Notes under the pieces: model-generated | The model's database searches: none | Seen by the model: the letters and a program-made list of their open reading frames with translations, nothing else | Told to the model about the DNA's origin: nothing | Source: Gemmatimonadaceae bacterium | GTDB lineage: Bacteria > Gemmatimonadota > Gemmatimonadetes > Gemmatimonadales > Gemmatimonadaceae | Length of the DNA: 64,000 nucleotides | Assembly: GCA_019752115.1 (NCBI GenBank) | Contig: JAIEMN010000016.1 | Span: forward strand, 1-64,000 | Reading direction: 5' to 3' | Position numbers and translations under genes: made by a program | Part shown: positions 1-64,000 of the stretch, in pieces | Layout of the letters: each line of letters starts with the position of its first letter | Numbering within the stretch: position 1 is the stretch's first letter

Positions 1-466
1 CTTCACGCGCGGCATCGCGCCGGCTGGCCGCGACGCGCGCAGCGGCCCGGGCCGCGTCCATGGCCGCCCGACTGACATCGCCCTTGGCCGCCAGCGGCTC
101 CAGTCGCGCGACATCGGCCGCCGTGCGTTCGGCGTCCGTCGTCGCGGCCGCTAGATCCGCCTCGGCGCGATGCACTTCGGCCGGTCGCGCCCCTCGGGCC
201 AGTTCGCGCGCGCCCTCGTCGGCGGCGGCGGCACGTGCTTCGGCCTGCGCCGTGGCGGCCGTGAGCGTCGGCGTGCCCAGCACGGCGAGCGTGTCGCCAG
301 CCCGCACCGCATCGCCCTCATGCACCAGCACGCGGACCACGCGCGCCGGCTGCAATGGGCCGACATCCACTTCGACCATCTCGAGTGTGCCAACCGCCGT
401 CTCGGGCCCGGCCGTTCGCTGGCAGGCCGACAGCAACAGAAGGGGAGCCACCATTCGCAGGCGCAT
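1..466 (-). CDS. HlyD-family periplasmic efflux adaptor lipoprotein (3' part cut by window edge)
   Basis: This is the start of a membrane-fusion (adaptor) protein that would join an inner-membrane pump to an outer-membrane channel. Read from the ATG at 466, the first 15 residues form a hydrophobic leader ending in a lipobox (LLLLSAC, Cys15), so the protein should be lipid-anchored in the periplasm. Around residues 45-62 is a barrel-sandwich (lipoyl-like) half motif, HEGDAVRAGDTLAVL. It is followed by a long Ala/Glu/Arg-rich stretch typical of the adaptor's coiled-coil hairpin, which continues to the window edge. The partner pump is not visible. The family is clear; the substrate and exact subclass (RND or ABC partner) cannot be told from 155 residues. 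Confidence 0.8.
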   Translation of the reverse strand, partial: MRLRMVAPLLLLSACQRTAGPETAVGTLEMVEVDVGPLQPARVVRVLVHEGDAVRAGDTLAVLGTPTLTAATAQAEARAAAADEGARELARGARPAEVHRAEADLAAATTDAERTAADVARLEPLAAKGDVSRAAMDAARAAARVAASRRDAARE

Positions 467-590
467 GGCTGAACAGTGGGGACGGGGACCGACCGGGGGA
501 AGACGTCGACGCGCGTTGTTGGACGGCGCGGGGCGCAGCCGCCACATTTGCACCACGTACCCCTTCACTTTGTCTTCCCGAGGCACCGGA

Positions 591-2546
591 ATGACCGTTC
601 GCACCCGCTGGTCCCAGGCCGCCCTGTTGAGTGCCGGCTTGTTCGCGCTTGCCGCTCCCGCCGCCGCCCAGACCCCGACGCATCCGCTCGATCAGCTGTC
701 GGCGCGCGAGCACTGGGCGATTTACGATGCGCTGCAAGCGTCCGGCAAACTGGACTCGACGTTTCGCATTCTCTTTGAAGGGCTGAAGGAGCCACCCAAG
801 AGCGAGGTGCTGGCCTGGCGCCCGGGGCAACCGCTGCACCGCGAAGCGACCGTGCATCTCACGCAGGGCAAGCTGGGCTACGAGGCCACGGTCGACATCG
901 GTGCCAAGAAGCTGCTGACGTGGAATGCCCTGCCGGCCAAGCAGTACATGACGAGCTTTGCCGAGTTCGGCGCCGCCGGCGAACTCGCCATGAAGGATGC
1001 GCGGGTGAAGGAGGCGCTCAAGAAGCGCGGCATCACCGACTTCACGCATGTCAGCTGCGACCCGCAGAACAACGGCTATTTCGATCTGCCTGAGGAGCGC
1101 AACCTGCGCGTGCTGCATCTGACGTGCAGCGATGACCGCGGGCGCGTCAGCGGCTATGGGGAGGCCATCGACGGCCTGGTGATCGTCGCCGATATGACCA
1201 ACAACAAGATCCTGCGCATCGTGGATGTAGGCGGGCAGCGCAGCGGCATGCCGGATGGCCACTCGCCGGAGGAGCTCGGGCCCACCCGGGCGCCCGTGAA
1301 CGAGGTGCAGATGGTGCAGCCCAAGGGCGCGACGTACGCCCTCAACGGGCACGAGGTGAGCTGGCAGAACTGGAAGTTCCAGTTCCGGATGGACATGCGC
1401 CGCGGGCTCGTGATCTCGCAGGTGCGCTATACCGATGGCGGCAAGGATCGCTCGGTGATGTATCAGGGTTCGCTGTCGGAGCTGTTCGTGCCGTACATGG
1501 ATCCGAACGATCCGTGGAACTATCAGGGCTACTTCGACCTCGGCACCTACCCCGCCGTGTTCGGCGGCATCGCGAGCTCGCTCGAACCGGGGGTGGAGTG
1601 CCCCCTGTACGCTACGTACTTCCATCACTACGTGGTGACCGACAAGGGTGCCCCGCGTGAGCGGCAGCGCACGGCGTGTCTCTTCGAGCGCAACGCCGGT
1701 GACGTGGCGTGGCGCCACACGCGCGGTGGCGGGCAGGTCAACGAAGCGCGCCCCAAGACCGATCTCGTGCTGCGCATGTACATGAACGCCGGCAACTACG
1801 ACTACCTCTTCGACTGGGTCTTTCAGCAGGACGGCGCCATCGTGGTGAACGTCGGCGCGACCGGCATGGACCAGGTGAAGGCCGCCACGGGCACGCCCAA
1901 GGACAACGACTTCGGCCGCATGATCGCCGACAAGCTGATCGGCGTGAACCACAGCCACTTCTTCTCGTTCCGTCTCGACATGGACGTGGACGGTCCCACC
2001 AACTCGCTCATGGTGGATCAGCTCAAGACCACCACGCTGCCGCCCAGCAACCCGCGCCGGAGCATCTGGACCGTCAACACGCTCACGGCGGCCACCGAAA
2101 AGGACGGCATGCGCATGTCGCCCATGACGGCCCCCGAAGTGTGGCGCATCGTGAACCCGGCGCAGAAGAACGCCTTCGGCTGGCCCGTCGGCTTCGAAAT
2201 TGAAGGCCACGGTGCCATGTCGCTGATGAGCCCCGATGACTACATGCGGCAGCGCGCGGGCTTTGTGGATCACACGCTGTGGACCACACCGTATTCGCCG
2301 ACTGAGCTGTTCGCCGGCGGTGACTATCCCACCAACTCGGTGGCGGGCGCCGGCCTCCCCAAGTGGACGTCGGCCAATCGGCCAATTGCGAACACCGACG
2401 TGGTCACGTGGCTGACGTTGGGCTTCCACCATGTCCCGCGTCCCGAAGACTGGCCGGTCATGCCGGTGGCGTGGCATGGCTTCGCGATCCGTCCCGTGGG
2501 CTTTTTCAACCGCAACCCCTCGGCCGATCTGCCACGCGCCCGCTGA
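591..2546 (+). CDS. secreted copper-containing primary amine oxidase
   Basis: This enzyme oxidatively deaminates primary amines to aldehyde, ammonia and hydrogen peroxide, using copper and a self-made topaquinone (TPQ). The 651-residue protein opens with a signal peptide (cleavage near AAAQ, about residue 26), so it works in the periplasm or outside. All hallmark residues are visible: catalytic-base Asp316 in YFDLGTY, the TPQ precursor Tyr403 in GNYDY, copper ligands His454 and His456 in NHSHF, and the third ligand His614 in FHHVPRPEDW. Length matches the family. I chose the ATG at 591 because it starts the signal peptide; the frame is open further upstream but the extra residues look non-coding. 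It is divergent from the efflux adaptor and stands alone. The substrate is unknown. Confidence 0.93.
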   Translation: MTVRTRWSQAALLSAGLFALAAPAAAQTPTHPLDQLSAREHWAIYDALQASGKLDSTFRILFEGLKEPPKSEVLAWRPGQPLHREATVHLTQGKLGYEATVDIGAKKLLTWNALPAKQYMTSFAEFGAAGELAMKDARVKEALKKRGITDFTHVSCDPQNNGYFDLPEERNLRVLHLTCSDDRGRVSGYGEAIDGLVIVADMTNNKILRIVDVGGQRSGMPDGHSPEELGPTRAPVNEVQMVQPKGATYALNGHEVSWQNWKFQFRMDMRRGLVISQVRYTDGGKDRSVMYQGSLSELFVPYMDPNDPWNYQGYFDLGTYPAVFGGIASSLEPGVECPLYATYFHHYVVTDKGAPRERQRTACLFERNAGDVAWRHTRGGGQVNEARPKTDLVLRMYMNAGNYDYLFDWVFQQDGAIVVNVGATGMDQVKAATGTPKDNDFGRMIADKLIGVNHSHFFSFRLDMDVDGPTNSLMVDQLKTTTLPPSNPRRSIWTVNTLTAATEKDGMRMSPMTAPEVWRIVNPAQKNAFGWPVGFEIEGHGAMSLMSPDDYMRQRAGFVDHTLWTTPYSPTELFAGGDYPTNSVAGAGLPKWTSANRPIANTDVVTWLTLGFHHVPRPEDWPVMPVAWHGFAIRPVGFFNRNPSADLPRAR

Positions 2547-2570
2547 GCCGGGCCCGTTAGATTGTCGGGC

Positions 2571-3026
2571 ATGAGCGAGTCACTCCCGCCCACGCTCGAG
2601 AAGACGCTGCGGCAATTCCGGCTCCTGAGCCGGGATGACAAGATGCAGGCACTGCTCGGGTGGTCGAAGAAGCTGGAACCGCTGCCCGAGCGGTTCGCTG
2701 CGCTCCCGCGGGAGCTGTTTACCGTGCCGGAGTGCCAGACGCGCGTGGATATCTTTCCCGAGCGTCGGGCCGACGGCACGCTGCACTTCTACGCCGATGT
2801 GAATGCGCGGCAGAGCCCCACAGTGGCCGCCGTGCTCGCCATTACCTTTGCGGCGGTGAATGATCAGCCGCCGGCCGTCACCCTCGCCCTCCCGGGCGAC
2901 TACGTGCGGCTGCTCATGAGCGACATCGGCCTGGGGGCCCGGGAAAGCGGGCTGCAGGCGATGGTCGCGCGTCTCAAACGTCACGCGGCCGAAGCGCTGG
3001 CCGAGTCTTCTGCGCAGGGATCCTGA
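2571..3026 (+). CDS. sufE: SufE-family cysteine desulfuration protein
   Basis: SufE accepts persulfide sulfur from the cysteine desulfurase SufS and passes it to the Fe-S scaffold in the cytosol. The 151-residue protein has the family fold pattern and the active Cys55 in VPECQTRV, followed by the conserved DIFPER and FYAD segments. The ATG at 2571 is preferred over an in-frame TTG nine bases upstream. The stop overlaps the next start (TGATG), so it is probably translated together with plsC. No sufS or sufBCD genes lie nearby, which is common for a stand-alone sufE. Confidence 0.9.
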   Translation: MSESLPPTLEKTLRQFRLLSRDDKMQALLGWSKKLEPLPERFAALPRELFTVPECQTRVDIFPERRADGTLHFYADVNARQSPTVAAVLAITFAAVNDQPPAVTLALPGDYVRLLMSDIGLGARESGLQAMVARLKRHAAEALAESSAQGS

Positions 3027-3808
3027 TGCTGGGTACGTTGCTGAACTGGTGGGCGTGGGTCGAAACGGTGAGCGTGGTCATTCTGGGGACCCCCGTCGTG
3101 GCCCTGGTGTGGCTCTTCACCGCGCCGTTCGACAAGGGGCGTTACGCCGCCGGTCGGGCGTTTCGCCTCGTGGGCGTGACGGCCATGCGTCTCAACGGCC
3201 TCTGGCATTTCCGCGTGCGCGGCGCGCTTACCGATCCGCGCCGTCCGTACGTCGTGGTCGCCAACCACGAGAGCTACGCCGATGTCTTTCTCATCAGCTG
3301 CTTCCCGTGGGAGATGAAGTGGCTGAGCAAGGACACGATGTTCAAGATCCCCTGCATGGGGTGGATGATGCAGATGGCGGGCGACATCAAGCTCGTGCGC
3401 GGTGATCGGGACTCCACGCTCAACGCCATCGCGCAGTGTCGTGACCGGCTCACCAAGAAGGTGAGTGTGATGATCTTCCCCGAAGGCACGCGCTCCAAGA
3501 CGCAGGAGATGCTGCCATTCAAGGACGGCGCCTTCCGGCTCGCGATCGAAAGCGGCGCCCCGATTCTCCCCATCGCCGTTGCCGGTACGCGCAACGCCAT
3601 GGCGAAGGGCACGTTCCGGTTCCTGCGCGCCCGCGCCCTGGCGCAGGTGCTCGAGCCGATCGACACCGCGGGCATGACGCTGGGCGACATTCCGCGCCTC
3701 AAGCAGCTCGCGCGCGATCGCATCGATGTCGGTCGGCGCGCGCTCGCCGCCGAACTGGGCATCGCCATGGCGCCGCCGGCCGCGACCTCCGTGGCCGCGC
3801 CGACCTGA
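3026..3808 (+). CDS. plsC: 1-acyl-sn-glycerol-3-phosphate acyltransferase
   Basis: This membrane enzyme adds the second acyl chain to lysophosphatidic acid, giving phosphatidic acid. The 260-residue protein has a hydrophobic N-terminal anchor (about residues 6-30), the catalytic NHESYAD box (HX4D, His81) and the phosphate-binding FPEGTRS box (Glu153). Its length is typical. The ATG shares its first base with the sufE stop. The C-terminus is Ala/Pro-rich and probably disordered. PlsC-like proteins can also act on ornithine lipids or other lysolipids, but the plain PlsC role is the simplest reading. Confidence 0.9.
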   Translation: MLGTLLNWWAWVETVSVVILGTPVVALVWLFTAPFDKGRYAAGRAFRLVGVTAMRLNGLWHFRVRGALTDPRRPYVVVANHESYADVFLISCFPWEMKWLSKDTMFKIPCMGWMMQMAGDIKLVRGDRDSTLNAIAQCRDRLTKKVSVMIFPEGTRSKTQEMLPFKDGAFRLAIESGAPILPIAVAGTRNAMAKGTFRFLRARALAQVLEPIDTAGMTLGDIPRLKQLARDRIDVGRRALAAELGIAMAPPAATSVAAPT

Positions 3809-3814
3809 GGTTGC

Positions 3815-4834
3815 ATGATCGACAGCCCGCGTACCGAGGCCTCACTCGACGCCCGTCTGTCCGCTCCTGATCACGAGACCGTCGAGGCGCTTGAGTCACT
3901 CGCCGGCGACCTCCTGATTCTTGGCGCGGGCGGCAAGATGGGACCCACCGTGGCCCGCATGGCACGCCGGGCACTCCCCGATCCGGCCCGCCGCATCATC
4001 GCGGTGTCGCGCTTCAGCGATGCCCGCGTCGCCCGCGAGTTGCAGGACGCAGGGATTACGGTGCTGCGTGCCGATCTCAGTGACCCGCGTTCCGTGGCCG
4101 CGCTGCCCGAGGCGCCCAACGTGGTATGGATGGCCGGCCAGAAGTTCGGCACCACCGGTGATCCGGTGGGCACCTGGACGCAGAATGTCGTGGCGAGCGT
4201 CAACGCCGCCGAGCGCTATGCCGGCTCGCGCATCGTGTGCTTCTCCACCGGCAACGTGTATGGCCGCTCGCCGGTGGCCGATGGCGGCTCGCGGGAAGAC
4301 GCGCCCCTCGTACCCGATGGCGAGTACGCCGCCAGCTGCGTGGGGCGTGAGCGCGTCTTCGAAAGCGTTGCCCGTCGTACAGGCAGTCCGCTGCTGCTCT
4401 ATCGCCTGTTTTACGCCAACGACCTGCGCTACGGTGTCGTGACCGAGATCGCCGGGAAGGTCCTGCGTGGCGAACCGATCGACCTCACGACCGGGCATGT
4501 GAACGTGATCTGGCAGGGCGACGCCAACCGCCTTGCCCTGCGCGCCCTCACGGTGGCCACCCAGCCAGCCGTGGCGCTCAACGTGACGGGGCCGATCGTG
4601 CGCGTCCGCGAGATCGCCGAGTGGTGCGGCGCGGCGGCGAGTCGTACGCCGGTGTTTACCGGCACGGAAGGCGACACGAGCCTCATCGCCAACGTCGCGC
4701 GACTGGGCGAGATCCTGCCGTATGCCGCGCTGCCACTGGAGACGCTCTGCGCCTGGGCCGTCTCGTGGATTCAGCACGACGGCCGCCTGCTCAACAAGCC
4801 CACGAAGTTCGAGGTGCGCGATGGCCAATTCTGA
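3815..4834 (+). CDS. NAD(P)-dependent epimerase/dehydratase-family protein, catalytic Lys replaced
   Basis: This is an extended short-chain dehydrogenase (SDR) fold protein of 339 residues. The nucleotide-binding glycine motif GAGGKMG is at residues 37-43 and an FSTGNVYG strand (active-site Ser/Thr region) follows at mid-protein. Where SDR enzymes have Tyr-X3-Lys, this protein has Tyr171-AAS-Cys175, so the usual lysine is missing and normal epimerase or dehydratase chemistry is doubtful. The gene overlaps the following DapA-like gene by 14 bases, so the two are probably co-translated and act on one substrate, plausibly a sugar acid or keto-acid derivative. The reaction is unknown. Confidence 0.8.
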   Translation: MIDSPRTEASLDARLSAPDHETVEALESLAGDLLILGAGGKMGPTVARMARRALPDPARRIIAVSRFSDARVARELQDAGITVLRADLSDPRSVAALPEAPNVVWMAGQKFGTTGDPVGTWTQNVVASVNAAERYAGSRIVCFSTGNVYGRSPVADGGSREDAPLVPDGEYAASCVGRERVFESVARRTGSPLLLYRLFYANDLRYGVVTEIAGKVLRGEPIDLTTGHVNVIWQGDANRLALRALTVATQPAVALNVTGPIVRVREIAEWCGAAASRTPVFTGTEGDTSLIANVARLGEILPYAALPLETLCAWAVSWIQHDGRLLNKPTKFEVRDGQF

Positions 4835-5894
4835 CGTCGCGTTCAACGTGCGCGCGCACCTGCAGGCCGGGCATGTGATTCCGGCGCATCCGCTGGCGCT
4901 CACCCCATCGCGCACGATGGATGAGCGCCATCAGCGCGCGCTGACGCGGTACTATGTCGCCGCGCGCGCGGGCGGCATGGCGGTGGGCGTGCACACCACC
5001 GGCTTCCCGATCCACGACGCGAACATCGGGCTCTATCGCCCGGTACTCGAGCTCGCCGCCGAAACGGCCACCGCCGCCCTCGCCGGCGACGCGCGCCCCT
5101 TCGTGCGCGTGGCCGGCCTGATCGGCGACACCGCGCAGGCCCTGCGTGAAGCCCAGGTGGCGCTCGCCCTCGGCTATCACTGCGGCCTGCTCTCGCTCGG
5201 TGCCTGGCGCGATGCCACCGACGCCCAGATCCTCGCGCACTGCCGGCGCGTCGCGGAGGCGATCCCGCTCTTCGGTTTCTATCTGCAACCGGCGGTAGGC
5301 GGGCGGCGACTCGGCTATGCGTTCTGGCGCGAGTTCGCCGAGATCGCGAACGTGGTCGCCATCAAGGTGGCGCCATTCGATCGCTATGCGACGCTCGATG
5401 TGGTGCGCGCGCTGGCCGACGCCGGGCGCGATGACATCGCGCTTTACACCGGCAACGACGACGCGATCATCCCCGATCTCGTGACCGACATCCCGGTCAC
5501 CAGCGGCGGTCGCGCCTACACCCGCCACTTTGTGGGCGGCCTGCTCGGCCAATGGGCCGTGTGGACGCACCGCGCCGTGGCCATGCTGCGCGAGATCCAG
5601 ATGTGGCGCGCGAGTGGCCACACCCAGCTCCCGCGCGAATGGCTCACCCGCGGCGCGGCACTCACGATGGCCAACGCGGTCATCTTCGATGCCGCGAACA
5701 GCTACACCGGCTGTCTGCCTGGCATTCTCGAAGTGCTACGCCTGCAGGGGCTCGTGCGCGGCACGTGGACCTTCGACACGCACGAGCGCCTGTCGCCGGG
5801 TCAGGGCGAGATGATCGCGCGGCTGGCGACGCTGTATCCCGACTTGGTCGACGATGCGTTCGTTGCCGAGAACCGGGATGCGTGGCTGGGCTGA
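4821..5894 (+). CDS. dihydrodipicolinate synthase/N-acetylneuraminate lyase family aldolase
   Basis: This is a class I aldolase of the DapA/NanA family (357 residues, slightly longer than typical). The Schiff-base lysine is Lys182 in VVAIKVAPFD, and the TIM-barrel pattern of the family surrounds it. A reading from further upstream is possible, but the ATG at 4821 fits the family N-terminus and lies just inside the end of the epimerase-like gene. That overlap suggests a two-step catabolic pair rather than lysine biosynthesis, because true dapA is rarely coupled to an SDR gene of this kind. The substrate is unknown. A 40-bp-arm palindrome follows the stop. Confidence 0.85.
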   Translation: MANSDVAFNVRAHLQAGHVIPAHPLALTPSRTMDERHQRALTRYYVAARAGGMAVGVHTTGFPIHDANIGLYRPVLELAAETATAALAGDARPFVRVAGLIGDTAQALREAQVALALGYHCGLLSLGAWRDATDAQILAHCRRVAEAIPLFGFYLQPAVGGRRLGYAFWREFAEIANVVAIKVAPFDRYATLDVVRALADAGRDDIALYTGNDDAIIPDLVTDIPVTSGGRAYTRHFVGGLLGQWAVWTHRAVAMLREIQMWRASGHTQLPREWLTRGAALTMANAVIFDAANSYTGCLPGILEVLRLQGLVRGTWTFDTHERLSPGQGEMIARLATLYPDLVDDAFVAENRDAWLG

Positions 5895-5902
5895 GTTAGG
5901 CC

Positions 5903-5998
5903 GTACCTGATGTGCGGAGGGGCGGAGCAGCGGGGGAACGGAGAACCGCGAAAACGCCTCCGTTCCCCCGCTGCTCCGCCCCTCCGCAGATCAGGTAC
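5903..5998. repeat. large intergenic palindrome between convergent genes
   Basis: Two 40-base arms (5903-5942 and 5959-5998) are reverse complements with a single mismatch, separated by a 16-base loop. The core of the arm is GGAGGGGCGGAGCAGCGGGG. It sits exactly between two convergent genes, and its last three bases are the stop codon (TAG) of the minus-strand gene. It would fold into a very stable hairpin in RNA from either strand. It most likely works as a bidirectional terminator or mRNA-end stabiliser, although no T-run follows. Confidence 0.85.
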
Positions 5999-6510
5999 TA
6001 CGGTCTTGCCGCGGGCGCCAACCCCAGCAACCGCGCGTGCCACGTGTCCGCCGCCGGGCACTCGAATGCCGAGCGCCACGCGCCGGCCGTCAGCACCGTG
6101 GTGTCGAACACCAGGGTCGCGCCCGTGATCGCACCCGAAGCACCGAGCGCACGAAACGCCGGCCGCTCGCTGACCTGTACCGCGCCCGACGCATCGCGCC
6201 AGAAGACCGGTCCGCTCGTGATCAGCGTGGTGCCGGCCACGGCCTCCAGCTCTGATACGCGGCGGAACAGCGCATCGATCGAACAGCCGGTCGCGCCCGT
6301 GGCCTGCTCGTCGGCGGCCACGGCGAGGAATCGATCATCGCGCCAGTCGCGCCCGCACACCAACGGCACGCCGTGCGCGCGCCAGCTGTCGAGCGCCTCA
6401 TCGACGGCCGTCAGCATGGCGGTCGCGGCGGCTCCCGTGACGGGAGCCGCCGCACCAAACACCCACAGCCGCGCGTCATCCGGCAGCTGATCGAAACGCA
6501 CTCGAGGCAT
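5998..6510 (-). CDS. conserved protein of the family often labelled 'ABC transporter ATPase'
   Basis: This is a soluble 170-residue protein with no signal peptide and no Walker motifs. Recognisable features are the N-terminal RLWVFG strand, a WRAHGVPL segment, RFLAVAADE and the ATGCSID motif (around residues 72-78). From memory, this pattern matches a small family widely annotated as 'ABC transporter ATPase' in Bacteroidetes, but nothing here binds ATP visibly, so that label is probably inherited in error. It lies 5 bases downstream of the SPFH protein gene on the same strand. Its function is unknown. Confidence 0.65.
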   Translation of the reverse strand: MPRVRFDQLPDDARLWVFGAAAPVTGAAATAMLTAVDEALDSWRAHGVPLVCGRDWRDDRFLAVAADEQATGATGCSIDALFRRVSELEAVAGTTLITSGPVFWRDASGAVQVSERPAFRALGASGAITGATLVFDTTVLTAGAWRSAFECPAADTWHARLLGLAPAARP

Positions 6511-6515
6511 ATCGC

Positions 6516-7487
6516 TTACTCCGGCGGCTTGCCGACACCAGGCAGCTGGAACATCGGCATCGCCCCGCCGGTGACCTGCGGCATCTGCCCGTTCCAGCGC
6601 TTCGTCATCTCGTACTGCACCAGCGTACTCGTGATGCTGCGCGACAGCAACTCGTTCGCCTTGGCCTGCGCCTCGGCTTCGGCCATGATCGCCTTGGCGC
6701 GACCCGCCGCCTTGATGCTGTCACCCTGCGCCTGGAAGGTGTTCTTCTGGAGCTCGTTCTGCGCGGTGAGCGCCTGCTGCTGCATGACGTTCTTGAGCGA
6801 AATCGCGTCCATGACCGCCTTCGGGGCACGGAACTCGTTCAGCGTGAACTGCTTCACCTCAATGCCATAGGTATCGAGACGCTTCTGCAGCTGGGCCTGC
6901 GTGCGCGACACCACCTCGGCCTTCTTGGGGCCCAGGATGGCCGCGATCTCCTCGCCACCCACCACTTCCTGCAGCGACTGGCGAATGGCCTGCTTGATGA
7001 AGCCGTGCGCGATCACCTCCACGTCCGTGCGGAACGTCTGGTAAAGCTGCGGCACCTTCTGCGGGTTGAGCTCGAAACTCATCGACACATCGAGCGACAG
7101 CGGCTGCCCTTCCACGGAGTTCACGTTGATCTCGTCGTTGTTCGGCGAGCCTTCGCGGGCATCCTTGGTGAGCACCAGCGTCTGCATGAACGTCGGATAC
7201 TCCTGAATCTGCGTCAGCATCGGATTGCGCACGTGGAACCCCGGGCCGAGCGGCTGCGGATCCACGCCGCCACCGGCGCGGTGAATCACGATGCCCACAT
7301 GCCCGGGTTCGATGTACGTCACCGTCGGACGCAGCAGCAGATAAAAGAGCAGCAGTCCGCCGATGGCCAGGGCGTAACGCTTGAACGAGCCGCCCCGACC
7401 GCCGGTGGGCGGCGTCAGCGCGCCGCGCATGGAACTGCCGAAGGTGTTCTTGAGATTTTCGAAGGTTTCTTCAGTCGATGTGGCCAT
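6516..7487 (-). CDS. SPFH/Band 7 (prohibitin-like) membrane protein
   Basis: This is a 323-residue membrane-microdomain protein. One transmembrane helix (about residues 38-53) follows a short cytoplasmic tail. Then comes an SPFH domain starting near VTYIEPGHVGIV and a long Ala/Glu/Lys-rich helical region (AAGRAKAIMAEAEAQAK) that forms the stalk seen in HflC, prohibitin and stomatin. Start choice rests on a strong AGGAGG site at about 7493-7498, six bases before the ATG at 7487. The upstream small zinc-ribbon gene overlaps it by 17 bases, so the pair is probably one operon. Partner proteases (FtsH, NfeD) are not adjacent, so the exact role is unclear. Confidence 0.88.
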   Translation of the reverse strand: MATSTEETFENLKNTFGSSMRGALTPPTGGRGGSFKRYALAIGGLLLFYLLLRPTVTYIEPGHVGIVIHRAGGGVDPQPLGPGFHVRNPMLTQIQEYPTFMQTLVLTKDAREGSPNNDEINVNSVEGQPLSLDVSMSFELNPQKVPQLYQTFRTDVEVIAHGFIKQAIRQSLQEVVGGEEIAAILGPKKAEVVSRTQAQLQKRLDTYGIEVKQFTLNEFRAPKAVMDAISLKNVMQQQALTAQNELQKNTFQAQGDSIKAAGRAKAIMAEAEAQAKANELLSRSITSTLVQYEMTKRWNGQMPQVTGGAMPMFQLPGVGKPPE

Positions 7488-7731
7488 GGACAGCCTCCTC
7501 ATAACAACGGGGGCACAGTGATTCCCCCGAGGGCAAGCGCACCAGATCCTCTGCGCGCTGCAGCCCGTGAATAGGGCAGGTGAGCTCAGCCTGCCGATCA
7601 ATGCGCTTGCGATTCGCCGTCTGCTTGAGACGGAGTCCCGCCGGGGTGAAGCCCAGCGCCTTAAGAACAAAAGCGCCCACCACTGCCACCAGGGCAATGA
7701 AGAGGACGCTATCGATGATGGCGACGGTCAT
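7471..7731 (-). CDS. small membrane protein with CxxH/CxxC zinc-ribbon-like tail
   Basis: This 86-residue protein has one N-terminal transmembrane helix (residues 5-25), a basic stretch, then CPIH (Cys52, His55) and CPRC (Cys73, Cys76), which look like one metal-binding site. The start at 7731 is supported by AGGAAA just upstream. The last 17 bases overlap the SPFH gene and contain that gene's ribosome-binding site, so translation of the two is probably coupled. I do not recognise a named family; a helper of the SPFH protein is a guess from context only. Confidence 0.65.
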   Translation of the reverse strand: MTVAIIDSVLFIALVAVVGAFVLKALGFTPAGLRLKQTANRKRIDRQAELTCPIHGLQRAEDLVRLPSGESLCPRCYEEAVHGHID

Positions 7732-7976
7732 ATGTTTCCTAAACCTACGAGCGGGGCGCCAAAAGGTTACAGGGCGCACTGCCACGGGTCTAGCCGCTTT
7801 CCGAACTCCCGAACAGCAGCTGGACAAGCGGCATATCCCCTTCCGCCACAAGCAGATACACGTGGTCGCCTGACATCAGGACCAGCGCCGCCTGCCTCGC
7901 GAATCCTGCAGTGCGCGCCAGAGAACAGGCTTCCAGTCCTTCGTGACCCTTTGCGGCCGTTCAAGAACGGCTGGGA

Positions 7977-9356
7977 CTAGGCCGTCGCGCCGAGCTCCAA
8001 TCGCAGCATCGATTCCAACGTCGGCCAGCTCCAGGTGAATCCTGCCCGCTGCAGGACCTCGGGGAGGACACGCTGGCTCGCGAGCACGGTGCCGTTGGCC
8101 ATCGCCTCACCAAGAATGATCCGCAGCGCGAAGGCCGGCACAGGCGCGATCGCGGGCCGCCCCAGCACGTGTGCGAGCACCCGGGTGTATTCGGCGTTCG
8201 TGACCGGGTCGGGCGCCACGAGATTCACCGGGCCGGCAATGTCGTCGCGCATGAGGCAGAAGTGCGTCGCGGCAAGATGATCGGCGAGCGCGATCGGACT
8301 GACCCACTGGGTGCCACTGCCGAGCATGCCGCCCACAAACGCCTTGAAGAGAGGCGCCTGCTTGGCCAGCGCGCCGCCAGCGGCGCCTTGCACGATGCCG
8401 GTGCGAAGATGGACCACGCGAATACCCGCGCGCTGTGCCGGTTCGGTCGCGCCCTCCCACGCCTTACCCACGTCGGCCAGAAAGTCGGCGCCAAGCGAGC
8501 TCGATTCACGCAGCACCTCGTCGCCGCGACTGCCGTAGATGCCGATCGCGGAACCCGACAGCAGCACGCGCGGCTTCCGCGACAGCTGGGCGAGGGTGTG
8601 CGCCAACAGCGAGGTGCCTTCCACGCGGCTGTCCCGAATGGCGCGCTGATGCTCGGCGCTCCACCGCTCGGCGATCGAGGCCCCAGCGAGATGAATCACG
8701 GCATCGACGCCTTCGAGCGCGCGCGCGTCGAGCTGGCCACGATGCGGATCCCACGACACATCCACCACGCCAGGGCGCACGGCGCCGCGGCCGATACGGA
8801 CGATCTCGTGGCCCCCGGTGCTCAGAAACGCCGCGAGCTGCGTACCGATGAACCCGGTGGCGCCGGTGATGGCGATGCGCATCGGCGCGCGGTCGGCGAA
8901 TGCCGCGTGGCGGGCGATATCATGCGCCAGGATCGCATGCCGGTAGGCAAAGACACGATCGATGGTGCTCGCGGCAAAGCCCTGCCCGATCTCACCGAGT
9001 GCGCCCAGCGGCAACCGATACGCAATATGGTCTTCGAGCACACTGGCGGATTCGCCATCGGGCTCGAAGGCATGCGTGTGCACCCACGACGCGAACGGAC
9101 CGCTCAACAGGATGTCGCGGAACTGCCGGTTGGGGAGATAATCGCGGTGTTCGAGGCGCCACGTCATGGGCAGCGGGCCCGTGTGCACGCGCAGCTCCAC
9201 GCGCGCGCCGTCGCGAATGCCACCGGTGTGCGACACGACCTCCGGCGAATCCCAGGGTGGCGACATGCGCAGAAAGGCGCCGGGGCGCTCATGCCAGGCG
9301 AAGAGCGTCTCCACCGGAACCGGCACGCGCAGGCGCCGGCGAAACTCGTGCGTCAT
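7977..9356 (-). CDS. TIGR01777-family epimerase with N-terminal SRPBCC domain
   Basis: This is a two-domain protein of 459 residues. Residues 1-155 look like an SRPBCC (START-like) ligand-binding domain. From 159 on there is an SDR epimerase of the TIGR01777 type (SulA/YfcH-like): GATGFIG at 165-171, HLAGASIAERW, the SGSAIGIYG segment, and a C-terminal DUF1731-like tail. The fusion order SRPBCC then epimerase is a known arrangement. Function in this family is poorly defined. No operon partner is evident; alkA follows 35 bases downstream of its start on the same strand. Confidence 0.85.
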   Translation of the reverse strand: MTHEFRRRLRVPVPVETLFAWHERPGAFLRMSPPWDSPEVVSHTGGIRDGARVELRVHTGPLPMTWRLEHRDYLPNRQFRDILLSGPFASWVHTHAFEPDGESASVLEDHIAYRLPLGALGEIGQGFAASTIDRVFAYRHAILAHDIARHAAFADRAPMRIAITGATGFIGTQLAAFLSTGGHEIVRIGRGAVRPGVVDVSWDPHRGQLDARALEGVDAVIHLAGASIAERWSAEHQRAIRDSRVEGTSLLAHTLAQLSRKPRVLLSGSAIGIYGSRGDEVLRESSSLGADFLADVGKAWEGATEPAQRAGIRVVHLRTGIVQGAAGGALAKQAPLFKAFVGGMLGSGTQWVSPIALADHLAATHFCLMRDDIAGPVNLVAPDPVTNAEYTRVLAHVLGRPAIAPVPAFALRIILGEAMANGTVLASQRVLPEVLQRAGFTWSWPTLESMLRLELGATA

Positions 9357-9391
9357 GATCCCTCAAAGCTCAGCCTTCGGCGGCAGCACCG

Positions 9392-10057
9392 TTACCAGCC
9401 GCCCGCGTCCTCCAGATCGAGCACGCGCCAGCAGTACCAACTGGCAACGCTCGCCCACGGGCGCCAGTTCCGCGCGAGCTTCTCGAGTCGCGCCGCATCG
9501 GGCAAGGCCCGGGTCCGGTAAATGCGTTGCGCACCCTTCCGTACGCCGAGATCGAGCACCGGCAGCACATCGGGTCGGCCGAGCCGAAACATGAGGAACA
9601 TCTGCGCCGTCCACGGCCCAATGCCGCGCACCGCCACGAGCGCGTCGATGACGGCCGCATCGCTCAGCGTGTCGATGTGGCCGAGCGGCAGGCGATCATC
9701 GGCCACGTGGGCGGCGAGATCGCGAATGGCGCGCAGCTTGGCAACGGACAGCCCACACCCGCGGAGCAGCGCATCGCTCGCGGCGAGCACGGCCGCAGGC
9801 TCGGGGTGTCCGTCGCTGGCGCCGAGGGCTTCAAGAAACCGCCCGTGAATCGTAGCCGCCGCGCTTCCCGAGAGCTGCTGGTACACGATGGCCCGCGCCA
9901 GATGACCAAAGTGCGTGCCTTCGCGTCGCGGCAAGAGCGTACAGGGGCCCACGCGATCGATCGCCACCGCGAGCTTGGGATCGCGCTCGCGAAGCAGCGC
10001 CACTGCCTCCGTGAGGCGCGCCCGCGTGAGCGGGCGCATCGCGTGGGCCGGTGGCAC
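9392..10057 (-). CDS. alkA: DNA-3-methyladenine glycosylase II
   Basis: This base-excision enzyme removes alkylated bases from DNA. The 221-residue protein belongs to the HhH-GPD superfamily. The helix-hairpin-helix lies at about residues 138-157 (VRGIGPWTAQMF) and the catalytic aspartate is Asp169 in PVLDLGVRKG. The early HLARAIVYQQLS segment is also characteristic. The GTG at 10057 directly abuts the stop of the upstream gene; an ATG at 10039 is an equally likely start, since neither has a clear ribosome-binding site. It lacks the extra N-terminal domain of E. coli AlkA, like many short AlkA proteins. Confidence 0.88.
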   Translation of the reverse strand: MPPAHAMRPLTRARLTEAVALLRERDPKLAVAIDRVGPCTLLPRREGTHFGHLARAIVYQQLSGSAAATIHGRFLEALGASDGHPEPAAVLAASDALLRGCGLSVAKLRAIRDLAAHVADDRLPLGHIDTLSDAAVIDALVAVRGIGPWTAQMFLMFRLGRPDVLPVLDLGVRKGAQRIYRTRALPDAARLEKLARNWRPWASVASWYCWRVLDLEDAGGW

Positions 10058-10639
10058 TTACATGCTCAAGCTGAACATGATGTGCGCCTTGGGCGTGCCG
10101 GGCAGCATCAACCACGGCTGCTTGTCCGACGGCGACGCCGAGAGCCCCGTGCTCTGCGGGGTCGCGAAGGGGACATACACCACGAACAGTTGATTGCCGT
10201 TCTTCACCGTACCGGTCTTGGCATCAAAGCTGTCGGCAAAGACCTGGTACAGCGCCGCCGGCTGCGCGGGCATCTTGAGCTTGCCGGCCTTCACTTCGGC
10301 AAAGCGCGCCGTGTCGACCTTGGCACCGGTCGTGCCCGAGGCCCGCAGCTCGCGGCCACGCGCCATGAACGGTTCCATCGTGTCGGCATAGCACGACGTG
10401 TGGAACTTCTCCTCTGCCGGATCATCGGCGAGGCAGAGCATGCCGTTCTTGGAGGGGCGGAGCAGTTCGAGCTTTCCGGCGGTCTTGTATCCCATGACGC
10501 CAGCCCCGTCGCGCATCTCCTTGGGGAGCGGCAGCACGGCACCGGTGATCTGGTCCGCCACCGGCGTCTGGGCCGGGGCGAGAGCGGGGAGCGCACACAG
10601 GGCGACGAGGGCCCCGGCGGAAATGGCGGACAAGCGCAT
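10058..10639 (-). CDS. secreted protein of unknown function
   Basis: This 193-residue protein begins with a clear signal peptide (SAISAGALVALCALPALAPAQ, cleavage after residue 22-24). The mature part has two cysteines in GMLCLADDP and HTSCYAD that could form a disulfide, then no recognisable motif. AGGAA upstream of the ATG at 10639 supports the start. It abuts alkA (stop TAA directly before the GTG start), so the two may be co-transcribed, but a functional link is not obvious. I do not recognise the family. Confidence 0.7.
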   Translation of the reverse strand: MRLSAISAGALVALCALPALAPAQTPVADQITGAVLPLPKEMRDGAGVMGYKTAGKLELLRPSKNGMLCLADDPAEEKFHTSCYADTMEPFMARGRELRASGTTGAKVDTARFAEVKAGKLKMPAQPAALYQVFADSFDAKTGTVKNGNQLFVVYVPFATPQSTGLSASPSDKQPWLMLPGTPKAHIMFSLSM

Positions 10640-10697
10640 CGGAATTCCTGGGAAAGTCGGGCGGGAAGGTTGTGCCGGATGGGGCAAGCCGTATTCT

Positions 10698-11375
10698 ATG
10701 ACCCGTATGGGCACTTCGACACATGCGGTCACCGATCCATCCCTGATTCGCTTCGCCCGGGGGCTGTCGCACGACCTGAACAACTACGCGACGGTGGTCC
10801 GCACGTATAGCGAGCTGCTGCTGGCGGACCTGCCGCCCGACTCGCCCTCGCGGGCGGATGTCGAGGAGATCCAGCGCGCCGCTGAGGGCATGGTGGCGTA
10901 CATCCAGCGCGTGACCCGCTTTTCGCGGGCGAGCATGATGCGCCGGGGGCCGGTGTCCGTTGACGAGACGCTGAGCGACGTCGCAAGTGCGGCCATGGCC
11001 GAATGCGCGGGCCGCCAGTTCGTTGTGCAGATGGCTAGCGGCGCGACGGTGCACACGGATGCGCCATGGTTCCGGGATGTGGTGCTGGAGCTCCTCCGCA
11101 ATGCCCACGAGGCGGCGCCGGTCGGTACCCCGGTGCGGGTGGAGGCTCGGGCAACCGCCGAGACAGTGTCGATCCGCGTCTGCGACATGGGCCCGGGCCC
11201 CGGCACGGAGGCAGGCGATTCGTTCGAGCCGTTCACCAGCACCAAGCAGGGGGTGCGCGGTGCCGGTCAGGGGCTGGCGATGGCGCTGGCCTTCGCCCTG
11301 GCGTGTGAAGGTGAACTGGAGATCATGCACGAAGGCGACGAAACGGTCGCCGTGCTGACTCTCCCCCGGATGTAG
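10698..11375 (+). CDS. small soluble sensor histidine kinase
   Basis: This 225-residue cytosolic kinase has no sensory domain. The phospho-acceptor is His25 in LSHDLNNY, followed by the dimerisation helices. The ATPase has an N box (LLRNAHEA, Asn135), a G1 box (CDMGPGPG), an F box (FEPFTSTKQG) and a G2 box (GAGQGLAMA). It starts near 10698 (ATG, possibly 10707), 58 bases from the divergent exported-protein gene. No response regulator is adjacent, so its partner is unknown. A scaffold or cofactor protein may supply its sensing function. Confidence 0.82.
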   Translation: MTRMGTSTHAVTDPSLIRFARGLSHDLNNYATVVRTYSELLLADLPPDSPSRADVEEIQRAAEGMVAYIQRVTRFSRASMMRRGPVSVDETLSDVASAAMAECAGRQFVVQMASGATVHTDAPWFRDVVLELLRNAHEAAPVGTPVRVEARATAETVSIRVCDMGPGPGTEAGDSFEPFTSTKQGVRGAGQGLAMALAFALACEGELEIMHEGDETVAVLTLPRM

Positions 11376-11399
11376 CGCACGGTCACGCCACCGGGCGGG

Positions 11400-12434
11400 T
11401 CAGCGCACGGTGCCCTTGATCGCAACGCGCGCCGACAGCCAGACGGCCTGCGGTGTGAGGACCAGCGAATCGGGGGTGGCCGAGAGGAGCAGTTTGGTGC
11501 CGGCGATCGGGACCGCGCCGTCGATCGCGATGGGCACCCGCACCGCACGGAAGAACCGCTGCGGAATGCGCACTTCGAAACCGCGCCCGACCAGTTCGAG
11601 GATGCGGGCTTCGACGCCGGCCTTCTCCACCGCGAAGTTGCACAGCCGGCCCTGCGAGGTGAGGAGCGTTTCGAGCGCCGCCACCGAGCGGGCTGATGGC
11701 TTCACCATGAGACGCATCGACAGATCGGGGAACGTCGGGATGATGCGCAGGCCATCGGTCGCGGCCCGCAGTCGCAGATAACCGCGCGCTTCGTACTGGG
11801 CCGGCGCGACGGTGCCCTCGATCGGTTGCTCGGTCTGCACATCCTTGCAGACGCCATTGGCGAGCCCGGTGGCGTCCCAGGTGAACTGCGCCGTGCCCCG
11901 TCCGGTGCCCCCTTCGAGACGCACCGGCAGCGTGATGTCGATCCGATCCGCGCGCGCCGCGTCGCGGGCGACGGTGAGGCGCGGCGTGCCCGAGGCGAGG
12001 CGCCCCTGCACATCGGCGAGGGAGAGCCGCAGCGTGTAGCGCCCCACGTTGCGGCGCCCAAAGAAGCGCAGCGACGCTTTCACGTCGCCGGCCTTCTGCA
12101 CGGTGAGGTTGCGCAAATGGACATCCACCGCGCTGAACCAGCCGCGCATGATGTCGCGTGCCAGCGCCTGCACGAAGGGCGTGGGCAGCGCGAGCAGCAC
12201 ATCGCCCGTCGGGCGCCGATCGAGGAGGTCGCGCGTGCGTTCGATGCCCACCACGTGCTCCTGCAGCGAATCACGTTCGCTGCGCAGCCGCAGGATCTCC
12301 TGTTCGAGCTGCCGCGGATCGGTGGAAAGCGCCGGTGCGCGATACCACCAGATGACGCCGGCGGTGGTCGCTGCCGTCAGCACCGTGCCGGTCACGGCCA
12401 GCGTGATGACCCAGCGGGCGATCCGGCGCTTCAC
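11400..12434 (-). CDS. membrane-anchored protein of unknown function with coiled coil
   Basis: This 344-residue protein has one N-terminal transmembrane helix (about 8-30). A predicted short coiled coil (QLEQEILRLRSERDSLQEHV) follows, then a long beta-rich part. The C-terminal region (residues 240-340) repeats strands such as RVPIAIDGAVPIAGTKLLL, giving the look of a lipid- or envelope-associated beta protein. It follows the lipoprotein gene at 12457 by 22 bases, so the two are probably an operon, and both carry similar beta-strand repeats. I do not recognise a named family. Confidence 0.65.
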   Translation of the reverse strand: MKRRIARWVITLAVTGTVLTAATTAGVIWWYRAPALSTDPRQLEQEILRLRSERDSLQEHVVGIERTRDLLDRRPTGDVLLALPTPFVQALARDIMRGWFSAVDVHLRNLTVQKAGDVKASLRFFGRRNVGRYTLRLSLADVQGRLASGTPRLTVARDAARADRIDITLPVRLEGGTGRGTAQFTWDATGLANGVCKDVQTEQPIEGTVAPAQYEARGYLRLRAATDGLRIIPTFPDLSMRLMVKPSARSVAALETLLTSQGRLCNFAVEKAGVEARILELVGRGFEVRIPQRFFRAVRVPIAIDGAVPIAGTKLLLSATPDSLVLTPQAVWLSARVAIKGTVR

Positions 12435-12456
12435 GGGGCCGCCTGCCCGCGCGCGC

Positions 12457-13185
12457 TCATGGCATCACCGTGAGCAACGGCCCGCGCTCCACGTGCAGCA
12501 CGACCGTGAGCCGATTGCGGTAGGCGAGCACGCGGCTCGCGCGCATGGACAGCGCTGCCCGCGCCGGCTGCACGGTCAGTGCCCCTTCCGGGCCGAAGCC
12601 CGGCAGGTTGAGCGCCCGATCCAGCCGCACCGGGAGCGTCAGCTCCGGCAGCGCCGCACTGAGCTGCGGCAGCGCGCGGTCCACCACGATCTGCAGCAGG
12701 GCAATGGCGGTCCCGTCGAGCGCATACGGCACCCCGCGCGGCGACGCGAGGGTGGCTTCATCGAGCCGAATGTTTGCGTGCAGCGCCTCGGCGCTGTCCA
12801 CCCGGAAGCGCTCGAGCGCCCCGCTCAGCTCGAGATTTGCCGCCGCGCGCGGAAAGGTCTGTCGTACCACCGTGCCGCGAATCACCACGCGCGCCACGTT
12901 GCCACGAAACGCGAGCGTCACCCCCGTCAGTTGCGCCTGCACCTGCCCCGCGAGCGACACATCGATCGGCAGCGACGCCGACAACACCGTGCGCAACACC
13001 GAGTCGCTGACGCTGAGCACGATCGCGTTCGAATCGGCCAGGAGGCCGCGCGTCATCACCGTATCGAGCGCGCGGAAGCCGGCAATCTCCCGCTGCAGCT
13101 GAGCCCGCTCGGCGAGCATGGCGCGCGTACGCTCGTCGGAGCGACAGGCGGCCAGCAGCACGAGGAGGGCGGCGAGACGGCGCAT
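12457..13185 (-). CDS. lipoprotein of unknown function
   Basis: This 242-residue protein starts with a lipoprotein signal (LLVLLAAC, Cys14), then a short helical stretch and a beta-rich body with repeated strands (FRGNVARVVIRGTVV). Its composition and strand pattern resemble the downstream membrane protein at 11400-12434, suggesting they act together in the envelope. Directly upstream lies the CGTATACG palindrome (13204-13370), which may end the cheB transcript or regulate this pair. Function is unknown. Confidence 0.65.
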   Translation of the reverse strand: MRRLAALLVLLAACRSDERTRAMLAERAQLQREIAGFRALDTVMTRGLLADSNAIVLSVSDSVLRTVLSASLPIDVSLAGQVQAQLTGVTLAFRGNVARVVIRGTVVRQTFPRAAANLELSGALERFRVDSAEALHANIRLDEATLASPRGVPYALDGTAIALLQIVVDRALPQLSAALPELTLPVRLDRALNLPGFGPEGALTVQPARAALSMRASRVLAYRNRLTVVLHVERGPLLTVMP

Positions 13186-13203
13186 GGGGAGGAATCTACG
13201 GGG

Positions 13204-13370
13204 CGTATACGAGACGCGTATACGACCAGCGTATACGACACGCGTAGACGTGAGCGGGAATGGCGGCGGTACGGAACGGCGAAGGCGCAGCCGAGCCTGC
13301 TGCTCGTCTGCGCCTCATGTATACGGTGTCCGTATCCGATCACGTATACGCTGTTCGTATACGCGTCTCG
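13204..13370. repeat. nested palindrome with 13-bp-phased CGTATACG units
   Basis: Left array: CGTATACG at 13204, 13217 and 13230, with CGTAGACG at 13243, exactly 13 bases apart. Right array: TGTATACG at 13318, CGTATCCG at 13331, CGTATACG at 13343 and 13356, spaced 13, 12 and 13. The 28 bases at 13210-13237 and 13343-13370 are reverse complements with one mismatch. Between them is a second hairpin: arms 13284-13296 and 13302-13314 with one mismatch and a 5-base loop. The element fills the gap between cheB and the lipoprotein gene. It could be a terminator-like structure, a protein-binding array, or both. Confidence 0.85.
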
Positions 13371-13373
13371 CCG

Positions 13374-14471
13374 TTATCCCTTCGCCGCCACCTGCCGCAA
13401 CAGCGCATCCGCCACACGGTCCAGCGGCAACACGTCCACCGCGGCATCCAGCTTCACCGCTTCGCGCGGCATGCCGTACACGACGCACGTTTCCTCGTTC
13501 TGCGCCACCGTGTACGCGCCGGCTTCGCGCATGGCGAGCAGCCCCTTGGCCCCATCGGCACCCATACCGGTGAGGATGGCCCCGACAGCGTTGCGACCGG
13601 CGCTGCGGGCGACGCTCTGGAAGAGCACGTCCACCGCGGGGCGCTGGTGATGCACCTTCGGGCCGTCCTTGATGCGGACCACCCAGCGCGCGCCGCTCGC
13701 CTGCAGGAGCATGTGCTTGCCGCCAGGCGCCACGAGAGCGAGGCCGGGGACGACGTAGTCGCCGTCCTGCGCTTCCTGCACGCGAATGGCGCACACCTGG
13801 TTCAGGCGATCGGCGAAGCTCTTCGTGAAGTGCTCCGGCATGTGCTGCACGATCACGGTGCCCGGCGCGTCGACCGGGAAGCCGCGCAGCACCTTTTCGA
13901 GGGCCTGCGTGCCGCCGGTGGAGGCGCCCAGCGCGATCAGCTTGTTGGTCGCGTCGAACGTGGCGATGGCCGGCCCCTTCACCATGGCCGGCGTATCGGG
14001 GAGATCGACCCGCTTGGCTACGCGCGCGTGCGAGGCGGCGCGCACGGCGCGCACCAGGTCCTCGGTCACGTCGGGCGTGGCCATTGAGGCGCCGGGCTTC
14101 GCCACCACGTCCACCGCGCCCAGCGAGAGCGCGCGGAGCGCCGTCTCGCTGTGCTTGGGGGTGAGCGAGCTGCAGATCACCACCGGGATCGGGAAATGCT
14201 TCATCAACTTGGACAGGAAGCTGAGCCCGTCCATGCGCGGCATTTCAATGTCCAGCGTGATCACATCCGGGCGCAGCTGCACAATGCGCTCGCGCGCGAC
14301 GTACGGGTCGGTGGCGGTGCCCACGACCTCGATATCGTCGTGCTTCTGCAGCGCCTCCGACAGGATGCGCCGCACGAGGGCGGAATCGTCCACGACCAGC
14401 ACGCGAATCACACCGGTCCGCTGAAGCGGAGCGGCAGTGCCAAGGCCAGCCGGGGACAGAAGAGTGCTCAC
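13374..14471 (-). CDS. cheB: chemotaxis response regulator protein-glutamate methylesterase
   Basis: CheB removes methyl groups from (and deamidates) chemoreceptors once phosphorylated by CheA. The 365-residue protein has an N-terminal receiver domain (Asp28/Asp29, phospho-acceptor Asp74 in LDIEMPRMDG) and a C-terminal methylesterase with the triad Ser184 (GASTGG), His210 (QHMP) and Asp306 (GMGADG). The GTG at 14471 fits; no upstream in-frame ATG is convincing. It is the last gene of the chemotaxis run cheW-cheR-cheD-cheY-cheX-cheB. No receptor (MCP) gene is in the window. Confidence 0.93.
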   Translation of the reverse strand: MSTLLSPAGLGTAAPLQRTGVIRVLVVDDSALVRRILSEALQKHDDIEVVGTATDPYVARERIVQLRPDVITLDIEMPRMDGLSFLSKLMKHFPIPVVICSSLTPKHSETALRALSLGAVDVVAKPGASMATPDVTEDLVRAVRAASHARVAKRVDLPDTPAMVKGPAIATFDATNKLIALGASTGGTQALEKVLRGFPVDAPGTVIVQHMPEHFTKSFADRLNQVCAIRVQEAQDGDYVVPGLALVAPGGKHMLLQASGARWVVRIKDGPKVHHQRPAVDVLFQSVARSAGRNAVGAILTGMGADGAKGLLAMREAGAYTVAQNEETCVVYGMPREAVKLDAAVDVLPLDRVADALLRQVAAKG

Positions 14472-14484
14472 GACAGCGTGCTCA

Positions 14485-14934
14485 CTAGAAGATGAAAAGC
14501 GTGGCTTCGGCGCGGCCCTGGTCCACGCCGACCTGCACCGACGCCGTCGGCGCATCGTCCTCGCGCATCGGCAGCTCGCCGCCAAGGTGGAGATTCGGCG
14601 CCGCCAGATTGAACACCGCATCCGCGCCACCAATGAGGGGCAGCACGTGTCCGCAGATGACATTCGCCAGCTCGCCCAGCGCATCGCGCTGCAGCGCCGA
14701 CGGGCGCGTGTCATCGGCGCCCAGCATGTTGTTCGCCACCTCGGGGAGAATCGCGGACGATGCGCGCAGCACGAGCCGCCCGGTCATCGGACCCCGGAAC
14801 TCCACCGACGCGGCGACATCGAGGGGCGCGGCCGCCTGCTCCGCCGAGAGCTCCGTCTCGGGGAACAGCATGGCCAGCTCCTCAAAAGTCGCTGTCGTCG
14901 CCTGCGACAGGGACTGGACCGTAGTACTCGACAT
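14485..14934 (-). CDS. cheX: CheX/CheC-type CheY-P phosphatase
   Basis: This 149-residue protein has the single-active-site pattern of the CheC/FliY/CheX family: Glu88 and Asn91 in GELANVICGH (E-X2-N), the residues that orient water for CheY-P hydrolysis. It should therefore remove phosphate from a CheY, most simply the receiver encoded directly upstream. The ATG at 14934 lies 53 bases inside that gene and has GGGAG seven bases before it, so the overlap looks real. With CheZ at 19746 this gives two dephosphorylation routes in one cluster. Confidence 0.8.
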   Translation of the reverse strand: MSSTTVQSLSQATTATFEELAMLFPETELSAEQAAAPLDVAASVEFRGPMTGRLVLRASSAILPEVANNMLGADDTRPSALQRDALGELANVICGHVLPLIGGADAVFNLAAPNLHLGGELPMREDDAPTASVQVGVDQGRAEATLFIF

Positions 14935-15310
14935 CAGTGACTCCCGTAACGCGGAGGATATTGTCGCGCAGGGTCTCCGGCGCGAACGGCTTGCGAACGA
15001 TGGTGGCCCCGAGTTCCTGCAGGTTCTGCAGGCGTGTCTCGCTGCCTTCGGTGGAGACGACGATGACCGGCAACTGCTCCGTGTCGGGATTGCCGCGCAC
15101 GCGACGCAGCATCTCCTCGCCGTTCATCACCGGCATGTTGATGTCCAGCAGCAGCAGGTCCACCCACTGCTCCTGCAGGACGTGAAGGCCCTCCTCGCCG
15201 TTGCCGGCCTCGAGGACCTGCCCGAGCGGCACGCCGCTCATGCGCAGGGTCCGCACGACCATCTGCCGCATGACGGCACTGTCGTCGACCACGAGTACGT
15301 TGAATGCCAT
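14882..15310 (-). CDS. cheY: CheY-like response regulator (single receiver domain)
   Basis: This 142-residue stand-alone receiver has Asp9 and Asp10 in VVDDSAV, phospho-acceptor Asp56 in LLDINMP, Thr87 in VVSTEG and Lys107 in VRKPF. A roughly 20-residue C-terminal tail follows the receiver and is encoded by the stretch that overlaps cheX. It differs from the CheY at 20435 (GMP/DWNMP context), so the cluster has two receivers. This one lies in the cheD-cheX neighbourhood and is probably the CheX substrate or a CheC/CheD-style adaptation regulator rather than the switch-binding CheY. Confidence 0.88.
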   Translation of the reverse strand: MAFNVLVVDDSAVMRQMVVRTLRMSGVPLGQVLEAGNGEEGLHVLQEQWVDLLLLDINMPVMNGEEMLRRVRGNPDTEQLPVIVVSTEGSETRLQNLQELGATIVRKPFAPETLRDNILRVTGVTDVEYYGPVPVAGDDSDF

Positions 15311-15319
15311 AGGTCGCTC

Positions 15320-15832
15320 TCAGAGCTTGCTTTCAGTGCCGTTGATCTTGAGCGTGACCTCGCCACTGGCGACGTCCACCCACATGGTGCGCGACGTTTG
15401 CACGCCCCCCGTGTCGTGCGCATGCACGAGCACGTTGTTCTTCCAGAGCAGCTTGCGCAGGGCGATCATGTTGCGCTTGCCGATCTGGAAGCGGTCGTCC
15501 TCCTCACGCGCGCCCTGGTGGGCGCCGCCCGCCACCTTCACCTGCATGCGTTCCTTCTTGGCGCCCAGCTTGTAGCACTCCTTGAACAGGAGCGGAACGC
15601 CGCTGTCCACGAACATGGCCGGTTTGTCGGCCATCTTCTGCGGATCGATCGTGCCCGTCGGCAGCATCACATGCAGCAGCCCGGCCACGCCCGCCACGGG
15701 ATCGTGCACCACGATCCCGAGGCAGCTGCCCAGCGCGTACGTGATCAGCCGCTCACCGGCCACGTTCGAGACCTTGAGATCCGCCACACCGACGACGCGC
15801 TCCGAGGCGCGAGAAGAGACGGTGGTTCCCAT
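15320..15832 (-). CDS. cheD: chemoreceptor glutamine deamidase
   Basis: CheD deamidates glutamines on chemoreceptors and in many bacteria is regulated by CheC. The 170-residue protein keeps the catalytic set: Cys37 in ALGSCLG, His54 in LLHVML and Thr31, with the same spacings as Cys27-His44-Thr21 of Thermotoga CheD. It lies between cheR and the second cheY, one base after cheR's stop region, so translation is probably coupled. Confidence 0.92.
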   Translation of the reverse strand: MGTTVSSRASERVVGVADLKVSNVAGERLITYALGSCLGIVVHDPVAGVAGLLHVMLPTGTIDPQKMADKPAMFVDSGVPLLFKECYKLGAKKERMQVKVAGGAHQGAREEDDRFQIGKRNMIALRKLLWKNNVLVHAHDTGGVQTSRTMWVDVASGEVTLKINGTESKL

Positions 15833-15833
15833 G

Positions 15834-16670
15834 CTACTTCACGTAGACGGCCGGCATGACATACCGGAACTTGTGATTCAATCCCGTGAGGCTCTCGGAA
15901 TGCCCCACGAACAGATGGCCACCAGGCCGCAGGAGCGCCCAGTAGCGCTCGACCAACTGCTGCTGCGTGGCTTTGTCGAAATAGATCATGACATTGCGAC
16001 AGAGGATGGCGTCGAACGGCCCCTTCATGGGCCATTGCTCCATCAGATTCAACTTGGCGAAATGCACCAGACGCCGGAGCGACTGATTCGCCTCATAGGC
16101 CGGGCGACCGCCAGCGTCGGCTTTCTTCACCCAATACTTGCTCAGCCAGGCATTCGGGACATCCGCCATGTGCTCGGCGGGATACACGGCGGCCTTGGCC
16201 GTCGCCAGCACCCGATGACTGATGTCGGTGGCCAGGATCCGCACGTCGCGCTTGCCGATGTCGCTGAACCCTTCGTTCGCGAGCATCGCCAGCGTGTACG
16301 GTTCCTCGCCGGAGGAACAGCCGGCACTCCAGATGCGGACCGGTCCGGTCAGCGTCGGAAAGACGCTGTCGCGCAGGAAGTCAAAGTGCGACGCCTCACG
16401 CAGAAAGCTGGTCTTGTTCGTCGTGAGCGCATCGATCATCTCGGCGAACTCCTTCTTCGACGGCTCCTGCTCCACGAAGGAGAGGTAGGCATCGAAGTCG
16501 GGGAGCCCGAGCTTCCGCAGGCGCTTGGTCAGGCGGGCCCGGACGAGCCCCTCCTTCCCTTCGCGCATGCGGATACCGGCGTGATCGTGCAGCAGGCGCG
16601 TGATGCGCGCGAACTGCGCGGCCGTGAGCTCACACTCCGCGAACAGGGCGGAGGCGTGTGGCGCGGTCAT
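15834..16670 (-). CDS. cheR: chemoreceptor glutamate methyltransferase
   Basis: CheR methylates chemoreceptor glutamates with S-adenosylmethionine, opposing CheB. The 278-residue protein has the N-terminal CheR helical domain, the TTNKTSFLRE segment (83-92), the SAM-binding SAGCSSGEEPYTLAM (115-129) and the LCRNVMIYF motif near residue 225. No TPR extension is present. It sits 28 bases downstream of cheW on the same strand. Confidence 0.94.
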   Translation of the reverse strand: MTAPHASALFAECELTAAQFARITRLLHDHAGIRMREGKEGLVRARLTKRLRKLGLPDFDAYLSFVEQEPSKKEFAEMIDALTTNKTSFLREASHFDFLRDSVFPTLTGPVRIWSAGCSSGEEPYTLAMLANEGFSDIGKRDVRILATDISHRVLATAKAAVYPAEHMADVPNAWLSKYWVKKADAGGRPAYEANQSLRRLVHFAKLNLMEQWPMKGPFDAILCRNVMIYFDKATQQQLVERYWALLRPGGHLFVGHSESLTGLNHKFRYVMPAVYVK

Positions 16671-16698
16671 GGAACGGTCCCGCGAAAGAGGAATCGAC

Positions 16699-17196
16699 TC
16701 AGTCGGCCGCGCCGCGCGCAGCCTCGAGGGCGGCGATTTCTGCCGTGGCCAACACCTTGTCGATGTCGAGCAGCAGCTTCACGCGACCGCCGGCCTTGCC
16801 GATGCCGAGCAGGAACTCCGTGTGCACGCCGGCACCGAAGGTCGGCGCATCCTCGATATCGCTGTCGCCGATCGCCACCACCTCGCTCACCCGATCCACG
16901 ACGATACCCGTCTGGATCCCCTGCATCTGCACCACGATGATGCACGTGTCTTCGGTGTCTTCGGCGCTCATGCCGAACTTGCAGCGCAGGTCGGTGATCG
17001 GAATGACCTTGCCGCGCAGGTTGATCACACCGCGCACCGCCTCCGGCATGCGGGGGACGCGCGTGATCGGCTGCATGCCGATGATCTCGCTGACCTTGAG
17101 GATCTCGAGACCGTATTCCTCGCCCGCGAGGAAGAACGTCAGGTACTTGCCCGCGCGGGACTGGGTGATCGTGGCGCTGTCGGTGTGCGTGCTCAT
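16699..17196 (-). CDS. cheW: chemotaxis coupling protein
   Basis: CheW links the CheA kinase to chemoreceptors. The 165-residue protein carries the SH3-like CheW fold throughout: FFLAGEEYGLEILKVSEI, the VRGVINLRGKVIPITDLR core (about 59-76), IVVDRVSEVV, and the GIGKAGGRVKLLLDIDKVL strand. A sigma-28-like promoter lies at 17253-17280, about 57 bases upstream, so cheW may head its own transcript with cheR, cheD, cheY, cheX and cheB. Confidence 0.94.
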   Translation of the reverse strand: MSTHTDSATITQSRAGKYLTFFLAGEEYGLEILKVSEIIGMQPITRVPRMPEAVRGVINLRGKVIPITDLRCKFGMSAEDTEDTCIIVVQMQGIQTGIVVDRVSEVVAIGDSDIEDAPTFGAGVHTEFLLGIGKAGGRVKLLLDIDKVLATAEIAALEAARGAAD

Positions 17197-17252
17197 GGCT
17201 CGCTCAAATGGAAATGAGGTAAATGTCGGGCGACGACGCCCGTCCCTGAGTG

Positions 17253-17280
17253 GTATCGGCCGGGATGAAGCGGAGCTTCA
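17253..17280 (-). promoter_or_regulatory. sigma-28-type promoter before cheW
   Basis: On the minus strand TGAA (17280-17277), 16 bases and GCCGATAC (17260-17253) match the flagellar sigma-28 pattern (TAAA, 15, GCCGATAA), with one change in the -35. It lies between cheA and cheW. The perfect -10 and the repeat of the same 8-mer before cheA and elsewhere support it. Confidence 0.45.
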
Positions 17281-17297
17281 CTCCGGCAGGCGCCGCG

Positions 17298-19595
17298 TTA
17301 CGCGGCGCGCGCCGGGAGTGTGACAGTATCGGTCGTCTGCACGAGCGCCACCGTCTCGTTGACATCGAGGATCAGGCCCACGCGGCCGTCGCCGAGGATC
17401 GCCCCGCCGCTGACCCCGGCCACCTTGCCGAGCCCATCGCCGAGCGCCTTGGCCACCACCTGCTGCTGCCCCAGGAGATCGTCGACCAGCAGCGCCGTCC
17501 GGCGCGATCCGTCGCCCACGATCATCAGCAGGGCATCGAGCGGGTTCTCGATGGCATTGGGGACGTCGAAGAGGCGGTGCAGGCGAATCACCGGCATCAG
17601 CTCGCCGCGCAGCAGCACCATCTCGCCCTTGCCCACCACCGTCGACAGCATCTCAGGCTCAGGGCGGAAGCTCATGTGGATGTGCGTCAGCGGCACGATG
17701 AACCGCTCGTCGCCGACCCGCACCAGCATGCCGTCGGTGACGGCGAGCGTGAGCGGCAGGCGGATCGCAAACGTCGTCCCCTGTCCCGGCGTCGAGCTGA
17801 TGTCGCAGCGGCCGCGAATGGCCTCGAGATTCCGGCGCACCACATCCATGCCGACGCCGCGGCCGGAGATGTCGGTCACCTTCTCGGCGGTCGAGAAGCC
17901 GGGGGCGAAGATGAGGTTGAACACCTCGCTGTCGCTCAGGCCCTTGTCGCTCTCGATCAGCCCCTTCTCGATCGCCTTCTTGGCGATCTTGTCGCGATGC
18001 AGGCCGTTGCCGTCGTCCTTGAGTTCGACGACGACGTTGCCCGACGCATGGTAGGCATGCAGGCGCACGATACCGACGCCAGGCTTGCCGGCCGCCTGGC
18101 GCTTGTCGGGCGCCTCGACCCCGTGATCGACCGCGTTGCGCACCATGTGCACCAGCGGATCGCCGAGGCGGTCCACCATGTTGCGATCGATTTCGACGTC
18201 ATCGCCCTCGGTGATGAACTGCACCTGCTTGCCGGCCTTGGCCGCCGTATCGCGCACGACGCGCGCGAGCTTCTGGAAGGTCGGGCGGAGCGGGACCATG
18301 CGCATCGACATGCTCAGGTCCTGCAGCTCGCGGACGATCTTGCCGGCGTGCGTCACCTTGCGCAGCAGGTCGTGCTGCTTGCCGGTGCCGAACGTCTCGT
18401 CGCCCGCAATCATCGACTGCGCGATGACGAGCTCCCCGACCATGTCGATGAGGCGATCGAGGCGATCGGTGCGCACGCGAATGGTCGCGTCGTCCGAGAC
18501 GCCCTTCGACTTAGTCGTGGTCGTGGGCTCGGCGCTGGCCGGGGCCGACGTCGCTGTCGGCGACACGGCGGGGAAGATGTCGTCGCTGTCCTTCGTCGGC
18601 GTCGCGAGCGCCACGCCGTTGGCATCCCGGGCGGGATCATAGCCGGCGAGCGCATCGAGCAGCTCGTGATAGCCCTGCGGGAGCGGCAGGCGGCCGTCGC
18701 CGGCGAGCGCCTGCTCCACCGACACCAGGAGCTCCTTGAGCATGTCGGCCGAGCGAAGCGACAGATCCGCGCAGCCCCGCGTATAGGCGATCTCCTTGTC
18801 GCGAACGCGGCTCAGCAGCGACTCCGCTTCGTGCGCGAACGCGGCGATCCGCGAAAGCCCCAGGAACGCCGACGTACCCTTGACGGTGTGGAAGGCGCGG
18901 AAGACCGTGTTGATCGCTTCTTCGTCGCTCGGATTGGCTTCGAGCTGGAGCAGCGCGGCTTCGGAGTTCGTCACGCATTCATTGCTCTCGGTGATGAAGT
19001 CCGGGAGCAAGTCGCGATCGGCATCGTCGGGGAGACGATCGGAGCCGGTATCATGCGCCTTGGAGGTGGCGCGGGCGGGCTCCGGCGTCGGCTCCGCGAT
19101 GGCCGGTGCCGCGATCGCGGGCGTGCCGCGACCCGGCGTCCGGCGACGCGGCTTGGCGGTGGCATCCACCGAGACGTCCACGCTCACGTCGACGAAGGCA
19201 TCGACGTGGACATCCACGGTCGGCGTATCGACGATTGCGCCGGCGTTCGTGGCATCGACGGTCATCGTCGCGACTTCGGCCACCGCGACCGTGGCGCGCG
19301 GCGCCTGCTCGCAGGCTTTCATCGCCGCCTCGAGCGCCGTGCCCACTTCGGCCATCGCGGCCGATGCATCCGGCACGGTGCCCTTGACGATGGTACCCAG
19401 GACGCGTGCCGCGCGCGCCACGAACGGTTGCGCGGCCAGCGGGACGCGGTTCTCGAACGCCAGATCGGTCAGCGCATCACGCAGCGTGGCGAGATCGGCG
19501 GTGTCAGTGGCCTCCAGCTGCATGAGCAGCGTGGCGGCATCATCAAGAGTCAGTGGAGACACGGGCAGTCCAGCAGAATGGCCAACACGGAGCAC
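17298..19595 (-). CDS. cheA: chemotaxis histidine kinase with long N-terminal extension
   Basis: CheA autophosphorylates in response to receptors and phosphorylates CheY and CheB. The 765-residue protein has the HPt domain with His236 (FHTVKGTSAFLG), the dimerisation helices (about 375-440), the ATPase with N box Asn487 (HMVRNAVDHG), GNGL and GRGVGM boxes, and a C-terminal CheW-like domain (about 620-760). About 195 residues precede the HPt, with an Ala-rich helical part and a Val/Asp-repeat tract (residues 128-145). The start used is GTG 19595 with GGAG upstream; GTG 19562 is an alternative. A sigma-28-type promoter lies 29 bases upstream. Confidence 0.92.
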   Translation of the reverse strand: MLRVGHSAGLPVSPLTLDDAATLLMQLEATDTADLATLRDALTDLAFENRVPLAAQPFVARAARVLGTIVKGTVPDASAAMAEVGTALEAAMKACEQAPRATVAVAEVATMTVDATNAGAIVDTPTVDVHVDAFVDVSVDVSVDATAKPRRRTPGRGTPAIAAPAIAEPTPEPARATSKAHDTGSDRLPDDADRDLLPDFITESNECVTNSEAALLQLEANPSDEEAINTVFRAFHTVKGTSAFLGLSRIAAFAHEAESLLSRVRDKEIAYTRGCADLSLRSADMLKELLVSVEQALAGDGRLPLPQGYHELLDALAGYDPARDANGVALATPTKDSDDIFPAVSPTATSAPASAEPTTTTKSKGVSDDATIRVRTDRLDRLIDMVGELVIAQSMIAGDETFGTGKQHDLLRKVTHAGKIVRELQDLSMSMRMVPLRPTFQKLARVVRDTAAKAGKQVQFITEGDDVEIDRNMVDRLGDPLVHMVRNAVDHGVEAPDKRQAAGKPGVGIVRLHAYHASGNVVVELKDDGNGLHRDKIAKKAIEKGLIESDKGLSDSEVFNLIFAPGFSTAEKVTDISGRGVGMDVVRRNLEAIRGRCDISSTPGQGTTFAIRLPLTLAVTDGMLVRVGDERFIVPLTHIHMSFRPEPEMLSTVVGKGEMVLLRGELMPVIRLHRLFDVPNAIENPLDALLMIVGDGSRRTALLVDDLLGQQQVVAKALGDGLGKVAGVSGGAILGDGRVGLILDVNETVALVQTTDTVTLPARAA

Positions 19596-19623
19596 CGACT
19601 CCGGCGCTCCTGCACAGTGGGGA

Positions 19624-19651
19624 GTATCGGCTGCACCCGGAGGCAGGTTTA
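19624..19651 (-). promoter_or_regulatory. sigma-28-type promoter before cheA
   Basis: On the minus strand TAAA (19651-19648), 16 bases and GCCGATAC (19631-19624) give a near-consensus flagellar sigma-28 promoter. The cheA start follows 29 bases after the -10. This and the flgM promoter are the best two examples in the window and share the 16-base spacer. Confidence 0.6.
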
Positions 19652-19745
19652 CCGTGATTTCACGCCCGCTGACGAGAGGAAACGCAGACGGCCCGCACGG
19701 GATGTGCGGGCCGTCAGCAGCACCAGCGGGGAGGCCGGGGGGACC

Positions 19746-20423
19746 TCAGGCCGCAGGTGCCTTGACCGTCGTGAAGATCTGATCGGCGAGCGCCTGACGC
19801 CCTTCGGCATCGCGAATCGTGGCGTTCGGATCGTACGTCTGCGCATCGGGCACATCGGTCTTGCCGAGGACGATGTCGGCATCGACGTTGTGATCGAAGA
19901 GACGCGCCACATCGAGCAGGCGCTGCTCCATTTCGACCAGCACCGACGAGGCGTGCGCCAGCTGCTGCGACGTGATGTCCTGGAACTGCAGCGCGCCCAT
20001 CATGAGGAACAGCTCGTCGCGGAGGTTGCCGCGGATGGCCGTCGCCTTGTCCCGATCCGGCGTATCAGCCGCGTCGATAGTGTCGAGTTCATCGACCATC
20101 TGGGTGGCGCGATCGCAGGCGTCCATGATGTTGATCGCCGCGTCTTCGGTCGCCGACGTGACTTCGCGGATCTTTTCGTGCGTCGTCGCGAGCTTTTCGA
20201 GGGCCGTGGTCTGGAGGGCCGCACGGCTCTCGCGCAGGCGGGCCAGCACATTCAGGATCTGCGCGTTGGCCTGTTCGAGGATATTGGGCAATTCAGCGAG
20301 CGAAATCGTGGGGGCCGGCGGCGTCACGTCACGGACGTCGTGCAGCCCAGTCAACTCCTGGTCGACGAGACGGAGCGCCGCCTCGGACTCATAGAGGACT
20401 TCGTGGGCACGGGAACTGGTCAT
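19746..20423 (-). CDS. cheZ: CheY-P phosphatase CheZ
   Basis: CheZ speeds dephosphorylation of CheY. The 225-residue, mostly helical protein has the catalytic signature LQFQDITSQQL with Asp149 and Gln153, at the same spacing as Asp143/Gln147 of E. coli CheZ. The long helices on either side fit the four-helix-bundle dimer. The C-terminal end (ALADQIFTTV) is where the CheY-tethering helix is expected, although its sequence departs from the proteobacterial one. It is 11 bases after cheY, so the two are co-transcribed. CheZ next to a CheX gene in one cluster is less usual. Confidence 0.88.
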   Translation of the reverse strand: MTSSRAHEVLYESEAALRLVDQELTGLHDVRDVTPPAPTISLAELPNILEQANAQILNVLARLRESRAALQTTALEKLATTHEKIREVTSATEDAAINIMDACDRATQMVDELDTIDAADTPDRDKATAIRGNLRDELFLMMGALQFQDITSQQLAHASSVLVEMEQRLLDVARLFDHNVDADIVLGKTDVPDAQTYDPNATIRDAEGRQALADQIFTTVKAPAA

Positions 20424-20434
20424 TGGGCAAATCC

Positions 20435-20806
20435 TCAGGCCGCCGCCGCCGGCAGGAGCGCATCAATCTTTTCCTTGAGCACCTGGGGCGTGAACGGCTT
20501 GACAATGTAATTGTTGACACCGGCTTCCATCGCCGTGAGGATGTCTTCCTTCACCGAGCGCGCCGTCACCATGAGAATGGGGACGTGCCGCCCGTCGTCA
20601 CGCGAGCGGAGCACCTTGGTGAACTCGGTGCCGCTCATGTTCGGCATGTTCCAGTCCGTAATGACGAACTTGATCGACGGGTCGAACTTGGCGAGGGCCT
20701 CCTGGCCGTCGCCCGCCTCCACCGTATCGTTGAATCCGATGCGCTGGAGCGAGTTGATGACGATGCGACGCATCGTCGCGGAATCGTCCACCACGAGGAA
20801 CTTCAT
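20435..20806 (-). CDS. cheY: chemotaxis response regulator, likely the switch-binding CheY
   Basis: This 123-residue single receiver has Asp7/Asp8 in VVDDSATMRR, phospho-acceptor Asp51 in ITDWNMPNMSG, Thr81 in MVTARS and Lys103 in IVKPF. It matches flagellar CheY closely, including the DWNMP motif, and ends soon after the last helix. It is followed by cheZ. I take it as the CheY-P that binds FliM (59794-60792). Upstream is flgM, 42 bases away. Confidence 0.93.
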   Translation of the reverse strand: MKFLVVDDSATMRRIVINSLQRIGFNDTVEAGDGQEALAKFDPSIKFVITDWNMPNMSGTEFTKVLRSRDDGRHVPILMVTARSVKEDILTAMEAGVNNYIVKPFTPQVLKEKIDALLPAAAA

Positions 20807-20848
20807 GACCGCCGATCTCCTGAGTGCACCAATTGGGAAGGCGCGTGA

Positions 20849-21139
20849 CTACAGATCGCCACGCGTCAGAATGCGCCGGGCGACCTGATCCACCACATCG
20901 AGGGTGTTGTAGGCGCCGGTCAGAACCTTGTTGCGCAGCTCGGCGACACGATCGGGCTCCAGGCTGTCGTCGCGCTGCTGGGCCTGCATGCGACGGCCTT
21001 CCGCGGAGATCTGGACAGAGTCCGACTTCGCCGGCTTGGTCGCACTGGGCTGCTGAACTTCCTGCTGCGCACGCTGCACCCCGGTGGTGCTGTTCGGCGT
21101 GGGCTTCAGGGCTTCGAAATAGCTACCGGTGATCTTCAT
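20849..21139 (-). CDS. flgM: anti-sigma-28 factor
   Basis: FlgM binds and holds back the flagellar sigma factor (FliA) until the hook is finished, then leaves through the export gate. The 96-residue protein has the typical disordered, Gln/Pro-rich N-terminal half and the C-terminal sigma-binding part (DSVQISAEGRRM, then RVAELRNKVLTGAY and VVDQVARRIL). A strong AGGAGGAGG and a sigma-28-type promoter lie just upstream, so it is probably made under the sigma factor it inhibits. No fliA gene is in the window. Confidence 0.92.
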   Translation of the reverse strand: MKITGSYFEALKPTPNSTTGVQRAQQEVQQPSATKPAKSDSVQISAEGRRMQAQQRDDSLEPDRVAELRNKVLTGAYNTLDVVDQVARRILTRGDL

Positions 21140-21163
21140 AGGGTTTCCTCCTCCTCAGAGGGA

Positions 21164-21191
21164 CTATCGGCAGGTTGGGGCAGTAACTTTA
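21164..21191 (-). promoter_or_regulatory. sigma-28-type promoter before flgM
   Basis: On the minus strand TAAA (21191-21188), 16 bases and GCCGATAG (21171-21164) match the flagellar sigma-28 consensus. The flgM ATG lies 25 bases after the -10, with AGGAGGAGG in the short leader. It overlaps the end of the upstream unknown gene, so flgM is probably also read through from fliC-fliD-fliS. Confidence 0.6.
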
Positions 21192-21557
21192 CCCGGCCCG
21201 CTTTCCAGTAATTGGATTGCGACGTCCCTGTCGCGGAAGTGACCCTGCACGCCCCTCTCCGGCGGCTGGTCCTTCGTCCGGTGGCACCGCCTGCGCGAGC
21301 TCGGGAAACCGGATATCCACCGTCGACTGCTCCACACCCGACGGTCCTTCTTTGGCAAACTGCACGGCGGCCCCGGTCGCCCAGGGGCCCCCCTGGTCCC
21401 GCGTAATCAGATGCGCCGCCCGCAGGCGGAGCTGTTCCACGGCGTCGCGCGCCTGACGGGCATCGGCCTCGTCAATGGCCTCGGCGGCTTCCACCTCCGC
21501 GAGGGTCTCGCGGAGAATGGCGTCGAAGGCGGCGTGCGGCGTCATGAATCGGATCAC
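21189..21557 (-). CDS. unknown protein of the flagellar cluster
   Basis: This 122-residue protein has a helical N-terminal part (residues 5-55, rich in Glu/Ala/Arg) and a Gly/Pro-rich, probably disordered C-terminus. The GTG at 21557 overlaps the upstream stop (GTGA), so it is translationally coupled to the flgN-like gene; an ATG four codons later is also possible. Position between flgN-like and flgM suggests a flagellar accessory or chaperone role, but no family is recognised. Confidence 0.6.
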   Translation of the reverse strand: MIRFMTPHAAFDAILRETLAEVEAAEAIDEADARQARDAVEQLRLRAAHLITRDQGGPWATGAAVQFAKEGPSGVEQSTVDIRFPELAQAVPPDEGPAAGEGRAGSLPRQGRRNPITGKRAG

Positions 21558-22012
21558 CGACGGAGGTCAACGAGCCGCGGCTGACCGGCCAGCGCATAGG
21601 CCGATCCGGCGTTCGAGGCGCGCTGCGCGTTGGCCAGCGCATCCCGCAGCGTGTCCACCCGCTGCGCCACCCGCGCCGCCAACTCCATCGTGGCGCGCTG
21701 CGAGGTCGCGAGCGCCTCGCAGACGGTCGCGATCAGCGCGTCGGCGTCATCCACCGCGCGCTCCGTGGCGGCCAGAAGCGGGTTGTCGGCGGTCGGCTTG
21801 GTGTACTGCAACACGGCCAGATGTTCGGCCAGGTCCTGCAGCATCTGGTCGCGCGTCTCGAGGAGCGCAAACAGGCGGTCGTCATCGAACCCGAGCGCCG
21901 CGTGGGCCTCGGCGGTGACGGCGTCCACTCCCGCGCAGACCGACAGCACCTGCTGGGCGGCGGCCCGTCGGGCCGCCGATCGCGTCAGGCTCGGAGGAGG
22001 TGAGGAAAGCAT
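21554..22012 (-). CDS. putative FlgN/FliT-like flagellar export chaperone
   Basis: This 152-residue, almost wholly helical protein has Ala/Leu/Glu-rich heptads (LFALLETRDQMLQDLAEHL, then MELAARVAQRVDTLRDAL) and a short tail with NAGSAYAL. Helical length, composition and position between fliS and flgM match FlgN- or FliT-type chaperones, which hold hook-associated or filament-cap proteins for export. Sequence identity to named members cannot be judged by eye, so this is a contextual call. Confidence 0.55.
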   Translation of the reverse strand: MLSSPPPSLTRSAARRAAAQQVLSVCAGVDAVTAEAHAALGFDDDRLFALLETRDQMLQDLAEHLAVLQYTKPTADNPLLAATERAVDDADALIATVCEALATSQRATMELAARVAQRVDTLRDALANAQRASNAGSAYALAGQPRLVDLRR

Positions 22013-22023
22013 GGGGGACGCAC

Positions 22024-22422
22024 TCAGGCGGTCTTGAGTTTGGCGGTGGCCATCTGGGCCGCAGCGCCGACAAAGCCGTCGCGCAGCTCCTTCGCGATGT
22101 TCACCAGCTTGCCCATCACCCGCAGATCACCGCGCGTCCCGATGTCCACGAGCTCGTAGAGCATGTAGACGTAGATGTCGGACAGCTGGTCGGCGAGCGC
22201 CCCGCCCTTCTCGAAGTCGAGCGTGGTCAACAGCTCCGTCACGAGATTGCGGGCCTTGCGGAGCGAGACCACCCGCAACTCGATGTCCTTGCGTTCCATC
22301 GCGATGCGCGCCCGGTCCAGCTGCACGACCAGCTGCTCGAAGACGATCACCAGGAGCTTCTCGGGCGAGGCGGCGTGGATCTCCATCTCGCGATAGCTCG
22401 CAGTCTGACTGGCGTATGACAT
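22024..22422 (-). CDS. fliS: flagellin export chaperone
   Basis: FliS binds the C-terminal end of flagellin in the cytosol and keeps it unfolded for export. The 132-residue protein shows the family pattern: an early SYREMEIHAASPEKLLVIVFE, an LDRARIAME helix, LLTTLDFEKGGALADQLSDIY and VYMLYELVDIGTRGD. It follows fliD by about 60 bases. A weak sigma-28-like promoter lies in that gap. Confidence 0.93.
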   Translation of the reverse strand: MSYASQTASYREMEIHAASPEKLLVIVFEQLVVQLDRARIAMERKDIELRVVSLRKARNLVTELLTTLDFEKGGALADQLSDIYVYMLYELVDIGTRGDLRVMGKLVNIAKELRDGFVGAAAQMATAKLKTA

Positions 22423-22475
22423 ACCGACGTGGGGCTTGAGGGATCAGAAACCGAGCGAATCGCTCACACTGTGGA

Positions 22476-22502
22476 GTATCGGCCGTCAGTTGTTGCCCTG
22501 AA
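22476..22502 (-). promoter_or_regulatory. possible sigma-28-type promoter before fliS
   Basis: On the minus strand TTCA (22502-22499), 15 bases and GCCGATAC (22483-22476) lie across the last codons of fliD, 54 bases before fliS. The -10 is perfect but the -35 has two changes, so it is weaker than the cheA and flgM sites. Confidence 0.3.
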
Positions 22503-24561
22503 GTCCCTTGATGCTCCCGAGGAAAGAATTGCTCTGCGATTGCAGCTTCGAGAGCGCCTCTTCCATCTTGGTGTACTGATCCACCAGCAGCGCGCGCTTG
22601 GCGTCGAGCTTCTTCTGCGCTTCGGCGGCCCGCTGATTCAGCTTCACCGCGTTCTGCGTCAGGTTGTTGATCGACTGGCTGATCGCGCCCACCCCGTACT
22701 GCTGCGCCTTGTCGGTGGCCGTCACGAACGCACCGCCAATGCCCGAGAAGCCGAAGAGCGCCGTGATTTCGTCCGGCTTGCCGTTGAGCGCCGTCTTGAA
22801 CTTGCTGCTGTCGAGCGAGAGCCGACCGAACCGGTCGAGCGTCACGCCGGCGAGCGTGGCGTAGCTGTATGTGGTGTTCGACGAGACGTTGGTCCGCAGG
22901 GCGTCCGTGAAGCTGCTCACCACGCGGCGCAGGCCGCTGTTGGCGTACAGCACCGCATCGGTCTGCCCCTGCTCATCGTAGAACTTCCGTACCGCATTGT
23001 AGGCGTCCACGAACGTCTGCACGGCCTTGGCCGCACCGTCGGTATCGCGCCCCACCGTCACGTCCACCGTGGTGCCCGGTTCGCTGCTCACCAGCGACAG
23101 CGTCACCCCGCTGATGGCGTCGGTGATGGTGTTCGTCGTACGGGTGTACGTGGTACCATCGACATTGACGATGGCATCCTGGCCGGTCTGCAGCTGCCGC
23201 GCGCGACCGGCCACGCTGACGCTGCTCGCCCCGAGCGAGCCGGTGGTGCCATCGGCGCGCGTGATCGACATCGTCATCGACAGGCGCGATGACCCGCCGG
23301 TGCTGTCGGTGAGGCGAATGGCGCCATCGGCGCCGATCGACGCCGTCGCCGGGCGCGTGCCGCTGCCGAAGCCGGAGGTCGCATCGTTGAGGCGATCGAG
23401 CAGCGTCTGCATCGTGTCGCCGTTCTTCACGACGAGGCCGATCGTGACGGCGGTCCCATCACCACGCATCCCGCGGATGTTGATCGCGTCGCCGACCGCG
23501 AGCCCGGACGCGACACCGCCCACCTTGATGCCGGCCAGCGCCGTGCTCGCCGTGGCGATCGCATTGCTGCCATCGGTATACGCCGCCGTGGACACGGTCT
23601 GGCGCACGTCGCCCGTGCTGCCGGCCGCCATGCCCAGCGCATCGATGACGGCCTGCGAGTTGGCGTCGTTCGGATCGGCCGCCACGTTGCCATCGACCAC
23701 GAGCCGGAAGCGCGTCTCGTCACCGTAGGCTTCGGACTGCACCGACGCCGAGCCACCGGCCGCATTGATGCGGGCCGCGATGGCGGAGATGGACATGGTG
23801 GCCAGGTCCACCGTAATGAGCTGACTCCCGATGCGGATGCTCGCCGGGGGCGGACTGACATTCAGCCCCATGGCGATGGCGGCCGCCTGCACTGCCGAGG
23901 AGATGGGCTTCGACCGACTGTCGAGGAACCCGAGCTCCCGCGCGGCGCCACCGGTACCATCGGTAATCGCAAGACCGGACGAGCCGGCGGCATTGGCCGT
24001 GAGCACCAGGTGCCCCGCGGTGCCGCCATCGCTCACCACCGAGGCGGTCACCCCGGCGCCGGCGCTGTTGATCTTGTCGCGGATCGCGCTCAGCGAATCA
24101 CTCGCGACGATCGAAATCGTTTTGCCGTTGACCGTGAAGTCACCGGTGAGGCCGCGGGCAGCGGCCGTGTCGGCGGTCACGCCGCCACTGATCTTGGCCG
24201 TATCGGCCAGCTGCAACACTTCCACGCGGTACTGGCCCGGCGTGGCCGTGGTCGAGGCGGCGGCGTTCAGCAGCGTGCGCGACGTCGTCGGGCTCGCCGG
24301 CACGGTGGCCGTATAACCGCCAAAACCGGTCGTGCGGAGGGCCCGCGCGGCCGTGTTCAAGGTATCGACCAAGCCATTCAGCGTGGTCCACGCTTCTTTT
24401 TGGGCCTTCTCCTGATCGAGCCGAGTGTTGATCGGTGTCAGGATGCGGGCTTCGTATGCCTTGATCGTGGAGTCGACGATGTCGCCCCACTGAATCCCGC
24501 TGGAAAGACCACTGACGCCCAGCCCGGTGCTGGTCGTTGTCGAAGTTGTTGTCGACGCCAT
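22486..24561 (-). CDS. fliD: flagellar filament cap protein
   Basis: FliD sits at the filament tip and folds arriving flagellin. The 691-residue protein is larger than the enteric form. It has the conserved N-terminal part (GLGVSGLSSGIQWGDIVDS, with a helix around KAYEARILTPINTRLDQEK), an Ala/Ser/Thr/Gly-rich variable centre with several GxAxxxxDG-like strand repeats, and the C-terminal helices (NNLTQNAVKLNQRAAEAQKK, then MEEALSKLQSQSNSFLGSI). GAGGT eight bases before the ATG supports the start. It lies 95 bases after fliC with a hairpin between them. Confidence 0.93.
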   Translation of the reverse strand: MASTTTSTTTSTGLGVSGLSSGIQWGDIVDSTIKAYEARILTPINTRLDQEKAQKEAWTTLNGLVDTLNTAARALRTTGFGGYTATVPASPTTSRTLLNAAASTTATPGQYRVEVLQLADTAKISGGVTADTAAARGLTGDFTVNGKTISIVASDSLSAIRDKINSAGAGVTASVVSDGGTAGHLVLTANAAGSSGLAITDGTGGAARELGFLDSRSKPISSAVQAAAIAMGLNVSPPPASIRIGSQLITVDLATMSISAIAARINAAGGSASVQSEAYGDETRFRLVVDGNVAADPNDANSQAVIDALGMAAGSTGDVRQTVSTAAYTDGSNAIATASTALAGIKVGGVASGLAVGDAINIRGMRGDGTAVTIGLVVKNGDTMQTLLDRLNDATSGFGSGTRPATASIGADGAIRLTDSTGGSSRLSMTMSITRADGTTGSLGASSVSVAGRARQLQTGQDAIVNVDGTTYTRTTNTITDAISGVTLSLVSSEPGTTVDVTVGRDTDGAAKAVQTFVDAYNAVRKFYDEQGQTDAVLYANSGLRRVVSSFTDALRTNVSSNTTYSYATLAGVTLDRFGRLSLDSSKFKTALNGKPDEITALFGFSGIGGAFVTATDKAQQYGVGAISQSINNLTQNAVKLNQRAAEAQKKLDAKRALLVDQYTKMEEALSKLQSQSNSFLGSIKGLQGNN

Positions 24562-24594
24562 GGGTTACCTCACCCGAGTCGTACTAAGGCGGTA

Positions 24595-24626
24595 CCCCGA
24601 GGCCGGCGTTATCGCCGACCTCGGGG
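24595..24626 (-). terminator. hairpin between fliC and fliD
   Basis: Arms 24595-24608 and 24613-24626 pair over 14 bases with one mismatch around a TTAT loop, 31 bases after the fliC stop. There is no T-run, so it more likely limits readthrough into fliD or protects the 3' end of an abundant fliC mRNA than acts as a full terminator. Confidence 0.55.
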
Positions 24627-24656
24627 CCGATCACCACGTGCTACCTACCGTCAGGC

Positions 24657-25421
24657 TTAGCGGAGGAGCGAGAGAACGTTCTGGCTGCTCTGGTTCGCCT
24701 GCGAGAGCATCGCCTGCGCGGCCTGCGTAAGGATGCTGTTCTTCGTGTAGGTCGCCATTTCTTCCGCCATGTCGACGTCACGGATGGTCGACTCGGCCGC
24801 CTTCACGTTCACGACCGCCGACTTCAGGTTCTGCACGGTGTAGTCCAGACGGTTCTGGCCGGCACCGATGGCCGCGAGGGCCGAGTTGACCGTGTCGAGC
24901 GCCGTGTCGGCGTTCGCCAGCGAGGACGAGCCCGAGAGCGACGTGAGCGTGAAGCTCGCGTCCACCGAGAACGAGCCGTTGGTCGAGTTGTCAGAGACCT
25001 GGAACGAGAGGTTCGCGAAGACGTTCGTGCCCTGGAAGTTCGAGTCCGCCTTGATGCGCGTCGCTTCGTTCTGCAGGGTCGTGATTTCGGTGCCGATCGT
25101 GCCCGTCACCGAGGCGTTGCTGCCGCTCGCCGACTGCACGAGCAGTTCCTTCTGACGCTCGATGATCTTCTGGATCGTCTGAGCGGCACCTTCGGCGATC
25201 TGCAGCATCGCGTTGCCCTGCTCGGCGTTCGAGGCCGCCTGCGTCAGCGAGCGGCTCTGCGTGCGAAGCTTGTTGGCGATGGAGAGACCGGCCGCGTCGT
25301 CAGCCGCACGGCTGATGCGCAGACCCGAGCTGAGCTTCCGCATGCTGTTCTCGGTCGCCATGTTGTTGACGAACGCGTTGCGGGAAGCGACAAGGGCGCC
25401 GACGTTGGTGTTGATACGCAT
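24657..25421 (-). CDS. fliC: flagellin
   Basis: Flagellin is the filament subunit. This is a short form of 254 residues that keeps the conserved D0/D1 ends (RINTNVGALVASRNAF, then LSSGLRISRAADDAAGLSIA at the N-terminus; ESTIRDVDMAEEMATYTK, QAAQAMLSQANQ and LSLLR at the C-terminus) and only a small middle (about 130-185) rich in Ser and Thr. No separate outer domain is visible. GGAGG precedes the ATG. A sigma-28-like site lies about 80 bases upstream. The Ser/Thr-rich exposed part is where O-linked glycosylation would be expected. Confidence 0.96.
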   Translation of the reverse strand: MRINTNVGALVASRNAFVNNMATENSMRKLSSGLRISRAADDAAGLSIANKLRTQSRSLTQAASNAEQGNAMLQIAEGAAQTIQKIIERQKELLVQSASGSNASVTGTIGTEITTLQNEATRIKADSNFQGTNVFANLSFQVSDNSTNGSFSVDASFTLTSLSGSSSLANADTALDTVNSALAAIGAGQNRLDYTVQNLKSAVVNVKAAESTIRDVDMAEEMATYTKNSILTQAAQAMLSQANQSSQNVLSLLR

Positions 25422-25501
25422 ACTGAATATCCTCCGTGATATGAACGCTGAGGCTTCCGTGCCTCGTCCGGATCCGACTATCGAATCGCGGTCGCTGTAC
25501 A

Positions 25502-25528
25502 GTGTCGGAGGAATGACGCAGAACTTGA
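25502..25528 (-). promoter_or_regulatory. possible sigma-28-type promoter before fliC
   Basis: On the minus strand TCAA (25528-25525), 15 bases and TCCGACAC (25509-25502) resemble the flgL promoter (TAAA, 15, TCCGATAC) with two changes. It implies a leader of about 75 bases. The leader ends in ACGGAGGA, which contains the ribosome-binding site and resembles a CsrA site (ANGGA). Confidence 0.4.
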
Positions 25529-25606
25529 GCGCCGGGTCATTTTCCGGGCCGATTTCTCACACCACGCGCCCCGCTATCACGACCTCGGCGCGAGTCGTTA
25601 CGCGCG

Positions 25607-27034
25607 GTGCCCGATGCGCGTCTCTGCGCTGTGACTAGCCCGCTCGTCCAGCACCTGACGGCCGGCCTCGCCGCGCTCGAACAAGGCGCGTACGCCGAGG
25701 CGATCCGCGCCTTCTCCGCGGCGCGGGCCCAGGCGCCACACGATGCCGCACTGGCGCTCGCGCTGGCGAACGCGCAGCGCCTGGGCGGGCGCGTACCCGA
25801 CGCCCGCGCCACCCTCACGGGCTTCGTGCAGAGCGATGCCGAGGTGTCGGTGGCCGAGTGCTACGAGTTGGGCGCCGCCCTGCTCGAAGCGGGGGCCCCA
25901 CAGGAAGCGATCGAGTGCCTCGAGGCCGTTCGCGCCCAACGGCCGCAGGACCCGGCCGTGATGAATGTGCTGGCCGGGGCGCGTCGGGCCGCGGGTCAAC
26001 CGGCCGCGGCCTGGCCCCTCTGCGAGGCGGCCCTCGCGCGCGATGCCACGACGGCTGCATTCCGCCTCACCGCCGCGCAGGTCCGCCACGAACTCGGGGA
26101 TCTCGCGGGTGCCCTGCACTGGCTCGACGAGGCCGAGCGGCTGCGCCCGAACCACAGCCCCACGCAGCTGCAGCGCGCCTACACGCTTCTATTGAAAGGC
26201 GGCGGCGCCGATGCGTCGGGGTGGGCCGCGTTTGAATCCCGCTCCCTCCCGGAACCGGCGACCGCGGCTAAGGCGTGGCACGGTGAACCACTCGCCGGGT
26301 GCAGCATTCTGGTCACCGCCGAGCAGGGCGTCGGCGACCAGTTCCAGTTTGTGCGCTTCGTCGCGCGCCTCGCCGAGCAGGGCCCGAGCCGGGTGGTCGT
26401 GCAATGCCATCGCGATGCGGTGACGCTGCTGCAGGCCAATGGCCTCGAGGCGATCGCGCGCGATGCGTCGCCCCCCGAGACCGACTGGCACGTGCCGATG
26501 CTCTCGCTCCCTCACCGCCTCGGGCTGGGGACGGCGGTGGATGGGGCGCGGGTACCCTATCTGCGCGCGCCGGGCGCGCCCCTCCCCCCGCGTCGCGCGT
26601 CGCGACGACTGGGGCTGGTGTGGGCCGGCAACCCGGCCTTTGTGGGCCGCGCCACGCGCGATCTGGACGCGGCGCTCCTCCCGCAGCTGGGGGAGATCGC
26701 CGACGTCGAATGGATCGGCCTGCAGGTCGGTTCGGCGCGCGCATCCGCTCCAGACTTCGTCAGTTTTGTTTCAGAGTCCTATTCATGGCTTGATAGTGCG
26801 TCGGTATTGGCTTCTCTGGATGGCCTCGTCACGACCGATACCGGCATTGCACACCTGGCGGGCGCCATGGGGGTCCGCACCTGGGTCCTCCTGCAGCACA
26901 TCCCCGATTGGCGCTGGGGGACCGCTGGCGCGACGTCATCCTGGTACCCCTCGATGACGCTGATCCGCCCCGACGGCTGGAACGACTGGGCGAGCGTGCT
27001 GCGCCACCTGCGCACCGCTCTCGCCGCGCCCTGA
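25607..27034 (+). CDS. TPR-containing glycosyltransferase (flagellin glycosylation candidate)
   Basis: This is a cytosolic protein of up to 475 residues. The N-terminal half (about 12-200) is a run of TPR-like helix pairs (ALEQGAYAEAIRAFSAARAQAP, ALHWLDEAERLRPNHSP). The C-terminal half is a heptosyltransferase/GT9-GT41-like domain with AEQGVGDQFQFVRF (about 238-251), RRLGLVWAGNP (about 331-341) and the TTDTGIAHLAGAMG motif (about 405-418). The same architecture occurs at 41555-43066. The start is GTG 25607 or GTG 25631. The gene is divergent from fliC, and I infer that it modifies flagellin. Its stop abuts the stop of the next gene on the opposite strand. Confidence 0.8.
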   Translation: MPDARLCAVTSPLVQHLTAGLAALEQGAYAEAIRAFSAARAQAPHDAALALALANAQRLGGRVPDARATLTGFVQSDAEVSVAECYELGAALLEAGAPQEAIECLEAVRAQRPQDPAVMNVLAGARRAAGQPAAAWPLCEAALARDATTAAFRLTAAQVRHELGDLAGALHWLDEAERLRPNHSPTQLQRAYTLLLKGGGADASGWAAFESRSLPEPATAAKAWHGEPLAGCSILVTAEQGVGDQFQFVRFVARLAEQGPSRVVVQCHRDAVTLLQANGLEAIARDASPPETDWHVPMLSLPHRLGLGTAVDGARVPYLRAPGAPLPPRRASRRLGLVWAGNPAFVGRATRDLDAALLPQLGEIADVEWIGLQVGSARASAPDFVSFVSESYSWLDSASVLASLDGLVTTDTGIAHLAGAMGVRTWVLLQHIPDWRWGTAGATSSWYPSMTLIRPDGWNDWASVLRHLRTALAAP

Positions 27035-28825
27035 TCAGCGGCGCCGTGCGACCAGGGTGGCCACGGTGACCGTGCTGCCGCCCACACGACGGGCCAACCG
27101 CGGGCGCCAGTGCGCCGGCGCCTGCTCGGGGAGGGTGGCCAGCAGCACCCCATCACTCACACCGTCATCGAAGCGACCGATGCGCCGCACCCCAGCATCG
27201 GCCAGACGCGCGTCATCACCGAATGTGGACGCCGGCAGCCACAGGGCATGCGCGCCACCGCCGATCTGCACCGACGTCGCCACGGCGAGCATGCCCCCGG
27301 GGGCGAGCCGCGCGGCCAGCTGTCCGATGAGCCGCAGCGTATCCGTCGCCGTGGCGTAGCGCGCAAGATTCGGGCACACGACCAGATCGTATGGCGCCTC
27401 ACCCGTCGCGACCGACGGCGACCACACCGTGGTGTGGGTCGTCGCACTCCCCCACGGACGCCCGACCGCCTGCGCCATCTGCTCAGTGGTCGGACGCTCA
27501 CGATCGGCGACGACCAGCGTACCCACCTGGTGCGAGAGCGCGACCAGCAGCGGTTCGCTTGCGTGCCCCAGCGCGAACGCACGCGTGGCGGGGCGCAGCA
27601 CGCCAGCGGTACTCAGCGCGTAGGCGAGCTGCCCATCGCGCCACGCGACCTCATGGCGCGCGTAGTAGTCGGTGCCGTGTCCTTCATGCAGCACGCGCGC
27701 CGCGGACGCGGCCCACCGCGCATCATCCCACGCGCGCGGCTGACAGACGCTGCTGAACGCCAGCGCGCCACGCCCTTCGTCACTCGGCAAGGCACACGTG
27801 GCCCGACGCGCGCGCCGCAGCGCATCCAGCCGCGCCAGCGCACCCGTCGCGCGCCCGTAGGTCTCCTGATCGCCATTCCCCTGCGCTTCCGCTGCCGTCT
27901 GCTGCAGCAGCCACTGCACGGCCGGCGTACCGGCCAGTCCGGCTTCGTCATCGGAGAGCGACGCATGCATCAGACGCGCGAGATCGTGCAGCGCGCTGTG
28001 CAGCTCGGTGCGCAACAGCGGGCCGGAACGCCCCAGCGCTGCAGCCAACGCCTGCCGCAACGGTCCGAGCGGCTCTGGCACCGGACGGAGCGGCACCCCC
28101 TGCGCGTCGAGCGCACCCATGGCCCGCCACTTGGCCGCCAGCATCTGCTGATTGGCCAGCGATCCCGCCACTCGCTCCGGACGCAACGCGACGCCGGAGC
28201 CATGTTCGTGGTGCCACAGCTTGGGGCTCCGCACGCGCTGCACATCCCACCCGGCGTGCAGGGCGCGGATGCAGTAGTCGTCGTCTTCGTGCCAGAAGCG
28301 CCCGAGCGACTCGTCGAAGGTGCCCACGGCGCGCGCGGTGGCCCCGCGCACCCAGAAGCAGCACCCCTGCACCGTGTCGCACGGCGCCGAGGCGTTCGTG
28401 TGCTCCGCCAGAATGTCGCGCCAGCTCTCATGCACACGCATGGAGAACGCCCAATGCCCGGCCACGCCGAGGCGCGGCTGCTGCGCAAATGCCTCGAGGA
28501 AGGGTGTTTCCCAGCCCGGCCCCACCTCGATGTCGTTGTCGAGGAAGACGAGCAGATCCTGATCACCCAGCTGCGGCGTGAGCTGATGGAAGAGATGATT
28601 CCGGCCGCCGCTCACCCCGAGATTATCGGACCGCAGCTCCACGTGAATGCGGGGATCGTCGAGCGCCGCCAGCCAGGCCGGCGTGGCGTCGCTCGACGCG
28701 TTGTCCACCACATACGCTTCCCACGGCGCGGTGGTATGCGCGCGCAGGGAATCCAGACACCGCTGCGTATGATGCAGCCCGTTGTGGGTCAGAATGCCAA
28801 TGCGCAGGGGCGCCGATGTGGACAT
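27035..28825 (-). CDS. family 2 glycosyltransferase fused to a methyltransferase-like domain
   Basis: This 596-residue protein begins with a GT-A type family 2 domain: THNGLHHTQRCLDSL, VDNASSD (40-46), the metal-binding FLDNDIEV (Asp96, Asp98), and WHEDDDYCIRALHAGW near residue 190. A helical linker follows. The last 200 residues look like a Rossmann methyltransferase fold (YDLVVCPNLARYA, LAARLAPGGMLAVATS) but no strong SAM glycine motif is visible, so activity is uncertain. It is the last gene of the minus-strand run starting at 35031. Its stop and that of 25607-27034 share a TGATCA hexamer. Confidence 0.8.
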   Translation of the reverse strand: MSTSAPLRIGILTHNGLHHTQRCLDSLRAHTTAPWEAYVVDNASSDATPAWLAALDDPRIHVELRSDNLGVSGGRNHLFHQLTPQLGDQDLLVFLDNDIEVGPGWETPFLEAFAQQPRLGVAGHWAFSMRVHESWRDILAEHTNASAPCDTVQGCCFWVRGATARAVGTFDESLGRFWHEDDDYCIRALHAGWDVQRVRSPKLWHHEHGSGVALRPERVAGSLANQQMLAAKWRAMGALDAQGVPLRPVPEPLGPLRQALAAALGRSGPLLRTELHSALHDLARLMHASLSDDEAGLAGTPAVQWLLQQTAAEAQGNGDQETYGRATGALARLDALRRARRATCALPSDEGRGALAFSSVCQPRAWDDARWAASAARVLHEGHGTDYYARHEVAWRDGQLAYALSTAGVLRPATRAFALGHASEPLLVALSHQVGTLVVADRERPTTEQMAQAVGRPWGSATTHTTVWSPSVATGEAPYDLVVCPNLARYATATDTLRLIGQLAARLAPGGMLAVATSVQIGGGAHALWLPASTFGDDARLADAGVRRIGRFDDGVSDGVLLATLPEQAPAHWRPRLARRVGGSTVTVATLVARRR

Positions 28826-28839
28826 GCCGACCGTGATGC

Positions 28840-30660
28840 TCAGGCGATGGCGCTCAGCGCCGTGAGCAGCGCATCGGCCGCATGCTCCCAGCTGAACTGC
28901 ATGGCCGTGGCAATGCCGGCCTCATTGCGCACGAGCGTGCCCACCTGACGCGCCGTATGCACGTCACGGAGATGTTGGACCAGCTGCTCGTGCTGTCGCG
29001 CGCCCCACGCGGCCCACTGGCCCATGACGCGCCCCTGATGCGCCGGCTCCAGCCCATCCACGTCGATCAGCCGCGCGTTCGCCGCCGTGAGGAACTCCGT
29101 GTGCGCCGAGTAGTTCGTGGCGATGACCTGCTTGCCCATCGACAGCAGTTCGAGCGCCTCGAGGTTCCACCCCTCGGCGCGCACCGCAAAGACACCGCAG
29201 TCCGCGGCGGCCATCTGCGTCGCGACCTCGCGCTGCGTTGGCAGCTCCTGGGTGATCAGCGTGATGCGCGATGCCATCGGCGACCGCCGGAACGGCATCA
29301 GCATCACATCGAGATCGGCCTTGCTCACGAACGGATTCCCGCAGACGAGCACCAGGCGCACGGCATCCTGCGGCGTGAAGGCGGCCTCGAACGCGCGCAG
29401 CAGCTCGAGCTGCCCCTTGCGCGGCTCCAGCTTGCCGACCTGCAGGAACACAGTGTCCTGGCTGCGCGCTGCCGGGGCGACGCCCTCATGGAAGATGGCA
29501 CGATCCACGCCCAGGGGCACGACGTGCACGGGCACGCTGATGCCATTGGCGCGAATCACCTCGCGCCCCCACTGCGAGCAGGTGATGATCGCGTCCTGCT
29601 GCTCCAGATGGTGCCGTTCGCGCGGCGTGAAGGTATCGAGTTCGAAGATGGTGAAGCCCACCTGCGGACCACGGCCGACATGGAGCGCCAGATCGAACTG
29701 CTGCGACAACCGCACGCTGGGCACGTCGGGGCGATACGCCTCCTGACGCACGAGCGCCTCGCGCAGGCGTGGATTGTCGAGCAGGGTGGCATCGACGGGG
29801 CCGAGCGGGAAGAACGTCACGGGGATCTGCCGCTGCTGCAGCGCGCGCAGCAGGTGCGAGGCCGCCACGCCGTAGCCGGTGCGGCTGTGCGGGGCAATGA
29901 ACGAAAAGCCGTCGCGCACCGCGTTCCACGCCGTCGCCGACGCGATCACGCCAACCGCCGCATTCGCCGCCGGCGCCGCGGCGGTTGCCGTCGCCGTGGC
30001 GTCAGACGCCATCGCCACCGCAATCACCGTGCTCATCGGCTGACCGGTGACCGGCAGCAGCACGACCTCGCCGTCCTGCTCGGCGAGCGCATGCGGCACG
30101 AAGCCGCAGGCGGCGAGCAACGCGGCCGTCTCGGCCCACACGCTGTCGGCGGCGGCATCGCTGACGCAGATCGCCACCACGCGGCCCGCGTCGATCAGCG
30201 GGCGCAAGCCGGTCGTACACCAGATGACCTGCGCCGCGCTGCTGTGCACGAAGACGCGGCCGTCCGATTCGAGACGCGCGTCGATCGACGCGCACAGCTC
30301 CGCCGGATCCTGCACATCGATGTCTTCGACCCAACCGCCAGCGTCCGCGGCGGCGTCCTGCAGCAACTGCACGGTGTCGAGATCGAGCCCCGCGACAAAC
30401 ACCGCCGGTGATCCGTTCGGCGCGGTGGCCGCGCTGAGGGCCACCACGCCGATCCCCGGATCGAGATCGAGCAGCGCATCGCCGGTTTCCAGCTGCGCAT
30501 CGAGAAAGACGCGCGTTTCAGCCTGCACGCCGCCGTCGGCTTCCAGCGCCTCGATGGTCGCGCGCTGCGGGTGGTCACCGGCCACGGGAATCTGGAAGCG
30601 CGGCGTTCCCTGCGCATCAACCTGGGCACTCGGAATCGGCATCACGATCGAATTGGACAT
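28840..30660 (-). CDS. GT4-type glycosyltransferase with degenerate N-terminal module
   Basis: This is a 606-residue protein. The C-terminal part (about 255-600) is a GT-B family 4 domain: SRTGYGVAASHLLRAL, VPLGVDRAIFH, FLQVGKLEPRKGQLELLRAF, then the acceptor-side FAVRAEGWNLEALELLSMGK. The N-terminal 230 residues contain a worn SAM-fold-like stretch (DALLDLDPGIGVVALSAA) that recalls FkbM methyltransferases but lacks a sure active site. The order suggests an enzyme for a modified saccharide. It is cotranscribed with three glycosyltransferase genes and asnB. Confidence 0.78.
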   Translation of the reverse strand: MSNSIVMPIPSAQVDAQGTPRFQIPVAGDHPQRATIEALEADGGVQAETRVFLDAQLETGDALLDLDPGIGVVALSAATAPNGSPAVFVAGLDLDTVQLLQDAAADAGGWVEDIDVQDPAELCASIDARLESDGRVFVHSSAAQVIWCTTGLRPLIDAGRVVAICVSDAAADSVWAETAALLAACGFVPHALAEQDGEVVLLPVTGQPMSTVIAVAMASDATATATAAAPAANAAVGVIASATAWNAVRDGFSFIAPHSRTGYGVAASHLLRALQQRQIPVTFFPLGPVDATLLDNPRLREALVRQEAYRPDVPSVRLSQQFDLALHVGRGPQVGFTIFELDTFTPRERHHLEQQDAIITCSQWGREVIRANGISVPVHVVPLGVDRAIFHEGVAPAARSQDTVFLQVGKLEPRKGQLELLRAFEAAFTPQDAVRLVLVCGNPFVSKADLDVMLMPFRRSPMASRITLITQELPTQREVATQMAAADCGVFAVRAEGWNLEALELLSMGKQVIATNYSAHTEFLTAANARLIDVDGLEPAHQGRVMGQWAAWGARQHEQLVQHLRDVHTARQVGTLVRNEAGIATAMQFSWEHAADALLTALSAIA

Positions 30661-30681
30661 AGCTCGGGGTGTCAGTGGCCG

Positions 30682-31890
30682 TTAGGCCGACCGGCGGAGA
30701 GAAGAAGTCGCCTCGGCAGCGAGGCGGAGCAGCGCACGAACCTGCGGATTCCAGCCGCGTCGCACCATCTCGCGCGACGCCGCCAGTGCGCGCGACCGAG
30801 CGGCCGCGCGGTCCTGATAGACCTGTTCCAGCGCCTCGACCAGATCATCCACGGCCACTTCGCCCCAGCCCTCGGTGCCGCGCAGCGTCGCTGGCGCACC
30901 GGTCAGTGGGCGATCGGCGGCGAGTGGAAGACACCACTCGGGCCGCGCCATATCGGTTTGACCGGTATTGGCCGCCACGATGGCCGGCACGGCCGACGCA
31001 TGGCATTCCAGCAGCGCGCGCGAAGGCTCCGCCTCGGCGCGGCTCGCGAAGACGGCGACATCGACGCCACTCAACAGCGTCGGCATCTGGGAGTTGGCAA
31101 TCAGACCGACATCGACCACGCTGTCGGCCGGGATGCCCTGGGCTTCGAGCCACGGCACGATCTGCCACAATCCGCCACGCAGATCGGGTAACTCACGATC
31201 GGTGGTGAGGCCGCGGAACGGCGTCGCCATCTCGGGAATCGGGTGCTGCCACGCGGTCACCAGCAACGCGTCCGGATGACGCGCGCGGAAGGCCTTGAAG
31301 GCGGCGAGCACCAGGTCCTGACCTTTGCGCCAGTCGAGGCGCGCACACGACCAGATGACGAAGCGTCCCGGCGCGAGCGCGGTATGGGGGCGCGGCTTGA
31401 AGTGCGAGACATCCACACCCGCGTGCCACTCGCGTACGTTGGTCAGCCCAGCGCTCTGCAGCAGCGCGGTCTGCCATGCCGACCCGGCCAGCAGCGCGTC
31501 ATGGGCGCGGCCGCGCGTGAGCGTTGCCGCATCACACGCCGTGTCGGTCAGCGCCGCGATCCCCAACTGGTGGGCAAAGCGTCGCGCCTGCGACGCCGGA
31601 TAGCTGCGCAGCTGCGCGCCCAGAAAGCGCAGCAGCGTGGCATTGATGGGTGCCGTCGAGGGCTGGGCCCATTCGGCAAGACGCGCCTGCCGCTCCGTAT
31701 AGAGCTGGCGCACCCGCACCTTGTCCGCTTCTTCGAGATAGGCCACGCTCGCACTCGGCGGCAGCAGCGGGATCACGCTGCCGGGCTGCTGCCGGTGCGC
31801 CTCGAGCGCGAGCATCAGCGCGGTGAGCTCCTGCCCGACATGCAGCCCCGGGGGCGCATCGATTGCCAGACGGACGGATGGAGTGGACAT
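30682..31890 (-). CDS. GT4-type glycosyltransferase
   Basis: This is a 402-residue GT-B glycosyltransferase. The nucleotide-sugar side has RFVIWSCARLDWRKGQDLV (about 215-233) and the EX7E-like region is ASRAEAEPSRALLECHASAVP. The start at ATG 31890 overlaps the upstream stop (ATGA), fixing the start and showing translational coupling. The N-terminal half is less conserved and presumably holds the acceptor-binding side. The sugar and acceptor are unknown. Confidence 0.82.
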   Translation of the reverse strand: MSTPSVRLAIDAPPGLHVGQELTALMLALEAHRQQPGSVIPLLPPSASVAYLEEADKVRVRQLYTERQARLAEWAQPSTAPINATLLRFLGAQLRSYPASQARRFAHQLGIAALTDTACDAATLTRGRAHDALLAGSAWQTALLQSAGLTNVREWHAGVDVSHFKPRPHTALAPGRFVIWSCARLDWRKGQDLVLAAFKAFRARHPDALLVTAWQHPIPEMATPFRGLTTDRELPDLRGGLWQIVPWLEAQGIPADSVVDVGLIANSQMPTLLSGVDVAVFASRAEAEPSRALLECHASAVPAIVAANTGQTDMARPEWCLPLAADRPLTGAPATLRGTEGWGEVAVDDLVEALEQVYQDRAAARSRALAASREMVRRGWNPQVRALLRLAAEATSSLRRSA

Positions 31891-33122
31891 CAGGCGACCC
31901 TCCGGAGTGTCCGGGTGCTGCGCGCGTGGACGGCCCGCTCGACAAGACCCAGCCACTGCCGGCCTTCGTGCTCCCAGGTAAAGCGCGACGACACGGCGGC
32001 CGCCCGTTCGCGGAACCCGTCGATCGAGTTGGCGAAGAAGGCATCGATCGCTTCGGCGAAGTCCTGCGGCGTGGCGAGATGCGCGTTGATCCCGACCCCG
32101 AGGTCACCAACGAAGCGACGCAGTTCCGGGCCGTGCGATGCGAGGATCGGCAATCCGACCGCCAGGAACTCGTACAGCTTATTCGGCGAGACGAGCCAGG
32201 TGTTCATGTCCGAGTGCGGATACGGAATGATCCCGGCGTCGGCTCCCACCGTCCACGCCAGCAGCTCCGCCGCCGACTTCTCGGGAATGAAGTGCACCCG
32301 CGAGCCGAGCAGGCCAAGCGCTTGCGCCCGTGCCTTGAGTGCGTCACCCACCGCCGAGCCCTTGCCCATGAAGGCCAGGACCACATCGGGATTCGTGACG
32401 CGCGCCATGCCGTCGACCAGTTCCTCGAGATTGCGGCTCCCGGCGAGGTTGCCCTGATAGAGCAACACCCGCTGCTGCGGTGTGGCGCCCACGAAGGCGC
32501 GCAGCGGGCTCTCCTCACGAGACACTGCCCCGCGATGCCGCGTGCTCGGACAGTTCAGCACGGTGACCGGGCGCTGACACTTGTACTTCATCGCCATCAG
32601 GTCGGCGATGCTGTCGTTCACCGTGACGATCACATCGGCGTGCCCGATGAGCGACCGCTCGAGCTCCTCGAGTGCCGCCGACGCGCCCTTCGTGAAGGGC
32701 TGCGACGGATAGAACTCATGCGCATCGTAGATGAGCGCCGCACCGTGAGCGCGCGCGGCGAGAATCCCGGCGGGGAGCTGCGGTAGATCGTTCGCGATGA
32801 TCACTTCGCACGGGAAGGCGAGCGCCGCGGCCAGCAGTCGCTGATGCTGATTGAACGTGCGGCCGGCCGCCTGCACGGCGGCCAGCTGCGGATCGCTTGG
32901 CTCCTCGGGGAGTCGGTCCGCCGGCACCCACGACCCCATCAAGCGGAAGATGGGGACATCGGGATAGCTCGTCTCGTCGGCGAGGTCACCCGGCGGGGCC
33001 GCCGCGATGACCAGCGTGGGCCAGCCGGCTTCGGTGAGCAGGCGGGCGCCGTCGAGAATGCGTCGATCGACGCGATCGTCGGTGCACAGGTGCACCACGC
33101 GGTAGCGATTCGTCAGAGGCAT
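31890..33122 (-). CDS. GT4-type glycosyltransferase
   Basis: This 410-residue GT-B enzyme has an N-terminal acceptor domain with IIANDLPQLPAGILAA and YDAHEFYPSQPF (about 135-146). The C-terminal donor domain has VLLYQGNLAGSRNLEELV (about 228-245) and SPNKLYEFLAVGLPILAS, typical of family 4 enzymes. The ATG at 33122 lies 7 bases after the asnB stop. An in-frame start further upstream would run into asnB and looks less likely. Confidence 0.84.
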   Translation of the reverse strand: MPLTNRYRVVHLCTDDRVDRRILDGARLLTEAGWPTLVIAAAPPGDLADETSYPDVPIFRLMGSWVPADRLPEEPSDPQLAAVQAAGRTFNQHQRLLAAALAFPCEVIIANDLPQLPAGILAARAHGAALIYDAHEFYPSQPFTKGASAALEELERSLIGHADVIVTVNDSIADLMAMKYKCQRPVTVLNCPSTRHRGAVSREESPLRAFVGATPQQRVLLYQGNLAGSRNLEELVDGMARVTNPDVVLAFMGKGSAVGDALKARAQALGLLGSRVHFIPEKSAAELLAWTVGADAGIIPYPHSDMNTWLVSPNKLYEFLAVGLPILASHGPELRRFVGDLGVGINAHLATPQDFAEAIDAFFANSIDGFRERAAAVSSRFTWEHEGRQWLGLVERAVHARSTRTLRRVA

Positions 33123-33129
33123 GGGAGGG

Positions 33130-35031
33130 TCAGGCGGCGAGTGCCACCGACTCCGCATCACGGAATCGGCGCAGCCACCACTCGAAGCAGAGGAGCGACC
33201 AGATGACGAGGCGGTGATTCACACGCCCCGAGACATGTTCATCGAGCAGGGTCTGCACGCCGGCCGGCTCGAGAAAGTCGTAGAGCCGGGTGTCGCGACG
33301 GGCGAGCAACGCGCGGATATAGTCGATGCTGCGTCCGCGGAACCAACTGCCATCGGGCGCCGAGAAGCCCTGCTTCTTGCCCTTGGCGTACTCGGCCGGC
33401 ATGTACCGGGAGAACGCCTGTCGCAGAATCAGCTTGCCATCACCCGTTTCATTGAAGTACTTGTCGGCCTTCGCGCCCGGCGTGTTCTCGTCGAAGCGGA
33501 CGATCGAATCGACGTGCTTGAGCTTGAACTTGACCGGCACGCGCAGCGCAAAGTCCACCAGATCATTGTCGAGGAAGGGCACACGCGTTTCGAGCCCGTG
33601 CGCCATCGACAGCTTGTCCTCCACGAGCAGCAGCCCGGGGAGGAACGTCGACAGCTCGAAGTAGAGCGAGTGATTGACATAGTCGTCGGGCCCCATGGTG
33701 AGGAACGAGCGACGACGAAGGACATTGCGGAACGCCGCCTCGGGCGGATGCTGCTGCAGCGCCTGCTGCAGCACGGGGCGGAAGAAGCTGCTCCGCAGAT
33801 GATCCGGCACGAGGCGCTGCCAGTACGCGTAGTACTTGTCGAGATACTGTGCCGCATCGTCATTCTTCACCGCGCGATAGTAGCGCCACGGGTAGCCGGC
33901 GAAGATCTCGTCACCGCCGGTCCCGGCAAGCACCACCTTCACGAAGCGGGAGGCGAGGCGCGACACATAGTAGTTGGGATAGCTCTGGCCCACGCGCAGA
34001 TCTTCGAGGTGCCAGACCAGCTCGGGGAGAATGCGCTCCATGTCGCCGGCCTTGAGCACGACCTGATAGTGCTCGGTGCGAAACGCATTGGAGAGCATCT
34101 CGGCCTTGGCGCGCTCGTCGAAGCCCTGCTCGATGCCGGAGGCCGACGACACGTCGAAACCGGCGGTGAAGCTCTTCACATTCGGCAGGCGGCTCGCGGT
34201 GACGCAGGTAATGGCGCCCGAGTCGATGCCACCGCTCAGATACGTGCCAATCTCGACGTCGGCGCCGATCTGCCGCGTCACCGCCTGACGAAAGAGCCGG
34301 TCGAGCTCCTCGACATACTCCGGCGCACTGACGCCGGTTTCGTGCTTGAATTCGTAGTCCCACCAGCGCCGGACCTTGAACGAGGACCGGTCGCCGAGCT
34401 GCAGCGTCGCGCTGTGCGCACGCGGCAGCAGATGGACGCCGTCGAACAGCGTCTGATCGCTGAAGACGTTCTGGAAGGTGAAGTACTCGCCGAGGGCGGC
34501 CGTGTTCACGGTCACGCGCATCGCCGGATGCTGCAGCAGCGACTTGATCTCCGAGCCGAAGAGCAGCGTGTCGCCACGCCAGGCGTAGTACAGCGGCTTC
34601 ACGCCAAAGCGATCGCGGGCAAGGAAGACGGTGCCGTCCTGCACATCGTAGAGCGCAAAGGCGAACATGCCGTTGAACTTTTCGACGCATTTGGGGCCCC
34701 ACACCCGCCAGGCCTCGAGAATCACCTCGGAGTCCGTCTGCGAGCGGAAGCGCGCGCCCTGCCGTTCGAGCTGCTTGCGGAGCTCGCGCCAGTTGTAGAT
34801 CTCGCCGTTGTACGTGAGCACGTACCGCTCATCGACCGACAGCATCGGCTGATGACCTGCCGGCGAGAGATCCAGAATGGCGAGTCGCCGGTGGCCGAAG
34901 CCGACCCCATTGGCTGTCCAGACCCCCGATCCATCGGGTCCTCGATGGCGCACGACGTCCGTCATGGCCCTGACGAGGTCAGGGGCCACGGGTGTGCCGT
35001 GCACATTGATGACACCGGTGATGCCGCACAT
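33130..35031 (-). CDS. asnB: glutamine-dependent asparagine synthetase-like amidotransferase
   Basis: This is a class II glutamine amidotransferase of 633 residues. Cys2 (MCGITG) is the glutaminase nucleophile, with HRGPDGSG and YNGEIYNW in the glutaminase half and the ATP-pyrophosphatase PP-loop SGGIDS at 266-271. True asparagine synthetases are this length, but homologues in glycan loci amidate sugar carboxylates. Here it heads a run of glycosyltransferase genes and a second homologue lies across the intergenic region at 36522. I infer a sugar-amide role; asparagine synthesis cannot be excluded. Confidence 0.85.
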   Translation of the reverse strand: MCGITGVINVHGTPVAPDLVRAMTDVVRHRGPDGSGVWTANGVGFGHRRLAILDLSPAGHQPMLSVDERYVLTYNGEIYNWRELRKQLERQGARFRSQTDSEVILEAWRVWGPKCVEKFNGMFAFALYDVQDGTVFLARDRFGVKPLYYAWRGDTLLFGSEIKSLLQHPAMRVTVNTAALGEYFTFQNVFSDQTLFDGVHLLPRAHSATLQLGDRSSFKVRRWWDYEFKHETGVSAPEYVEELDRLFRQAVTRQIGADVEIGTYLSGGIDSGAITCVTASRLPNVKSFTAGFDVSSASGIEQGFDERAKAEMLSNAFRTEHYQVVLKAGDMERILPELVWHLEDLRVGQSYPNYYVSRLASRFVKVVLAGTGGDEIFAGYPWRYYRAVKNDDAAQYLDKYYAYWQRLVPDHLRSSFFRPVLQQALQQHPPEAAFRNVLRRRSFLTMGPDDYVNHSLYFELSTFLPGLLLVEDKLSMAHGLETRVPFLDNDLVDFALRVPVKFKLKHVDSIVRFDENTPGAKADKYFNETGDGKLILRQAFSRYMPAEYAKGKKQGFSAPDGSWFRGRSIDYIRALLARRDTRLYDFLEPAGVQTLLDEHVSGRVNHRLVIWSLLCFEWWLRRFRDAESVALAA

Positions 35032-35332
35032 GGCGAATCGAGGGCGAGAGGGGACGGATGGGCGTAGTGATTCGCCGAAGTTGAGAGCAGGATCCGTGCC
35101 CAACGCTAAGCCGTTGCAATACAAACATTTACCAAACATTGAGCTTCGGCGACCGGCAGCTTTTTCCCGTTTCGTCGGGGGGTCGGCGGCGTTACACCCC
35201 CGGCATTTTCTGCCGATCGATCCTGCCTTGGCGGGCCATTCGTACCGGCTGGCGGGCCGCGCGGAAAATACGCAAACCATTGCTGTCCAATGACTTAGAG
35301 AATGGCACGTATTCTGTATAGTCGTGCACGCC
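35032..35332. other. divergent intergenic region of the sugar island
   Basis: These 301 bases separate asnB (minus) from the glycosyltransferase at 35333 (plus). They are clearly richer in A+T than the flanking genes, for instance around 35115-35142, and hold no credible coding frame. The right end carries AATGACTTAG at 35289-35298 and a TGGCACG box at 35303-35309. A promoter for the minus strand must also lie here but I cannot point to it. Confidence 0.6.
35289..35319 (+). promoter_or_regulatory. AATGACTTAG motif and sigma-54-like promoter before a glycosyltransferase operon
   Basis: AATGACTTAG (35289-35298) is followed by TGGCACGTATTCTGTAT (35303-35319). The -24 part TGGCACG is perfect sigma-54 consensus; the -12 part has GT where GC is expected. 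The same AATGACTTAG lies upstream of the flgB and fliL sigma-54 promoters. The site is 14-30 bases before the start codon. Confidence 0.35.
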
Positions 35333-36502
35333 ATGACTACGCTTTCCAATCACCCCGCACGCGGTGCGTCGGTGCGCGATCTCCGCGTGCTGATGATCGC
35401 GTTTGCGAGCACCGCCCACGGGGGCGTGCATCGCAAGCTCGCCGAGCAGGTGCGGGAAATGCGGCGCCATATCCCCCAGACGCTGGCCCTCGTCTTCGCC
35501 GACACGCGCGAGGCGCCGGCGCCGGCCAATCCGCCGTACACCCTCGTGGACCTGCGCGGGGGCGGCTTCGATCCGGCCAGCCGATCGCTCGCCTGGTTCC
35601 ACTGCTGGGAGGCGGTCGAGCAGTTCAAGCCCGACGTGGTCTACATGCGCTACCCGTTGTACGACGGGCATGTGCTGCGCTTCCTGCGCGAGGCCCCGCC
35701 GGTGGTGTTCGAACTGCAGACCAAGTTTGATCTCGAGTTGCCCCCCGCCGCCGCCGAGATCGAGCGGCAGTGGGCGCGCCGCGTGCTGCCGGAGACGGCG
35801 GGGCTCGTGGCCGTGACGCCCGAGATCCTGACCCATGAACTCACGCGCGGGCGCGTCGCGATCCCCGGGCATGTCATGGCCAACGGCGCCGATCCGGCGT
35901 TGCTCCCCTTCGTGACACCGCAGCTGCCGCCCGATCGCATCAACCTGGTGTGCGTGGCGTCATTCTATCCGTGGCATGGTGCCGATCGCGTCATCTGCGG
36001 CATGGCGGCCGAGCCTGACGTGTCGGATGTGCATCTGCATCTGGTTGGCGACGGCGGTTCGGTCCCCGCGCTCCGCCAGCTGGCGATCGACCTTGGCGTC
36101 CAGGATCGCGTGCACTTCCATGGCCTGATCCCGGCCGACGCCCTTGATCCGTTCTATGCGCAGGCGCATCTCGCCATCGGCGTGCTCGCCCCACAGCGCA
36201 AAGGGCTCACCGAACTGTGCGCGCTCAAGCATCGCGAGTATGCGCTCCGCGGATTGCCATTCGTCGCAGCGGGCACCGATATCGATTTTCCGGCCTCGCT
36301 CCCGTGGCTGCGCACCGTGGACGCCGATGACACGCCGATCTCGCCCCGCATGCTGCGCGCGTTCGCGCTCGGCTGGACGAACGAAAAGCGGCGCCGGCAG
36401 ATCCGGCAGTGGGCCGAACAGCACCTCTCGTGGAGCGCCAAGATTCGGGCGCTGACCGAGTTCCTTGGCACCGTCGCGCGTCCGCGCGTGAAGGCTGCCT
36501 GA
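35333..36502 (+). CDS. GT4-type glycosyltransferase
   Basis: This is a GT-B glycosyltransferase of 389 residues from the ATG at 35333 (a GTG at 35324 would add three). The N-terminal side has STAHGGVHRKLAEQVREM and VVYMRYPLYDGHVLRFL. The donor side has RINLVCVASFYPWHGADRVI, HLVGDGGSVPALRQL, and a C-terminal region with KHREYALRGLPFVA in place of the usual EX7E motif. It heads a tightly spaced plus-strand operon (asparagine-synthetase-like, glycosyltransferase, acyltransferase, formyltransferase). Confidence 0.82.
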   Translation: MTTLSNHPARGASVRDLRVLMIAFASTAHGGVHRKLAEQVREMRRHIPQTLALVFADTREAPAPANPPYTLVDLRGGGFDPASRSLAWFHCWEAVEQFKPDVVYMRYPLYDGHVLRFLREAPPVVFELQTKFDLELPPAAAEIERQWARRVLPETAGLVAVTPEILTHELTRGRVAIPGHVMANGADPALLPFVTPQLPPDRINLVCVASFYPWHGADRVICGMAAEPDVSDVHLHLVGDGGSVPALRQLAIDLGVQDRVHFHGLIPADALDPFYAQAHLAIGVLAPQRKGLTELCALKHREYALRGLPFVAAGTDIDFPASLPWLRTVDADDTPISPRMLRAFALGWTNEKRRRQIRQWAEQHLSWSAKIRALTEFLGTVARPRVKAA

Positions 36503-36521
36503 CCATGCGGAGTTCCTGATC

Positions 36522-38264
36522 ATGTGCGGTATTGCCGGTCTGCTCGACCACACCCGCGGCGCGAATCCGTCGTGGATCGATCCGTTCACCGACGCGCTGG
36601 TGCATCGCGGCCCCGACGGCCGCGGCACCTGGTGCGACGGCCCGGTGGCGCTCGGCCATCGCCGACTGGCGATTCTCGACCCGTCGCCGCTCGGCGCCTG
36701 TCCGATGCCGTACACGGCGCCGGATGGCCGCACGCTGCGCATCACGTTCAACGGGGAGATCTACAACTTCCTCGAGCTGCGCGACGAGCTGCGGCGCGAC
36801 GGCTACGCCTTTCGGACCGAAACCGATACCGAGGTCATCGCCGCGGCGTGGCACCGCTGGGGCCTCGACTGCCAGCGCCGCTTCAACGGGATGTGGGCGT
36901 TTGCCCTCTGGGATGAGCAGACGCGCACGCTGACGCTCTCGCGTGATCGCTTTGGTGTGAAGCCGCTCTACCTCGCCGTCATGGGGAGCACGATCGCCTT
37001 CGCGTCGGAGATCAAGGCGTTTCTCGCGCTCCCGCACTTTCCGCGTACGCTCAACCAGCAGGCCGCGACGCGCTATTTCACGCATCCCAATGCGTACGAT
37101 GGCATCTCGCCCGACACCGCCCTCAATGGTGTCATGCGCCTGCCGCCGGGCCACTCGCTAACGATCACCCCCGAGGGCACGCAGGGCTTCTCGCGCTGGT
37201 GGAACACCCGCGATCACCTGCCCAGTGTGCCGGCACGCTATGAGGAACAGGTCGAGCAGTTCCGCGACCTGTTCCTCGACAGCGTGCGCCTGCGCATGCG
37301 CAGTGACGTGCCGATCGGGACCTCCCTGAGCGGGGGGCTCGACAGCAGCGCCGTGGCCTCGGGCATGGCCGCGGTCGCGCGCGACGGACATCTCGCCCTC
37401 GATCGCTGCGCGAGCGACTGGCAGCGGACCTTCATTGCGAGCTTTCCCGGGCATCCGGTGGATGAGCGGGAATTCGCCGATCTCGTCGTGGCGCACACCG
37501 GCGCGAAGCCGACCTACTGGAACTTCCAGCAGGCCACCGCGCTCCGCGGACTCGCCGCCAGTGTCTATGCGCTGGATGATCTGAGCGCCGCGCCAGCCGT
37601 GCCCGTGCTGAACATCTACAAGACGATGCGCGAGCACGGCGTGGTCGTGACGCTCGATGGGCACGGCGGCGATGAGCTGCTCGCCGGCTACTCCTGGTAT
37701 CGCGAACGGCCGCTCGATCAGCTCAATGACGCGCTCGATCAGGACTTTCACGTCACGCACCTGCCGGCCATCCTGCGCAACTATGATGGCTGCTCCATGG
37801 CCAACGGCGTCGAAGTGCGCTCGCCGTTTCTCGACTGGCGCCTCGTCACCTACGCGATGGCGCTGCCCCCGGAAGCCAAACTCGATGCGACCTACAGCAA
37901 GCGCATTCTGCGCGATGCGCTGACGGGCATCCTGCCCGACGGGATTCGCACCCGCACGACCAAGTTCGGCTTCGAGTCGCCGCTGGTGGCGTGGGCCAAC
38001 GGCCCGCTGGGCGCCGTCCTGCGCGCGGCCAGCCAGACCGAGATCTGGCGGAGTGCCCCGTCGGCCGCTCAGCCCGAGCAGGTGGCCGCCATCATCCAGG
38101 CACGTACAGCCACGCGTCCGCATGGCTTCACCGAAGCCGATCGCGTAGCGGTGGCCTTCGGATACCGGTTGCTCACGTTCGTGCTCTGGTGCGAACACTA
38201 TCTCGCCATCGGCGACCGCCGCATCACCCGCATGGTCGGCGCGCCGACCGCGGCGGCCGCATGA
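36522..38264 (+). CDS. asnB: second glutamine-dependent asparagine synthetase-like amidotransferase
   Basis: This 580-residue class II amidotransferase has Cys2 (MCGIAG), HRGPDGRG, FNGEIYNF and the PP-loop SGGLDS at 270-275. It differs clearly from the divergent homologue at 33130, so this is not a recent duplication. Its stop overlaps the next start (ATGA). In sugar loci such enzymes turn uronic acids into uronamides, and the neighbouring acyl- and formyltransferases support a tailoring role here. The activity is inferred. Confidence 0.84.
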   Translation: MCGIAGLLDHTRGANPSWIDPFTDALVHRGPDGRGTWCDGPVALGHRRLAILDPSPLGACPMPYTAPDGRTLRITFNGEIYNFLELRDELRRDGYAFRTETDTEVIAAAWHRWGLDCQRRFNGMWAFALWDEQTRTLTLSRDRFGVKPLYLAVMGSTIAFASEIKAFLALPHFPRTLNQQAATRYFTHPNAYDGISPDTALNGVMRLPPGHSLTITPEGTQGFSRWWNTRDHLPSVPARYEEQVEQFRDLFLDSVRLRMRSDVPIGTSLSGGLDSSAVASGMAAVARDGHLALDRCASDWQRTFIASFPGHPVDEREFADLVVAHTGAKPTYWNFQQATALRGLAASVYALDDLSAAPAVPVLNIYKTMREHGVVVTLDGHGGDELLAGYSWYRERPLDQLNDALDQDFHVTHLPAILRNYDGCSMANGVEVRSPFLDWRLVTYAMALPPEAKLDATYSKRILRDALTGILPDGIRTRTTKFGFESPLVAWANGPLGAVLRAASQTEIWRSAPSAAQPEQVAAIIQARTATRPHGFTEADRVAVAFGYRLLTFVLWCEHYLAIGDRRITRMVGAPTAAAA

Positions 38265-39622
38265 CTTCAGGATCTGTGTCGTTCGAATCATCCGCCATGC
38301 CCTTCGCCGCGGGCGGCACCCGCCGCCGCGTGCTGATCGGGACCTGCGAGATCGCCCATCACGTGGTCGATCTGGTCGAAGGGTTTCGCCGCCTCGGGCA
38401 CGACGCCACCAGCGTCATGTACCACCGGAACAAGTACTATCCCGACGCGACCTACGACATCGACGCGACGGGCACCTCGCTGAGCACCGAGTCGCTGCTG
38501 TCGCTCATCAACAGCCACGACCTGTTCATCTTCATCTGGACCAGCCTGCTCCCGGACAACAACGACTTCCCGGTGCTGCGCACGCTGGGCAAGGAGATCG
38601 TCACGATCTTCTGTGGAGATGACGTACGCCACTGGTCGGCCTACTCGCAGGACTACGGGCGCGATCTGCGCGACCGGGTTCCGGTCCTCGACACGATTCC
38701 ACTCGAGAAGCAGTTGCGCACCCTGCGCCGCGCCGAGATGGTGGCCGACGCGGTGTTCTCGCGCCCCAATCAGCACAACCTGGGGGTCCGCCCCTATCAC
38801 CACTTCCACCTGCCGATCGACCTGCGCCGGATCACGGCGCACATCCCGGATCGGGAGATTCCCGTGGTGGTACACGCCCCGTCCAATCAGGGGGGTAAGG
38901 GATCGGACCTGGTGCTCACCGCGCTCGACACCCTCAAGGCCGAGGGCGTGGCGTTCGAGCTGCGCCTGTTGACCGACGTGTCCAACGGCGAAGTCCTCGC
39001 CGCGCTCGCCGATGCGGACGTCGCGATTGATCAGGTCTTCATTCCCGGGATCTCGCGCTTTGGTCAGGAGGCGCTCGCGAGCGGCTGTGCACTCGCCAGT
39101 GTCATTGAATCGCCCTATGCGGAGTCACCGGATGTCCCGCCGGTGTGGCACATCGGCGAACACACCCTGGTGGAGCCGTTCCGCGAGCTGCTCAGCAACC
39201 GCGCGCTCCGTCGCTCGCTCGCCGAGCGGGCGCGGACGTACGTCGAGCAGCACTACGATGTGGCGGTCGTGGCGAAGGGGATTCTCGATGTGCTGGATCA
39301 GCGCACGCGCGGGCCCTTCGATCACTATCCGCGCTTCTATCTGACCGACTATCGCCTCCCGCCGCAGCACACCATTCCGCCCGACGTCGCCGATGCGACC
39401 TCACAGGTGGTGCGCCGCTGGGGGGTGCCGCATGACGCCGATGTGCGGCGACTGATTCGCGAAGGGTTTCTACGCGACATCCCCTTCGGAGGGTTTGACA
39501 CGCTTCCACGCTGGGCGCCGGGAACCGGCGCGCGCCGTCCATCCGAGGCGCCGTGGCCTCGGAATCTGGAAGCGTCCCATAATGCCGCGGCGCCTGCCGC
39601 TGTTGGAGTGAGCGATTCATGA
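38261..39622 (+). CDS. glycosyltransferase-like protein
   Basis: This 453-residue protein has a GT-B-like layout: an N-terminal RVLIGTCEIAHHVVDLVEGF, a central VVVHAPSNQGGKGSDLVLTAL (about 207-227) and a C-terminal VFIPGISRFGQEALASGCAL that stands where family 4 enzymes have the EX7E motif. The last 60 residues are basic and loosely conserved. The ATG at 38261 overlaps the amidotransferase stop and its own stop overlaps the next start. It is less typical than its neighbours, so acceptor binding or an unusual donor is possible. Confidence 0.72.
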   Translation: MTSGSVSFESSAMPFAAGGTRRRVLIGTCEIAHHVVDLVEGFRRLGHDATSVMYHRNKYYPDATYDIDATGTSLSTESLLSLINSHDLFIFIWTSLLPDNNDFPVLRTLGKEIVTIFCGDDVRHWSAYSQDYGRDLRDRVPVLDTIPLEKQLRTLRRAEMVADAVFSRPNQHNLGVRPYHHFHLPIDLRRITAHIPDREIPVVVHAPSNQGGKGSDLVLTALDTLKAEGVAFELRLLTDVSNGEVLAALADADVAIDQVFIPGISRFGQEALASGCALASVIESPYAESPDVPPVWHIGEHTLVEPFRELLSNRALRRSLAERARTYVEQHYDVAVVAKGILDVLDQRTRGPFDHYPRFYLTDYRLPPQHTIPPDVADATSQVVRRWGVPHDADVRRLIREGFLRDIPFGGFDTLPRWAPGTGARRPSEAPWPRNLEASHNAAAPAAVGVSDS

Positions 39623-40632
39623 CCTTGACTGACAGCTACGCCCACGAAGCCGTCGAAGCGCCCCTCGAGGTGTGCGACCTCGCGGACATGCCCGATGCCG
39701 AATGGGATGCGTTCGTGGATCGCTGCTACAACGGCACGCTCTTTCACAAGCGGGCGTTTCTGGCGTATCACGAGCCCGGACGCTTTCACTTCACCTGGCT
39801 TGGCTTTCGCGACGGCCATGGCGCGCTCATGGGGGTGCTGCCGTGCGTCATTCGCCACGGCGAGCTGCTGAGCCCCATGGGGGCCTCGTACGGCGGCATC
39901 ATTGCGCTGCCGTCGTCGTTCAGCATGATGTGGCGCATGGTGGATGCCCTGCAGCGGTGGGTCCGGCAGCAGGAGCTCCGCCGCGTATCGTTCACCTATG
40001 CGCCGCTCACGTACAACCGCGGCATGTCGCAGGACCTGGATTTCGCGATGCTGTACGGCGGCTTCCAGAATTCCCGGAATCTGTTCTCCAGCGTCGTCGA
40101 TCTCTCGGCGTTCGACGACGAGGATCCCACGCACCATCTCACGCCAATGGGGCGCCGGGCGATTCGCAAATCGGAGAAGGAAGGGATCGTCGTCTCCGAG
40201 AGCGATGACCTGGCCGAGTATTATCCGATCCTCGAAGAGAACAAGCGGAAGTTCGATGTGAAGCCGGCGCATTCGCTGGCCGAGCTCGAACGGATCCGCA
40301 CGCTCGTCCCGGGCACGTGGCGGCTCATGGCCGCCCGACACGAAGGCGAGCTGGTCGCCGGCGTGCTCACCACGCACTGCAACCCGCGGGTGCTGCTGGC
40401 GTTCTACATCGCCAGCCGCCCGGAGTATCAGCACATGCGCCCGGTGAACCGCGTGCTCTTCGACACCGCCAAGTGGGCGCGCGCGAACGGGTACTACTTC
40501 CTCGATCTCGGCGTGTCGATGAACACGGCGTCGGACAATCCGATGGAGCCGGCGTGGAGCCTGATCAGCTTCAAGGAGTTCATCGGCTCGCGCGGGTTCC
40601 TGCGTCCGTCGTACACCTGGACCCCCACCTGA
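39619..40632 (+). CDS. FemAB/GNAT-type acyl- or aminoacyltransferase
   Basis: This 337-residue cytosolic protein belongs to the GNAT-like FemAB/BioF2 superfamily. Visible parts are the LFHKRAFLAYH segment, GASYGGI, the HLTPMGRRAIRKSEKEGI helix (residues 172-189) and the closing YFLDLGVSMNTASDNP and SLISFKEFIGSRG. Homologues in polysaccharide loci transfer acyl or amino-acid groups to amino sugars or glycans. ATGA overlaps on its 5' side show coupling to the glycosyltransferase. The donor is unknown. Confidence 0.72.
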   Translation: MTLTDSYAHEAVEAPLEVCDLADMPDAEWDAFVDRCYNGTLFHKRAFLAYHEPGRFHFTWLGFRDGHGALMGVLPCVIRHGELLSPMGASYGGIIALPSSFSMMWRMVDALQRWVRQQELRRVSFTYAPLTYNRGMSQDLDFAMLYGGFQNSRNLFSSVVDLSAFDDEDPTHHLTPMGRRAIRKSEKEGIVVSESDDLAEYYPILEENKRKFDVKPAHSLAELERIRTLVPGTWRLMAARHEGELVAGVLTTHCNPRVLLAFYIASRPEYQHMRPVNRVLFDTAKWARANGYYFLDLGVSMNTASDNPMEPAWSLISFKEFIGSRGFLRPSYTWTPT

Positions 40633-40646
40633 GCGCGACGCCGCCA

Positions 40647-41519
40647 ATGCGCCGTCTCGCGCTCCTCGGCTGGAACGACAACACGCAGCGGTGTCTTGAC
40701 GCGCTCGCGTATCGGCAGCGCGTGCCGTCGGTCGTGGTGGTGCCGGCCGGCGTGGAGTCCAGCGCGCTGCAAGCGCAGGCACGAGGGTGGGGGATTGAGG
40801 TACGGGTCGCCGATCGGCAGACCGCGTTGCGAACGCTGCTCCCCGACATCGCGCTCATCGCCAGCGCGTCGTGGCCGCTCAAGATCAGCGCGGAGGATAT
40901 CGCCGCCTTTCCCGATGCGATCATCAATGTGCATGGCGCCGCCTTGCCGCGGTGGCGTGGGCCGCATCCGCTCAACTGGGCACTCCTCGCCGACGACCCC
41001 ACGATTGGTGTTACCGTGCATCATGTCGCCGTTGGCCTCGACGAAGGCGACATCATTCTGCAGCAGACGTTGCCGCTGAACGACGAGGATACGCTGCTCG
41101 ATGTACGGGCGCTGGTGCACCGCGCGGGCGCCGCATTGCTGGCGGATGCGGTCGCGCGGCTCGATCGCGGTGACGCGCCACGCATCCCACAGGATCCCGC
41201 AGCCGCGACGCAGGCCCGTCGCCGCACCCCCGACGATGGTCGCATCACCTGGTCGGCCTCGGCACGCACCTGCTTTGCGCACATCCGCGCGAGCGGACGA
41301 CCCACGCCCGGTGCCTTTACGCATCGCGGCGACGAGCGCGTGACCATCTGGCGGGCCGCGATTACGACGTCTCCCGCCGGATCCGAGCTCCCCGGTACGG
41401 TTCTGCAGACGCATCCGATGCCAATCGTGCGCACGGGCGACGGCGGCGCGCTGGCGCTGCTCGAGTGGGAAGGACCGACGCTGGCAGTCGGCGATCGACT
41501 CGCGTCGCCGACCGGCTAG
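40647..41519 (+). CDS. sugar N-formyltransferase-like protein
   Basis: This is a 290-residue enzyme of the methionyl-tRNA formyltransferase superfamily, which uses N10-formyltetrahydrofolate. The catalytic set Asn94, His96 (INVHGAALP) and Asp132 (GLDEGDI) is complete, with the PRWRGPHPLNWAL loop between them. It lacks the full C-terminal tRNA-binding domain of Fmt and lies in a sugar operon, so formylation of an amino sugar (as in VioF or WbkC) is the better reading. It is the last gene of the plus-strand operon and converges on the TPR glycosyltransferase. Confidence 0.8.
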   Translation: MRRLALLGWNDNTQRCLDALAYRQRVPSVVVVPAGVESSALQAQARGWGIEVRVADRQTALRTLLPDIALIASASWPLKISAEDIAAFPDAIINVHGAALPRWRGPHPLNWALLADDPTIGVTVHHVAVGLDEGDIILQQTLPLNDEDTLLDVRALVHRAGAALLADAVARLDRGDAPRIPQDPAAATQARRRTPDDGRITWSASARTCFAHIRASGRPTPGAFTHRGDERVTIWRAAITTSPAGSELPGTVLQTHPMPIVRTGDGGALALLEWEGPTLAVGDRLASPTG

Positions 41520-41554
41520 CTCCCGCGCGCCGCGCGGCCGCTTAGCGGCTCTGC

Positions 41555-43066
41555 CTAGCGGTTCCGCGCCCCGGCGCTCACCGCGCCATTCGCCGCCACC
41601 AACCCGCCAAGCCGCGCCTGCACTTCGAGCACCGCCGTCCGCCATTCGCCGGCGGCCGCCTGCCGGATGGGCTCCACGCTCGGATACCACCGATGCGCCG
41701 GCGTCTCCGCGGCCCAGCGCCAGTCGAGCCCCACCTGCGGCAGGAGCAGCCACGTGCGACGCCCCAGCGCGCCAGCCAGATGCGCCACCGCACTGTCGAT
41801 CGTGATCACCGCATCGAGTTGCCGCAGCAGCTGCGCCGTCCGCTGAAACGTGGTGAGCAGCGACGACGGATCCTGCAGTGACAGCCGGCGCGGGAGCGTC
41901 GCCAGATCAGCCGCGCGCTCCCCCTGCTGCAGGCTCACCCAGGTGACATCCGTGCGCTTGAGCAGCGGCTCGAACACGCCCAGCGGAATGGAGCGGTGCA
42001 TGTCGTTCACATGCGTGGCGCTCCCCGCCCACACCAGGCCGATGCGCGGCCGATCGCCGGGCAACTCGGCGCACCACGCCGCCAGCGCGGCATCCATCAC
42101 GGCCGGCACTTTGAGATACGGTGTGGCGCTCGCCATCACCGCCGCCGTGGTGTGCAACCCCAGACGATGCGGCAACGCCGTCAGCGCGACCTGCACATCG
42201 TGCGCGGGCACCGGATCGGAGAAACTCACCACCGCGTCGGCCACGTCGCTGCCGGCGAGCAGGGAGTGCAGCGCCGTGGGGACCACCAACACCACCCGCC
42301 CGCCCTGCGCCCGCAGTGGCACCAGCCATCGCACGAACTGCAGCGTGTCGCCCAACCCCTGCTCGGCATGCACCAGCAGCGTGCGGCCGGCGAGCGACTC
42401 GCCCTCCCATCGCGGCTGCGTCCACTTGCGACGCATGCCCTCGAGCAGCGAGGTGCGTTCGCGCCATTCGTACGCGCGCCAGCCGTCGGCCCACGCGCCG
42501 CGCGCCAGCAGCGTCATCGCGCGATTGAATTGGGCGTTGGCGTGCTCCGGTGCCCGTTGCAGCACGGCATTCGCGGCCGCTTCGGCCTCCTCGTACCGCC
42601 CGGCGAACATCAGCGCCGCCGAGCGATTGGCCTGGGCTTCGAGATGGGTCGGCTCAAGCGCGAGGGCCCGATCGTACGCGGTCACCGCGTCGGTGACGCG
42701 ACCGGCAATCTGCAGCGCGCGACCGTACGCATACCACGTCGCGGCATCACGCGGCTCAAGGGTCGCCGCCTTCTTGAGCGGACTGAGCGCATCATCGGCG
42801 CGGCGCGCCGCCACGAGCGCATTGCCCAGATTCACCAGAATCGGCGCCGCCTCCGGCAGCTCCTTGGCCAGCGGCTTGAGCATGGCGATCGCGCCATTGG
42901 CATCGCCCTGCTCGAGACGCAGCACCCCCAGCGCATTCCGGACCCCCACGTGACGCCCGTCCTTCGCGTGCGCCTCGGCCAGCAATGCAATCGCGCGCGC
43001 CGGCTGTCCGGCGCGCGCGAGGGTCAAGGCTTCCTGATACGTCGCTTCGATTTCAGCTCGGGACAT
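41555..43066 (-). CDS. TPR-containing glycosyltransferase co-transcribed with flgL and fliW
   Basis: This is a 503-residue protein. The N-terminal half (about 5-210) holds five or six TPR-like pairs (ARAGQPARAIALLAEAHAKD, LVNLGNALVAARRADDALSP, YAYGRALQIAGRVTDAVTAY). The C-terminal half is the GT9/GT41-like domain with VHAEQGLGDTLQFVRW (about 252-267), RPRIGLVWAGSATH and TIDSAVAHLAGALGRRTW. It is the same architecture as 25607-27034. It lies 22 bases after fliW on the same strand, so it is part of the flgL operon with a sigma-28-type promoter. This ties it to the filament and makes it the best candidate flagellin glycosyltransferase. Confidence 0.82.
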   Translation of the reverse strand: MSRAEIEATYQEALTLARAGQPARAIALLAEAHAKDGRHVGVRNALGVLRLEQGDANGAIAMLKPLAKELPEAAPILVNLGNALVAARRADDALSPLKKAATLEPRDAATWYAYGRALQIAGRVTDAVTAYDRALALEPTHLEAQANRSAALMFAGRYEEAEAAANAVLQRAPEHANAQFNRAMTLLARGAWADGWRAYEWRERTSLLEGMRRKWTQPRWEGESLAGRTLLVHAEQGLGDTLQFVRWLVPLRAQGGRVVLVVPTALHSLLAGSDVADAVVSFSDPVPAHDVQVALTALPHRLGLHTTAAVMASATPYLKVPAVMDAALAAWCAELPGDRPRIGLVWAGSATHVNDMHRSIPLGVFEPLLKRTDVTWVSLQQGERAADLATLPRRLSLQDPSSLLTTFQRTAQLLRQLDAVITIDSAVAHLAGALGRRTWLLLPQVGLDWRWAAETPAHRWYPSVEPIRQAAAGEWRTAVLEVQARLGGLVAANGAVSAGARNR

Positions 43067-43088
43067 GGTCCCAAACTACGCCGCGGAC

Positions 43089-43595
43089 TCAGGCAAACGC
43101 CACGCCGGCGTCGTCGTCGCGGGGAAACTTCGTGAGATCGACCGGCTCCCGCATGCCATGCGCGTCGTCGCGGCTGATGATCTGCATGGCGCGACGGGTG
43201 CGCAGGTTGATGACGATCGGCGCCCGGAAATTGCCCGTCACCGTGTCCTGCGGCGTGGCCGGCAGCGCCAGCATGATCAGGGCGAGGACGTCCGTCGGAT
43301 CGGTGATCCCGAGCATGCTCTTTTCCAGATCGCCGAGATCCACGACGTAGCCGGGATTCACCACGAACGGATCGGCCAGCACGAAGCTGACCTGCGGCTC
43401 ACCGGTCGACATGAACCACCACAACCCCTGGCGGGCGCCGGGGAGCAAGGCGTAGTCGAGTCGATCGGGGAACCCCCACAGCGCCTCGGAGAGATGCACC
43501 ACCGACTGGCTGGGGACGGTCAGGGTGCCGGCGGCGTGCGCGATCGTGACCGTGTCGGTCGTGTCCATCGCCGCCGCTTCAGGAGCGTCAGTCAT
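43089..43595 (-). CDS. fliW: flagellar assembly factor FliW
   Basis: FliW binds flagellin or, when flagellin is scarce, the translational repressor CsrA, so flagellin output tracks export. The 168-residue protein has the family signatures LWGFPDRLDYALL (about 39-51), FVLADPFVVNPGYVVDL (about 71-87) and VTGNFRAPIVINLRTRRAMQII (about 118-139). The ATG overlaps the flgL stop (ATGA). No csrA gene is adjacent, unlike in many genomes where the two are paired; it would have to lie elsewhere. Confidence 0.92.
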   Translation of the reverse strand: MTDAPEAAAMDTTDTVTIAHAAGTLTVPSQSVVHLSEALWGFPDRLDYALLPGARQGLWWFMSTGEPQVSFVLADPFVVNPGYVVDLGDLEKSMLGITDPTDVLALIMLALPATPQDTVTGNFRAPIVINLRTRRAMQIISRDDAHGMREPVDLTKFPRDDDAGVAFA

Positions 43596-44506
43596 CAGAT
43601 GTAGTTCGCCAGGCTGAGGCCCAGGATGCGCGAGGTCGCACCCATGGCCGCCTGATACAGGGTTTGCTTGCCGACCAGGTCCACCATGGCCTTGTCGATT
43701 TCGGTGTCGCGCAGATCCGAGCGATACGCGAGCAGGTCGTTCTCCATCTGGTCGAGACGCGTCTTCGCATCTTCCATCTCGTTGATGCGCGCGCCCTGCG
43801 TCCCGACCAGCGCCTGCACATTCGAGTTGGCGGCGGTGATGCGATCGGTCGCGGCGCGAATCGCGGCGGTGTCGTCGGCGCCCAGCGCATCGGAGAGCGC
43901 GCGCATGGCCGCGAGCGCGTCCGTGTCGAGGAAGACCTGCGTGCCGTTGTGGTTCGGTGTGACGAACTTGTTGTCGCCGATCTCAAGCGTCGGATTGCCG
44001 CTCGGATTGACCGGGTTGCCGCTCAGCGTGAGCGCCGAGAATGACGTGGGGCTCGCCGGCGGCGGCGTCACGAATGGCGCTTCGCCCGAGCGGGTACCGC
44101 CAAAGAGATACTCGTCGCCGAAGCGCGTGTTGCCCAGCTGTGCGGCCTGATCGAGCAGCTGATCGATTTCCTTCTTGATGATCAGCCGCGACTGCGTGTT
44201 GGCGGTCGCGCTGGCGGCCTGAATGCCCAGTTCGGCGCCGCGGCTCAGCGTGTTGCCCAGCGAGTTGAGGACGTTCTCCTCAGCCGTCGCGCGGGAGACC
44301 CCGATGTTGATGTTGCGCCGGAACTGCGTGATTGCGCGCATGGAGCTGCCCACGCGTACGACTTCACTCGCACTCGTCGGATCATCCGACATCTTGCGAA
44401 TGCGGAGACCGGACGAGATGTCTTCGCGTAGCCGATCCACACCCGCGAGCCCCGACTGCAGGCGATACTGCGAGTTCCGCGTGATGATCGAGTTGGTGAC
44501 GCGCAT
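43595..44506 (-). CDS. flgL: hook-filament junction protein
   Basis: FlgL is the second hook-associated protein, joining FlgK to the filament. The 303-residue protein has the flagellin-like ends: RVTNSIITRNSQYRLQSGL and LREDISSGLRIRKMSDDPTSA at the start, and LRDTEIDKAMVDLVGKQTLYQAAM with LGLSLANYI at the end. The ATG at 44506 begins the usual MRVT; a GTG two codons earlier is possible. FlgK, normally its neighbour, is absent from the window. It starts the operon flgL-fliW-glycosyltransferase. Confidence 0.92.
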   Translation of the reverse strand: MRVTNSIITRNSQYRLQSGLAGVDRLREDISSGLRIRKMSDDPTSASEVVRVGSSMRAITQFRRNINIGVSRATAEENVLNSLGNTLSRGAELGIQAASATANTQSRLIIKKEIDQLLDQAAQLGNTRFGDEYLFGGTRSGEAPFVTPPPASPTSFSALTLSGNPVNPSGNPTLEIGDNKFVTPNHNGTQVFLDTDALAAMRALSDALGADDTAAIRAATDRITAANSNVQALVGTQGARINEMEDAKTRLDQMENDLLAYRSDLRDTEIDKAMVDLVGKQTLYQAAMGATSRILGLSLANYI

Positions 44507-44576
44507 GGGCACAGGGGTCAGTGGTCCATCTGCCCGACGGCCGATCTGCCGTCCGACTGCCGCCGCTCCATGGGAA

Positions 44577-44603
44577 GTATCGGAGTTCCGACAACAGCCT
44601 TTA
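44577..44603 (-). promoter_or_regulatory. sigma-28-type promoter before flgL
   Basis: On the minus strand TAAA (44603-44600), 15 bases and TCCGATAC (44584-44577) match the flagellar sigma-28 consensus with the normal 15-base spacer. It lies about 70 bases before flgL and would drive flgL, fliW and the TPR glycosyltransferase. The divergent sigma-54 activator gene starts 134 bases away. Confidence 0.55.
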
Positions 44604-44736
44604 GCGTTTGGACCCGCTCCCGGCTATTTTTGCCGGGTACGATTCTGACCATGAGACGCACCACCGGCCCATTCGTCACGGGGCCGGCACGACCCGGCGA
44701 AATCGTCCCCCTCGGGATCCCCCTCCACCGATCCGC

Positions 44737-46197
<1,461 letters not shown>

Positions 46198-46216
46198 GCG
46201 GCGGCCGCTCGCGTTG

Positions 46217-46332
46217 TGAACTGATCGCACAGAGGACACAGAGCCACAGAACTCACAGGGGCGCGCCCGAGATCGTTCGGAGCGCGCCTCAGTGTTTCTC
46301 TGTGGCTCTGTGAACTCCGTGCGATCAGTTCA
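46217..46332. repeat. large imperfect palindrome after the sigma-54 activator
   Basis: The outer parts read TGAACTGATCGCAC on the left (from 46217) and its reverse complement on the right (to 46332, one base change). Inner parts include CACAGAGCCACAGA with its complement, and GCGCGC at the core around a short loop near 46274. A few internal mismatches and a small length difference exist. It could end the activator transcript and fold into a long hairpin. Confidence 0.8.
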
Positions 46333-46356
46333 GAAAAATGCGATTGGTGCCGATAC
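46329..46356 (+). promoter_or_regulatory. orphan sigma-28-like promoter
   Basis: TTCA (46329-46332), 16 bases and GCCGATAC (46349-46356) match the form seen before fliS. No open frame follows; the next signal is an intrinsic terminator about 90 bases on, which suggests a short RNA. The -35 is poor, so it may be chance. Confidence 0.33.
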
Positions 46357-46477
46357 CCTCAGCCGAAGCCGTGCGAGCGGTCCGGGTGACTCGTGTCACT
46401 AGGCAAGCGCGCGAATCCACACGGCACTTTTGGTCCATCCCCCGCTAGGCAGGATTTTCCTGCCGGGCGGGTTTTTT
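46357..46477 (+). ncRNA. candidate structured small RNA
   Basis: A stretch of about 120 bases after a GCCGATAC box can fold: GCCGTG (46368-46373) pairs with CACGGC (46420-46425), enclosing GTGAC (46386-46390) and GTCAC (46395-46399) around TCGT. It ends in an intrinsic terminator (46441-46477). No open frame is present and no known RNA family is recognised. This is a proposal from promoter, fold and terminator together. Confidence 0.3.
46441..46477 (+). terminator. intrinsic terminator with T-run
   Basis: CCCGC-TA-GGCAGG (46441-46453) pairs with CCTGCC and GCGGG (46459-46464, 46467-46471) around ATTTT, followed by TTTTTT at 46472-46477. It lies 244 bases after the activator gene, so it probably ends a transcript that starts nearby. 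Confidence 0.8.
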
Positions 46478-46542
46478 CATACCCCCAACCCAACCCGCGA
46501 ACCCCCAACCCTAGAACACCAAACCCCTAACTGATCTGTTTT

Positions 46543-46552
46543 CAATGACTTA
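46543..46552 (+). promoter_or_regulatory. AATGACTTAG motif before flgB
   Basis: This is one of three intergenic copies of this 10-mer (also 35289 and 59106), each upstream of a TGG(C)-type sigma-54 element. It is 28 bases before the -24 box of the flgB promoter. A binding site for the sigma-54 activator is one reading; an upstream polymerase contact is another. Confidence 0.4.
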
Positions 46553-46579
46553 GAAGCAAAGCGCACCAAGCCCCGCAGT

Positions 46580-46596
46580 TTGGCCCGCCCATTGCT
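46580..46596 (+). promoter_or_regulatory. sigma-54 promoter before flgB
   Basis: TTGGCCCGCCCATTGCT has GG at 46582-46583 and GC at 46594-46595 with exactly ten bases between, and matches the TGGCACG-N4-TTGCW consensus except for one base. The flgB ATG is 46 bases further. The GAFTGA-type activator encoded upstream is the likely activator. Confidence 0.65.
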
Positions 46597-46641
46597 TTTA
46601 AGGGTCCCGGATTCGCTCGCCCCTTCACCCGGACCCCGCTG

Positions 46642-46944
46642 ATGCTCTTCGGACTCATCGATCGCACCACTTCCGCCACCTCGCTCAAGTCGGCCCTCGA
46701 CAAGAGCGTCGAGCGGTCGCGCGGCATCGCCGATCGCGTCGCCAATGCGACCGTGAACAACGGCGACGGGTTCTCGCTCGAGGCCAAGACGGGCAACGCC
46801 CAGGCCAATGCGAACCCGGTGAATGTCGAGACCGAAATGGTGGCCCTGGCCGACGAACAGCTCCGCTTCCTCGCGACCTCGCGCCTCCTCGAAAAGACCT
46901 ACCAGTCGCTCCGCACCGCCATCAAGGGCGGAGGGAACGGCTGA
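46642..46944 (+). CDS. flgB: flagellar proximal rod protein FlgB, shortened
   Basis: FlgB is a rod subunit above the MS ring. At 100 residues this protein is about 20-35 shorter than usual. The N-terminal helix (ERSRGIADRVANATVN) stands where other FlgB proteins have IANANTPGY. The C-terminal rod helix (NVETEMVALADEQLRFLATSRLLEKTYQSLRTAI) is conserved. The missing part is the middle loop. It is first in a long operon and its stop shares a base with the flgC start. Confidence 0.82.
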   Translation: MLFGLIDRTTSATSLKSALDKSVERSRGIADRVANATVNNGDGFSLEAKTGNAQANANPVNVETEMVALADEQLRFLATSRLLEKTYQSLRTAIKGGGNG

Positions 46945-47564
46945 TGCCGATCAACCCGACGTCGCGCCCGGCGCTCCTCCCCATCCCCGGCCAGAACGTG
47001 GTCCGGCCGATGTTCAAGTCGCTCGGCATCGCCGCGAGCGGCATCGCCGCGCAGCGCCAGCGCATGGAAGTGATCGCGCAGAACATCGCCAACGCCGACG
47101 TGGTCAGCACGCCCGAGGGCACGCCCTACAAGCGTCAGGATGTCGTGCTGCAGACCGCCAACGCGCAGAACGCGCTCTTCAATCAGGGCAATCCGGCCGC
47201 GTCGCAGATGGGCTCCACGGGCACGAGTGGTGTCTTCGGATCGCCGGCGTTCGACGTGCCGGCGATGACCGACAGCCGCCAGCGCATCGAAGTGCCGGTG
47301 CTCCCGATGAACAACAGCAGTGCCGGTCCGGGCGAGGGCCAGTTTGGCGTCGTCGTCGCCGGCATCGCGCAGGATGAAGGTCAGGGGCACCTCGTGTACG
47401 AGCCCGGCAATCCGATGGCGAACGCCGACGGCTTCGTGCGCTACCCCGACATCGACACCACGCAGGAAACCGTCAAGCTCCTCGACGCCAAGCGCATGTA
47501 CGAAGCCAACGCCACGGTCTTCCAGACCGCCAAGGCGATGCTCCGCGCCGCGCTGGACATCTGA
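46944..47564 (+). CDS. flgC: flagellar proximal rod protein FlgC
   Basis: FlgC is a rod subunit. The 206-residue protein is longer than the usual 135-150. About 22 extra residues precede the standard SLGIAASGIAAQRQRMEVIAQNIANA start, and a Gly/Asn/Ser-rich middle (about 75-130) is expanded. The C-terminal rod motif (YPDIDTTQETVKLLDAKRMYEANATVFQTAK) is intact. The expansion may compensate for the short FlgB. The ATG at 46944 overlaps the flgB stop. Confidence 0.9.
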   Translation: MPINPTSRPALLPIPGQNVVRPMFKSLGIAASGIAAQRQRMEVIAQNIANADVVSTPEGTPYKRQDVVLQTANAQNALFNQGNPAASQMGSTGTSGVFGSPAFDVPAMTDSRQRIEVPVLPMNNSSAGPGEGQFGVVVAGIAQDEGQGHLVYEPGNPMANADGFVRYPDIDTTQETVKLLDAKRMYEANATVFQTAKAMLRAALDI

Positions 47565-47724
47565 TCCATGTAGACACCCGAGCGACGGGTCCGGGAATCG
47601 GCGTGAGGTCACTCCTCCTCCTCTTCCTCCTCTCCCGACCAATCGTTGGTTCCCGGCCCGCCGCTCGCGGTTCCCTCGTCACTGACTTTCGCCCTGCGCT
47701 TCGCAGCATCCCTCTGAGATCGAC

Positions 47725-48099
47725 ATGAGCATCAACGGCATCACTCCCAATCCCCTCGCCAACATCGGGTCGCTCCAGCGGCCGGATGCGGCGCGCCCGA
47801 ATGGCGCCGCGCAGACGGGCATGGATCGCGCGGCGCAGGCCACACCGAATGCGCGCGCGAATCAGATGGCGTCGCTCAAGCCGCAGACGCCGCTCGCCGC
47901 GCCCACGCAGAACAGCGTGCCCGCCGAAGCGCCCGCCGGCACCGATCCGGAACTCTGGAACGTGCTCACGTCCGAAGAGCGGAACTTCTTCGCCAAGACC
48001 TCGGCCCTCGGCCCGCTCACGTACGGCCGCTACAAGGCCGCCGTGAATCCGGCGACGCCGCCCGCCGCCCGCGGTGTGCGTCTCGACGTCCGCGCCTGA
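47725..48099 (+). CDS. unknown flagellar-operon protein
   Basis: This 124-residue protein has a disordered Ala/Pro/Asn/Gln-rich N-terminal 70 residues, then a compact segment DPELWNVLTSEERNFFAKTSALGPLTYGRYK (about 74-104). It has no signal peptide and no membrane segment. Position between flgC and fliE, and the export-like disordered start, suggest a rod or export accessory, but I do not recognise a family. It is separated from flgC by a 160-base pyrimidine-rich gap with a weak hairpin. Confidence 0.7.
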   Translation: MSINGITPNPLANIGSLQRPDAARPNGAAQTGMDRAAQATPNARANQMASLKPQTPLAAPTQNSVPAEAPAGTDPELWNVLTSEERNFFAKTSALGPLTYGRYKAAVNPATPPAARGVRLDVRA

Positions 48100-48131
48100 A
48101 CCGAACGCCACGAACACGATCCCCTCCGATC

Positions 48132-48446
48132 ATGCAGACTCGTCTCGACCTCCTGACCCGGGCCCTTCCCGACTTCCAGCGCGACAGCGCGGTGTCGAAG
48201 CAGGTGCCGGTCATTGCTGAAGGCGAAGGTTCGTTCGGCAACACGCTCACCAAGGCGTTGAACGAAATCTCCGATACGCGCGACAAGGCGTCCGATCTGA
48301 CGCAGCGCTTCGCCGCCGGCGAAAACGTCGAACTCCACCAGGTGATGGCCGCGACGGAAGAAGCGGGCATCGCGCTGGATATGCTGATCGAGCTCCGGAA
48401 CAAGGCCGTTGAGGCCTACCGCAGCGTCATCGCCATGCAGTCCTGA
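48132..48446 (+). CDS. fliE: flagellar hook-basal body complex protein FliE
   Basis: FliE joins the MS ring to the proximal rod. The 104-residue protein has the expected SFGNTLTKALNEISDTRDKASDLTQRFAAGE, then VELHQVMAATEEAGIALDMLIELRNKAVEAYRSVIAMQ at the C-terminus, which is the family signature. Length is normal. It lies 32 bases after the unknown gene and 8 before fliF. Confidence 0.93.
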   Translation: MQTRLDLLTRALPDFQRDSAVSKQVPVIAEGEGSFGNTLTKALNEISDTRDKASDLTQRFAAGENVELHQVMAATEEAGIALDMLIELRNKAVEAYRSVIAMQS

Positions 48447-48454
48447 GCCCGCGC

Positions 48455-50068
48455 ATGAACTCGTTGATGGATACGCTGATGGGTCGCCTCGGGAGCGGCC
48501 GGCAGATCGCGATCATCGCGGTCGCCATCATCACCACGGGCCTGGTCTTCGGCATCTCGCAGTGGGCGACCGAGCCCAACTGGGTGCCGCTCTTCGCCGA
48601 TATCCCGGTGGAGAAGGTCAAGACCATGACCGACAAGCTCACCGAAGCCGGCATCAAGTTCGAGCTCGACAACGGTGGCACGACGATCAACGTCGCGAGC
48701 GCGGACGTGGCGAAGGCGCGCGTGAACCTCGCCGCCGGCGAGATCCCCGGCAGTGGCCGCCCCGGCATGGAACTGTTCGACGGGCAGAACTGGGGCTGGA
48801 CCGACTTCACGCAGAAGGTGAACTACACCCGCGCCCTCGAAGGGGAGCTCGAGCGCACGATCGGCAAGATGCAGGACGTGAAGAGCGCGAAGGTCCACCT
48901 CGCCATCGAAGACGAACAGCTCTTCAAGCAGAACCAGCGCCCCTCCAAGGCGAGCGTCACGCTCGCGATGACCACCGGCCAGCCGCCGCGTGCCGAAATG
49001 GTGCGCGGCATCGCCAGCATGGTCGCCAACGCGGTGGGCGGCCTTGACGCGCAGCACGTGGCGGTGATCGACGAGCGCGGCTTCGCCCTCACGATGGATG
49101 ACGACGGCTCGTCGGTGGGTCTCAGCAGCCGCCAGCTGTCGGTGCAGAAGGAAGTCGAGAGCTACATGCAGCAGAAGGCCGATGCACTCCTCTCGAGCCT
49201 GGTCGGCCCGGGGAACGCCCGCGTGCAGGTCTCGGCGGCGATCAACTTCGACAAGGTCGAGCGCACGGTGCAGGCGGTCGATCCCGAGAAGCAGGCGCTC
49301 GCCAGCGAACAGAAGGCCGAAGTCGTGCCGGGCACGCCGCAGCAGGGCGCGGGCTACAGCACGGTCGCGAACGCCTACGAGAACTCCAAGAGCGTCGAAA
49401 GCTTCAGCGGTGCCATCGGCAACGTGAAGAAGCTCACCGTCGCCGTGCTCGTCGCCGACAAGGTCACGATGCCGGCGCTCGACAGCACGAAGAAGAATGC
49501 CGCGCCGGTCGCGCCGACCGTCACGCCGCGCACGCCGGAAGAGCTCGCGCGGATCGAGGCGCTGGTGCGCAACGCCGTCGGCGTCGACTCGACGCGCGGC
49601 GATGTGATCACCGTGCAGAGCGCCGAGTTCGATCGCCCCGCCCCGATCGCGGCCAAGGCCGATACCGCGGTCATTGCCGCCGGCTTCGTCGAGAAGCTGC
49701 AGGCCAATCCGAAGCCGATCGTCGCGATCGCCGGTCTCGTCGTGGTGCTGATCATCGGCCTCGTGTCGGTGATTCTCCTCCGCCCCAAAAAGAGCAAAAG
49801 CGGCGGCCCGGACGCGCTGAGTGCGCCGACGGGCTACCCCGAGCTCCCCGCTAGCACGCAGATGCAGAATGCCATGCAGGCGGCCCTGGAGTCCGGCATG
49901 TCGCCCGAAGATCAGGCGGCGTATCAGACGCAGCTCATCGAAGAGCAGCGCCGCGCCATCATCCTGCCGCCGCAGAAGACGACGCCCGAACGCGAGCAGG
50001 CCATCGCGACGGTCGATCAACGTCCTGACGCGGCCATCCGTGTGTCCCGCGCCTGGCTGCGGCAGTGA
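48455..50068 (+). CDS. fliF: flagellar MS-ring protein
   Basis: FliF forms the MS ring, the base of rotor and export gate. The 537-residue protein has a first membrane helix (about 16-37), the periplasmic ring-building modules (NWVPLFADIPVEKVKTMTDKL, GMELFDGQNWGWTDFTQKVNYTRALEGELERTI, KAKVHLAIEDEQLFKQNQRPSKASV), an exposed beta-collar (about 260-350), a second helix (about 425-445) and a cytoplasmic tail for FliG. Length is typical. Confidence 0.95.
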   Translation: MNSLMDTLMGRLGSGRQIAIIAVAIITTGLVFGISQWATEPNWVPLFADIPVEKVKTMTDKLTEAGIKFELDNGGTTINVASADVAKARVNLAAGEIPGSGRPGMELFDGQNWGWTDFTQKVNYTRALEGELERTIGKMQDVKSAKVHLAIEDEQLFKQNQRPSKASVTLAMTTGQPPRAEMVRGIASMVANAVGGLDAQHVAVIDERGFALTMDDDGSSVGLSSRQLSVQKEVESYMQQKADALLSSLVGPGNARVQVSAAINFDKVERTVQAVDPEKQALASEQKAEVVPGTPQQGAGYSTVANAYENSKSVESFSGAIGNVKKLTVAVLVADKVTMPALDSTKKNAAPVAPTVTPRTPEELARIEALVRNAVGVDSTRGDVITVQSAEFDRPAPIAAKADTAVIAAGFVEKLQANPKPIVAIAGLVVVLIIGLVSVILLRPKKSKSGGPDALSAPTGYPELPASTQMQNAMQAALESGMSPEDQAAYQTQLIEEQRRAIILPPQKTTPEREQAIATVDQRPDAAIRVSRAWLRQ

Positions 50069-50079
50069 GTGGAACAGCC

Positions 50080-51120
50080 ATGATTTCGTTGCAGAAGCAC
50101 AACTCGGATCGCTACGCGCCGGAACGCCTGACGGGCCGCCAGAAGGTGGCGATCGTCTGCATGGCGATCGGCACCGAGCACGCGGCCAAGATCACCAGCG
50201 GACTCCACCCCGAGGAGGCGGAAATCGTCGCCCTCGAGATGGCGCAGCTCAACAACGTGCCGCCCACCACGGTCGATGCCGTGCTGGCCGAATGGCTCGA
50301 GGTGACGCTCGGCGTGGACTCGCTCAACGCCGGCGGCGTGGAATTCGCCAAGGATGTGCTCGAGAAGGCGTTCGGGCCGGCCAAGGCGCAGCAGATCCTC
50401 AAGCGCATCCAGGGGCAGCTCGCCGACAGCGATCGCTTCGGCCGCCTCCGGCGCGCCGATCCGCAGCAGCTGGGCAACACGCTGCGCGGTGAGCACCCGC
50501 AGACGATCGCCCTCATCCTCGCGCACCTCGATCCGGCGCACGTGGCCGCGATCATCCGCGAGTTTGAACCGACCCTCGGCGGCGATGTGATGTTCCGCAT
50601 CGCGCGCATGGAGAAGGTCTCCCCCGAAATGATCTCCCTCGTCGAGCGCGCCATCGGCAACGAGGCCGACCTCGCGTTCTCGCAGGGCATGTCGAGCGTG
50701 GGTGGCCCGGCCGCCGTGGCCGCGGTACTCAACCTGGTCAGCTCGTCGCTCGAGAAGGAAGTCCTGGACCTGGTGGCGGAGAAGGATCCGCACCTCAGCG
50801 ACCAGATCAAGAACCTCATGTTCGTGTTCGAAGACCTGTCCACGCTCGACGACAAGTCGCTGCAGCGCCTGCTGCGCGAAGTGGACGTCAAGCAGCTCGC
50901 CCTCGCCCTCAAGGCCGCGAGCCCGGACCTCAAGACCAAGATCATGGGCACCATGTCGCAGCGCGCCGTGGCCGGTCTCAAGGAAGAGATGGAGTTCCTC
51001 GGGCCCGTCAAGATGCGCGACGTCGAAGCGGCGCAGACGGACATCGTCAGCAAGGTCCGCGCGCTGGAAGAGACGGGCGAGATCGTGCTGAGCGCGGGAA
51101 CCGACGATGTCATCGTCTGA
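50080..51120 (+). CDS. fliG: flagellar motor switch protein FliG
   Basis: FliG is the rotor protein that contacts the stator. The 346-residue protein has the N-terminal FliF-binding helices (TGRQKVAIVCMAIGTEHAAKIT), the middle armadillo domain (EHPQTIALILAHLDPAHVAAII, EHPQ motif) and the C-terminal charged torque helix (DLKTKIMGTMSQRAVAGLKEEMEFLGPVKMRDVEAAQ). ATG 50080 has TGGA upstream; a GTG at 50065 that overlaps the fliF stop is the alternative. Confidence 0.95.
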   Translation: MISLQKHNSDRYAPERLTGRQKVAIVCMAIGTEHAAKITSGLHPEEAEIVALEMAQLNNVPPTTVDAVLAEWLEVTLGVDSLNAGGVEFAKDVLEKAFGPAKAQQILKRIQGQLADSDRFGRLRRADPQQLGNTLRGEHPQTIALILAHLDPAHVAAIIREFEPTLGGDVMFRIARMEKVSPEMISLVERAIGNEADLAFSQGMSSVGGPAAVAAVLNLVSSSLEKEVLDLVAEKDPHLSDQIKNLMFVFEDLSTLDDKSLQRLLREVDVKQLALALKAASPDLKTKIMGTMSQRAVAGLKEEMEFLGPVKMRDVEAAQTDIVSKVRALEETGEIVLSAGTDDVIV

Positions 51121-51775
51121 GATGCGCATGCACGCCACGCCCTGGTCCCTCGACGAGTTCGCCGCCTTCGACGTGTTCGCCACGTCGTCGGTGGCGCCGG
51201 CGGGGACGCCGGCGCCCCGCGCCATGACGCCGGACGCCCTCGATGCCGAGATGGACGCGCGCTTTGCCGCCGAGGCGGCGCGCATCGAAGCCGACGCCTA
51301 CGCCCGCGGTCGCGCCGATGGCGAGCGCGCGGCGCGCGCCACGCTCGACAGCATGCTCGCCAACGCCATGCAGGCGCTCGACGATGCGGTGCAGTCGGTG
51401 CAGCTGCACGAGTCGCGCTGGATTGGCAATGCCGAAGAGAATGTCGCCGCCCTCGCGGTGATCGTGGCGCGCCACATCGTGCAGCGCGAGATCGATCTCG
51501 AGCCTACGCTCGTGGCGTCGCTCGTGCAGCAGGCGATTGAGCAGTACCCGGTGGACCAGGAGATCTCGGTGCGGTTGCACCCGGAAGATCTCGCGGCCTG
51601 CCGTGGCGCGATCACGCAGGATGCGGGCGCCGCCCGGACCGTGCGGTGGATCGCCGATCCCTCCGTCATGCGCGGTGGCTGCCTCGCCGAAGGGCGCGAG
51701 CGCATCATCGACGGTCGCGTGGATACGGCGCTCGAGCGCGCGTATCGGAACCTCGCTGGCGTGCAGGCGTCGTGA
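51107..51775 (+). CDS. fliH: flagellar export ATPase regulator FliH
   Basis: FliH binds and regulates the FliI ATPase. The 222-residue protein has an Ala/Glu/Arg-rich helical stretch with GRADGERAARATLDSM (about 65-80) and the C-terminal FliH/YscL domain (VAALAVIVARHIVQREI, VSVRLHPEDLAAC, GGCLAEGRERIIDGRVDTALERAYRNL). The ATG at 51107 overlaps fliG by 14 bases; an ATG at 51122 just after the fliG stop would remove five residues. Its stop overlaps the fliI start. Confidence 0.9.
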   Translation: MSSSEMRMHATPWSLDEFAAFDVFATSSVAPAGTPAPRAMTPDALDAEMDARFAAEAARIEADAYARGRADGERAARATLDSMLANAMQALDDAVQSVQLHESRWIGNAEENVAALAVIVARHIVQREIDLEPTLVASLVQQAIEQYPVDQEISVRLHPEDLAACRGAITQDAGAARTVRWIADPSVMRGGCLAEGRERIIDGRVDTALERAYRNLAGVQAS

Positions 51776-53130
51776 TGGCCGCGCCCGCCTTCGAACTCTC
51801 GCCGGTGGATCTCCTCGCCGAGCGTCTGGGCGCCGATCGCTTCGGCTCCTACGGCCGCGTCACGCGCGTCGTCGGTCTCGTCGTGGAAGCGGTCGGTCTC
51901 GATGTGGGCCTCGGCTCGCTATGCCGGATCACCTCCCACTCGCGCGATCGCTCCGTGCTCGCCGAAGTGGTAGGGTTCAATGAGCGCAGTGTTCTGCTCA
52001 TGCCGCTGGGTGAACTCGATGGCCTCCATGCCGGCTCGAGCGTGCAGCCCCTGGGCCGCACCTTCGGCGTGGACGTGGGCCCCGGCCTCCTTGGCCGCGT
52101 GCTCAACGGCCTGGGCCACCCGATCGACGGCAAGGGCAAGCTCGACACCGTCGAGCGCGTCTCGCTCTCGGCCGAGCCGCCCAATCCGCTGCTCCGCGAA
52201 ACGATCGATCGCCCGATGGAAACGGGTGTGCGCGCCATCGATGGCCTGCTCACGATCGGCCGCGGTCAGCGTGTCGGTATCTTCGCCGGCTCCGGCGTCG
52301 GAAAGTCGACCATGCTCGGCATGATCGCGCGCCACGCACAGGCCGATGTGAATGTGATCGCGCTGCTCGGTGAGCGCGGTCGTGAAGTGCGCGAGTTCCT
52401 CGAGAACTCGCTGGGCGAAGAAGGGCTCGCCCGGTCGGTGGTGATCGTGGCGACCGGTGACCAGGCCGCCCTCGTGCGCGCCCGCGGCGCGCTCGTGGCG
52501 ACGGCGATCGCCGAGTACTTCCGCGACCAGGGCAAGCAGGTGCTGCTCATGGTGGACTCGGTCACGCGTGTCGCGATGGCGTGGCGCGAGATCGGCCTCG
52601 CCACCGGCGAGCCGCCCACCACCAAGGGCTATCCGCCCTCGGTGTTCGCCAACCTGCCGCGCCTCCTCGAGCGCGCCGGCAACGGCGAGCGGGGTGGTAT
52701 CACCGGCATCTACACCGTCCTCGTGGACGGCGACGATTTCAACGAGCCGGTGGCCGACGCCACCCGCTCGATCCTGGATGGCCACATCGTGCTGACGCGC
52801 CGCCTCGCGGCGCAGAACCACTTCCCGGCCATCGACGTGCTCGACTCGAAGAGCCGCGTGAAGGATCACATCACGAACGAGGCGCAGCGGAAGTCGGGGA
52901 GCGCGATGCTCCGGCTCGAGGCCGCCTATCGTGAGAAGGAAGATCTCATCATGGTGGGCGCCTACCAGAAGGGGAGCGATCCCTATGTGGACGCGGCCAT
53001 CACCTATCGCCACAAGGTGCTCGAGTTCCTCCAGCAGCGGCCGGATGAGATCTCGCACTATGGCGATACGTACCAGCAGCTCACGCAAATCGCCGAGCAG
53101 ATCGAGCTCGCCGTGCGGAGGCGTGCCTGA
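51775..53130 (+). CDS. fliI: flagellar protein export ATPase
   Basis: FliI is the cytosolic ATPase of the type III export apparatus, related to F1 beta. The 451-residue protein has Walker A GSGVGKS at 172-178, GERGREVREF, Walker B-like QVLLMVDSVTR (about 256-266) and the ATGEPPTTKGYPPSVF stretch of the family. The ATG shares its first base with the fliH stop. Order fliH-fliI-fliJ is the standard one. Confidence 0.96.
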   Translation: MAAPAFELSPVDLLAERLGADRFGSYGRVTRVVGLVVEAVGLDVGLGSLCRITSHSRDRSVLAEVVGFNERSVLLMPLGELDGLHAGSSVQPLGRTFGVDVGPGLLGRVLNGLGHPIDGKGKLDTVERVSLSAEPPNPLLRETIDRPMETGVRAIDGLLTIGRGQRVGIFAGSGVGKSTMLGMIARHAQADVNVIALLGERGREVREFLENSLGEEGLARSVVIVATGDQAALVRARGALVATAIAEYFRDQGKQVLLMVDSVTRVAMAWREIGLATGEPPTTKGYPPSVFANLPRLLERAGNGERGGITGIYTVLVDGDDFNEPVADATRSILDGHIVLTRRLAAQNHFPAIDVLDSKSRVKDHITNEAQRKSGSAMLRLEAAYREKEDLIMVGAYQKGSDPYVDAAITYRHKVLEFLQQRPDEISHYGDTYQQLTQIAEQIELAVRRRA

Positions 53131-53621
53131 TGTTCAAGTTCCGGCTGCAGCGCATCCTGGAACTCCGGGAGCAGAAGGAGAAGGCGCAGGCGCGTGAACT
53201 CGCGTCGGCGCAGCACACCGCGGAACTGGCCGCGCAGACGCAGGAGATGATCGCGGCGATCCGCGAGGACTCCCGTCAGCAGGTGCAGGCAGCGACCGAG
53301 TCGGCGCCGCGGGTTGGCCACCTGCATCAGTTCGACTCGGTGCTGAACGCGCTCGATGCGCGCCTCATCGATGCGACCGACGCCGTGGTGGCCGCGGAAT
53401 CCACGGTGGCCGCGGCGCAGCAGCTCCTCGCCGACGCCGCGCGCGACCGCAAGGTGCTGGATCGCCTGAAGAGCCGTCACGCCGATGCCTGGCGTGCCGA
53501 CGAAGCCCAGAAGGATCGCCTCTCGATGGACGAGATCGCGCTGACCCGCTTTACCCGCCAACACGACGTCACCTCTGGCGATGCTGCCGGGGCGCCCCCC
53601 TCTGACGGACCCGCTCGATGA
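53130..53621 (+). CDS. fliJ: flagellar export protein FliJ
   Basis: FliJ is the coiled-coil stalk in the FliI ring. The 163-residue protein is an antiparallel coiled coil with FRLQRILELREQKEKAQARELASAQ at the start (the family signature) and a second helix ADAARDRKVLDRLKSRHADAWRADEAQKDRLSMDEIA. The C-terminal 20 residues are Gly/Ala/Pro-rich. The start shares a base with the fliI stop and its own stop overlaps the next start. Confidence 0.9.
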   Translation: MFKFRLQRILELREQKEKAQARELASAQHTAELAAQTQEMIAAIREDSRQQVQAATESAPRVGHLHQFDSVLNALDARLIDATDAVVAAESTVAAAQQLLADAARDRKVLDRLKSRHADAWRADEAQKDRLSMDEIALTRFTRQHDVTSGDAAGAPPSDGPAR

Positions 53622-54358
53622 AGCCGCTGATCATTCCCATTGCCATTGGTCTCCTCGCCGGTCTCGGCGGCGGCACCGGCTACGCCTTCATGAAGGCGTC
53701 GCAGGCCGCTGCCCATGCGCCCGCCGACAGCACCGCCAAGCACGATTCCACCGCGCATGATTCCACCGCGGCCGACGGCGAACACGCCGACGGCGAACAT
53801 GCCGCGGCGACGGACAGCACGGCGGTGGCCGACAGCATGGCCAAGGCCGAGGAACTCCCGCTCACGCCCGCCGACAGCATCCGCGCGCTGGAACTCGCGC
53901 GGGCGATGATCCGCTCGGGCAAGGCCGATCCGTCGGCCGCGATGCACGAGCCGGTGACGACCAAGCTTGCCGATGTGAAGCCGGCAGAACATGCCGCCGA
54001 ACCGGCGAAGACGACCGCCAAGGCGGAACCGATGAAGCCGGAACCCGCGAAGCCGGCGACCAAGATCGAGCCGAAGACGGAAGCGAAGGGGCCGACCGCA
54101 TCGGCCGCCGCCGTCGTGAAGGATGCGCGTGATGCGGCCATGCACACACCGCTTCCAGAGCAGCGCCTGGCCAAAATCTTCGCCGCGATGGCCCCGAAAG
54201 ATGCGGCCAAGGTCATGGATCAGATGTCCGACAGCGATGTGCGCGCGATTCTTGCGTACATGGGCGACAAGCAGGCTGGTGCGGTACTGGCGCTGCTCAA
54301 CCCGTCTCGCGTGGCCAACATTACGCGCGGCGCCGCGAAAGCTCCGGAGAGCAAGTAA
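53618..54358 (+). CDS. motE: MotE-like flagellar chaperone protein
   Basis: This is a 246-residue protein with one N-terminal membrane helix (about 4-24), a long Ala/Lys/Pro/Glu-rich disordered linker (residues 30-165) and a C-terminal MgtE-N/FliG-like helical domain (RLAKIFAAMAPKDAAKVMDQMSDSDVRAILAYMGDKQAGAVLALLNPSRV, about 180-235). This layout matches MotE of alphaproteobacteria and FlaA/YlxF-type proteins between fliJ and fliK. It probably acts on stator or switch assembly. The exact role is inferred from the family. Confidence 0.75.
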   Translation: MKPLIIPIAIGLLAGLGGGTGYAFMKASQAAAHAPADSTAKHDSTAHDSTAADGEHADGEHAAATDSTAVADSMAKAEELPLTPADSIRALELARAMIRSGKADPSAAMHEPVTTKLADVKPAEHAAEPAKTTAKAEPMKPEPAKPATKIEPKTEAKGPTASAAAVVKDARDAAMHTPLPEQRLAKIFAAMAPKDAAKVMDQMSDSDVRAILAYMGDKQAGAVLALLNPSRVANITRGAAKAPESK

Positions 54359-56598
54359 TGAACGTGGTGTCCATGATGAACCCCCTGCCGCCCGAACGCG
54401 CGAGCGTCCGGGAGCAGAACGACACGCCGCGTGACCCGTCTATGGATGTGGCGCCGCGCAGCGCGCGCCGCGAGCCGGCGCGTGCCGCCGGCACCCGGGC
54501 CGCGCGGCCGAGCCGCGAGGCCCGCGACGTCCGCGATGCGAAGGCCACCGACGAGGCGACGTCCACGGACGACGCCGGCGAGAAGCGGCCGGTGACCAGG
54601 TCGGAGTTCTCGGCGCTGCTGGCGATGCTGGCCGGTGCCGGGGAGCAGGTGCGCAATGATCTCGTGAAGCAGCTGCCCGAAGAAGGCGCGTCGCTGGTCG
54701 ATCATCTCCTCGAGGAAGCCTCGCAGCAGGGGGGCAACGCCGAGGCGCTGATGTCCGCCGCCGCGACGACGAACGCGACGGCCACGGCGAACGGCAACGC
54801 GAACGGCATCACCACCGCCCAGCGCTCCAAGGAAGCGGGCGAGGCGCTCCACTACGGGCTCCTCAAGCTGCTCCCGAATACGGGCGCGGACGCCGGGGAT
54901 GTCGCCAACTCCGCCGAGCCGCCCGCGTCGAAGGGCAACCTCGATGGCCTGGCCCGCGCCGCGTCGCGCGTGTCGGAGCAGGCGAGCGACCGGAGCCGCG
55001 CCCTCGAGGCGATCTCGCGGGTGGCGAGCCAGCGGGGCAGCTCGGTCGAGCAGCTGCTGGCCCTCGGCGATACGCGGGGCGCCGCGGCGCGGCAGTCGCT
55101 CGATGCCCTGCTCAACGCCGCCGGCACGCCGGCTGGCGCGCGCCTCGCGGCCCGTGAGCTCATGGCCGCCACGCGCCGCAGCGTCCTCGGTGGAGACGAC
55201 GCCACGCTCGACGCGATGGCGTCCCTCGAAGCGCTCAAGGCCAAGGCGTCCAAGACGATGGGCGCCTCCGGCGATATCACCGTCGCCAGCAAGGACATGA
55301 CCGGCATCGCGCCCGAGCTGCAGACCAAGGTGCAGCGCGTCATGGAGCGCATGAAGAATGAGTATGGCCACGACGTGACGATCGTGGAGACGACGCGCTC
55401 GCAGGCGCGCCAGGACTGGCTCTATGAGCAGGGGCGCACGCGCGAAGGCAACGTGGTCACCTGGACGCGCGACTCGGCGCACACCCGCGGCGACGCCGTG
55501 GACGTGATGATCGACGGCACCTACAACAATCCGGAAGGCTTCGCCCGTCTCCAGCGCATCGCGCGCGAGGAAGGGCTGCGCACGCTCGGCGCGCGCGATC
55601 CGGGGCATCTGGAGCTCACGCGGAACGGCGCCGATGCGACCGGGACGCTCCTGGCGAGCGCGCAGAAGCAGGCGCGGGATGCGGCGGCGGCCGATACGGC
55701 CAGCCAGCCGTCGGCCCGTGGCATGGCGCGCGTCGCGAGCGTCGCCGGCGTGGCCGGGGTAGCGCAGGTCGCGCAGAGCGCCCGCGATGCGCGTGGTACC
55801 GATACTTTCGCGAACAACGGCATCGGTAGCACGGTGAGCGCGTACGCAAGCGCCCAGTCGAACGGCCGTGGCCGGACCGAATCGGATGCGAACGACACCA
55901 CCGGCAACAGCGCGCGCGAGAAGTCGCCGCGTGGGCTGGCGCTCGGGCGCACGGCGCGCGCCGAGTCGGGCTCGGAGTCGGCCGCGTTCAGCATGAACAG
56001 CATGGGCGTCGGTCAGCAGCGCGGCCGCGACGTCGCGGTGAATGCCCCGCAGCACGTGACGGGCAGCGCGCAGGCAGATCGCGTCGCCGACATCCAGCAG
56101 ATGCGCGCCGACGCGCCCACCGGGCCGCTCTCGCGCATGACGCTGAACGTGGATGGCGCCGATGGCACCGCTGAGCGCATCACGGTGGACGTGCGCGGCT
56201 CGACCGTGACCGCGCACATCGCGACCGATGCCGATACGGCCGATCGGCTGCGCCTCCGCACGGCGGAGCTCCAGGATGCGCTGGGCCGTCACGGCCTCGA
56301 TGGGGATACGGTGCGCATCAGCAGCACCAGCCGCACGCAGGATGGAACAGAATCGGCGCGTGGCCTGACCGGTGAGCGCGATGCGCTCAAGATGGTGGCA
56401 ACGGCGGCCTCGCAGCAGGACGGCGCCAGCGCGAATGGCCAGCAGGGTCGCGCGCCGCGCCAGTGGGACATGCAGGATGAGACGCGACGCGAGCAGGCGG
56501 CCCGCGCGCGCGACGAGCGTGAGCAGCGCTCGCGGCAGGATGCCCAGGACCAGCAGGAGCGCCAGCGCCGCCAGACCTTCTTCACCGGGAACGCGTGA
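54358..56598 (+). CDS. fliK: FliK-like hook-length protein with embedded M15-type peptidase domain
   Basis: This 746-residue protein sits at the fliK position, before flgD. Residues 1-310 are Ala/Arg/Ser-rich and largely disordered or helical. Residues about 320-420 carry a full peptidase M15 pattern: SAHTRGDAVD (Ser373, His375, Gly378, Ala380, Asp382) and DPGHLE (Asp414, His417, Glu419), giving three zinc ligands and a catalytic acid. A disordered linker follows. Residues about 600-690 match the FliK C-terminal core (LSRMTLNVDG, VDVRGSTVTAHIATDADTAD, LRTAELQDALGRHGL). A Gln/Arg-rich tail ends it. It may both gauge hook length and cut peptidoglycan for the rod. Confidence 0.75.
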   Translation: MNVVSMMNPLPPERASVREQNDTPRDPSMDVAPRSARREPARAAGTRAARPSREARDVRDAKATDEATSTDDAGEKRPVTRSEFSALLAMLAGAGEQVRNDLVKQLPEEGASLVDHLLEEASQQGGNAEALMSAAATTNATATANGNANGITTAQRSKEAGEALHYGLLKLLPNTGADAGDVANSAEPPASKGNLDGLARAASRVSEQASDRSRALEAISRVASQRGSSVEQLLALGDTRGAAARQSLDALLNAAGTPAGARLAARELMAATRRSVLGGDDATLDAMASLEALKAKASKTMGASGDITVASKDMTGIAPELQTKVQRVMERMKNEYGHDVTIVETTRSQARQDWLYEQGRTREGNVVTWTRDSAHTRGDAVDVMIDGTYNNPEGFARLQRIAREEGLRTLGARDPGHLELTRNGADATGTLLASAQKQARDAAAADTASQPSARGMARVASVAGVAGVAQVAQSARDARGTDTFANNGIGSTVSAYASAQSNGRGRTESDANDTTGNSAREKSPRGLALGRTARAESGSESAAFSMNSMGVGQQRGRDVAVNAPQHVTGSAQADRVADIQQMRADAPTGPLSRMTLNVDGADGTAERITVDVRGSTVTAHIATDADTADRLRLRTAELQDALGRHGLDGDTVRISSTSRTQDGTESARGLTGERDALKMVATAASQQDGASANGQQGRAPRQWDMQDETRREQAARARDEREQRSRQDAQDQQERQRRQTFFTGNA

Positions 56599-57425
56599 TG
56601 ATTACCTCGCCCACGTCGCTGTTGCCGAAGTACACGGCCGCGACCACGTCCCCCACCACGCCCGCGTCGAATGGCACGACCCCGGCCTCGGGCACGGCGG
56701 CGGAGCCGCCGAAGGGCCCGCTGCAGCCGTCGACGTCGGTCAGCAAGACCAAGAACACCATGTCCATGGGGAAGGACCAGTTCGTGAAGCTCCTGGTCGC
56801 GGAGCTCAAGAACCAGGATCCGCTCAACCCGATGGACGGCAAGGAGACGGCTGCCCAGATGGCGCAGTTCTCCACCGTCGAACAGCTGATGACGCTGAAT
56901 GAGACGATGTCGAAGCAGTCGTCGGACTCCGCCGACGTGCTCAAGGCCATCCAGGATCTCAGCAAGACCGCGAGCGATCAGAATGATGCGCTCACGATGA
57001 TGATCCAGGGTCAGATGGCCGTGAACATGGTCGGCAAGACCGGCGTGGTCGATGGCAATTCGCTCTTCGTCGACCGTGACGGAAACGGCACCTTGCTCGT
57101 TGATGCAGGCACGCGCAAGGGCGAAGCCCGCGTCACGATCAAGGATGCCGATGGCAAGGAAGTTGGCACCTTCGGGATCGGCAAGCTGACAGGAGGTCAG
57201 CAGGCGATCGATCTCTCGAAGGCGATCGGCCCGGACGCGAAGCTCGCGCCCGGCAAGTACAGCTACACGGTGCAAGTCGCAACGGATGGCGGCTCGTGGC
57301 AGGCAGTCAAGACGTACACGACTGGACGGATTACCGGTCTGAAGTACGAAAACGGCAACCCCATCCTGACCATCGGCGACAGCCTGTCGGTTCCGATGTC
57401 CCAGCTCACCCAAGTGCGCAGCTGA
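56598..57425 (+). CDS. flgD: flagellar hook cap protein FlgD
   Basis: FlgD caps the growing hook. The 275-residue protein has a disordered Thr/Ala/Pro-rich start, then the conserved QFVKLLVAELKNQDPLNPMDGKE (about 63-85) and MAQFSTVEQL, followed by a FLN/TUDOR-like half (about 140-260; GPDAKLAPGKYSYTVQVAT). Length is a little above average. The ATG overlaps the fliK stop (TGATG). Confidence 0.93.
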   Translation: MITSPTSLLPKYTAATTSPTTPASNGTTPASGTAAEPPKGPLQPSTSVSKTKNTMSMGKDQFVKLLVAELKNQDPLNPMDGKETAAQMAQFSTVEQLMTLNETMSKQSSDSADVLKAIQDLSKTASDQNDALTMMIQGQMAVNMVGKTGVVDGNSLFVDRDGNGTLLVDAGTRKGEARVTIKDADGKEVGTFGIGKLTGGQQAIDLSKAIGPDAKLAPGKYSYTVQVATDGGSWQAVKTYTTGRITGLKYENGNPILTIGDSLSVPMSQLTQVRS

Positions 57426-57452
57426 GCGCGACCCCACCGAGGACACAGACTT

Positions 57453-58973
57453 ATGCTTCGTTCCCTTTATGCCGGCGTTTCCGGCCTGCGCAACAACCAG
57501 GTGCGCATGGACGTGATCGGTAACAACATCGCCAACGTCAACACCGTCTCCTTCAAGGCCGGTCGCGTGACCTTCAAGGAAGGCTTCGCGCAGCTCCTGC
57601 AGGGCGCGAGCCGTCCGCCTGGCGATCAGGGTGGTATCAACCCGATCCAGATCGGTCTCGGCATGCAGATCGGCTCGATCGACCAGATCTTCAATCAGGG
57701 TAATCTCGAGACGACGGGTCTCAACACCGACGTCGCGATCCAGGGTGACTCGTTCTTCGTCGTTCGCAAGGGCAACCAGAGCTACTACACCCGCGCCGGC
57801 AACTTCCAGGTCGACGCGTTGGGCCAGATGGTGACGCCGGCCAACGGCTTCATCGTGCAGGGCCGCATGTACGACAACGGCGTCCTGCAGGATGGCATCC
57901 AGGACATCAAGCTGCCGTTCGGTCAGAAGGTGTCGGCCAAGCCGACGAGCCAGATGACGCTGGCCGGCAACCTCAATGCCTCGGCGCCGATCTTCCAGGG
58001 CAGCTTCGCCAACGCCGCCGATCGCGAGAACCCGATCAACGAAAAGGCGTGGACGGAAACGCAGCTGGCGGTCTACGACTCGCAGGGCACGAAGACCGAT
58101 GTGAAGATCCAGATGTGGAAGACGGGCCCGAACACGTGGGATTGGAAGCTCGATCCCATCGCCTCGTCGCAGACGTTCACCGCGCAGACGGACGCGAACA
58201 CGCCGCCCAGTGACATCACGCTGCCGGTGCCGCCGACCGGGTACGAGATCCTGCCGGCCAACGTGAAGGTGTACAGCACCACGGGCGTGGAGTACGCCTC
58301 GCCGGCGGACTTCAGCTTCTCCGCCGGCCCGCCGCCGGCCGTGCAGTTCACGAATAACATGCCGGCGAACTCACAGATCAAGATCGGCTACTTCATGAGC
58401 CCGACCACGGCCACGCCGAGCGAGAACAGTGGCACGTTCACCTTCGACAACGCCGGTATCCTCAACACGAACATCTCGGCGGCGATCAACTTCGCGGTGC
58501 CGGGCGCCAACCCGGTCAAGATCGACCTGAAGCTCAACGGCGGCGTGAACGGTCTCACGCAGTTCGCGTCGACGTCGTCCACCGCGGTGCTCCGCGACCA
58601 GGATGGCTACACGGCCGGCACGCTCCAGAACTTCTCGATCGACCGCTTCGGTCTCATCACCGGCTTCTTCACGAACGGCACGACGTCGCCGCTCGCCCGC
58701 ATCGTCCTGGCCGACTTCAACAACCCGTCCGGCCTCCAGCGCATCGGCGACAACATGCTCCAGGAGTCCGCGAACTCCGGCAGCGCCGTCCTCGGCTTCG
58801 CCCTCGAAGGCTCCCAGTCGCAGCTCACCAGCGGCGCCCTCGAAATGTCGAACGTCGACCTGGCGCAGGAATTCACCAACCTGATCGTCGCCCAGCGCGG
58901 CTTCCAGGCCAATTCGAAGGTGGTCTCGACCTCCGACGAAATGCTCCAGGAGCTCATGACGGTGAAGCGGTAA
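57453..58973 (+). CDS. flgE: flagellar hook protein
   Basis: FlgE builds the hook. The 506-residue protein has the rod/hook start RSLYAGVSGLRNNQVRMDVIGNNIANVNT, the second motif GNLETTGLNTDVAIQGDSFF, a variable outer part rich in Thr/Pro (about 190-330) and the C-terminal EMSNVDLAQEFTNLIVAQRGFQANSKVVSTSDEM. GAGGA lies 9 bases before the ATG. An intrinsic terminator follows the stop, so the flgB operon ends here. Confidence 0.95.
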   Translation: MLRSLYAGVSGLRNNQVRMDVIGNNIANVNTVSFKAGRVTFKEGFAQLLQGASRPPGDQGGINPIQIGLGMQIGSIDQIFNQGNLETTGLNTDVAIQGDSFFVVRKGNQSYYTRAGNFQVDALGQMVTPANGFIVQGRMYDNGVLQDGIQDIKLPFGQKVSAKPTSQMTLAGNLNASAPIFQGSFANAADRENPINEKAWTETQLAVYDSQGTKTDVKIQMWKTGPNTWDWKLDPIASSQTFTAQTDANTPPSDITLPVPPTGYEILPANVKVYSTTGVEYASPADFSFSAGPPPAVQFTNNMPANSQIKIGYFMSPTTATPSENSGTFTFDNAGILNTNISAAINFAVPGANPVKIDLKLNGGVNGLTQFASTSSTAVLRDQDGYTAGTLQNFSIDRFGLITGFFTNGTTSPLARIVLADFNNPSGLQRIGDNMLQESANSGSAVLGFALEGSQSQLTSGALEMSNVDLAQEFTNLIVAQRGFQANSKVVSTSDEMLQELMTVKR

Positions 58974-58997
58974 TCGCTGACTAGCTCGGCAAAACCT

Positions 58998-59027
58998 GCC
59001 GCCCCCCACCCCGGGGGGCGGCTTTTT
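58998..59027 (+). terminator. intrinsic terminator after flgE
   Basis: GCCGCCCCCC (58998-59007) pairs with GGGGGGCGGC (59013-59022) around ACCCC, followed by TTTTT at 59023-59027. It is a textbook hairpin and T-run, 24 bases after the flgE stop, and closes the flgB operon. Confidence 0.88.
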
Positions 59028-59105
59028 GCCGCCCGTAACCGAACCCAGAACCCACGACCAAGAACCCGACACCGTCAACTGATCAGCTTTAAGACGTTGC
59101 AGGCA

Positions 59106-59115
59106 AATGACTTAG
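59106..59115 (+). promoter_or_regulatory. AATGACTTAG motif before fliL
   Basis: This is the third intergenic copy of the 10-mer (see 35289 and 46543), 28 bases before the TGGCACG box of the fliL promoter, the same spacing as at flgB. An AACTGATC sequence, also shared with flgB, lies about 20 bases further upstream. Confidence 0.45.
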
Positions 59116-59142
59116 GAAAATCGTCGGGTTGTTGGTCGCGAA

Positions 59143-59159
59143 TGGCACGGCTGATGCTT
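59143..59159 (+). promoter_or_regulatory. sigma-54 promoter before fliL
   Basis: TGGCACGGCTGATGCTT has GG at 59144-59145 and GC at 59156-59157 with ten bases between and a perfect TGGCACG -24 box. The fliL ATG is about 40 bases downstream. It should respond to the same activator as the flgB promoter. Confidence 0.68.
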
Positions 59160-59199
59160 TTGTCGGTCTCGTCCATTATCCCCTCGACCGACCTGTCAT

Positions 59200-59787
59200 A
59201 TGGCCAAGGAAGAAGCCAAACCCGCCGAGCAGCCCGCAGAAGGGGCAGCCCCGGCCAAACCCAAGCTCCCCATCCTCATCGGCATGGTGGCCGTTGGCCT
59301 CGCCGTGGGCGGGGGCACCGGCGCGGCCCTTCTGGGTCCCATGGTCGCCAAGAAGATGGGGAAGGTCCCGCCCGCCGCTGAGGCGTCGAAGGGCGGTGAA
59401 GGCGAGAAGGCGGCGGCCGGCGAGCATGCCGCTCCCGCGGAAGGCGAAAAGCCGGCCGAAGGGGGCAAGGAAGGCGCGGGAGCCGAAGCACCGGTTCTCA
59501 TGCTCGACAACCTCGTGCTCAATCCCGCCAACAGCGGGGGCAGTCGCTTCCTCCTCCTGACGGTCGCGCTCGAAGTGAGCAGCGCCACCACCATGGAAGA
59601 CTTCAAGAAGCGCGACGCCGAGTTGCGCGACATCATCCTGACCGCGCTGGGCACGAAGACGGTGGAGCAGCTCACCGACATCACCATGCGCGAGAAGTTC
59701 AAGTCCGAAATTTCCGCGGCCGTGGAATCCCGCTTCGGCAAGAAGACGGTGAAGCGGCTGTATTTCCCCCAGTTCGTCGTCCAGTAA
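59200..59787 (+). CDS. fliL: flagellar basal-body-associated protein FliL
   Basis: FliL surrounds the stator and supports motor output. The 195-residue protein has one membrane helix (about 23-45) near the N-terminus, a long Ala/Glu/Lys-rich linker (50-95), and the periplasmic stomatin-like domain (LDNLVLNPANSGGSRFLLLTVALEVSS, then KKRDAELRDIILTALGTKTVEQL and KRLYFPQFVVQ). Length is normal apart from the linker. It heads fliL-fliM-fliN-fliOP. Confidence 0.93.
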   Translation: MAKEEAKPAEQPAEGAAPAKPKLPILIGMVAVGLAVGGGTGAALLGPMVAKKMGKVPPAAEASKGGEGEKAAAGEHAAPAEGEKPAEGGKEGAGAEAPVLMLDNLVLNPANSGGSRFLLLTVALEVSSATTMEDFKKRDAELRDIILTALGTKTVEQLTDITMREKFKSEISAAVESRFGKKTVKRLYFPQFVVQ

Positions 59788-59793
59788 CTCACG

Positions 59794-60792
59794 ATGAGCT
59801 CGGAAACGCTTAGCCAGACCGATATCGATCGCCTGCTTGGCGGCGGCCCGCGTGGCGGGTCGGCGGCCAACCGGCCGGCGGTCGATGTGCAGGTCTACGA
59901 CTTCCGTCGCCCGCATCGCGTCTCCAAGGAGCGCCTGCGCACGCTGGAAGCCATGTACGAGCGCATGGTCAAGGCGCTTGAGGCGTGGCTCATCTCGCGC
60001 GTCCGCGGGCAGATCGAAGTGCGGCTGCAAAGTGTCGAGCAGTTCTCGTTCGGCGAGTTCACGCTCTCGCTGCCGATGCCCTGCTCTTCCTTCATCTTCG
60101 ACATTCAGGGCACGGGGCAGAAGGGCGTCATCGACGTCGGCCCCGAACTCAGCACCTACATCGTCGATCGCTTCTTCGGTGGCGAAGGATCGGGGAGCCC
60201 GCTCACCCGCGCCCTCACGCCGATCGAGCGCATGGCGGTCCGCAACGTGGCCGACAAGGTGACGTCGCTGCTCCAGGAGATCTGGCAGGACCACGTCCCG
60301 ATGGAGCTCAACATCACGGGCTTCGAGTCGTCGCCGGAAATTCTGCAGGTGGTGAACCGCGAAGATCCGGTGCTCGTCGCCAACGTCGAGTTCAGCACCG
60401 GCAACGTGAGCAGCCTTCTGCTCATCTGCCTGCCCTTCTCGGTGCTCGACAAGTTCTTCACGTCGAGTGGCCAGCAGCGCCTGGCGCTTCTCGCCACCAA
60501 CGAACAGGAACGCGAGATCACGCGGCAGCGCAGCGAAGCCGCGTTGCGCGCGACCAAGGTGCCCCTCGTGGCGCGCCTCCCCGACTTTCAGCTCTCGATG
60601 CGCGAACTCTCGCAGGTCACCGAGGGCACCATCATTCCCACGGGGATCCCCCGTGATGCGCGCGTGATCGTGCGCGCGGGCACGCAGGAACGCTTCATCG
60701 GTCACGCAGGACGCGTGAACGGCAACCTTGCGGTGCGCATCGCCGATGCGGTGCACGCCGCCGCTCCCTCCGACTCCCGGACCACTTCATGA
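59794..60792 (+). CDS. fliM: flagellar motor switch protein FliM
   Basis: FliM is the C-ring switch protein that binds CheY-P. The 332-residue protein keeps the N-terminal CheY-binding peptide (LSQTDIDRLLGG, residues 5-16), the CheC-like middle domain (ISRVRGQIEVRLQSVEQFSFGEF and VLLICLPFSVLDKFF) and a FliN-like C-terminus (VPLVARLPDFQLSMRELSQVTEGTII). This links it directly to the CheY at 20435-20806. Its stop overlaps the fliN start (ATGA). Confidence 0.95.
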   Translation: MSSETLSQTDIDRLLGGGPRGGSAANRPAVDVQVYDFRRPHRVSKERLRTLEAMYERMVKALEAWLISRVRGQIEVRLQSVEQFSFGEFTLSLPMPCSSFIFDIQGTGQKGVIDVGPELSTYIVDRFFGGEGSGSPLTRALTPIERMAVRNVADKVTSLLQEIWQDHVPMELNITGFESSPEILQVVNREDPVLVANVEFSTGNVSSLLLICLPFSVLDKFFTSSGQQRLALLATNEQEREITRQRSEAALRATKVPLVARLPDFQLSMRELSQVTEGTIIPTGIPRDARVIVRAGTQERFIGHAGRVNGNLAVRIADAVHAAAPSDSRTTS

Positions 60793-61214
60793 ATCCCGCC
60801 GAGATTGATGCCCTGGTGGCAAGTGCCCAGGCGGCCAAGGCGGCCGGTCAGCCGCTTTCCTCGCTGATGGACGAACAGGCCGCCGCGGCCCCTGCCGCGC
60901 GCGCGCCGCAGCTCACCGACTTCGAGCAGACGATGCTCGGCACGACCGAAGTGCCGATCGGCATGCTCCTCGATCTGACGCTGCCGGTGTCGATCGAACT
61001 GGGCCGCACCAGCATGACCGTGCAGGAGATCCTGCGCCTCGGTCGTGGCTCGGTGATCCAGCTCGACCGCCTCGCCGGTGAGCCGATCGACATCTACGTC
61101 GGCGACCGTCGCTTTGCCGAAGGCGAAGTGGTGGTGCTCGGCGAGCATTTCGGGGTGCGTATCACGCGCGTGCTGGCCAATCCGGCCGCCGCGGCGAACG
61201 CGAACGCCGCCTGA
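60789..61214 (+). CDS. fliN: flagellar motor switch protein FliN
   Basis: FliN forms the bottom of the C-ring. The 141-residue protein has an Ala-rich start and the SpoA domain (PIGMLLDLTLPVSIELGRTSMTVQEILRLGRGSVIQLDRLAGEPIDIYVGDR). No CheC-like extension is present, so it is the plain FliN form and not FliY. The start overlaps the fliM stop. Confidence 0.94.
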   Translation: MNPAEIDALVASAQAAKAAGQPLSSLMDEQAAAAPAARAPQLTDFEQTMLGTTEVPIGMLLDLTLPVSIELGRTSMTVQEILRLGRGSVIQLDRLAGEPIDIYVGDRRFAEGEVVVLGEHFGVRITRVLANPAAAANANAA

Positions 61215-61234
61215 TCCCACATCGGTAGCTCTGC

Positions 61235-62953
61235 ATGTTCATCGCCGGTCTCAGCGTCGTCGCTTCACTCGCCTTCGTGCTTGGCTTGGGTGCCCTGTGT
61301 GTCTGGGCGCTCAAGAAGTGGGGCACGGGTGCCATGAAGGGAAAGCAGCGCGTGGCCGTCGAAGTCGTGCAGCGGGTCACGCTCGGCCCCAAGACCGGCC
61401 TGGCCGTCGTGCGGGTGGGCGAAAAGGTGATGGCCCTCAGTGTCGGTGAAGGCGGCGTGCGGGCGCTCTTCGAACTCGACGAAGCGGACCGGCAGCACGT
61501 GCTGGCGACCAGCCCCGTGGCGCTGTCCCATGTATCGAGCGCCGAAGCCACCAAGGCGATCGCCCTGCTGACGCCGCCCGCCGTCCCGCAGGACGCCGTC
61601 ACCGCCCTCGGCACCAAGATCGGCACGGCCATCGGCACGAAGTTCGGCGGTCTCCTCAATCAGGCACTGCGCACCCCCGAAACCCCGCAGTCCCAGCTTC
61701 CGCAGTCCCAGCTTCCGCAGTACGGGCTTCCGCAGTCCCCGCTTCCGCCGGTCCACGCCGAAGTCCCCGCCTTCCTGACCCGCCCCCAGGACAGCAAAGA
61801 CGACCGCGCCTTCCACAACCTCCTGAACATCTCTCTGAGCGGCGCGACCCGCATCGCGAGTGTCCTCGCCCTGCTCGCCGTCGCGAGCGCTGGCACGCTG
61901 CACGCCCAGGCCGCGGACACCACCAAGAAGGTCGATCCCACCGCCGCGATGGCCGCCGACATCACCAAGTCGGTGCTGCAGAGTGCGGCGCAGATCGTGA
62001 TCCCCAAGACCGCGGACGCGCCGCCGGTCGTGGCGCCGAAGGGCGTCGCGGCGCCCCTGCGCGCACCGATCAAGGCACCGGCGCTGCCGCTGCCGGCCAC
62101 ACAGAAGGCCACCCTCGCGCCCAAGCCGGGCAACGGCGCCGCACTCACGCCGCAAGCCGCGGCGACGACGCGACCGACCAACGAGATGCAGCTCACGCCG
62201 GCGCGTGAGCCGAACAACACGGCTCAGGGCGCCCAGCCGGCGCCCATCGCCGCCGATGATGCCATCATGCGCATGATGCCGCAGATGGACGTGAAGCTTG
62301 GCGGCGACGGCAAGACTGAAGGGCTGCGCCTGAACGGCACCGTGGGCATCGTGGTGATGATGGGGCTCCTGACGCTCCTCCCCACGCTGCTGCTGATGAT
62401 GACCGGGTTTACCCGCATCCTCATCGTGCTGCAGCTCCTCAAGCAGGCCATGGGCACGCAGAGCGCGCCGCCGGCGCAGTTGCTGGCCGGCATGGCGTTG
62501 CTCCTCACCGCCTTCGTGATGGGCCCCACGCTCAGCGAAGTAAATCAGAAGGCCGTGACGCCGTGGCTCGACGGCAAGATGACCCAGGTGGACATGCTCA
62601 AGACCGGCGTGCAGCCGTTCCGCACGTTCATGCTCAAGCAGACCCGCGAGAGCGACCTCAAGACGTTCGTCGAAATGAGCCGCCTGCCGCGCCCCGCCAC
62701 CGTGGACGATGTACCGCTGCACGTGCTCATGAGCGCGTTCGTCGCCAGTGAGCTCCGCACCGCCTTCCAGATCGGTTTTGCGATCTACCTGCCGTTCATC
62801 ATTATCGATGCGGTGGTGGCCAGCGTCTTGATGAGTATGGGCATGATCATGTTGCCACCCGCCATGATCTCCTTGCCCTTCAAACTATTGCTCTTCGTCC
62901 TCGTGGACGGATGGAGCCTCACCATTTCGTCCCTGGTGCAGAGCTTCAAGTAG
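61235..62953 (+). CDS. fliP: FliO-FliP fusion protein of the flagellar export gate
   Basis: FliP builds the export channel and FliO helps it assemble; here both are in one 572-residue frame. Residues 1-90 are FliO-like (membrane helix about 5-25, then KGKQRVAVEVVQRVTLGPKTGLAVVRVGEKVMALSVGEGG). A linker with four LPQxx repeats follows. Residues 204-226 look like a signal peptide (IASVLALLAVASAG then HAQA). The FliP core is about 366-572 (MTGFTRILIVLQLLKQAMGTQSAPP and PFIIIDAVVASVLMSMGMIMLPP). The frame is unbroken and no in-frame ATG lies near residue 200, so this looks like a true fusion. No separate fliO is present, and fliQ and fliR are not seen. Confidence 0.88.
   Translation: MFIAGLSVVASLAFVLGLGALCVWALKKWGTGAMKGKQRVAVEVVQRVTLGPKTGLAVVRVGEKVMALSVGEGGVRALFELDEADRQHVLATSPVALSHVSSAEATKAIALLTPPAVPQDAVTALGTKIGTAIGTKFGGLLNQALRTPETPQSQLPQSQLPQYGLPQSPLPPVHAEVPAFLTRPQDSKDDRAFHNLLNISLSGATRIASVLALLAVASAGTLHAQAADTTKKVDPTAAMAADITKSVLQSAAQIVIPKTADAPPVVAPKGVAAPLRAPIKAPALPLPATQKATLAPKPGNGAALTPQAAATTRPTNEMQLTPAREPNNTAQGAQPAPIAADDAIMRMMPQMDVKLGGDGKTEGLRLNGTVGIVVMMGLLTLLPTLLLMMTGFTRILIVLQLLKQAMGTQSAPPAQLLAGMALLLTAFVMGPTLSEVNQKAVTPWLDGKMTQVDMLKTGVQPFRTFMLKQTRESDLKTFVEMSRLPRPATVDDVPLHVLMSAFVASELRTAFQIGFAIYLPFIIIDAVVASVLMSMGMIMLPPAMISLPFKLLLFVLVDGWSLTISSLVQSFK
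61685..61744 (+). repeat. four in-frame 15-bp repeats in the FliO-FliP linker
   Basis: Units CCGCAGTCCCAGCTT, the same again, CCGCAGTACGGGCTT and CCGCAGTCCCCGCTT are tandem in frame and encode PQSQL-type repeats (residues 151-170). They form a flexible spacer and can slip in length between strains. Confidence 0.9.
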
Positions 62954-62970
62954 CGCGCAGGTCGGCGAGA

Positions 62971-62990
62971 CCCTGACAATCGTGTCGGGG
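62971..62990 (+). terminator. hairpin after fliO-fliP
   Basis: CCCTGACA (62971-62978) pairs with TGTCGGGG (62983-62990), one wobble, around ATCG. There is no T-run. It follows the stop by 17 bases and may end or protect the fliL operon transcript. Confidence 0.45.
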
Positions 62991-63048
62991 ACCCATGTAT
63001 TCCGATCTGGTTGTAGGAATTATTTGTCGGTCATCTTTGTCCAAATGC

Positions 63049-63075
63049 TAAAGCTCACCATGCTTGTGTCGAAAT
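63049..63075 (+). promoter_or_regulatory. possible sigma-28-type promoter before the second cheA
   Basis: TAAA (63049-63052), 15 bases and GTCGAAAT (63068-63075) resemble the flagellar sigma-28 pattern with two changes in the -10. The region is A+T-rich relative to the genes. The second cheA starts 63 bases downstream. Confidence 0.35.
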
Positions 63076-63138
63076 AGTAGACATCGAGGGGCGACGTAGC
63101 TCCCCACCGAACGCACTACGCATCGGAGTGGGCGCACT

Positions 63139-64000
63139 ATGGTGGCCCCGGGTGAGAGCAACGAGATCCTCAACGAGTTCCTCGTGGAGTCATACGAGGG
63201 GCTCGACCAGCTCGACCGCGACATTCTCGCGTTGGAGCAGTACGGCGGCAATGCCGACATCATCGGCCGTGTCTTTCGGTGTATTCACACCATCAAGGGC
63301 ACCTGCGGCTTCCTCGGCTTCGGCACGCTCGAAGCCGTGGCCCATGTCGGCGAGAACCTGCTGTCGCGCGTTCGCGACGGCTCCATCCCCGTCACGCCGC
63401 AGCTCACGTCGGCGCTCTTACGGCTCAACGATGCCGTACGTGGCATGCTCGAGCACATCGAGGAGAGCGGTGACGAAGGCGCCGGCGACTACTCCGCGCT
63501 GATCGATACACTCGCGACGCTGACTGACGCACCGTCCGATGCACCGTCTGACGCACCGTCTGGCGCACCGTCTGGCGCACCGTCCGACGCCGCGGCATCG
63601 GCCGCGCCGGCCGACAACCTCCCGCCGAGCGTCACCGAGACCCCGATCACGCCGATCCCGGGCGCGATCCCACGGCTCGGCGAGATCCTCATTCAGCAGG
63701 GCATGGTACATCCCGCCGATGTCACCGCCGCCGTGCAGGAGCAGGCACAGGGCGTGACTGCGCGCGTCGGGGAGATTCTCGTGGCACGCGGCAGCACCAG
63801 CGCCGCGGCCGTGAAGGAGGCGCTGGATGTCCAGCAGGAAGCACGGGCCGGTCATGTGAGCGACGGCAGCATCCGCGTGGATGTCGCGCTGCTCGATCGC
63901 CTGATGAATCTCGTGGGTGAGCTCGTCCTGGCCCGCAATCAGATCATCCAGTCGAGCGCCACGCGCGCCGACAATACGCTGCTCGGAACGACGCAGCGTC
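63139..64000 (+). CDS. cheA: second CheA-type chemotaxis kinase (3' end outside window)
   Basis: These are the first 287 residues of a second CheA. The HPt domain opens the protein with His50 (IHTIKGTCGFLG), unlike the first CheA, which has about 195 residues before it. Then come DAPS repeats (residues 130-149), two copies of an MshEN-like motif (RLGEILIQQGMVHPADVTAA and RVGEILVARGSTSAAAVKEA, about 175-230), and the start of the dimerisation domain (VDVALLDRLMNLVGELVLARNQI). ATP and CheW domains should follow. The frame stays open to the window end. Confidence 0.9.
   Translation, partial: MVAPGESNEILNEFLVESYEGLDQLDRDILALEQYGGNADIIGRVFRCIHTIKGTCGFLGFGTLEAVAHVGENLLSRVRDGSIPVTPQLTSALLRLNDAVRGMLEHIEESGDEGAGDYSALIDTLATLTDAPSDAPSDAPSGAPSGAPSDAAASAAPADNLPPSVTETPITPIPGAIPRLGEILIQQGMVHPADVTAAVQEQAQGVTARVGEILVARGSTSAAAVKEALDVQQEARAGHVSDGSIRVDVALLDRLMNLVGELVLARNQIIQSSATRADNTLLGTTQR
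63526..63585 (+). repeat. five in-frame 12-bp repeats in the second cheA
   Basis: Five tandem units of the GACGCACCGTCC type, one or two changes each, encode DAPS, DAPS, DAPS, GAPS, GAPS between the HPt domain and the MshEN-like module. They are a flexible linker and may vary in number. Confidence 0.9.

Follow-up and report, generated by a model that had tools for sequence, protein, structure and literature searches.

In Caulobacter crescentus, the TPR part of FlmG binds flagellin, and both parts of the protein are required for the glycosylation of flagellin in the cytoplasm (PMC7591256). Flagellin islands of Enterobacteriaceae and Geobacillus encode formyl-, methyl-, acetyl- and aminotransferases as well as GT41-methyltransferase fusions, and formyltransferases, methyltransferase fusions and hypervariability are already known features of such islands (PMC4875605, PMC5109656). 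The b-Cool locus of Bordetella combines five glycosyltransferases with one asparagine-synthase-like protein, and its product contains two uronamide residues (PMC12407052). The a-type flagellin of Pseudomonas aeruginosa carries a long rhamnose-linked glycan with hexuronic acids and possible amino/formyl substitutions (PMC3958885), and archaellin carries a threonine-amidated uronate (PMC2952790). For Gemmatimonadota, a literature search returned no report of flagellin glycosylation, and one may exist.

The locus analysed here lies in a stretch of 64,000 nucleotides (contig C16:1-64000, hereafter the window) of a Gemmatimonas-type genome (Gemmatimonadota) of 5.17 Mb (67% GC, 97% complete), in which gene classes were assigned by Pfam and NCBIfam matches and gene starts by a simple codon model and motifs, with a possible error of some codons. 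At its left, fliD and fliC (24657-25421, minus strand) are read leftward and are followed by the rightward gene of a first TPR glycosyltransferase, TPR-A (25631-27034, plus strand; the start may be 25607). At its right, the second TPR-GT9 protein, TPR-B (41555-43066), fliW (43089-43568; Pfam FliW) and flgL (43595-44506; assigned by Pfam Flagellin_N/C and its place in the flagellar cluster) are all read leftward from the minus strand. Between these flanks, a minus-strand operon of five genes runs from 35031 to 27035 and encodes class II amidotransferase 1 of the asparagine-synthase family (33130-35031, 633 aa; Asn_synthase/GATase), two GT4-type glycosyltransferases (31890-33122, Pfam; 30682-31890, Pfam Glycos_transf_1), a protein in which a domain of ~210 residues is fused to a GT4 (28840-30660; Pfam for the GT4), and a GT2 glycosyltransferase with a weak methyltransferase-like C-terminal part (27035-28825; Pfam Glycos_transf_2 5e-17, Methyltransf_12 0.068). 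A plus-strand operon, likewise of five genes, runs from 35372 to 41519 and encodes a GT4-type glycosyltransferase (35372-36502, start possibly 35324; Pfam), class II amidotransferase 2 of the same family (36522-38264, 580 aa; Asn_synthase/GATase), a probable glycosyltransferase (38297-39622, start possibly 38261; Pfam Glyco_trans_1_2 at an E of only 0.053), a FemAB/GNAT-fold acyl- or aminoacyltransferase (39619-40632; Pfam Acetyltransf_6 3e-10) and a formyltransferase nearest to the ArnA/Fmt type (40647-41519; Formyl_trans_N+C).

The sequence-only reading had listed such an inventory between fliC and flgL, and every gene class was confirmed, in kind and in order; the five other glycosyltransferases that it counted are clear, and the protein at 38297-39622, for which a PDB sequence search gave no convincing match, is probably one more. 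Its placing of one TPR glycosyltransferase divergent from fliC holds for TPR-A, and its placing of the other within the flgL-fliW operon stands, since TPR-B follows fliW by 22 bp and flgL and fliW are spaced by 26 bp.

The presumed acceptor, FliC, is a flagellin of 254 aa (Pfam Flagellin_N/C) that consists of N- and C-terminal helical domains and little else. The description of this protein as short with a Ser/Thr-rich middle was borne out as to its length, whereas the richness in Ser/Thr (15 of the 35 residues at 139-173) is weakly suggested, since the permutation test gave p=0.08. Flagellins of the genus measure 246-257 aa, as against 364-369 aa in G034, G053 and G057; in G053 and G057 (L024, L025), where flagellin has ~110 additional residues, the fliC-fliW gap holds no gene at all. 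Tandem pairs of flagellin genes occur in G010 (L028, G010:C133:6886-8329) and G012 (L010), and a single gene in the others.

Standard sigma54 and sigma28 consensus searches upstream of fliC gave no match. A conserved sigma28-like motif built from the fliC upstream regions of relatives identified a site, TCAAGTTC-N12-CCGACACT (that is, CTCAAGTTC-N12-CGACACT; 25499-25528, minus strand), 78 bp upstream of fliC. This site is the top match in the window, with a score of 34 compared to a maximum of 15.5 in five Markov simulations, and the motif precedes 19 fliC copies in 18 genomes. Scanning the window with the same motif revealed no comparable site upstream of the island operons, and the suggested co-expression of these operons under a flagellar sigma factor is therefore unsupported, the conserved site standing before fliC only.

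Both TPR glycosyltransferases consist of N-terminal TPR repeats and a C-terminal GT-B/GT9-like domain. The Pfam match to GT9 (Glyco_transf_9) is above cut-off for TPR-B and below threshold for TPR-A, a candidate flagellin O-glycosyltransferase whose assignment is backed by homology and alignment; a PDB sequence search with the catalytic domain gave no match. Among 61 genomes, this domain is present in 29 of the 33 relatives that bear flagellin and in none of the 28 that do not (Fisher 3e-13, uncorrected for relatedness). Equal conservation in unflagellated relatives, the outcome named in advance as one that would speak against the island, is thus not what is seen. The four flagellin-positive genomes in which the domain was not detected are G017 and G020, both fragmented, and G053 and G057. 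A bulky flagellin middle and a TPR glycosyltransferase seem to replace one another, though genera with a fused enzyme (see below) have both.

A contig scan with the TPR glycosyltransferase alignment placed the nearest named relatives in Gemmatimonas and in Gemmatimonadaceae MAGs. Orthologues of TPR-B are found in five other genomes, each directly adjoining fliW. A flagellar role of the whole superfamily was considered and rejected, as flagellin was found close to no more than 4 of the 66 distant homologues; a recent duplication giving rise to TPR-A and TPR-B was likewise rejected, the two falling into separate clades.

The interval between fliC and flgL spans 3.0-23.8 kb across the 16 genomes of the genus that have both genes on one contig, and its content changes while the flanks (fliD, fliC, fliW, flgL and an NtrC-type regulator) remain constant. 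In G005 and G016 it is reduced to a lone TPR glycosyltransferase between fliC and fliW. Elsewhere it includes the nonulosonate synthase NeuB (G001, G004 and G018; in G009, NeuB is on the flgL contig, 13 kb from flgL), RmlA (G006, G010 and G024), UDP-GlcNAc 2-epimerase (G012 and G013), or DegT, LuxC, LuxE, an AMP-ligase and a GT41 protein (G021 and G025). The last two genomes share a collinear island of about twelve genes (L015 and L017, respectively) with LuxC, LuxE, AMP-ligase, ACP and DegT, and its LuxC/LuxE/ACP cassette is similar to the acyl-sugar flagellin islands of pseudomonads. Within the island of the window, no Pfam match was obtained for a flippase, polymerase, ligase or initiating phosphoglycosyltransferase, which fits sequential glycosylation in the cytoplasm. 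With glycan genes linked to fliC, variable content between constant flanks, and presence with flagellin but absence without it, the interval has the marks of a flagellin island, and we consider it a hypervariable flagellin glycosylation island with a probability of roughly 85%.

The ~210-residue domain at the N-terminus of the 28840-30660 protein (30010-30636, minus strand) matched no Pfam family, even with the threshold relaxed to E=1. Its AlphaFold model (pLDDT 87.6) adopts a class I methyltransferase fold, with a Foldseek match at E 1.8e-7 and similarity to PrmA-type methyltransferases (VIA Z ~12; rmsd to PrmA of 3.5 over 171 residues). The Rossmann-like methyltransferase fold is accompanied by a conserved D..PG.G in motif I, not the canonical GxGxG, and the domain alignment contains no conserved acidic residue after strand 2 (the F_G034 row, an antisense ORF, was left out of the motif comparison). 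Because of this altered SAM motif and the lack of a conserved acidic residue, the modelled domain is likely a degenerate pseudo-enzyme, for which SAM binding is possible.

The domain occurs in 22 of the 61 relatives and in 31 of 395 genomes of the phylum, in one copy per genome at the search threshold; all 31 have flagellin, which is itself found in 107 of the 395 (naive p 7e-20; by genus 9e-6). Wherever the genes share a contig it lies near fliC or flgL, except in G032 (62 kb apart). It is either standalone or fused to a glycosyltransferase (window:30010-30636; L004:1879-2532; L013:4163-5164; L017:3662-4606). In nine genomes of other genera, a single fused ORF of about 1,123-1,428 residues lies between fliC and fliW, with the order TPR, GT9-like domain, ~210-residue domain and GT4 in eight of them (G122, G134, G185, G262, G282, G366, G077 and G034; L133-L138, L144 and L022); in G248 (L145) the ORF joins TPR glycosyltransferase and GT4, and the domain is not detectable. 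Seven of these nine genomes are among the 31 domain-positive ones, the others being G077 and G248. The GT4 of the fused proteins best matches the window's 30682-31890 protein (E 1e-50 to 1e-70), which is closer to it than the GT4 of the 28840-30660 protein. In a FastTree phylogeny, provisional as it covers a single domain, the catalytic domains of the fused proteins are monophyletic (0.98); a wider clade (0.94) unites them with TPR-A and has 47 tips, 45 of them from Gemmatimonadota. As these parts are joined in one protein in other genera, TPR-A, the domain-glycosyltransferase fusion and the GT4 of the window are best understood as components of a single system that modifies flagellin.

Among the tailoring enzymes, both amidotransferases begin with MCGI, providing an N-terminal Cys, and contain the SGGxDS motif (SGGIDS and SGGLDS); both score above cut-off for the glutamine-hydrolysing asparagine synthase family TIGR01536 (NCBIfam). 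The formyltransferase, whose top PDB match is ArnA (8e-31), keeps the catalytic N-x-H...D motif (NVHGAALPRWRG, LDEGDI) and is closest to ArnA/Fmt rather than to any family dedicated to a single sugar. We know of no such TPR glycosyltransferase or amidotransferase named for the a-type island of P. aeruginosa. The class II enzymes might instead form amide bonds with amino acids, yielding no free uronamides, and the FemAB protein would then provide a second aminoacylating step; this protein has a weak PDB match to an aminoacyl-tRNA-dependent peptide synthase (5e-4), and archaellin provides an example of a uronate amidated with an amino acid (PMC2952790). However, both amidotransferases keep the full glutaminase motif and lie well above the asparagine-synthase cut-off, which favours ammonia transfer and leaves amidation by amino acids unlikely.

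The island contains no sugar-nucleotide genes, with neither DegT nor a dehydratase, and the specific glycan hence stays a prediction. True NeuB, present at E<1e-70 in some relatives, is absent from this genome at 97% completeness, where only partial matches to the NeuB family were found (E 3e-13). Pseudaminic acid is therefore an unlikely donor, and a nonulosonate donor was rejected for this genome. Its sole full-length DegT aminotransferase (C18:132637) is WbpE-like (5e-90), and it has two UDP-sugar dehydrogenases. The DegT gene belongs to a Wbp-like cluster (WbpA/B/D/E-like) that also encodes a UDP-HexNAc-type dehydrogenase, a Gfo/Idh oxidoreductase and a hexapeptide acetyltransferase, with the gene layout of the UDP-GlcNAc3NAcA pathway. 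The cluster (L130:11268-15559, G000:C18) adjoins carB and a GDP-mannose dehydratase gene. An island-specific role of the pathway was rejected, as it is found in 57 of the 61 genomes of the order irrespective of flagella, and it presumably serves something general as well. An intermediate of the UDP-GlcNAc3NAcA pathway offers a carboxylate that could be amidated and, in its free 3-amino group, a site for formylation. The predicted diamino-uronate product of the Wbp-like cluster is accordingly the most plausible acceptor that we can propose for the amide and formyl tailoring.

A further alternative is that the core (TPR glycosyltransferase, domain-glycosyltransferase fusion and GT4) glycosylates flagellin, while the amidotransferases, the FemAB protein and the formyltransferase serve another surface glycan. 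Amidotransferase and formyltransferase genes are sporadic in the islands of relatives, and the genome has a separate exosortase locus (L041, at approximately 283-303 kb of G000:C19; an exopolysaccharide locus with genes for the exosortase EpsH, a Wzy-type protein and an amidotransferase) with an asparagine-synthase gene and a formyltransferase match 8 kb away. Nevertheless, in the window the tailoring genes are interleaved with glycosyltransferase genes inside the same two operons, with abutting starts, and orthologues of amidotransferase 2 (G002; G007, 67%; L052, 74%) lie in a fliC-adjacent island in L052 and adjoin fliW in G002 and G007, so that we regard this division of labour as quite improbable. 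That the island as a whole serves the synthesis of a capsule, O-antigen or exopolysaccharide and lies among flagellar genes by chance is most improbable of all: the amidotransferases and the FemAB protein do come near XrtA/exopolysaccharide families in NCBIfam, below cut-off, but Wzx, Wzy, ligase and initiating enzyme went undetected in the island, an exosortase/Wzy locus exists separately on C19, and the co-occurrence with flagellin is strict.

Of the earlier proposal of a flagellin O-glycan with uronamide and N-formyl groups, the glycosylation island is thus upheld by synteny, co-occurrence and the sugar cassettes of relatives, whereas the specific glycan is a prediction, with acceptor pathways outside the island and sporadic tailoring genes. 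Gene content, synteny, flagellin co-occurrence, fusion proteins and the Wbp-like cluster being direct observations, we infer the acceptor, the linkage, the sequence of the steps and the resulting glycan as follows. In the cytoplasm, TPR-A would use its TPR repeats to bind new flagellin and would, in a FlmG-like manner, attach the first sugar to Ser/Thr residues. The GT4 and GT2 enzymes, among them the 30682-31890 protein and the domain-GT4 fusion, would extend the chain sugar by sugar on the protein, the amidotransferases would convert uronic acid carboxylates to amides, and the formyltransferase would cap an amino group, on residues most likely supplied by the genome's UDP-GlcNAc3NAcA-type (Wbp-like) pathway. 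As a tentative and more specific model, in which we place limited confidence, Gemmatimonadaceae would dedicate to flagellin an enzyme made of a TPR arm that binds flagellin, a GT9-like domain that initiates, the ~210-residue domain and a GT4 that extends, fused in some genera and split in the window; the ~210-residue domain would act as a clamp on flagellin or glycan and not as a methylase, and exchanged sugar cassettes joined to this core would determine the product, here a formylated uronamide glycan.

The assertion that a combination of uronamide and N-formyl groups is new to flagellin glycans was overstated, as formyl, hexuronate and uronamide each have a precedent in glycans. What is new, and the most interesting part, is the flagellum-linked ~210-residue domain, without earlier description, whose occurrence tracks flagellin. 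These findings would add the phylum Gemmatimonadota to the groups in which flagellin glycosylation is modular and offer a natural series for island growth, from a lone TPR glycosyltransferase over a fused enzyme to islands of more than ten genes; if the amide and formyl prediction is true, they also add a bacterial flagellin on which the presence of uronamide could be tested.

Compared by description and not by sequence, the TPR glycosyltransferases resemble FlmG in their TPR N-terminus and C-terminal GT-B-type domain; in contrast to that system, the window has two such proteins and many extra glycosyltransferases, its genome is without true NeuB, and other genera have the enzyme in one protein with a GT4 and the methyltransferase-fold domain (PMC7591256). 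Hypervariable glycan genes adjoining flagellin are shared with the islands of Enterobacteriaceae and Geobacillus, whose core is SPINDLY/GT41, whereas the core here, in another phylum, is of the TPR-GT9 type and is accompanied by two class II amidotransferases, none being named in either report (PMC4875605, PMC5109656). The b-Cool locus is similarly rich in glycosyltransferases, with an asparagine-synthase-family protein, and gives a precedent for uronamide; its product, however, is a cell-surface oligosaccharide not shown on flagellin, and the Bordetella locus has its own uronate-sugar synthases and is without a formyltransferase (PMC12407052). The hexuronate and formyl chemistry of the P. aeruginosa a-type flagellin, finally, is akin to that predicted here from enzyme classes (PMC3958885).
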